Virus record (IMG/VR): IMGVR_UViG_3300025141_000637
Coordinates: 1 to 26,160 of that record
Origin: a virus
Length of the DNA: 26,160 nucleotides
Direction: 5' to 3' (one strand)
The notes under the pieces were generated by a model. That model was not told the origin of the DNA. It ran no database searches and was given only the letters and a program-made list of their open reading frames with translations. Both the position numbers and the translations under genes were made by a program. This document shows, in pieces, positions 1 to 26,160 of the stretch. How positions within the stretch are numbered: the first letter of the stretch is position 1; the number at the start of each line of letters is the position of its first letter.

Positions 1-154
1 CTTGCGGATAAAAGCGGCCTTTAGATGGTAGTTCAACGAACTCGCTCGGAACTACAAATGAAAACGGCTCGTTATCGGCCATCATCTGCTGGGGGACTGC
101 GGTATCTGGCGGCGGAGTAGAAGGGCCACCAGTCCGGTCTGTATTACGTGACAA
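1..154 (-). CDS. T4 baseplate-type protein, N-terminal fragment (cut by window edge)
   Basis: Fifty-one codons are visible before the left edge. After a Pro/Thr-rich lead comes FSFVVPSEFVELPSKGRFYP at residues 31-50. The LPSKGxxYP signature is, from memory, typical of the T4 baseplate protein family (Pfam T4_baseplate, related to hub protein gp26), so a baseplate role is likely. The gene follows the tube gene directly, as expected in a tail block. I chose a TTG start at 154 because AGAGG (165..161) sits 6 bases upstream. The in-frame ATG codons at 85 and 82 have no ribosome binding site. The start lies in a small inverted repeat, GTGACA-TT-TGTCAC. The family call rests on one short motif. Confidence 0.6.
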   Translation of the reverse strand, partial: MSRNTDRTGGPSTPPPDTAVPQQMMADNEPFSFVVPSEFVELPSKGRFYPQ

Positions 155-188
155 ATGTCACCTCTCTTGTTATTGTATTGTCAGTTTC

Positions 189-773
189 TTAGGGGGCGAA
201 TAGAGGGCCACCGCCGGTAGCAGCCGTAGCGATGGACGGGCTGCTTGACTCTAGAGTTGCCCAATCGTACTTAAGTGTGAGGGAAAGCTCGATTAGTTCG
301 TCGGCGCCGTATTCCAGGTCACCAAACTTAAGCTCGGTAATGAAGGCATTCTGGAGAGTCCAGCTTTCCAACTGGTTACCATCGGCATCTAGCTGGTGGC
401 ACTTGACCGCACCAAGAGCCGTGACAACGCCTGACTTAGACATAGTGACCATATCGTTTGCGTCAGAAGGAGGAGAGTATCCACCAGCGACTATGATAGA
501 GGACAGGGAGGTAACCATGTCCGGGTCTCCGGGATCAACCAAGGTCATGGACACGTCCTGCCATGTAACTGAGCCTGGGTAATAGAATGTGTGATTCAAG
601 TACTTGTGTTCAGCGGCGTTAATCTGGAAAGAAGGCTTTGTCGCACTCTTTGCGTACCACATTGTGTTTGTGCCGCCCTGGCCAGATGGATCAAGACCCA
701 TGAACTCTACTTTAAATCTAAACTTTCTTTTGGGCTCTACGATGCCGGGCCCTGTCTGTGTCCAAAATGCCAT
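189..773 (-). CDS. 19: Tail tube protein, T4 gp19-like
   Basis: This 194-residue protein matches the T4 tail tube subunit in kind and roughly in size (T4 gp19 is about 163 residues). Such subunits stack as hexameric rings to form the inner tube through which DNA passes. The N-terminal part carries PKRKFRFKVEFMGL (residues 14-27), followed by a WYAKSATKP segment, both typical of the family. The C-terminal half contains LKFGDLEYGADELIELSLTLKYDWA, the characteristic closing strand region. It lies 42 bases downstream of the sheath gene, the usual 18-19 order. The ATG at 773 has AGGAG nine bases upstream, and a copy of the putative late promoter motif sits at 795-803. Confidence 0.9.
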   Translation of the reverse strand: MAFWTQTGPGIVEPKRKFRFKVEFMGLDPSGQGGTNTMWYAKSATKPSFQINAAEHKYLNHTFYYPGSVTWQDVSMTLVDPGDPDMVTSLSSIIVAGGYSPPSDANDMVTMSKSGVVTALGAVKCHQLDADGNQLESWTLQNAFITELKFGDLEYGADELIELSLTLKYDWATLESSSPSIATAATGGGPLFAP

Positions 774-794
774 TACTTAAATCTCCTTACATTG

Positions 795-803
795 TTAAGT
801 AGT
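795..803 (-). promoter_or_regulatory. Putative late promoter motif, variant ACTACTTAA, upstream of the tube gene
   Basis: The coding strand reads ACTACTTAA here, one base from the recurrent ACTATTTAA seen before other genes. It ends 22 bases before the tube start codon, inside the 42-base gap after the sheath gene. A separate promoter would suit a tube subunit needed in many copies. Confidence 0.35.
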
Positions 804-815
804 TGTAATCTATGT

Positions 816-3752
816 TTAGTCATCAAAAGATGCTCCAGTTGATGCAATCACAAAGTCAATCGCAATGTATTCGATAGCACGAGCAGGCTTAACCATGATC
901 TTCGCGTATAGAATGTTCTGATCAATCAAATCAGGAGTTGTGGTAGATTCGTCCAAAATCAATCGGTAATCGGAGATACCGTAATCAATCTTAGTGTTAG
1001 CCAAGAGCGGCTCAATGAGACCCTTAAAGCGGTTCCAAGTGGACTGCACATTCTGGTCGAATAGAACCTGAGTTGCCAAGAGGGAGATCTGCTTCTTAAG
1101 GAAGATAACCATGCGGCGAACGTTGATTCTATCAAGCGCAGACTGACGCTCCTGGAGGGTCTTCTGTCCGAACACAACGATTCCGCTTGACGGGAAGGAG
1201 GCAATCGGGTTAATGCTTGCCTCGTATAGAGTGTCGCGGTCCTTGGAGGTTAGCCTCTCGGTCACGTTGGAAATCGGGATACCGGCTGCACCATCACTCA
1301 AGCCGCCGCGGTTGAAGCCAGCGGGAGCGAACCAGAGCTTAGAAGATGCCTGGGAGCTAGCGAGAACGCCCATCATCGCAACAGTGGGCGGAATCCACAC
1401 AAGCTGACCAGTGCCTTCGTCGCGGGTCTGGACCCAGGGGTAGAAGGTGGCACCGTAAGAGGAATCAACCTGACGGTTCCGAAGCGCGGTGGCGGCGGAA
1501 GTCGGAGTGGTACCGATACGGGAGGAAGCAGCAGCGAAGTACTGCTCACTGGACGGAATGTAAACATTCGGCAAGTCGATAAGTGCGAGTGCATCGCCGC
1601 GCTCCTCACACACATTGACTGCGTGAGTAGTGAGGGAATCCACAGTGAGGCCCGGAACAGCCAAGAGGTTCATGTCAAGGTACTCGGGGTCAGCCAAGGT
1701 ATCAATCGCCTGCTTAATGGTATTGTAAGCGTAGGAGTTGTCCTCAGAAGTGCTGCTAATGTCGGTCATGCCCTTGTTGTAGAAGGGATCCGGCACTGTG
1801 ATGTCAACACCATCAAAGCCGCCCCAGAAGGGTGCTGTGAAGCGATCGTAGCCTGCATCCAGGAGAGTGACGTAAGTGTTTGTGCTGCGTGCGGTGCTAC
1901 TGTTGCCTGCGCGGCGTGAGCCGGAAGCGTAGGTGTAGACACTGTCGCCAGAAGCACTGACGTTATCCATGGTAAAGACGTATGAGTAGCCTTCGAGCGC
2001 AGATGTGGACACGTTGTAGCTTGCTGCTGTTGTGTCGGCCGGAACACCAGAAGTGGTGCCCAAACCGGCGTACCAAAGACGCTCGGGATCCGCAACACTG
2101 GCGTCGGGGCGAGTGCTAGCAGCAGTTCTGGTGACCTGGAATCCGAAGTAAGCGTTACGCGGGTCGGATAGACCACCATCGGTTGCTGCGCTGCGCAAAC
2201 GTACAGACGGGAAGTTCAAAGATGCTGTCACCGCGAAGTCCGCCAGGACCGGGGGATAGGATGAAGAAATCACCGCGTCGGCCAGGTTGGGGCGGCCGGG
2301 AAGATCCTGACCGAGGCGCACAAAGCGCTCGTCCAAATCTGATAGAGAGCCGGAAGCGGTGAATGCGCTAACATCACGAAGCTTCGGAGGACCGAAGTAA
2401 CCGAACGGTAGAAGTGTCGGGTCAGTTGCACCGGCATCAGTATCGGCGTTCATCTCAACACGAACAAACTTAGAGAGGTTCGGGTAAGTCTCACGGGTAC
2501 GTAGACGGCGCTCGGAAGCATCCCACTCCTCATACTGAGTACCAATCTGGCGAGCGATGTAGTTCGGGGAAGTGGGGTCAAGTGAAAGGTTGTCGAACCG
2601 CTCAAGAATCACGACCTTGCTGTCTGTGTCTAGCAGTGAGCGCAAGACAAGAGAGAAGGAGCCGTAATCCGAAGTAGAGACGCTGGACTCTCTGATCTTC
2701 TCGATGGAGACCTTGACGTTCTTGTGGAGCCACTCGCCATGGCCGCGGCCAATCAAGCGGAAGAGCTTGGGTGCCGAGGCGACCTGGAAAGAAGCGGCAG
2801 AGCCGAGATCCTGACCGATAAACCAGCCAGCAACCGCATCCTGAGAAGGAGCACCCTTCATGTTGAAGGGTCCGACCGCATCGCTGGAGCCAGAAGAGAT
2901 ACCAGCGATCAAGCCAACAAGCTTACCGGTGGCGCCTCCGGTGCGACCTGCATCGCGGATCTCCTGCTCAAAGGTTTCACCCAACCAGTAGGCTTGATAG
3001 GAAGTGGAGGGGTAGAAGTCACCCTGACCGGAGCTTAGCTGCGGGTTAGTGTTGAAGCGCTTGCGAATGAACAAGTCGCTGCTGTCGTCGAAGTTGAAAG
3101 TTGTAGTGGTGTCACCAGCAGCGAGACCGCTGATTACCGCCTTGAAGTTGCCGTTTGCATCGCTCTCGACCAAGCAAGAAGATGCGGTAACAACCGCAGG
3201 AGCGGAGGAAGTACCAGCGAGACCGCCAGCCAAAGCCACGGAGCCGCTCTGGACATACCAGATAGCTGCCAATTCGCCGGCGTTACTTCCAGTAAAGTAG
3301 TTTCCTAGTCCGTTAGAGCTAGAGGGGAAGATCCAGAGACCGTAGGCGCCGCCATCGGAGCCCGTGGTCGGCTTACCGGTTGTCTTCCAGCCGGAAGAAG
3401 CTGCGCCACCGGCAGTAGAGCCAACGGAGGTCTCCTGCCCAAGCAAACGCACGTAAGTGATAGGTGCAACGTTGGAGGCCAAAAATGCCTTAGCTGCGTA
3501 AGTTCCGTACATCGGAGACTGGAAGTTTCCGTTACGGTAGATATCTCCACCGCCATTTCCGGGTACAGTGTCGCCAAACATGTTCAGGAAGTCTGAGTAG
3601 GACTCAACCTTAACAGGGCGCATTGCAGGGCCGCGGACTGAGCGACCGATAATTACCGGGCCAATGGCCTGGGGGGTTTTGGGAATGAAAGAGTTATCAA
3701 TTTCGTTGATAAACACTCCCGGAGATACAAACTTGAAGCTTTTTACTGACAT
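816..3752 (-). CDS. 18: Tail sheath protein, T4 gp18-like, enlarged
   Basis: This 978-residue protein is the contractile sheath subunit. The N-terminus has FVSPGVFINEIDNS (residues 8-21) followed by GPVIIGRSVRGPA, the standard opening of T4-type sheaths. The C-terminal domain (about 875-978) has RINVRRMVIFLKKQI, then NRFKGLIEPLL and a closing segment that anchors neighbouring subunits. T4 gp18 is 659 residues. The extra length lies in the Gly/Ser/Ala-rich central part (about 100-680), which by analogy forms protruding outer domains. The ATG at 3752 is preceded by AGAGGA and by a promoter-like motif about 50 bases upstream. Tail tube follows, neck genes precede. The family call is firm; surface exposure of the insertions is inferred. 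Confidence 0.93.
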   Translation of the reverse strand: MSVKSFKFVSPGVFINEIDNSFIPKTPQAIGPVIIGRSVRGPAMRPVKVESYSDFLNMFGDTVPGNGGGDIYRNGNFQSPMYGTYAAKAFLASNVAPITYVRLLGQETSVGSTAGGAASSGWKTTGKPTTGSDGGAYGLWIFPSSSNGLGNYFTGSNAGELAAIWYVQSGSVALAGGLAGTSSAPAVVTASSCLVESDANGNFKAVISGLAAGDTTTTFNFDDSSDLFIRKRFNTNPQLSSGQGDFYPSTSYQAYWLGETFEQEIRDAGRTGGATGKLVGLIAGISSGSSDAVGPFNMKGAPSQDAVAGWFIGQDLGSAASFQVASAPKLFRLIGRGHGEWLHKNVKVSIEKIRESSVSTSDYGSFSLVLRSLLDTDSKVVILERFDNLSLDPTSPNYIARQIGTQYEEWDASERRLRTRETYPNLSKFVRVEMNADTDAGATDPTLLPFGYFGPPKLRDVSAFTASGSLSDLDERFVRLGQDLPGRPNLADAVISSSYPPVLADFAVTASLNFPSVRLRSAATDGGLSDPRNAYFGFQVTRTAASTRPDASVADPERLWYAGLGTTSGVPADTTAASYNVSTSALEGYSYVFTMDNVSASGDSVYTYASGSRRAGNSSTARSTNTYVTLLDAGYDRFTAPFWGGFDGVDITVPDPFYNKGMTDISSTSEDNSYAYNTIKQAIDTLADPEYLDMNLLAVPGLTVDSLTTHAVNVCEERGDALALIDLPNVYIPSSEQYFAAASSRIGTTPTSAATALRNRQVDSSYGATFYPWVQTRDEGTGQLVWIPPTVAMMGVLASSQASSKLWFAPAGFNRGGLSDGAAGIPISNVTERLTSKDRDTLYEASINPIASFPSSGIVVFGQKTLQERQSALDRINVRRMVIFLKKQISLLATQVLFDQNVQSTWNRFKGLIEPLLANTKIDYGISDYRLILDESTTTPDLIDQNILYAKIMVKPARAIEYIAIDFVIASTGASFDD

Positions 3753-3801
3753 ATTGTGGTTCCTCTTATGAAAAGCAAGTACATTTGATGCCTAATCATA
3801 C

Positions 3802-3811
3802 TTTAAATAGT
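3802..3811 (-). promoter_or_regulatory. Putative late promoter motif ACTATTTAAA upstream of the sheath gene
   Basis: The coding strand reads ACTATTTAAA, an exact copy of the motif found in other leaders. It lies 50 bases before the sheath ATG in a 108-base noncoding gap, the natural place for a promoter of the sheath and tube unit. Confidence 0.5.
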
Positions 3812-3849
3812 ATTTTCAAACCCAAACGGACAGCCCAACTTCAATATTG

Positions 3850-3863
3850 TAGTTCCTGAACTA
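3850..3863. repeat. Perfect 6-bp inverted repeat at the end of the gp15-like gene
   Basis: TAGTTC-CT-GAACTA overlaps the stop codon of the 298-residue neck gene. It could form a small hairpin at the 3' end of that message, but no run of T follows on the coding strand, so it is not a convincing intrinsic terminator. Confidence 0.3.
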
Positions 3864-4757
3864 ATCTTTTCCCCATGTACCGTCTTTACCCCAAAGGTTA
3901 AAATTGCCGGCAGGTACTTCGGACTCCTGTGGGAATTGGTACTCGACTATATTTTCATCGACGCGCAGAATAGGACGATCATCATTGACGCCTTCGCTAA
4001 TAAGATAGCCCAACACATTAATGGTTATCTCGGTTGTGAAGTCTCGGGAATCCTCTCCAAGTGAGGCTATGTTGTTATTTTGGCTGAATCCTTGCTGAAT
4101 AAACATCTCGTATCGGTGGTTGTTTCGAGTAAGGATTGCGGAGTTGATCTGTCCGGTTCTTGTCATAAAAGGAGCAGACAGATCATTCATCTGCTGTTGG
4201 TATTCGGTCTTTATCAATACCTTATAATCCACGTTAATATATATGGGAATAGGAATAGAGAGAGACTGAATCACCACCTTCTTGTTGATTCTTGGGTAGT
4301 ATTTCTGGTCTACACCTCCTGAGTTGTTTCGGGTGCCAGATGCCACGGCAAATGCTCGTGTCTTGTCGGGCACTATTCTCTGGGCGATAACAACACGACC
4401 TGTTCTCCCGTTGTTCTTGTTAGAATAGATTTGTGCCTGGAATGAGCCCTTGCGTCCTGGATCCTTTGTTATAGATGTGCGCTCAATGGTGACCACCGGC
4501 AAAATGATCGACTTATTCTGATCTCGCAACTCTCGTGAATGCTTGACCTGATACGCGCGTTCGGGAGTCTGCCATAGAACGGGGACGGCTTTAAAACCTT
4601 CATTGCTCCACGTAGACAGTGAGAGGTCCTGCTTGATCCATTCGAACAGAGCAGCATCTATATCTTCAATACTCGAAGCCAGCATGCCTACTTCATTAAG
4701 AGCATAGCCGTTAGAGCCGCTTGGCAACAAGGCAAAGTCAAAGTTATCAGGTAGCAT
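3861..4757 (-). CDS. 15: Tail terminator / sheath stabiliser, probably T4 gp15-like
   Basis: From the start I prefer the protein is 298 residues (T4 gp15 is 272). Recognisable parts are WQTPERAYQVKHSRELRDQN and ILPVVTIERTSITKDP in the N-terminal half, then IPIPIYINVDYKVLIKTEYQQQMNDL and FTTEITINVLGYLISEG. This arrangement is, from memory, typical of the gp15-type protein that caps the tail and joins it to the neck. The order gp13, gp14, this gene, gp18, gp19 supports the assignment. An upstream TTG at 4814 would add 19 residues. I chose the ATG at 4757 because AGAGGA lies seven bases before it and the overlap with the gp14-like gene then shrinks to 11 bases. Confidence 0.68.
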   Translation of the reverse strand: MLPDNFDFALLPSGSNGYALNEVGMLASSIEDIDAALFEWIKQDLSLSTWSNEGFKAVPVLWQTPERAYQVKHSRELRDQNKSIILPVVTIERTSITKDPGRKGSFQAQIYSNKNNGRTGRVVIAQRIVPDKTRAFAVASGTRNNSGGVDQKYYPRINKKVVIQSLSIPIPIYINVDYKVLIKTEYQQQMNDLSAPFMTRTGQINSAILTRNNHRYEMFIQQGFSQNNNIASLGEDSRDFTTEITINVLGYLISEGVNDDRPILRVDENIVEYQFPQESEVPAGNFNLWGKDGTWGKD

Positions 4758-5235
4758 CAAATAGTCCTCTTCTGGCACGCTTGCACGTTGCTCTCGCTTC
4801 AAAAGTGTGATCAACTTGGCCGAAGAGCTTCCTTTCTTCTTCTATCTTCACAAGCTCGTAATAATTATTGCCGTACAAAACAAAGTCGCCTTCGCGCACA
4901 AACAAGTTCTGATCTTCTGTGAGGCGCCTTCGGTGGAATTTAACTGTGATCATACCCATCTCGTCGACGCCAACGCCGTCTAAGTAGGATGTTGCCTGCT
5001 CATTGAACTCCACCAGGGCGTACACGCGGATGGGCGGGAGGAATGTTTTTTCAACAGCCTCGCCATACATTTCATGGAAGTCGGTTCGTTCTAGATCAAT
5101 AGAGTAATACAAAATCTGCTGTCCGATGACTTTCTCAATAAGCTCATCGTTTACCTGTTTTACAAGGTTTCGCTCTTTCTCACCTAAAAAGAGGGGAGGA
5201 GGAGGCTGTGGTGGTCTCTTCCATTCGTCAGACAT
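4747..5235 (-). CDS. 14: Neck / head-closure protein, probably T4 gp14-like
   Basis: This 162-residue protein has LGEKERNLVKQVNDELIEKVIGQQILYYSIDLERT near its N-terminus (from about residue 17), then PPIRVYALVEFNE and FHRRRLTEDQNLFVREGDFVLYG. I recall this pattern in the neck proteins labelled gp14 in T4-like marine phages, although T4 gp14 is longer (256 residues). Gp14 and gp13 close the filled head and bind the tail. The position right after gp13 (7-base gap) and overlapping the gp15-like gene agrees. The upstream ribosome binding site is weak (GGGGTAAATAGAAG), so translation may be coupled to gp13. A head-closure role is secure mainly from gene order. Confidence 0.65.
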   Translation of the reverse strand: MSDEWKRPPQPPPPLFLGEKERNLVKQVNDELIEKVIGQQILYYSIDLERTDFHEMYGEAVEKTFLPPIRVYALVEFNEQATSYLDGVGVDEMGMITVKFHRRRLTEDQNLFVREGDFVLYGNNYYELVKIEEERKLFGQVDHTFEARATCKRARRGLFDAT

Positions 5236-5242
5236 CTTCTAT

Positions 5243-6520
5243 TTACCCCACAAAAATCGGCAACGGCGTCACCTTCAATACGTTCGTTGCTGCTTCCGCC
5301 ACTTCCTGGTCTTCCTTGGCGAGTGCGGAGTATTCGGTTTCCTTCAGTATCTCTCTTAGTTTATCTTTAAGAGTAGACTGCTCGTCTTTAGCTTGCGATA
5401 GAAGATCACTGTGATTCAAAGTAACACTCTCGCCTGGAATCGGAATGGTGGTAAACTTGCCACGAATCTGCCCCAACATCTCTTTGCTTAATGCTAAGGC
5501 ATACTTTCTAATCCACTGTTGGCCCATTGAGTTAATACTCTCAAAGGGAATATTATCGAACGGCAGCGTGTTCATGTTGTTGACACCTTCAATTCCAGTA
5601 TCAGTGGTTCCGTCCAATTCATACGGCTGTAGATCAACGTAAAATTTAACCCACATTCTGGAGTTGAACCCGTCTCCGAATCCATATTGGCTCGGGGTGG
5701 GGTAGAGGCGCAGCTTGTTGTTTATAATCTCAAAAGAATAAAGAGAGGTGCGTGTAAAGATAGAGTCCTCATAGGCCATGGCTTGCATTTTATTCTGCCA
5801 TGTAGGCACAACCTCGAAAGTAGAGTCGTCTGAGAACTGTCCATAAGTGCTCATGTTGCCTATGACGTTAAGTCCGCCGTAGTAGCCGTAGAATCTCCAC
5901 ATCGCGCGGGGTGTCTTGTAATACACCTTTGTAATAATTACTCTTTTATTGCCGACCTTGCCGGCATAACCCACAACATTGCCGCCATCATCAGTACCGC
6001 TGTCGGACGCTGCGGAGATGATGCTCTGCAAATCATAATCTTGCTGATCTTGGACCGTTTTAAATGAGGCTGAATACTGCGGTATAGTGCCGCCAAACCC
6101 GCCGGCTGCTGCGGCAGCATCGCCAACACGGCGGGAATACCCTAGCGAATAGCGCGGGTACTTAAGGTTTGAACCAGAAGGCCCGGCTGTCTGCTCGCCT
6201 AAATAGTTGAAAGAGCCGGTGGCTGAGCCGAGAACATTAGACAGTACGTTCTTGCCTTGGTGAAGGTTGAGTATGTACGAGTATTCTAGAACAGCTTCTT
6301 CGTAAGCGGCATATACATTTGAGGGTGTCAACTCAATATCTACAACATCGCCACCTAGTTTCTTATAAGTGTAAGCAACCTGGGCTGAGGCGCCGCTAAG
6401 AAATGTTACTGAACCCGTGTACACGCCAAATGGAAGCGCAGTGGCTACCAGATCCGCAGATCCGGTAGATGTCAAAATAACTGCGCTAACTGTAGATTGG
6501 GGGCTTAGATTTCTCGGCAT
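5243..6520 (-). CDS. 13: Neck protein, T4 gp13-like
   Basis: The C-terminal third is diagnostic in my reading: WIRKYALALSKEMLGQIRGKF, IPIPGESVTLNHSDLLSQA, then a charged helix (LKDKLREILKETEYSALA) and a final PLPIFVG. These match the gp13 neck protein of T4-like phages, which sits on the portal side of the neck. The N-terminal half is longer than in T4 (425 versus 309 residues) and Gly/Ala/Tyr-rich, with an MWRFYGYYGGLNV segment. An upstream ATG at 6538 exists. I chose 6520 (MPRNLSPQ) because AGGAG precedes it by nine bases and the promoter-like motif at 6541-6549 would leave 6538 too close to the transcript start. Gp14- and gp15-like genes follow. Confidence 0.8.
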   Translation of the reverse strand: MPRNLSPQSTVSAVILTSTGSADLVATALPFGVYTGSVTFLSGASAQVAYTYKKLGGDVVDIELTPSNVYAAYEEAVLEYSYILNLHQGKNVLSNVLGSATGSFNYLGEQTAGPSGSNLKYPRYSLGYSRRVGDAAAAAGGFGGTIPQYSASFKTVQDQQDYDLQSIISAASDSGTDDGGNVVGYAGKVGNKRVIITKVYYKTPRAMWRFYGYYGGLNVIGNMSTYGQFSDDSTFEVVPTWQNKMQAMAYEDSIFTRTSLYSFEIINNKLRLYPTPSQYGFGDGFNSRMWVKFYVDLQPYELDGTTDTGIEGVNNMNTLPFDNIPFESINSMGQQWIRKYALALSKEMLGQIRGKFTTIPIPGESVTLNHSDLLSQAKDEQSTLKDKLREILKETEYSALAKEDQEVAEAATNVLKVTPLPIFVG

Positions 6521-6540
6521 TAAGATTTTCTCCTGCATTC

Positions 6541-6549
6541 ATAAGTAGT
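6541..6549 (-). promoter_or_regulatory. Putative late promoter motif, variant ACTACTTAT, upstream of gp13
   Basis: The coding strand reads ACTACTTAT 21 bases before the chosen gp13 start. It would begin the neck unit gp13-gp14-gp15. The transcript leader would be very short. Confidence 0.35.
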
Positions 6550-6606
6550 AATGGAATAAACAAAACCCCGATGGATCAGAGCGCTCGTTGCAAAGATGTT
6601 TTTATT

Positions 6607-6972
6607 TTATGCTGTCGCCGATTTCGCTTCAGTTTTTGTAGACTTGCGGCGCCTTGAAGCGGCAGCCTTGCGCTTAGTAGCGGCTTTGGCCTTAGTCTTG
6701 GTCGTCGCCTTGGCTTTAGTTTTTGGGGCGGCCTTAGCTTTAGTCTTTGTGGTTTCTGGTGCCTTAGCAGTGATAACCGGTGTGGTTTCAGTAGCTGTAG
6801 CTTCCAGAATCGGTACCTCGGCTGTTTCAACAACCGTTGGTGTAATCGTCTCTGTCATTAAGATGGAAGGCTCGGTGTCTTCAACTGTTTGCGCGTTTAA
6901 CTTCATCCGTGGATGATTGTCGTGCTTTAGTGCAAACTTTTTACTGTGCAGTAGTCTGCGCTTTTTTCCCAT
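6607..6972 (-). CDS. Histone-H1-like Lys/Ala-rich basic protein
   Basis: The protein has 121 residues in three parts. A basic N-terminus, GKKRRLLHSKKFALKHDNHPRMKL (residues 2-25), resembles short conserved proteins of marine T4-like phages. A Thr/Glu-rich linker spans about 28-68. The tail (70-118) is dominated by Lys, Ala, Thr and Arg, with KTKAKA repeated three times at 8-residue spacing (76, 84, 92). The tail composition is like histone H1 and bacterial histone-like tails, so DNA or RNA binding is plausible, but no folded domain is visible. It is a single-gene unit with AGGAG before the ATG, a promoter-like motif upstream and a terminator before that. Packaging with DNA in the head is only a suggestion. 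Confidence 0.6.
   Translation of the reverse strand: MGKKRRLLHSKKFALKHDNHPRMKLNAQTVEDTEPSILMTETITPTVVETAEVPILEATATETTPVITAKAPETTKTKAKAAPKTKAKATTKTKAKAATKRKAAASRRRKSTKTEAKSATA
6682..6747 (-). repeat. Three 24-bp tandem repeats encoding KTKAKA octads
   Basis: Residues 76-81, 84-89 and 92-97 of the basic protein read KTKAKA, separated by two-residue spacers (AP, TT). The coding sequence therefore repeats with a 24-base period, a likely site of slippage or copy-number change. Confidence 0.7.
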
Positions 6973-6997
6973 GGGAACTCCTATTGTATGTCCGATA

Positions 6998-7006
6998 ATA
7001 AATAGT
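6998..7006 (-). promoter_or_regulatory. Putative late promoter motif ACTATTTAT upstream of the basic protein gene
   Basis: ACTATTTAT on the coding strand, 26 bases before the ATG at 6972, adjoins a perfect 14-base palindrome AATAGTTAACTATT (7002-7015). It lies between a terminator (7093-7122) and the gene, as expected for an independent promoter. Confidence 0.5.
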
Positions 7007-7092
7007 TAACTATTTGCTAAAACGAAAATCTCAAAAAATTGACGGCGAAATAATTCACCAGATCGAAGTTATTAAGCTTTGATCTCGCAAAC

Positions 7093-7122
7093 AAAAACCC
7101 CCCAACCCGAAAGGGAGGGGGG
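7093..7122 (-). terminator. Intrinsic terminator after the 151-aa gene
   Basis: The coding strand forms a GC stem (CCCCCC, T, CCC pairing with GGG, TT, GGGGGG) around a UUUC loop, followed directly by TTTTTG. It lies 34 bases after the stop of the 151-residue gene. Confidence 0.8.
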
Positions 7123-7155
7123 ATAAGATAATGTATAACAAAAACTTGTTAACTT

Positions 7156-7611
7156 CTAGCTAAATGCAATACCGTTGGCACCACCGGCAGCGGCGGTACC
7201 AGTTACATACCACAAAGTACCATCTGACAGAAGGGTAATTTGGTCGCCTGCTAGTGTAGCACTACCGAATGTAGCTGTGAGGTCGGAACTACCATCAGCC
7301 AAATTTTGTGATGCAGTACTAGGGCCAGCAACAGCGCCGGCCATGAAGTCTCCGGCTGCTGCGACAACAGTACAAACAACGGCAGCATAATCTTCCACTT
7401 GAATGATCGTAAAAGTCATCCCAGCAGTTGCAGCGGGCAATGTAATATCTACCCCGTTTTGTCCCATCAAAATAACTTTGCCACTGTCGGCGGCAACCAG
7501 TGTTGTATCCGAAGTTACTGATTTAGTGGTCGCCTTTCGGCGATATAGATCGTTTTGATTTTCGTTAATCAGGCTACGAATTCGTGCCCAACCTACTCTT
7601 TTAGTTCCCAT
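7156..7611 (-). CDS. Probable capsid-surface or fibre-tip protein after the capsid gene
   Basis: The 151-residue protein begins MGTKRVGWARIRSLINENQNDL, an opening I associate with uncharacterised proteins near gp23 in marine T4-like phages. The rest is small, beta-rich and Ala/Gly/Thr-rich. DITLPAATAGMTFTIIQ and ITLLSDGTLWYVTG match the layout of the C-terminal domain of the fibre proteins in this window (TLTLPAAPSVGD and a final aromatic strand). It is a single-gene unit with its own promoter-like motif (7675-7683), a good ribosome binding site (AGAAGGAG) and flanking terminators, which suggests high independent expression. A head decoration or head-fibre role is inferred; no enzymatic motif is present. 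Confidence 0.6.
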   Translation of the reverse strand: MGTKRVGWARIRSLINENQNDLYRRKATTKSVTSDTTLVAADSGKVILMGQNGVDITLPAATAGMTFTIIQVEDYAAVVCTVVAAAGDFMAGAVAGPSTASQNLADGSSDLTATFGSATLAGDQITLLSDGTLWYVTGTAAAGGANGIAFS

Positions 7612-7674
7612 AATATATTTCTCCTTCTATGAATATTAATTAGGTCAATTAACGAAAGGATTTCTCCCTCCGCT

Positions 7675-7683
7675 ATATATAGT
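7675..7683 (-). promoter_or_regulatory. Putative late promoter motif, variant ACTATATAT, upstream of the 151-aa gene
   Basis: The coding strand reads GGGACTATATATAGCGG just downstream of the capsid-gene terminator and 64 bases before the start codon. One base differs from ACTATTTAT. Confidence 0.4.
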
Positions 7684-7695
7684 CCCACACAAACG

Positions 7696-7727
7696 AAAGC
7701 CCCCTTCCGAATTCGGAAGGGGGCTTT
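7696..7727 (-). terminator. Intrinsic terminator after the major capsid gene (32-bp perfect palindrome)
   Basis: AAAGCCCCCTTCC-GAATTC-GGAAGGGGGCTTT is a perfect 32-base inverted repeat located 30 bases after the capsid stop codon. The stem ends in CUUU, so it would work as a terminator on the coding strand and possibly on either strand. Confidence 0.85.
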
Positions 7728-7756
7728 ACATTTTCTAGTACTTACTAGGCTATTAT

Positions 7757-9556
7757 TTAGCTAGTGGCACCTGCCGCACCAAGGAGACCCTGGATAACGA
7801 CGACACCGTACATATCGGGACGCACCATCTTCTTGGCGTACCGAGTCATCACGCCCTTGCGGGGCACGAAGTCTTCCGGGCCAAAGATGGTCGGTGTGGT
7901 CTGTAGCGGCACGTAAGGTGCGTATACATAACCGGACTCTAGGAAGGAAGAGCCACGACGACCGATGAGGACCACGTTGCGGAGGAAGTACGGGTCAACA
8001 ATGACGTCGAACTTCTTGCTTAGTGAGCCAACCTTGACAGCACCGATGGAGCCCTTCTCGTCATCAGCAGTGACGGAAGCGCGGAAGCCAGCGGTGAACT
8101 CAAGGATGTTGGCAACTTCAGGTCCGCAGACGACGAAGTTAGCACCACCACGTAGAGTCTTACGGTGAATCTGTGCAGACACATCATTGATGGTCTCAAC
8201 AAGAGTCTCGTACCACTCAGACACGGTACCGGTGAAGTCGGGAGCAGCAGAAGCAGCACCGATTTCAACACCCGTCTCGCGGTTCAAGAAGAGACCGGGG
8301 GAGCGGGACCAGTAGTAGGTACCAGCGGTTGCACCGTTAACGAGGTCAGCAAGGATCTCACGGTCAATCTCAAGAGCGATCTGCTCAGAGAGGATGCTGG
8401 TAAGCTCGACTTCGGCATCGAGGTTGTGGTAGGCGTTTAGATCCTGACCCAACTCCGGTGTCCACTTAGCCTTAAGCTTCTTGGTCTGTGCGGTGACAGC
8501 GATGCTGTCCACCTTGATGTCGATCTCGGGGATATCTTCGCTACCCTCTAGACCCCATAGGGTGGTACCAACGACAGAGCCGAGGCCTCCACCTGTGGTG
8601 ATGTTGTCACGGATTGGGAACTGTAGCTGCGCAGCATTCGCCCCGCCCGCTACCGCAACAGTGTTAACCAGGGTTCCAGCAGCGTCAACATCGCCAACAA
8701 TGAATGTCACGCGCGAGGACTCAGCCGAACCGGTCTGCATTGTCAAACGACGGATAACCCGCGCAGAGCTTGCAACCCCAGTACAGTTATCGAAAGACGC
8801 TGAGAACGCACCCAGGTTCTTGAAGTCAGCGGGCTGACCACTAGTAGAACCAGTAATGTTGCTGCCAGCAATCGTAAAGACTGCCACACCATATGTGTCG
8901 CTTGAAGATGACAATGACAGAATGTCAGGATCATACTGCAACCACTTTCGCCTCTGAAGTTCAGTAGAACCTGTGAGCGAAAATGAATCGGCAAGACTCA
9001 CCTCAGTCGCACTAATGTTACCAGAACCAGTGGGGGATGCATATGCATAACCACGGGCACCAACGGTACGCGGACCAGAAAGGTCTTCCTTGGTGGTGGC
9101 ACCCACGAGGTTCACACCACCAGTGATCTGAGAACCAACCTGATTGGTACCGTAGATGGACTTATCAGCGATGTTACCCATACGATCGGTCTGGGATCCG
9201 CTCGCACCGAGGTTCGGTGAGAACACGAAGTCCAGGAAGAAGATGAGACCACTAGGTAGGCTCATCGGCTGCACGGAAACGAGATCGTTTGCGATTAGCC
9301 CTGCGAAAACGCGGCGGACGATGGGGAATGCGACGGCTGCGAAGCCCTCAACATCACCAGCGCTCATGCTGCTGCTCTCACGTAGAAGCTCCTTGGCCTG
9401 GTTCTCCAAGAGACGAGCCATAGAGTCCTTTGTGCGGTCGGTGTCAAGTCCTTCTAGAAGACCTGTGCGTTCCCACTTTGTTAACAAAGCGTGACCTTCG
9501 GCACGCATGTCACGGTTGACAACACCTTCGGTCAACCGTTCGATTATACTAGCCAT
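7757..9556 (-). CDS. 23: Major capsid protein, T4 gp23-like (precursor)
   Basis: The 599-residue precursor is the HK97-fold capsid subunit (T4 gp23 is 521 residues). The segment GDVEGFAAVAFPIVRRVFAGLIANDLVSVQPMSLPSGLIFFLDF (from residue 68) is a highly conserved gp23 signature. The C-terminal half has MTRYAKKMVRPDMYGVVVIQGL. The T4-type protease cuts after (L/I)xE, and LRE at 58-60 just before the conserved core is a good candidate for propeptide removal. The middle (about 160-330) is Gly/Ser/Thr-rich and may hold surface insertions. The ATG has the strong site AAGGAGG. The gene follows the scaffold gene and ends at a strong terminator. I see no ACTATTTA motif directly before it. Confidence 0.95.
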   Translation of the reverse strand: MASIIERLTEGVVNRDMRAEGHALLTKWERTGLLEGLDTDRTKDSMARLLENQAKELLRESSSMSAGDVEGFAAVAFPIVRRVFAGLIANDLVSVQPMSLPSGLIFFLDFVFSPNLGASGSQTDRMGNIADKSIYGTNQVGSQITGGVNLVGATTKEDLSGPRTVGARGYAYASPTGSGNISATEVSLADSFSLTGSTELQRRKWLQYDPDILSLSSSSDTYGVAVFTIAGSNITGSTSGQPADFKNLGAFSASFDNCTGVASSARVIRRLTMQTGSAESSRVTFIVGDVDAAGTLVNTVAVAGGANAAQLQFPIRDNITTGGGLGSVVGTTLWGLEGSEDIPEIDIKVDSIAVTAQTKKLKAKWTPELGQDLNAYHNLDAEVELTSILSEQIALEIDREILADLVNGATAGTYYWSRSPGLFLNRETGVEIGAASAAPDFTGTVSEWYETLVETINDVSAQIHRKTLRGGANFVVCGPEVANILEFTAGFRASVTADDEKGSIGAVKVGSLSKKFDVIVDPYFLRNVVLIGRRGSSFLESGYVYAPYVPLQTTPTIFGPEDFVPRKGVMTRYAKKMVRPDMYGVVVIQGLLGAAGATS

Positions 9557-9592
9557 TTTTAAATACCTCCTTAATTGTATATGTTTTGTATT

Positions 9593-9614
9593 GGTACCGT
9601 TATTAACGGATACC
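9593..9614 (-). repeat. Inverted repeat at the scaffold/capsid gene junction
   Basis: GGTACCGTTA-T-TAACGG(A)TACC is a near-perfect inverted repeat with a single bulged base. It spans the scaffold stop codon and lies about 36 bases before the capsid start. There is no T run, so it is not an obvious terminator. It might mark an RNA processing site separating scaffold and capsid messages. Confidence 0.4.
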
Positions 9615-10727
9615 TGCTAGTTTTTTCATCCTATCCAGATTCGGATCAGATGCCGTTGACTCTTTACGAGTCGCACGGATTACAGAAGAGCGCCGACCGA
9701 TTGCTTCGCTCAGTGATTGTGGGCGGCGCTTAGGCGCTGCCTCCACTGTGCTCTGAAGTGTATCGTAGATGGTCTTTGCCTCTGCGACGGAACCAGCATT
9801 AGAAATCGCTTCGACAATTCTTTCTTTTTGTCGCTCATTCAAGGAGGTATTTCTAAGAACACGGTTCGTGTAAAGTAAACGCGCATTAGATGAGTTAGAC
9901 TCAAGTAAAGTTGACTTTAACTCGTCTATCGCGCTTTTATATTGTGTAATCTGTTGTGTGAGTTGCTTGTTCTCGAAAGTCAACTCTTCCTGAGCCTTCT
10001 TAAGAAGCTCTAGGTCTTCGGCGGCGTCAGTGCTACGACGAGCAGCTAAGCCTCTTTCCATTTCGTATTTAGTGCTCTCGGAGGAGCGGCCAGCCCAACC
10101 AGAAAGGGAGGCTGCCATATCAACGGTGAGACGCTCCATTACGGCATCAACCAACTCGTCGGAAGGCTCCTGATCCTCTTCCATGGTATCGAGAAGATCT
10201 TCATCGGCACTGTGTTCGGCATCAACCTTAGCTGCCTCAGAGTCCACATCGAGAGTGGCCTCTTCTGAGAGTTCGTCGGTGGCCTTCATGGAGTCCTCTT
10301 CGGAAAGTGCAGAAACAAGCTCGTCTGGATCGATATCGATCTCATCGCTCTCTGAAAGCTCTGCCTGAAGAGCTTCGATTGTCTCATTGAGGGCGCCGAG
10401 GTTAACGTTGAAGACCACTTCTTCATCTTCCGTGGGCATCTCTTCAAGATTCTTGCCGACTTCATCAGAAAGATTATCGGTTGCCGCAAGGGGGATCTCT
10501 TCCTCAGTAATCTCGCGATGCTCACCGTTATCCTCGGGAGCGGCAGCATCAAGCTCGCCAAAATCGTCACCTAAGTCAGGGGCTAGTTCGTCCTGCTCCA
10601 ACAGGCGCTCAACGGTTTCTTTAACCTCGACTGAGTACTTGTCGATAATGGAAGCTTCCGCATTTTTGAGCGCAGCTTCTTTTAATGCCGCGGCATCCAC
10701 AATAGCTTCTTTAAGCAAATTAGACAT
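9603..10727 (-). CDS. 22: Prohead core scaffold protein, T4 gp22-like
   Basis: This 374-residue protein is very acidic in its first 200 residues and has a coiled-coil-like segment (about 233-280). It then has NARLLYTNRVLRNTSLNERQK (281-301) and AGSVAEAKTIYDTLQ, a conserved gp22 region. The C-terminus is basic (KRRPQSLSEAIGRRSSVIRATRK). Gp22 is the major internal scaffold on which capsid protein assembles; it is then degraded by gp21. Several (L/I)xE triplets are present as possible cut sites. T4 gp22 is 269 residues, so the acidic region is expanded here. AGGAG precedes the ATG, a promoter-like motif lies 33 bases upstream, and the capsid gene follows. Confidence 0.88.
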   Translation of the reverse strand: MSNLLKEAIVDAAALKEAALKNAEASIIDKYSVEVKETVERLLEQDELAPDLGDDFGELDAAAPEDNGEHREITEEEIPLAATDNLSDEVGKNLEEMPTEDEEVVFNVNLGALNETIEALQAELSESDEIDIDPDELVSALSEEDSMKATDELSEEATLDVDSEAAKVDAEHSADEDLLDTMEEDQEPSDELVDAVMERLTVDMAASLSGWAGRSSESTKYEMERGLAARRSTDAAEDLELLKKAQEELTFENKQLTQQITQYKSAIDELKSTLLESNSSNARLLYTNRVLRNTSLNERQKERIVEAISNAGSVAEAKTIYDTLQSTVEAAPKRRPQSLSEAIGRRSSVIRATRKESTASDPNLDRMKKLAGIR

Positions 10728-10759
10728 ATAAGTGTCTCCTAGAAAGATAAATATTCAAA

Positions 10760-10768
10760 ATAAATAGT
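10760..10768 (-). promoter_or_regulatory. Putative late promoter motif ACTATTTAT upstream of the scaffold gene
   Basis: Exact ACTATTTAT on the coding strand, 33 bases before the scaffold ATG in the 65-base gap after the propeller gene. It probably drives scaffold and capsid together. Confidence 0.5.
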
Positions 10769-10792
10769 GTGTTGTAAATCAAAACACCCGTT

Positions 10793-11875
10793 TTATCGCC
10801 AACCGGCACCGATGACGTCAGAAGAAACTGCGTGAATATTAGCAGTTCCAACATCTGAAGAACTGACCCAGGCCCAATTAAGCCCATCAGAGCTAGTAAG
10901 TATCATGCCCGACTGTCCTACCGCACAGATAGTTGTGTTGTCTGTAGCGATTTGATAAAAGCGTTTGGTGCCCACAATTCCTGGTAATGTTGAAGCCGAA
11001 AAGGTTACGCCATTCGTGCTGTATGCCATCTCACCATTACTACCAACAGCAATCCATTTATTTATGGAGCCCTTGGCGTATACAAGTCCCCAACAATTGT
11101 TTCCATGGGGATAAGATCCTGTAGTAATGGTGGCGAAGTTGTCGTCACTGTACCATGAGCCTCCGCCATTCCCGACTGCAACCCACCGCGACGTACCGTC
11201 ATACGCCAATGAATTGACTCGCAAAGTTGTTGTAATCGGAGTTTGACCCCATGTTACTCCATCACTACTAGTGTACATGTTAGGATAGACCGGAGTGGCC
11301 CAGAAGTTTGTTTCTTTATAGCCGACTATAAATCCGTTTGCGTTAGAGGTCCACACGTTTGATGAGATCTCTTCCCAGGTGGCGCCGTCAGATGAAGACA
11401 TGGCAGTATAATATTTGCCGGCGGAGGTTCGCTTTGTTCCGACACCAACCCATTTTCCGTTTCCCCAAGCCAAGTTGGGACCACCGTAACCGAGGGCCTG
11501 CTTACCATTGGTTACGTCCACATTGACCCAAGAGCCCGCAGTGCCTAAAGAGCCTGAATCATTGGCATACCATATTTCGCCGGCGGTGACGTCTTGGTGG
11601 AGGACCCATCGTTTGTTGGAACTACCGTCTTCACCAACAGTGACACCATAAAAAGTTTGACCACCTAGATCCACCAACTCTGAGACAGAACCTGAAGCGA
11701 CATTTGAAGTGTTACTCTGCCACACTTTGCCGGCAGACCCAACAAATAGCCACTTAGCTGCTACTGCCGCTGCTTCAAACGTTTGTCCGCCATACTTGGA
11801 AATGCTATCTGAAGCAATCCCATCTATCTTGGATATGTTATCGTCTTCTACGTTGTTAACTTTAAGAATGGGCAT
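10793..11875 (-). CDS. Probable seven-bladed beta-propeller virion protein
   Basis: The 360-residue protein has seven recurring blade-like motifs of the form (K/R)W-x-A-V-G...Y-S-S-D-G-x-T-W, starting near residues 41, 89, 141, 191, 230, 273 and 315; the clearest are WVAVGNGGGSWYSDD and KWIAVGSNGEMAYSTNGVTF. This resembles BNR/Asp-box and Ycf48-type propellers, which often bind sugars or proteins. No sialidase catalytic set is apparent. A short N-terminal segment (MPILKVNNVEDDNISKIDG) may attach it to a partner. It starts 9 bases after the upstream fibre gene, with AAGGA before the ATG, so the two are probably translated together. A host-receptor or fibre-tip role is inferred. Confidence 0.6.
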   Translation of the reverse strand: MPILKVNNVEDDNISKIDGIASDSISKYGGQTFEAAAVAAKWLFVGSAGKVWQSNTSNVASGSVSELVDLGGQTFYGVTVGEDGSSNKRWVLHQDVTAGEIWYANDSGSLGTAGSWVNVDVTNGKQALGYGGPNLAWGNGKWVGVGTKRTSAGKYYTAMSSSDGATWEEISSNVWTSNANGFIVGYKETNFWATPVYPNMYTSSDGVTWGQTPITTTLRVNSLAYDGTSRWVAVGNGGGSWYSDDNFATITTGSYPHGNNCWGLVYAKGSINKWIAVGSNGEMAYSTNGVTFSASTLPGIVGTKRFYQIATDNTTICAVGQSGMILTSSDGLNWAWVSSSDVGTANIHAVSSDVIGAGWR

Positions 11876-11884
11876 TCTTGTTCC

Positions 11885-13855
11885 TTATGCCAATTCAATC
11901 CACTCCGAACTTGGATTGAAGTATATTACATTTGCCGTTGTTGTGCAATAGCCCACAATTCTTACAAAGTCGCCGGCTGCCGATGGGGCAGTGGTATTCA
12001 TGTTTGCGGCAGTTGTATCTACATATATCGCTTTACCAGCGGAAAAGTTAGATAAGTAAGTGTGCGCGTCGAAGTATCCTCGAAGAAGGATGCCGTCAAC
12101 CGCTGGGTTGGCACCAAGAGCAATACCAAGCATCTGATCTGCGCCTGTAGAGACAGCATCGGCATCTGCCTCGGTCCAGTTGCTGTCCGTGTGAAGATAA
12201 TAAAGCTTTCCAGCAGTCGTGCTACCACCGCCGAACAGAACTACTTCACCAGCACCAGTGTCGTTATTTAACCCTGTTGGGTTTTGATAGCTTGTTATGG
12301 CGACACCGCTGGAAGCGGAGGCTATAAGCGAACCACTGATAATCGCATCACCATCGACATCCAACTCAGCGTTTGCTGTTGTTCCTTCTTTGGCAATACC
12401 AACTCTTTGAGTCGCACCAAAGAGCCTCAAGGTGTTCTGACTGTTTGTTTTTAGAATGATGTCTTTAGTACTAGCGTTAGACATGACCAACACTTCATTG
12501 GCACTTAGCTGTATCTCTGCCTGATCAGCGCCAGCAACTTCGAAGACAATCTCTTTTGTTCCTGTATTGCTCTTTGCAATTCTTATGACTTCATTGCCAG
12601 TAGCGCCAGAGAGATGCAAGTAAGAAGAGCTTACAGTATTTGTAGCTACCACGGTGCCGGGGACATTTAAGGTCGGGTTGTTCCAGGTAAGCCCTGAAAA
12701 GGTATCTATGGTATTTGTTGAGGCGCCACAAAGGACTACGCGATTTGCGGTGTAATTGTTAATCGGGGCAGTTGTCAGGGTGTCGCCGCGACCATGGAAA
12801 GCGGTACCAGAAACATCTGATGAGGCGGAGATGACGCCTCCAACTGTTAGATTTCTTCCAACAGTGAGATCTCTATCTGCAATAATATCATTGGACGCAC
12901 TGACGTCACCGATAATCTGAAGGCTATTGGTGGCTGCCTGGAAATCAAAAGTGAGGTTTGAACTTCCGCTAAAGTTTGAGCCGCTCCTAAACTGAACGTT
13001 TTGGTTAGTGCCTCCTGGGCTGGCGCCAGGAATATTGTATAGGCCGGAGCCGTTACCAACGAACTGACTGGAAGAGACATGCCCAGAAGCACTGAGATTA
13101 AGCGTTGTTACTGTCCCGGAGCCATCATATGTAAAGTTGGAGTTCCCCGTGAAGTTGCCTCCAGACCTATACTGAACTTGACTATCGGAACCACCAGGGG
13201 AAGTGAAGGTCAATGTATTCTGCATGTAGGTGCCCAACACAGCCATGGTGGAATTCTTTAGCGCATTGCCGGAATCGGAGTCAGAAATCAAAAACTGATC
13301 GCCATTACTTAAGCCAGCTTTAGCGGTCGCGTCATTCGGTGTTACTCTCAGGGCGGTCCCTGCTAGCCCTAAGCCACCTGTAGTAGCTGTATTGACGTTG
13401 ATACCATTTGAATCGACGCTAATGCCATTTGCGGCCTTTGCTGACAGCTTGCTGGACTGGTTTTCAAGTCCATTTCCGAAATATATATTTGATGCGGATA
13501 GCTGACCGCTAACCTTTGAGGTCTCCAGCGGGATCCCCTGAAGGGCGGCGGCGGAGCCAGAGAAGATAGACGCTGTAAGCGCACTCCCATCGAAAGTAAG
13601 TTGAGTATAACATGTTGCGGTACCATCTCCATCGGATACTACAACCCTGCCGGCTCCATCGCCTGCGATTGTGCTAATCGCGCTTGAGGTCAGGAGGGCG
13701 CCAGTGGCTGTGTTGTAAAATGCACTAGCCGAAACTGTACTGGCGAAAGTTTTATTTCCGCGGATTGTCTGGTTGCTATAGTCGTCAACCATGCTCTCGA
13801 TTGAGCCACTATCGTTGCAGAAATTAACGGTTCCGCATAAAGTATTATAAGCCAT
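11885..13855 (-). CDS. Fibre protein, 656 residues
   Basis: The sequence is Ser/Gly/Asn/Thr-rich with repeated beta-strand elements such as LTFDGSALTASIFSGSAAALQGI, FVGNGSGLYNIPGASPGG and two QVQYRSGGNFTGNSNFTYDG-like copies, the pattern of trimeric phage fibres. The C-terminal domain (about 540-656) has GKLYYLHTDSNW, LGIALGANPAVDGILLRGYF and a final VIYFNPSSEWIELA. I recall this domain in fibre-like proteins of marine phages. The start MAYNTLCGTVNF resembles the starts of two other fibre genes here (MGYNAMSG, MAYKFQLG), suggesting a shared attachment point. AAGGA precedes the ATG. Whether it belongs to head or tail is not decided by sequence; its place among head genes hints at the head. Confidence 0.7.
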   Translation of the reverse strand: MAYNTLCGTVNFCNDSGSIESMVDDYSNQTIRGNKTFASTVSASAFYNTATGALLTSSAISTIAGDGAGRVVVSDGDGTATCYTQLTFDGSALTASIFSGSAAALQGIPLETSKVSGQLSASNIYFGNGLENQSSKLSAKAANGISVDSNGINVNTATTGGLGLAGTALRVTPNDATAKAGLSNGDQFLISDSDSGNALKNSTMAVLGTYMQNTLTFTSPGGSDSQVQYRSGGNFTGNSNFTYDGSGTVTTLNLSASGHVSSSQFVGNGSGLYNIPGASPGGTNQNVQFRSGSNFSGSSNLTFDFQAATNSLQIIGDVSASNDIIADRDLTVGRNLTVGGVISASSDVSGTAFHGRGDTLTTAPINNYTANRVVLCGASTNTIDTFSGLTWNNPTLNVPGTVVATNTVSSSYLHLSGATGNEVIRIAKSNTGTKEIVFEVAGADQAEIQLSANEVLVMSNASTKDIILKTNSQNTLRLFGATQRVGIAKEGTTANAELDVDGDAIISGSLIASASSGVAITSYQNPTGLNNDTGAGEVVLFGGGSTTAGKLYYLHTDSNWTEADADAVSTGADQMLGIALGANPAVDGILLRGYFDAHTYLSNFSAGKAIYVDTTAANMNTTAPSAAGDFVRIVGYCTTTANVIYFNPSSEWIELA

Positions 13856-13873
13856 GCATATTGTTCCTTGTCT

Positions 13874-13881
13874 ATAAGTAG
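13874..13881 (-). promoter_or_regulatory. Weak candidate late promoter motif (CTACTTAT)
   Basis: CTACTTATAG on the coding strand, 19 bases before the 656-residue fibre gene, resembles the recurrent motif but lacks its first A. The gene may instead be read from the motif before the Smr gene. Confidence 0.2.
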
Positions 13882-13888
13882 GTAAAGT

Positions 13889-14101
13889 TTATTTGTTTAC
13901 GACCACAAAGGCACCAAAATTTGTGTAATTTTCTGGATAGTATCTGAAGTTGTGCCTTTCTAATATCTGGAAAACAAGTTCTTTCATTCTCGCAGAATCT
14001 CCAGTGATAATCTTTAACGGTGTATCATTAAGTAGGACAAAGTTTTCTACGTGCCTTTCTACTGCCGAGTGGTACATGCCATGCAAATCTAATGTCGCCA
14101 T
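13889..14101 (-). CDS. Small stand-alone Smr-domain-like protein
   Basis: The protein has 70 residues: LDLHG at 4-8, then a helix (AVERHVENFVLL), IITGDSARMKELVFQIL and a closing strand GAFVVVN. This is the order of the Smr domain (DLHG, then a TGxG-like loop), a fold with nuclease or nucleic-acid-binding activity in MutS2 and related proteins. The second loop reads ITGDSARM rather than TGxGxHS, and the domain is shorter than usual (80-90), so activity is uncertain. The longer reading from 14146 was rejected: its start lies inside the terminator, whereas ATG 14101 has AGAGG five bases upstream. The gene stands between fibre genes with its own motif and an upstream terminator, like a cargo gene. 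Confidence 0.65.
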   Translation of the reverse strand: MATLDLHGMYHSAVERHVENFVLLNDTPLKIITGDSARMKELVFQILERHNFRYYPENYTNFGAFVVVNK

Positions 14102-14114
14102 TGAAACCTCTTTT

Positions 14115-14123
14115 ATAAATAGT
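14115..14123 (-). promoter_or_regulatory. Putative late promoter motif ACTATTTAT upstream of the Smr-like gene
   Basis: Exact ACTATTTAT on the coding strand ends 14 bases before the chosen ATG and lies directly after the terminator at 14126-14160. The back-to-back terminator and motif make this one of the best supported copies. Confidence 0.55.
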
Positions 14124-14125
14124 AC

Positions 14126-14160
14126 AAAAAAAAGGACGCTCCCCATAAAGAGGAGCGCCC
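14126..14160 (-). terminator. Intrinsic terminator after the repeat fibre gene
   Basis: On the coding strand GGGCGCTCC pairs with GGAGCGTCC (9 pairs with one G-U wobble) around a 9-base loop, followed by eight T. The wobble pairs only in minus-strand RNA, which fixes the direction. Confidence 0.9.
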
Positions 14161-14201
14161 AAATATAGAATGATTAACCCGAAGGGTAATCGACGTCTAA
14201 A

Positions 14202-16523
14202 CTACCAGACCTTCCAGAGGTTAGCAGCAACGTACATCAAGGAGACCGCACCGTAGTTGGATTCGAGAGAGATAGAAGCCTCACCATCAATGCTGTGGGC
14301 GCCAGCGCCGCGAGCAATGATAAGATCGAAACCACCCAAAGAGGCGGGGGCCTTAACGTGGATAACGTCACCAACAGACGGAGCCGCCGGAAGAGTCAGA
14401 GTACGATCTGCGGTCAAAGACGCAGAACCGTAGTTCATACCCTCAGCAAGAGTAGCGTTGGCGTCAGCGAAGGTCGCGACGTCGTTACTCTGGACAGAGA
14501 GGACACCGTTAGTAGCAGTTAGACCACCACCAGCCATGGCTGTGACGAGGTCCGCAATGGACTCCTTCTTGGTGGAACCATCGGTGGCATCGATAAAGGC
14601 GAAGCTGTCGGCGGAGACTGCAATAGCAGCAGCAGACAACTCAGAAAGATCGAGAGCCAAGACACCGCTTGCAGCGGAGAGGCCGTCACCAGCGAGGCCG
14701 GTAGCGACATCATCGTTGACCATGCCATCGTGGATTGCATCAGCAGAGATGGTCAAGAGACCATCAGCGCCTAGAGTAGCGTCACCAGACATGGAGCGGT
14801 AGATCAAGTCGTCGCCATCGGAGACCGGGAACTGCGCAGCAGAACCAAGTGCGAGGGCAGACGGGTCACCGGAAGCGTCACCAATGATGAAGGAACCACG
14901 AGTGATGCCTGCCATCTTAGCGAGAGTCACACCATTGTCCTTCAAACGAAGGCTATCAGAGTTGATCTCGATGCCAGTACCATCGACGTTGACGGCGAGG
15001 GTAGCGATAGAATCCACGCCACCACCGTAGGAAAGACCGTTGCCGGCGAAGGAGCCAGAGAGACCAACCTTGTCAGAAGTGATTCTGACAGCGCCGGTGA
15101 CTTCGACAGCCAAGACACCGCTTGCAGCGGAAAGACCGAGGCCTGCGAGACCAGTAGCAACGTCATCGTTGACCATGCCATCGTGAACCGCATCGGCGGA
15201 GATGGTCAAGAGACCATCGGCGCCCAAGGTGGCGTCACCGGACATGCTACGGTAGATCAAATCATCACCGTCAGAGACCGGGAACTGTGCGGAAGAGCCG
15301 AGTGCAAGAGCAGACGGGTTGCCGGACGCGTCACCAATGATGAACTTACCGCGGGCAAGTCCAGCCATCTTGGCAAGAGTAACACCGTTATCCTTCAAGC
15401 GAAGAGTGTCAGCGTTAGTCTCGATACCACTGTCATCGACGTTAACAGCCAAGACGCCGCTTGCAGCGGAGAGGCCGTCACCAGCAAGACCGGTAGCGAC
15501 ATCATCGTTGACCATGCCATCGTGAACTGCATCAGCAGAAATGGTAAGGACGCCTGCGGCCAATGTAGCGTCACCGCTCATTGAAACGTATGCGAGGTCT
15601 GTACCATCAGACTGCAAGAACTGGTGGGCAGAGCCAACAGCAAGAGCCTGCGGGTCGCCGGACGCATCGCCGGAGATAATGGAACCACGAGTGATACCAG
15701 CCATCTTAGCGAGAGTCACGCCGTTGTCCTTCAAGCGAAGGGTATCGGAGTTGATCTCGATGCCAGAGCCGTCGACGTTGACAGCGAGAGTGGAGATAGA
15801 ATCCACGCCGCCACCATAGGAAAGACCGTTGCCAGCGAAAGAACCGGAGATACCGACCTTGTCAGAGGAAACCTTGACAGCGCCAGAAGCTTCAATAGCC
15901 AAGACACCAGAAGCGGCAGAGAGGCCGACACCAGCAAGGCCAACTGCAACGTCGTCGTTCAACATGGTGTCGTGGACTGCGTCAGCAGAAATGGTCAAGA
16001 GGCCGTCAGCGCCTAGAGTAGCGTCACCGGACATGGTACGGTAAACCGGATCATCACCATCAGAGATCATGAACTGAGTAGAGGTACCGAGAGCGTGGTA
16101 GGACGGGTTGCCAGAAGCATCACCGACGATGAGAGAACCACGAGTGACACCAGCCATCTTGGCAAGAGTGACACCGTTATCCTTCAAGCGAAGTGTATCA
16201 GCGTTAAGCTCAACACCAGAATCGTCGACGTTGACAGTGTAGACACCGCTAGCGGCGGAGAGACCGGGGCCAGCAGCAGCAGTCGCGTAATCAGCGAGAG
16301 TGTCGGACTTGACCTGACCGTCTGCGTCCTTAAAGTAGAATGAGTCTGCGCCGACTGCAACAGCAGTGTCAGCAACACCGTCGAACTTGACGGCGCCGGC
16401 TGTGGTTAGATCACCAGCAGCCTTAATGTAGCCGGAACCAGAGAAATCAGTTGTAGTGATTCCCTCTTCCTGCTGTAGAGAACCGCTCATCACAGCAGCC
16501 CCTAATTGAAATTTATAAGCCAT
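14202..16523 (-). CDS. Repeat-containing fibre protein, 773 residues
   Basis: Residues about 87-620 are built of repeats, each holding LRLKDNGVTLAKMAG, RGxxIxGDASGxP, MSGDATL and TISADAVHDGMVNDDVATGLAG. LRLKDNGVTLAKMAG occurs at 111, 262, 374 and 525, a spacing of 151, 112 and 151. The longer spacing holds an extra 39-residue block (KVGxSGSFAGNGLSYGGGVDS), so the array reads A-B-A, A-B-A with a 263-residue super-period. The C-terminal domain (about 690-773) has LTADRTLTLPAAPSVGD, SIDGEASISLESNYGAVSLMY and ends LWKVW, related to the ends of the next two fibre genes upstream. A long repetitive shaft with a folded tip is the natural reading. GGAGG precedes the ATG, and a terminator follows. Confidence 0.75.
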   Translation of the reverse strand: MAYKFQLGAAVMSGSLQQEEGITTTDFSGSGYIKAAGDLTTAGAVKFDGVADTAVAVGADSFYFKDADGQVKSDTLADYATAAAGPGLSAASGVYTVNVDDSGVELNADTLRLKDNGVTLAKMAGVTRGSLIVGDASGNPSYHALGTSTQFMISDGDDPVYRTMSGDATLGADGLLTISADAVHDTMLNDDVAVGLAGVGLSAASGVLAIEASGAVKVSSDKVGISGSFAGNGLSYGGGVDSISTLAVNVDGSGIEINSDTLRLKDNGVTLAKMAGITRGSIISGDASGDPQALAVGSAHQFLQSDGTDLAYVSMSGDATLAAGVLTISADAVHDGMVNDDVATGLAGDGLSAASGVLAVNVDDSGIETNADTLRLKDNGVTLAKMAGLARGKFIIGDASGNPSALALGSSAQFPVSDGDDLIYRSMSGDATLGADGLLTISADAVHDGMVNDDVATGLAGLGLSAASGVLAVEVTGAVRITSDKVGLSGSFAGNGLSYGGGVDSIATLAVNVDGTGIEINSDSLRLKDNGVTLAKMAGITRGSFIIGDASGDPSALALGSAAQFPVSDGDDLIYRSMSGDATLGADGLLTISADAIHDGMVNDDVATGLAGDGLSAASGVLALDLSELSAAAIAVSADSFAFIDATDGSTKKESIADLVTAMAGGGLTATNGVLSVQSNDVATFADANATLAEGMNYGSASLTADRTLTLPAAPSVGDVIHVKAPASLGGFDLIIARGAGAHSIDGEASISLESNYGAVSLMYVAANLWKVW
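14664..16265 (-). repeat. Duplicated 263-codon (789-bp) internal repeat of the fibre gene
   Basis: Four copies of a roughly 112-residue unit are arranged with two copies of a 39-residue insert (A-B-A-A-B-A). Copies are almost identical in protein but differ at many third codon positions, for example between 14700-14870 and 15160-15330, so the duplication is not recent or has been held by protein-level selection. Confidence 0.8.
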
Positions 16524-16556
16524 TTATAAAACCCTCCATAGTAATAGTTTTTTTAG

Positions 16557-16590
16557 GCAACGAAGCGAGAGATAAATCCCACTTCGTCGC
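16557..16590 (-). promoter_or_regulatory. Stem-loop at the likely 5' end of the repeat fibre message
   Basis: GCGACGAAG and CTTCGTTGC (9 pairs with one G-U) flank a 16-base loop, immediately downstream of the motif at 16593-16601. If transcription starts a few bases after the motif, the stem forms at the very 5' end of the mRNA, where it could protect the transcript. Confidence 0.4.
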
Positions 16591-16592
16591 TC

Positions 16593-16601
16593 TTAAATAG
16601 T
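16593..16601 (-). promoter_or_regulatory. Putative late promoter motif ACTATTTAA upstream of the repeat fibre gene
   Basis: Exact ACTATTTAA on the coding strand in the 98-base gap after the 333-residue fibre gene, 70 bases before the ATG at 16523. Confidence 0.5.
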
Positions 16602-16621
16602 CTTCTGGAGGGCCTTAATTT

Positions 16622-17623
16622 TTAGTAGATGAAGTATCTATTGGCGCCGTTACAATAAAGATGAATTGATGCGTATGGTGACTCCAAAACTACTGAATTT
16701 TGCCCATCAATCGTTTGACCGATGGCTGCATTGATCGTGATGTTCCGGGCATTTGCGCTGCCTCCCTCATCTTTAACGACCACCGTCTGACCGTCTCGCA
16801 TCAGTGCTGCATTTGGCAGACCCAGCGCTATTACCCCTGACGCATTTACAGTGTCGACTCCAACGTAATAATCGGTAGTCGAAATACTGTAGTCCTCGAC
16901 TACGCTTACGCGCTTCATTTGGAGGCCTCCGTTAATCGCCAAGACAGAAGAGCTAAACATCAAATCAACAGAGCCAGTAATGTCTCCGTCTATATCATGA
17001 AATTGCAGAGCCGCTATTGGGCCCTCTGCTACGACGTGATCGGCTTTAACATTTATAAGATTGCCGCCATCTCCGTAGAATGCAGAAGCAGACATATTCA
17101 AACTAGAACTTATAGTCTTGTTGAATGTAATAATATCTTGCACCTCATTAGAGGCGATGGTGGCGCCATTTGTGCCAATATGAATGGAGCCAGTGCCAAC
17201 AAACAATTCTTTCCATCTATTGCTAGCTGAGCCCAGAGAAAATGCGTTACTGCCCGATGGAGCAATTGAGCCAGTAATCGTCAGGCCGCGGCTAGCGGAT
17301 ATGTTAACTGTTCCAGTAAAGAACGAATCTCCAGCATATAAGGTGTTTGCAGTGACCCCAACTGAAGCCGTTATGTCTCCATTAACAGTTAACAGAGAAC
17401 CATCAAAAGTAAGATTCGGTTCCCCAACCATACTGTTGGCGTTGGCGCCCACTGTGAGGAGGTTGTCCGCCGAAGCATTGGCGACTATCCGAGGTATTTC
17501 TGTGACCGAAGCTCCGTTTCCGTAGAGGAGGCTTCCTGATAGGGTTGCGGCTGTGACCGCTGAGACGTTGCGCAATTCAACAGAACTTGCACGGATGGCC
17601 CCGGACATAGCGTTATAACCCAT
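16622..17623 (-). CDS. Fibre protein, 333 residues
   Basis: The beta-rich sequence contains short repeated elements typical of phage fibres (LTFDGSLLTVNGDITAS, FSLGSASNRWKELFVGTGSIHIG, ISSSLNMSASAFYGDGGNLINV). The C-terminal 100 residues, ending IGQTIDGQNSVVLESPYASIHLYCNGANRYFIY, match the end of the 216-residue protein encoded just upstream and, more distantly, the 773-residue fibre downstream. MGYNAMSGAIRA at the start resembles other fibre starts here. The segment SNRWKELFVG recalls the region before chaperone-type fibre tips, but no intramolecular chaperone is evident. AAGGAG lies 11 bases before the ATG and the gene follows its neighbour after 26 bases. Fibre assignment is good; location on the virion is unknown. 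Confidence 0.7.
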   Translation of the reverse strand: MGYNAMSGAIRASSVELRNVSAVTAATLSGSLLYGNGASVTEIPRIVANASADNLLTVGANANSMVGEPNLTFDGSLLTVNGDITASVGVTANTLYAGDSFFTGTVNISASRGLTITGSIAPSGSNAFSLGSASNRWKELFVGTGSIHIGTNGATIASNEVQDIITFNKTISSSLNMSASAFYGDGGNLINVKADHVVAEGPIAALQFHDIDGDITGSVDLMFSSSVLAINGGLQMKRVSVVEDYSISTTDYYVGVDTVNASGVIALGLPNAALMRDGQTVVVKDEGGSANARNITINAAIGQTIDGQNSVVLESPYASIHLYCNGANRYFIY

Positions 17624-17649
17624 GGTCGCTGCCCTCTCCTTAGTCTATA

Positions 17650-18300
17650 TTAGTATACGAACCAATTAGCTCCATTACTATATAGACTGATTGCCGGATA
17701 GCTTCCAGAAAGTACGTAGAAATTGCTGCCATCGATAGTATTGGGCGATGATGATGAGACAATAACCTGTCCGGCTCGGCTCGCTACTTCATCTTTAATC
17801 ACTATAACAGCGCCCGATTGGGCCGAGGTTGCTGCGTGAACTCGCAGTTCCACGTTCCCCACCTTCTGGATCCCAATAATATAGTCAGCATTGGATGAAG
17901 TAAACAGAGATGCAGTAACCGGGGTATATTTACCGGCGAAGCCTCGTACTGTAACGCGCTCAGTTGTTGTTGAGACATTTAATATTGGTGTCGACGAGGA
18001 CAGCGCAACTGTCATACTACCGGTGCGAATGTGAACATCGCCATTGCTGTTACCGAAGTAAGTGGAGCCAGACGTTTCGGTGACGTTAGAGATGTGATAC
18101 TCGCTAGCGTACAGAGCGCCATCAATGCGGACTGTTCCAGTAATAGCGAGAGTGCTGGGATCATATCCGCCTACTGAAGCGGTATAATACATAAAGTCAG
18201 TAGAACCAGTGGAGTTGGTTTCTGTTGATATGAACTGAACTGAGCCAGAGGGGCCACCAACGTTGGTGGCATTAATATATGCCCAAGCGTACTTCGCCAT
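17650..18300 (-). CDS. Short fibre-like protein, 216 residues
   Basis: The N-terminal half is beta-rich and Ser/Thr/Gly-rich (VQFISTETNSTGSTDFMYYTASVGG, TGTVRIDGALYASEYHISNVTETSGSTYFGNSNGDVHIRTGS). The C-terminal domain (about 120-216) carries SGAVIVIKDEVASRAGQVIV and closes TIDGSNFYVLSGSYPAISLYSNGANWFVY, the clearest version of the tip shared with the 333- and 773-residue fibres. It starts 4 bases after the stop of the 138-residue gene, with AGGGG inside the end of that gene serving as ribosome binding site, so the two are likely coupled. Possibly a short fibre or tip that co-assembles with its longer relatives. Confidence 0.65.
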   Translation of the reverse strand: MAKYAWAYINATNVGGPSGSVQFISTETNSTGSTDFMYYTASVGGYDPSTLAITGTVRIDGALYASEYHISNVTETSGSTYFGNSNGDVHIRTGSMTVALSSSTPILNVSTTTERVTVRGFAGKYTPVTASLFTSSNADYIIGIQKVGNVELRVHAATSAQSGAVIVIKDEVASRAGQVIVSSSSPNTIDGSNFYVLSGSYPAISLYSNGANWFVY

Positions 18301-18304
18301 GAGT

Positions 18305-18721
18305 TTATACCCCTACAGCAACAGGGCCAGAACCAGAGAAGTTTAAGCCTAAACTACCAGATGTGCGTTGCCTAGGAATAGTGGTAAGGCCAGCTACCAC
18401 ATCGCAGGTCCCGGCAGAGCCACCATATAACCATAAATTGGTAAGTTTTGTTTCATATACTGTAGATTTTCCGTAGCCGTTTGATCCGCTCGCATCTACC
18501 GTAAAATAGTAGCCGGCACTGGTCACGCCGGCGGCCGAATATCCAACACGAAGCGGGACAGTGGATTTGTTAATAACTTGAAACCATCGGGTTACATAGG
18601 GAAACTCCACTACGCGAGCAGTTGTATCATAATCAACACTGGCGCTTGCAAACGGCCTTCCGCTTACCTGAAACGCTGGTACATTGTTAATTCCTACTTC
18701 TGCTTTCCATGACATTGCCAT
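18305..18721 (-). CDS. Small beta-rich virion-type protein, unassigned
   Basis: The 138-residue protein has VTRWFQVINKSTVPLRVGYSAAGVTSAGYYFTVDASG in the middle, then KLTNLWLYGGSAGTCDVVAGLTTIP and a Gly/Ser-rich end (LNFSGSGPVAVGV). I remember similar unassigned proteins with a PLRVGFS motif next to fibre genes in marine phages, but no tested function. The composition suggests a beta-sandwich structural protein, perhaps a base for the fibres encoded next. AAAGGA precedes the ATG and a promoter-like motif lies 36 bases upstream, so it probably opens the 138-216-333 fibre unit. Confidence 0.55.
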   Translation of the reverse strand: MAMSWKAEVGINNVPAFQVSGRPFASASVDYDTTARVVEFPYVTRWFQVINKSTVPLRVGYSAAGVTSAGYYFTVDASGSNGYGKSTVYETKLTNLWLYGGSAGTCDVVAGLTTIPRQRTSGSLGLNFSGSGPVAVGV

Positions 18722-18756
18722 AATATTTTTTCCTTTGTTTTAACCTTGTCGTAACT

Positions 18757-18765
18757 ATAAATAGT
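18757..18765 (-). promoter_or_regulatory. Putative late promoter motif ACTATTTAT at the start of the fibre cassette
   Basis: Coding strand AACTATTTATAGTT is nearly self-complementary and abuts the stop codon of the bS21 gene. It ends 36 bases before the ATG of the 138-residue gene. Confidence 0.5.
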
Positions 18766-19010
18766 TAATAAACTTTTCTCCTGCGTCTTTCAAGCGCTCT
18801 TTGTCTTTTTATTTCATCGCGACGGCGCTGACGCGCGGCACGTTCACGTTTTTCCTTTTTCTTAACCGATGGTTTTTTAAAATATCTACGCTCTCGTACT
18901 TGTTCTAAGACGCCCTCTTTCTTGACTTTCCTAGTGAACTTCCGAATCATCTTATTCGGGTCGCCGCGGCACTCTTTGGCTTTAACGGTAACTCGTGCTG
19001 TTTTACTCAT
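18765..19010 (-). CDS. rpsU: Ribosomal protein bS21 homologue
   Basis: The 81-residue, strongly basic protein has MIRKFTRKVKKEGVLEQVRERRYFKKPSVKKKEKRERAARQRR, the bS21 pattern (RxFxR...GVLxExRxRxxxxKPS). Cellular bS21 is usually 55-75 residues; here the N-terminus has a short extra piece (SKTARVTVKAKECRGDP) and the C-terminal Arg/Lys tail is long. bS21 sits on the small subunit near the 3' end of 16S rRNA, where mRNA leaders bind. Phage copies are known and are thought to enter host ribosomes and bias initiation toward phage messages. The gene begins 1 base after the preceding stop with a poor ribosome binding site, so it is likely coupled. Placement among late head genes suggests late expression. 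Confidence 0.88.
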   Translation of the reverse strand: MSKTARVTVKAKECRGDPNKMIRKFTRKVKKEGVLEQVRERRYFKKPSVKKKEKRERAARQRRRDEIKRQRALERRRRKVY

Positions 19011-19011
19011 T

Positions 19012-19437
19012 TTATTTCATTGCCTGCCAAACTTTAGAAGCACTGTTGAACAATGAGGATATGTCCACTCCTGGATCGCCAGCATCCCCTAGATCGGGTG
19101 CTCCCGCAGCAGGAGAAGTAGTGCCGCCGCGGGTTGGCTGGACATTTTCAAATATATCCACGCCGTTATAGGCGTCTTTCCCGACAGCATCCATCATCTT
19201 CTTTCGGTGCTCTTGTAGTTTATTGTTGGTTTCTTTGACGTGGCGTTTACGATGTTCGCCCTCATTAAATAGTACATCGTCATTGTTTTTCTGCGTTGCC
19301 TCGACTACAAGATTACCTTGCATGCCCTTGGCCACTTCCGCCACAACATTGCTTAAAAGCCCTTCTTCTAAAAGGACTTCATGAATACACTCTTTTACAA
19401 GCGGCTTGATAAGCTGTTTTAGTTCTGCTTTTTTCAT
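19012..19437 (-). CDS. Conserved phage protein of unknown function after the protease
   Basis: The 141-residue protein starts MKKAELKQLIKPLVKECIHEVLLEEGLLSNVVAEVAKG, an amphipathic helical segment. A charged helix follows (HRKRHVKETNNKLQEHRKKMMDAV), then a Pro/Gly/Ala-rich, probably disordered stretch (TRGGTTSPAAGAPDLGDAGDPG) and a short C-terminal helix (SSLFNSASKVWQAMK). It overlaps the protease stop by 4 bases (ATGA), so the two are translated in tandem. From position it might be a prohead core component comparable to T4 gp67 or gp68, but no sequence evidence shows this. Confidence 0.55.
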   Translation of the reverse strand: MKKAELKQLIKPLVKECIHEVLLEEGLLSNVVAEVAKGMQGNLVVEATQKNNDDVLFNEGEHRKRHVKETNNKLQEHRKKMMDAVGKDAYNGVDIFENVQPTRGGTTSPAAGAPDLGDAGDPGVDISSLFNSASKVWQAMK

Positions 19438-20051
19438 GTATCACCCGTCTCGTCTTCAAGCACCTCGTTTAACAATCGGTTAATCCGATCTGCCTTGGTG
19501 AACACTTCATTTTTGTACTCCTTGGCCTCTTTCATCATGAAGGCGCCAGGAGTTGAAGGCTCAGAAACCATATCAAAGCAGATTAACTGAAAATCGTCTT
19601 CTACGGTAGTGTGCCCATTTGACTCAGTCACAGAGCCCATGCCTCGTGAAGATATGCCGATGCTCACTCCGTCTTTAACAAGCTCCTGAAGGATCTTACC
19701 GGAAGGAGTATTTAGAACACGAAGTTTGCCCATAACATTGTTTCCGTCCATCCAGCACTCAGTGACAAGATGTGAAGCATTCTTGAGGTTGATAACGGAA
19801 TCATCGGGATGATCGAGTTCACCTAGAGAACGCTTTTCTTTTATAAGCTTCTGATAGTTTTTGACTTCAGTCCGCAAAACTCGCAACGGATATGTTCTTC
19901 CATTTCCGTTGACAGTTTCTGCCATCTGCATAATTCCAGACAACATCATGCCGCCGTCTGCAACAAATCTCTTTTCCTCTTCGGTCAGTAGATCTTGGCA
20001 GATTCCGCCATCACACAATTGATAATATTCACGTAAAAGTACTTTACTCAT
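19434..20051 (-). CDS. 21: Prohead core protease, T4 gp21-like
   Basis: The 205-residue protein is the serine protease that matures the prohead by cutting scaffold and capsid proteins. The family motifs are present: NGNGRTYP (48-55), GELDHP with the likely catalytic His81, and SIGISSRGMGS with the likely nucleophile in Ser134-Ser135. FDMVSEPSTPGAFM follows (159-172), with Asp160. T4 gp21 is 212 residues with His85 and Ser140 at matching positions. AAGGA lies eight bases before the ATG. A terminator-like hairpin ends 16 bases upstream and no motif copy lies in the gap, so transcription must read through or start inside the gene before. bS21 and a 141-residue gene follow. Confidence 0.9.
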   Translation of the reverse strand: MSKVLLREYYQLCDGGICQDLLTEEEKRFVADGGMMLSGIMQMAETVNGNGRTYPLRVLRTEVKNYQKLIKEKRSLGELDHPDDSVINLKNASHLVTECWMDGNNVMGKLRVLNTPSGKILQELVKDGVSIGISSRGMGSVTESNGHTTVEDDFQLICFDMVSEPSTPGAFMMKEAKEYKNEVFTKADRINRLLNEVLEDETGDT

Positions 20052-20066
20052 TGTTTATTCCTTAAT

Positions 20067-20091
20067 AAAAAATGCGGGCGCAACCCGCCCG
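20067..20091 (-). terminator. Probable intrinsic terminator before the protease gene
   Basis: CGGGCG and CGCCCG pair around GGTTG on the coding strand and are followed by CATTTTTT. It sits 15 bases before the protease ATG, so read-through or regulation must allow protease expression. Confidence 0.65.
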
Positions 20092-20097
20092 AATATG

Positions 20098-20126
20098 CAG
20101 CCAGACTTACAAAGTCTAACCGGCTG
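20098..20126 (-). promoter_or_regulatory. Second stem-loop between membrane-protein and protease genes
   Basis: CAGCC pairs with GGCTG and, inside a 4-base bulge, AGACTT pairs with AAGTCT around TGT. It stands just before the terminator hairpin, so the 88-base gap is nearly all structured RNA. No tRNA cloverleaf is present. Confidence 0.45.
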
Positions 20127-20139
20127 AAGCATCCACTTC

Positions 20140-20481
20140 TTAGTCCATGTGCTGTTCATCAAATATCTCCATCTTTTGTTCGTATTTAATCCCTGAATCT
20201 CCGAAGATCATGTTCAGAACATACGATGTTCCAGAAGACAACCAACCTAAAATAAAGAAATTGGCAACAGTAACGTCAAAATTAAATAGTTCTGTATATG
20301 GGGAAAGTAGCATTAAAAACCAACCTACATGAAAACCCATGCACATCGGACAGTGGAAAACCTTTCCATATTTCTTGCAATTATCTTTGGAGGGGCGCAA
20401 TTTTGCTAATAGCGGAAAATCGCTATATACCAGTATTTGCGTCAAGCCATAGGCGCAAAGTATAAAAGCAAGCATCTCCAT
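20140..20481 (-). CDS. Small membrane protein, possibly DUF1360-like
   Basis: The 113-residue protein has a hydrophobic N-terminus (2-19), a central FHCPMCMGFHVGWFLMLLS and a third hydrophobic segment (about 70-92), then a charged tail. The CPxCxGFHxGW motif at 44-54 resembles the DUF1360 membrane family, whose role is unknown. A Cys-x-x-Cys pair beside a membrane segment could bind metal or form a disulfide. AGGAG is eight bases before the ATG, and the gene follows its neighbour after 11 bases, so it belongs to the packaging and portal unit. Its presence among head genes is unexplained; prohead assembly at the membrane is one possibility. Confidence 0.55.
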   Translation of the reverse strand: MEMLAFILCAYGLTQILVYSDFPLLAKLRPSKDNCKKYGKVFHCPMCMGFHVGWFLMLLSPYTELFNFDVTVANFFILGWLSSGTSYVLNMIFGDSGIKYEQKMEIFDEQHMD

Positions 20482-20492
20482 CTCAGTGTCTC

Positions 20493-21032
20493 CTATACTG
20501 TGTACAAGTAGTTGGCAGCATATGGAGTCTTAATGTACCCAGGGCGTATAGAGCCCTGCTCATCTCTCTGTGGCACTTCACCAAGCTCGGTGGAGTCTTC
20601 CTTGTCGGGGTGGGCCAGTTCGTCCTCGGACATACCGACAATCGCCTCCATTGACTCAAAGTAGGGGCGTTCTTCATCAATAAAAGAAGAAATGTTCACC
20701 AAGGCCAGTTTGGCCGTGTCGATGCCCTCTTTGAAGGGATTCTGGAGTTTAGCCTCGAAGGCGCCAAAAAATGATCCGGCCTGGATAGATTCTGGCATGA
20801 CCACGCCTCGTTTATGTAAATGGGTGAACAGTCTGTTCTGGGCGCCGTAGGTCAAGTCATTCAATGTGTCTTTAGGGAATGCTATTACCTTACTATCTCT
20901 TGGAGACAAAACTATATCAATGTCTCCGTGATCAAAAATCATCAAATCGCCATTCACAGCTTTGCGAATGTTCATCTCCAGAGTAATGATCGAAGACTGC
21001 TCGCCTTTTCTGATAGTAATCTTAATAGCCAT
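20493..21032 (-). CDS. Conserved phage protein of unknown function (179 residues)
   Basis: The protein has a beta-rich N-terminal part (IKITIRKGEQSSIITLEMNIRK, LMIFDHGDIDIVLSP), a helical middle (LNDLTYGAQNRLFTHLHKRGVV) and an acidic, Pro-containing C-terminus. I find no catalytic motif. It begins 1 base after the stop of the 271-residue gene and uses AGGAG inside that gene, so it is tightly coupled within the portal-protease interval. In T4 this interval holds prohead core genes 67 and 68, but these are short acidic proteins and the similarity is only positional. Confidence 0.55.
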   Translation of the reverse strand: MAIKITIRKGEQSSIITLEMNIRKAVNGDLMIFDHGDIDIVLSPRDSKVIAFPKDTLNDLTYGAQNRLFTHLHKRGVVMPESIQAGSFFGAFEAKLQNPFKEGIDTAKLALVNISSFIDEERPYFESMEAIVGMSEDELAHPDKEDSTELGEVPQRDEQGSIRPGYIKTPYAANYLYTV

Positions 21033-21033
21033 C

Positions 21034-21849
21034 TTAGTCCATCTCCTCTACCAGCTTCTGAGTCTTAAGCACAGTTAAGATCACCTTGTCGCTGATTCCT
21101 TCTTTCTGGAAGCTGGAGAGTTTTTCTACGACCTTGTTTGCCTTAGCGGACAAATCCTCGTCCTCTCTAATTATGTCGGATACAAGGGACTGATCGAGCG
21201 CCTCTTTAAGGCGCCCTATTTCCGAGTTAAGGAAAGTCTTAAGTCCGACGCCGTTATCAGCAAATGATGTGATATAGCAATTCAATAGAGTCTTCTGACT
21301 TTCCAGTAGCTCATCTTGGTATTTGGCGTTGAACTTGGTGATAAAAGAATTTAGGACTAGATTGTCAATGGGGGCCATAGACTCCCTTTCCTCAGCGATA
21401 GCTACCATATTGTCAACAATGGTGTTCTCAAGAATAATAGCGTTTTTGGGGGAAGATCTATCGGAGAACATTTGAGAGATTGAAGCCAATGTCTTGTAAT
21501 TGGGCACAAAGTTATTAAACACTTCCGGTGTCAGTTCTTTATTGACATCTGCAATCAAATCGCTTTGGCTAACAAAAAGACCATGTGCGTCCATAAGACG
21601 GCTGGCCAAGCGTGCTTCCTTCACTATCTTCTCGGCCGTTGTTCTATCTATCTCCTGGTTTTCATACAGTGAACGATAGTTTTGTAGGTCCCTATATAAT
21701 ATCGAATCAAGAGCAAAATGCTTTTTGATAATAGATACAGCCTTGTTCTTACGGACGTGATCTTCTTTTATGATCGCAACCGTAGCCTCGCGGACGAGGG
21801 CTTCAAATACAAACGCTGTATTACGCTTTTTGTTGTGTCTCTTCTTCAT
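21034..21849 (-). CDS. Conserved helical phage protein of unknown function (271 residues)
   Basis: It begins with a basic patch (MKKRHNKKRN) followed by TAFVFEALVREATVAIIKEDHVRKNKAVSIIKKHF and is predicted by eye to be almost wholly alpha-helical, with charged heptad-like stretches (RTTAEKIVKEARLASRLMD, LKEALDQSLVSDIIREDEDLSAKANKVVEKL). It overlaps the portal gene end by 29 bases in another frame, with GGAG seven bases before its ATG. I recall such a gene following the portal in marine T4-like phages. A scaffold or portal-associated role is plausible from place and shape, but no motif supports a specific function. Confidence 0.55.
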   Translation of the reverse strand: MKKRHNKKRNTAFVFEALVREATVAIIKEDHVRKNKAVSIIKKHFALDSILYRDLQNYRSLYENQEIDRTTAEKIVKEARLASRLMDAHGLFVSQSDLIADVNKELTPEVFNNFVPNYKTLASISQMFSDRSSPKNAIILENTIVDNMVAIAEERESMAPIDNLVLNSFITKFNAKYQDELLESQKTLLNCYITSFADNGVGLKTFLNSEIGRLKEALDQSLVSDIIREDEDLSAKANKVVEKLSSFQKEGISDKVILTVLKTQKLVEEMD

Positions 21850-23845
21850 TCTCTTGCTCCGTGGTGGTTTCTTTATCGCCTAGGCTTTCTAGAAGAAGTC
21901 GGATAGAGTCGTTAATCTCAAAGAGTTTGCCCTCTTCCGTCTTTTCTCTCAACTTATAAATAGAGTCTTCCTGTTCGTAAAGACTTCCCAAGCCATTCAT
22001 TCCAGACAACGTTTTAATATCTGTGTATCCCGGAGTGATGTTTCGGGCAGTGCTGCTGGCCTTCTCTCTTGAGCCGGCAGCGGCGAAGGAACGGCTTCTA
22101 GCGCCTGCCTTTCGCTTATCGGTCTTTACCGGATGGTAGACCTTACCCTTGGCTCCAGGCGTCAACCTGGGCGAAGTGCGGGAGCCTGGGGGCACTGCGA
22201 GAAGCGGGGAGTCGTCTCCACCACCTTCTGGGGCGGCGTCCACATCGCCGGCAGGCATCTCTTCGGCGCCTCCGAGATCGAGGTCACCACCAAGGTCGCC
22301 TTCGAGGTCTCCACCAAGGTCTCCACCAAGATCGCCGCCTAGGTCGCCACCAAGACCGCCGCCACCTTCGGCTGCGGCCGACTCCGCGACCTGCTGAAGC
22401 GCTGCATCAGTCTTTCTATCGTAGTACATTTCGCGCTGATTGCGAACGAAGTCCTCGTTGGACTGTCCGAATATGTGCTCGTTAACCCAGCGACGGGAGA
22501 AGTAACCTTCAGTGGCAGATGCAGCAATGTCGAACTTCTGCTTCCAGAACTCTAGTTCCTGTAGCTCAGCAATCTTGGAAGGATTGTTGAGAGCCAAAGA
22601 GAAGGATAGCAAATCGTCGCCGCGGAAACCAAGAGTATAGAGGTGGATAATGCCGATCTTCTCTAGCTCTGCAATAAGAACGCGCTGGAGTCTCTGGATT
22701 GTTCTGGCAAATCGTATGTCTTTCTGTGCTAGCGTGGTCTTATCTTCGTTGGCGCCTTCGCCCATTGACAAATACGACTGCGGGATCTTGAGTGCTGCAA
22801 ACAGCTTGTCTCTAAGATACTTAACGTCGTCAATCTGTGTGGTGTTTGCGCCACCGGGAAGATTCTGAATATCCGTAACGGAACCAGCGCGAACAGGAAT
22901 GAAGTAATCTTCTTCCACTGCCATCGGATTGTAGCGCAGATCAATGCGTCCGTTATCGGGGTTGACCACGGAGTTTCTCTTAAGCTGGGATACGATCTTC
23001 TCCATGTATTGTTCGACTTCATTTGGCGGAACGGCGCCAACATCAATCTTAAAGACGCGGCGTTCAGAAGAACGAACAACGCGGTAAGCCATCATCGCGT
23101 CCTCCATTAGAGTAAGCTGGCGCCAGATGCGTCGAGAGGGCTCAAGAATAGAAGTGCCGTAAGGAGCGTACTTGTCGTTGCCAAGAATACGAAAGTGTGC
23201 AATCTGCCAGTTCTCGAAAGTCATTCCAGCAGAGTTCCACTGATACTGGATGTAGTTGGGGTTCGTGCTATCCTGGCCTTCCAGCCTCTCAATCTCCATC
23301 GGCGGCAATGCAATCACGGAAGTTATTCCATGGTTGTCGTCAATATCAAGATACAAAAAGAAGTCACCATACTTGCTCATTGTGCGAGCCCAGCCAAACA
23401 AGTTGTACTGGACGTTGAGAATCTGATCATACAGGATTGTAAGGACAGCCTTGATTTCTTCGTTACCAGACTTAATGTTGAGCATCGGCCGCAACTCTGT
23501 GTGAGTTGTCATTTCGTCTGCGTAAATATCAAGAGTAGACGCTATCTCGGGCATGTACTCCATCTGATCGAAGTCTACATATCTCTCTGAGCGGCGCTGA
23601 TTCTGAATTGCGTTGGTCGCAATTGTGTCCAACGGATTGTAGAGGGACTTCTTAAACTGCTGGCCAGAGGCGCTCTTGAAACGTGAAGAATACTTGTCCA
23701 GGTGCTGGCGCCGAATCTTGCGGCCAGTTTGTGACCTGTAATTAATAATAGGTCCAGAGAATAGTCTAGTCAGTGCTTTGAATAGATCTGTTTCTCGATT
23801 TGCAGGGTTTTTCCCCTGATTTCTATTTCTGTTTGAGGGCGCCAT
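21821..23845 (-). CDS. 20: Portal vertex protein, T4 gp20-like, with Gly-Asp-rich tail
   Basis: The 674-residue protein is the dodecameric portal that nucleates the prohead and serves as the DNA channel. Core signatures are RSERYVDFDQMEYMPEIASTLDIYADEMTT (85-114), YAPYGTSILEPSRRIWRQLTLMEDAMMAYRVVRSSERRVFKID (226-268) and LPGGANTTQIDDVKYLRDKLFAALKIPQSYL (329-359). T4 gp20 is 524 residues; the extra 150 lie at the C-terminus. There, six DLGG-type units (about 499-526) lead into a basic, probably disordered stretch and a final Glu-rich helix. The gene starts 8 bases after terminase with a weak ribosome binding site. Packaging gene order 17-20 agrees. The tail might face the head interior or the core scaffold; that is inference. 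Confidence 0.94.
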   Translation of the reverse strand: MAPSNRNRNQGKNPANRETDLFKALTRLFSGPIINYRSQTGRKIRRQHLDKYSSRFKSASGQQFKKSLYNPLDTIATNAIQNQRRSERYVDFDQMEYMPEIASTLDIYADEMTTHTELRPMLNIKSGNEEIKAVLTILYDQILNVQYNLFGWARTMSKYGDFFLYLDIDDNHGITSVIALPPMEIERLEGQDSTNPNYIQYQWNSAGMTFENWQIAHFRILGNDKYAPYGTSILEPSRRIWRQLTLMEDAMMAYRVVRSSERRVFKIDVGAVPPNEVEQYMEKIVSQLKRNSVVNPDNGRIDLRYNPMAVEEDYFIPVRAGSVTDIQNLPGGANTTQIDDVKYLRDKLFAALKIPQSYLSMGEGANEDKTTLAQKDIRFARTIQRLQRVLIAELEKIGIIHLYTLGFRGDDLLSFSLALNNPSKIAELQELEFWKQKFDIAASATEGYFSRRWVNEHIFGQSNEDFVRNQREMYYDRKTDAALQQVAESAAAEGGGGLGGDLGGDLGGDLGGDLEGDLGGDLDLGGAEEMPAGDVDAAPEGGGDDSPLLAVPPGSRTSPRLTPGAKGKVYHPVKTDKRKAGARSRSFAAAGSREKASSTARNITPGYTDIKTLSGMNGLGSLYEQEDSIYKLREKTEEGKLFEINDSIRLLLESLGDKETTTEQENEEETQQKA
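21956..21964 (-). promoter_or_regulatory. Weak internal candidate motif in the portal gene
   Basis: TCTATTTAT on the coding strand differs at one base from ACTATTTAT and lies 107 bases before the 271-residue gene. It is inside coding sequence and may be chance. Confidence 0.15.
22268..22351 (-). repeat. 12-bp tandem repeats encoding DLGG units in the portal tail
   Basis: Residues 499-526 of the portal read as near-perfect DLGG repeats (one DLEG, one DLDLGG). The DNA repeats every 12 bases, suggesting slippage-driven length change in an acidic flexible linker. Confidence 0.75.
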
Positions 23846-23853
23846 TTATTTTC

Positions 23854-25437
23854 TCACTTTATAATCCATTTGTATTGTTCCCAATAGGATTTCGCTTCAG
23901 ATATTATATCAGTTGCATTGCCTTGCTTGTAGCCATCTTGACCTTTTATTTGTGTATTCATGGTTGTTTTAACTGTGTAGATGGCGTCTACAAAGGCTTT
24001 TTGATAATTTAAATCTCTCGCACTTGATTGAATCGCTGTATCTCTAACCCAACACGCGATTGCCAATGCTATAATCAAATCATCATGATAGCCTTTCATT
24101 GCCTGGGGCTTGCCGTTCCTCCATATAAATGTCTTAAACTCGTTTACAGTTCGCGAAGAATGTATCTTAATTAGTTTATTTCTGATAAACTCTTCTAATT
24201 TTGCAACTATAAGGGGGCGCGTCTTCATTGTCGTGGAGAAACCCGGTACCGCAGACGTGTGGTATTCACCCCTATGTTGTTCTATATACTCATGTGTAGA
24301 CTTAATCGAATAATACAAATTTGGGTAAGCGTACTCAACCATTTTATCGAGGACGGTGTATCCGATGTTGTTGTTCTCTACCACAAGCATCGCATTTCCA
24401 AATTCTCGCCCTACTTGATTCAAGAAGTTGGCGTACATGTCTGGTGTTGGCTTGCCTTGATACTCGCCTACTATTTCGAGAGTCTCTAATTTAATCATGT
24501 GTAGCGTAGAGAAGTCGGCTCCATCGCCGCGGGAAACGTCTGCAACGGCAAGATAGTTGCATGACGGATCATACTCCTCCCAAATCCAAAAGTTGCGATC
24601 AAACCCAGTTCGATATTTAGGCTCACTCACATTTGACAACATCCATTCCATGCACTCTGGAGAGATGACGGTTTCGCCAGAAGTATTGAAGTTACACTCT
24701 AGCTCTTGCGCGATCTGACGCTTGGACATGTTCTTGGTTTCTTTTTTATACCAAGCCTTATCTCTATCAGGATGAACGTCCCAGGGCAGCGTTGTTAGAT
24801 TAAAGTTGTTAACATTTGCATCGGCATCAATACAGGTTTTGTGGAACCAGTTGCCAACACCGTTAGGAGTAGACAGAGCAATACAGCGACCACCTGTAGA
24901 TAGCGTAGGATACAGGCCCGTCCACAATTCTTCTAGTCCCTCGATGTGGGCGGCCTCATCAAGAACCAACAGCGACAGCGCTTCAGAACGGCCAGCGTCA
25001 CCAGAGGTTGATGCGGCCTTAATTGTAGAACCATTAGAAAGCTCAAAAGAAGTACGGTTATCAACAGTAATAGTTGCAATACTTAGCCAGTCGGGAACAT
25101 TGCGCATAATCCCCTTAACTTTTTTGACAAGGTTTCCAGCAGTGGCAAACTTTGTTGCCATAACCAAAATGGACTTATCCCTGTGGAACAGCATGAGCCA
25201 GACGATGTAGCCGGCTGTGATGGTTGAAATTCCAAGCTGGCGTGCTTTTAGAATAATATTAAAACGATAATCGTTAAAATCATGCAGCAGCGTGTCTTGG
25301 AAATCATACGTATCGAATAAGATCAGCCCGTGCATTGGATGCGATATGCGGGCATATGTTTTCAGAAAGTAAGCGGGGTCTTTACCGCACTTTAGAATCT
25401 CTTTTACTTTTTGTTTTTTGTCTAGTTGAAAACTCAT
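23854..25437 (-). CDS. 17: Terminase large subunit, T4 gp17-like
   Basis: The 527-residue protein is the packaging motor and headful nuclease. The ATPase half shows the Walker A variant ARQLGIST (65-72), Walker B LLVLDEAAH with D160 and E161, and the coupling motif ALSTPNG (187-193). The nuclease half shows the RNase-H-like acidic triad: D300 in LAVADVSRGDGADFS, E354 in LVVENNNIG, and D452-D453 in YHDDLIIALAIACW. T4 gp17 is 610 residues, so termini are shorter here. It starts 8 bases after the preceding gene with a weak ribosome binding site, consistent with coupled translation. The portal gene follows. No intein or frameshift is seen. Confidence 0.96.
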   Translation of the reverse strand: MSFQLDKKQKVKEILKCGKDPAYFLKTYARISHPMHGLILFDTYDFQDTLLHDFNDYRFNIILKARQLGISTITAGYIVWLMLFHRDKSILVMATKFATAGNLVKKVKGIMRNVPDWLSIATITVDNRTSFELSNGSTIKAASTSGDAGRSEALSLLVLDEAAHIEGLEELWTGLYPTLSTGGRCIALSTPNGVGNWFHKTCIDADANVNNFNLTTLPWDVHPDRDKAWYKKETKNMSKRQIAQELECNFNTSGETVISPECMEWMLSNVSEPKYRTGFDRNFWIWEEYDPSCNYLAVADVSRGDGADFSTLHMIKLETLEIVGEYQGKPTPDMYANFLNQVGREFGNAMLVVENNNIGYTVLDKMVEYAYPNLYYSIKSTHEYIEQHRGEYHTSAVPGFSTTMKTRPLIVAKLEEFIRNKLIKIHSSRTVNEFKTFIWRNGKPQAMKGYHDDLIIALAIACWVRDTAIQSSARDLNYQKAFVDAIYTVKTTMNTQIKGQDGYKQGNATDIISEAKSYWEQYKWIIK

Positions 25438-25445
25438 TAATCATC

Positions 25446-25979
25446 TTAGCGCGTATCGTTCTTAGGGCGTTTTCCGTCCCATCCGCCTTGATTGAGAAAC
25501 GATTCCCAACCTTTCTCTACAGTATTAGAGTTACCAGAGTTATCGTCGTTCATGGCCTCATCAAGTTGGTTAATCTTAAAGTGCTTCTTGGCAGTTACCC
25601 AAGAACGCACACGAGAAGAGTTCTCTGCAAATATATCCACTTCGCCTTCTTCGGTAAGAGTGACGGAGTCTCCCGTAATGCGCTTGTACTCTTTCTTGAG
25701 CCAGCCGGCGATATCAGTCATGCGCTGATCAATCTCGGACTCGAAGCCGGGACCGTAGATCTCCTTAAGCTGGACTTCAGAGTGATAAGTGAGGCACATC
25801 ATGTTGCCATAAAACTTCACACCGAATCCGTCCATCACTCGCTGGTCGATAAGCATGTCTCCCTGCTCTCTGCGGAGCGCTCCTGTTTCTACCGGCTCAT
25901 AGTCTTCACCGAGAGCCCCGTCATATGCGTTGGCGGCTGCCTGGGCTAGCCCCTGAACGATTTCGTATACTGTTGCCAT
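25446..25979 (-). CDS. Conserved phage protein of unknown function before terminase
   Basis: The 177-residue protein starts MATVYEIVQGLAQAAANAYDGAL, then VMDGFGVKFYGNMMCLTYHSEVQLKEIYG, a helical middle (IDQRMTDIAGWLKKEYKRITGDSVTL) and SSRVRSWVTAKKHFKI. The tail is acidic and Asn/Gly-rich with WESFLNQGGWDGKRPKNDTR. I recall this family next to gp17 in marine T4-like phages. The small terminase subunit gp16 would be expected here by T4 order and is similar in length (164 residues), but I see no helix-turn-helix and no T4 gp16 motif, so that is only a positional idea. AGAGGA precedes the ATG, which overlaps the upstream stop (TAATG). Confidence 0.55.
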   Translation of the reverse strand: MATVYEIVQGLAQAAANAYDGALGEDYEPVETGALRREQGDMLIDQRVMDGFGVKFYGNMMCLTYHSEVQLKEIYGPGFESEIDQRMTDIAGWLKKEYKRITGDSVTLTEEGEVDIFAENSSRVRSWVTAKKHFKINQLDEAMNDDNSGNSNTVEKGWESFLNQGGWDGKRPKNDTR

Positions 25980-26160
25980 TATTTACTTTCCTCTTTTTGG
26001 GTTTTTGGACGCCAGCCTTTCAGCCATCTTTCCTCTCTGCCTTCCACATATTGAAGGTGACATTTACTGCAACAATCAAATTTAGTAAGGCAAACATCAT
26101 CCAATGATCTCTTTGGGTAAGACCCACAGACAGGACAACATCTTAAAGATTCACGTATAA
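25979..26160 (-). CDS. Zinc-ribbon-like protein, C-terminal fragment (cut by window edge)
   Basis: Fifty-nine residues are visible in the open frame entering from the right edge. They contain CCPVCG and, 19 residues later, CCSKCH, two Cys-x-x-Cys pairs spaced like a zinc ribbon, followed by a basic tail (EERWLKGWRPKTQKEESK). Its stop TAA shares one base with the start of the 177-residue gene. Small zinc-ribbon proteins can bind nucleic acid; nothing more can be said without the N-terminus. Confidence 0.6.
   Translation of the reverse strand, partial: IRESLRCCPVCGSYPKRSLDDVCLTKFDCCSKCHLQYVEGREERWLKGWRPKTQKEESK

Follow-up and report, generated by a model that had tools for sequence, protein, structure and literature searches.

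A candidate divergent T4-type late promoter box and a putative gp55-family sigma factor in marine phages

Which promoter switches on the virion genes of a phage whose coding strand repeats one octamer in front of many of them? The stretch of DNA analysed here (the window) is a complete virus record of 26,160 bases whose main genes are all on the minus strand, and it contains a T4-type structural module with terminase, portal, capsid, sheath and tube genes. The original prediction had described the octamer ACTATTTA as a possible non-canonical T4-type late promoter box. Its six exact leader copies (sheath, basic protein, scaffold, Smr, repeat fibre and 138-aa genes) were all found at the listed sites, as were its variants before the tube, gp13-like and 151-aa genes and the location of two copies (14116 and 7676) straight after terminators. 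The list of exact copies was incomplete, as three intragenic ones had been missed. The boxes and copies of the window are as follows.

796..803, minus strand: variant box ACTACTTA, 5' of the tail tube gene (start 773)
3804..3811, minus strand: ACTATTTA box, 5' of the tail sheath gene (start 3752); kept in 6/6 sheath leaders compared
6200..6207, minus strand: exact copy of ACTATTTA within the gp13-like gene
6542..6549, minus strand: variant box ACTACTTA, 5' of the gp13-like gene (likely start 6520, after CAGGAGAAA)
6999..7006, minus strand: ACTATTTA box, 5' of the basic protein gene (start 6972); kept in 4/4 orthologous leaders
7676..7683, minus strand: weaker variant ACTATATA, 5' of the 151-aa gene (start 7611), after the terminator 7727-7696
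10761..10768, minus strand: ACTATTTA box, 5' of the scaffold gene (start 10727)
13875..13882, minus strand: variant box CCTACTTA, 5' of the 656-aa gene (start 13855)
14116..14123, minus strand: ACTATTTA box, 5' of the Smr-like gene (likely start 14101), directly after the terminator 14160-14134
16594..16601, minus strand: ACTATTTA box, 5' of the repeat fibre gene (start 16523)
18758..18765, minus strand: ACTATTTA box, 5' of the 138-aa gene (start 18721), with a one-base overlap with the end of the S21-like gene
19266..19273, minus strand: exact copy of ACTATTTA within the 141-aa gene
20283..20290, minus strand: exact copy of ACTATTTA within the 113-aa gene; the protease-like gene follows after about 230 nt

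The start codons of the Smr-like gene (14101, not 14146) and of the gp13-like gene (6520) were corrected for this list. Altogether the coding strand has nine copies of ACTATTTA and the other strand none; in shuffled windows the mean was 0.68 copies and the highest count 3. Six of the nine copies (all except 6200, 19266 and 20283) lie in leaders, which is very improbable by chance (P(>=6 of 9) = 4.8e-7) because only 4.3% of the window is non-coding with the curated starts. A de novo EM motif search recovered ACTATTTA in 10 of 11 window leaders. The variant ACTATATA showed no intergenic enrichment in relatives (2/11 copies). No box was found in gene leaders of the packaging-to-protease part of the window; the intragenic copy at 20283..20290 is a possible internal promoter ahead of the protease-like gene, and that at 19266..19273 might serve the 81-aa S21-like gene in the same way. 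The latter gene (PHROG_21469; 18765-19010, minus strand) encodes an S21-like ribosomal protein within the head module and has the same place in Microcystis phage Mel-JY01. The sequence at 7696-7727 is a 14-bp inverted repeat, T-rich on either side, and represents a candidate bidirectional terminator.

A TerL search gave about 600 related contigs, and 80 of these were retrieved; the main motif set combined the window with five long relatives (656 kb in all). These contigs are metagenomic and their genes were called by our own simple procedure. In this set ACTATTTA was the most intergenic-enriched 8-mer, with 50 of 92 copies between genes against a background of 5.2%, and the next-ranked 8-mers were the box itself in shifted register. 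The 80-nt stretches upstream of starts contained 46 copies, compared with a mean of 1.2 for composition-matched 8-mers, so that the motif passed the genome-wide check proposed with it. In two held-out genomes, ACTATTTA ranked first in a 203-kb relative (G007; 13/28 intergenic), and CTATTTAT ranked first in G011, where ACTATTTA reached 7/21. The identical pipeline applied to T4, as a positive control, ranked the T4 late box TATAAATA first. In the main motif set TATAAATA showed no coding-strand enrichment; as had been stated, it is missing from the coding strand of the window, and two of its three copies on the opposite strand are the reverse complement of a box plus its next bases.

Strand-biased octamers are known in genomes, and the motif might accordingly be a non-transcriptional mark, such as a Chi-like recombination or packaging octamer, or a product of chance. 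Its strand asymmetry is indeed partly trivial, because nearly all genes in the genomes of these relatives share one orientation and TAAATAGT, the reverse complement of the box, contains stops in two reading frames. Placement relative to genes is strong evidence for the box and strand bias by itself is weak evidence. Signals of the Chi or packaging type are spread through genes, whereas about half of the copies of the box are intergenic, just upstream of starts, and among orthologous leaders the box forms a conserved block. In the scaffold leaders of five diverged genomes, ACTATTTATTTTGA is kept amid changed flanks. A non-transcriptional mark is therefore extremely improbable.

The anatomy of the box was derived from 48 leader families. 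Its consensus is ACTA(T/C)TTA, and about a quarter of them have C rather than T as the fifth base; in the group of the window, AC before TA is invariant and C is allowed at -9. The distance from box to start codon has a median of 26 nt and ranges from 4 to about 100 nt. Neither TTGACA nor any other -35 element was detected upstream of the box (<0.35 bit per position in the 48 families), where the signals, relative to box start, are a weak G at -19 and a weak T at -15. A fixed TTTTG-N11-box element seen by eye was discarded, as it was left in about 3 of 48 after leader-family weighting. Downstream, purines peak at offsets 13 and 14 from box start (79% and 85%, 27 leader families), compared with about 41-55% at most other positions; this count was restricted to leaders with at least 26 nt to the start codon and thereby excludes the Shine-Dalgarno sequence. 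With the box taken as -13 to -6, as in T4, the peak falls on the expected +1. In the Smr leader only about 9 nt separate the predicted +1 from the ATG. We also considered outward-facing T4 promoters, TATTTATA being the reverse complement of TATAAATA, and rejected them: the conserved block in the group of the window is ACTATTTA, and both genes and purine peak are found downstream only.

Two types of leader were distinguished in the marine group. In the relative G001, the genes after the box encode sheath, scaffold, fibres, PhoH, endolysin and unnamed large proteins; many box-bearing genes have no PHROG name, and no replication gene was found among the named ones. Genes for primase, DnaB helicase, nucleases and GroEL, as well as small genes at 97-113 kb, follow TTGACA-N16-18-TATAAT. 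The host sigma70 promoter TTGACA-N17-TATAAT was absent at the box and present before other genes of G001. In the oriented G001 sequence, the 97-113 kb region is a cluster of small early-type genes, mostly with TTGACA-N17-TATAAT and often with TGcTATATT -10 elements.

A motif that is strand-specific and close to start codons might also act in RNA or translation, as a processing site, an enhancer or a regulator binding site, rather than as a promoter. Against this stand the variable distance to the start codon, the two window copies right behind terminators, the purine peak in a T4-like register and the finding that TTGACA/TATAAT promoters mostly occupy other leaders (44 leaders with the box, 72 with a sigma70-type promoter and 11 with both). 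We regard an action in RNA or translation as very improbable.

If the box is a promoter, it should have a sigma factor. The relatives encode a protein of about 235 aa (232-256 aa), which was found in 9/9 further long relatives examined and is a remote homologue of the T4 late sigma gp55. It matched PHROG_234 ('late sigma') with E 1.3e-5 to 0.02 per protein and 3e-7 to 2e-4 per genome, and hhalign against T4-type gp55s gave 93.5% and E 2e-7 over the whole sigma-2 domain; with its profile (A1), a single T4 gp55 was not significant and only broader alignments were. The Pfam match to Sigma70_r2 was weak and sub-threshold, and a PDB sequence search with the sigma profile gave no match. The AlphaFold model is all-helical, and its Foldseek matches, although weak (best E 0.015), were almost all sigma factors. 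Beyond gp55 the protein has a strongly conserved C-terminal helical, HTH-like region, which is common to the proteins of Flavobacterium phage immuto, Mel-JY01 and LR756508. The sigma gene is absent from the 26-kb window, and the link runs via the relatives (TerL 84-91%). These comparisons suggest that the protein belongs to the wider gp55 family and is a hitherto unannotated candidate late sigma. Together with the genome-wide enrichment, its presence in relatives supports the original proposal of a non-canonical T4-type late promoter with a gp55-type sigma.

Some relatives also encode a stand-alone sigma-4 protein of about 86 aa whose HTH is preceded by conserved cysteines (L243:5995-6255; L216:6001-6258; G001:119896-120015, minus strand). 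A split sigma might consequently be considered, in which the gp55-like sigma-2 and the sigma-4 protein read the box plus a -35 element. The sigma-4 protein is a true sigma region 4 (RpoD region 4, E 2e-5), in G001, G002, G003 and G005 a box directly follows its gene, and the weak G and T upstream of the box would suit such a reading. The split sigma is weakened by the lack of this protein in three of seven long relatives: it occurs in 4/7, the box and the sigma-2 protein in 7/7. Moreover, it had no match in phage isolates (50,697 phage records), and the upstream signal is below the 0.35 bit given above. We consider a split sigma unlikely, and the gp55-family sigma alone remains our preferred reader of the box.

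The same gp55-like protein was found in immuto, Mel-JY01 and LR756508. In immuto, which is cultured in Flavobacterium sp. LMO8, it is gp118, annotated as 'hypothetical' (NC_055915.1 78174-78872; L124:28174-28869; E 4e-19), and the immuto and Mel-JY01 sigmas share 28% identity with that of the marine group. The box of immuto late leaders is [AC]TATTTAT[AT], and offsets 13-14 are occupied by A; of 136 copies of CTATTTAT in 56 marine relatives of this phage, 109 were intergenic, and the top motif of Mel-JY01 was ATATTTAT. Both share the TATTTA core with the box described here. LR756508, an uncultured phage of 484 kb, encodes a relative of the sigma, but its 95-195 kb region, the 100 kb examined, showed no TATTTA box. 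Our literature search found no published description of the box for the marine group, immuto or Mel-JY01. About 20 early-type leaders of immuto (L123-L125, e.g. 67632, 69891, 72191) share a long box GTTGCC..TTCNTATATTTAGGTATCAATAATTAAAAC, which we take to resemble the Bacteroidetes TTG / TANNTTTG promoter.

These data bear on the possibility that a host sigma, perhaps an alternative one, reads the box as an ordinary host-type promoter. AT-rich -10 elements occur in many bacteria, and for the marine group a scan of genome contigs gave two MAG contigs only, which allowed no host inference. The box, however, tracks the phage sigma and not the host, because Flavobacterium and Microcystis phages with the same sigma family have the TATTTAT core in common. 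Early-type boxes, in contrast, differ and follow the host: GTTGCC..TATATTTAGGTATC before small genes in immuto and TTGACA/TATAAT in the marine group, the TTGACA of which is missing upstream of the box. Reading by a host sigma thus appears improbable.

The late promoter of T4, TATAAATA, is served by the sigma gp55, gp33 and the clamp gp45. The box shares with it a length of eight bases at about -13 to -6, the lack of a -35 element, a short AT-rich leader, a gp55-family sigma and virion genes downstream, and it is likewise a -10-like element just upstream of transcription units. TA is kept at -11/-10 and -7/-6, whereas -13/-12 and -9/-8 are changed, so that ACTA(T/C)TTA matches T4 at 4/8 positions. 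T4 gp55 flips bases -12, -9 and -8 (PMC7892883). In Aeromonas phage Aeh1 the late promoter has CTAAATA from -12, with a/g C at -13/-12 (PMC2988020, PMC1524935). AC at -13/-12 is therefore common to Aeh1 and the box (6/8 positions match), and the sole change is at -9/-8, from AA to (T/C)T. The prediction of a box different from that of T4 consequently holds for -9/-8, the only new positions; otherwise the box is less foreign than had been claimed, although ACTA(T/C)TTA conforms neither to the strict T4 consensus nor to the Aeh1-type a/gCTAAATA. Pocket residues of T4 gp55 were rejected as the cause of the base change: H95 is replaced by F here but also in cyanophage S-RIM8, and T99 varies.

Further differences from T4 are that the genes here all lie on one strand and that the sigma is about 50 aa longer owing to its C-terminal helical, HTH-like region. 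With 232-256 aa and this C-terminus, the protein falls outside a strict definition of gp55 (about 180 aa, C-terminal clamp-binding motif). The gp45 model PF02916 had no match in relatives; this does not allow a clamp to be called absent, because the model overlooks even the gp45 annotated in S-SSM5. A tblastn search with the clamp-region genes of Mel-JY01, which could miss remote homologues, gave no match in relatives or immuto. In some relatives the stand-alone sigma-4 protein could take the place of gp33.

Taken together, ACTA(T/C)TTA is in our estimate, with a probability of roughly 0.86 drawn from comparative sequence data, a divergent T4-type late promoter box read by a phage gp55-family sigma. 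Host sigma70 holoenzyme would transcribe the early genes first, from TTGACA-N17-TATAAT promoters. The phage sigma, with region 2 and the C-terminal helical, HTH-like region, would then join host RNA polymerase and read the -10-like box (about -13 to -6) without a -35 element; RNA would start about six bases past the box at a purine, and head, tail, fibre and lysis genes would be switched on. We infer the binding of sigma to the box, the start site and the late timing from where the motif lies and how it is conserved, from the sigma gene that the relatives encode and from the similar motif of other phages that have this sigma. More tentatively, a large uncultured marine clade and phages of Bacteroidota and Cyanobacteria might perhaps share a separate, unannotated late-sigma lineage (gp55-type region 2 plus C-terminal HTH-like region) with its own TATTTA box and without the gp45/gp33 replication coupling of T4.

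The box would provide the first readable expression programme for a large, abundant and mostly uncultured clade of marine phages, whose late units could be called from sequence. Immuto gp118 and hundreds of related proteins change from 'hypothetical protein' to candidate late sigma, and the range of gp55-type recognition would come to include -9/-8, which are among the three bases flipped by T4 gp55. As a cultured phage, immuto may help to find out whether gp55-type transcription depends on the sliding clamp.
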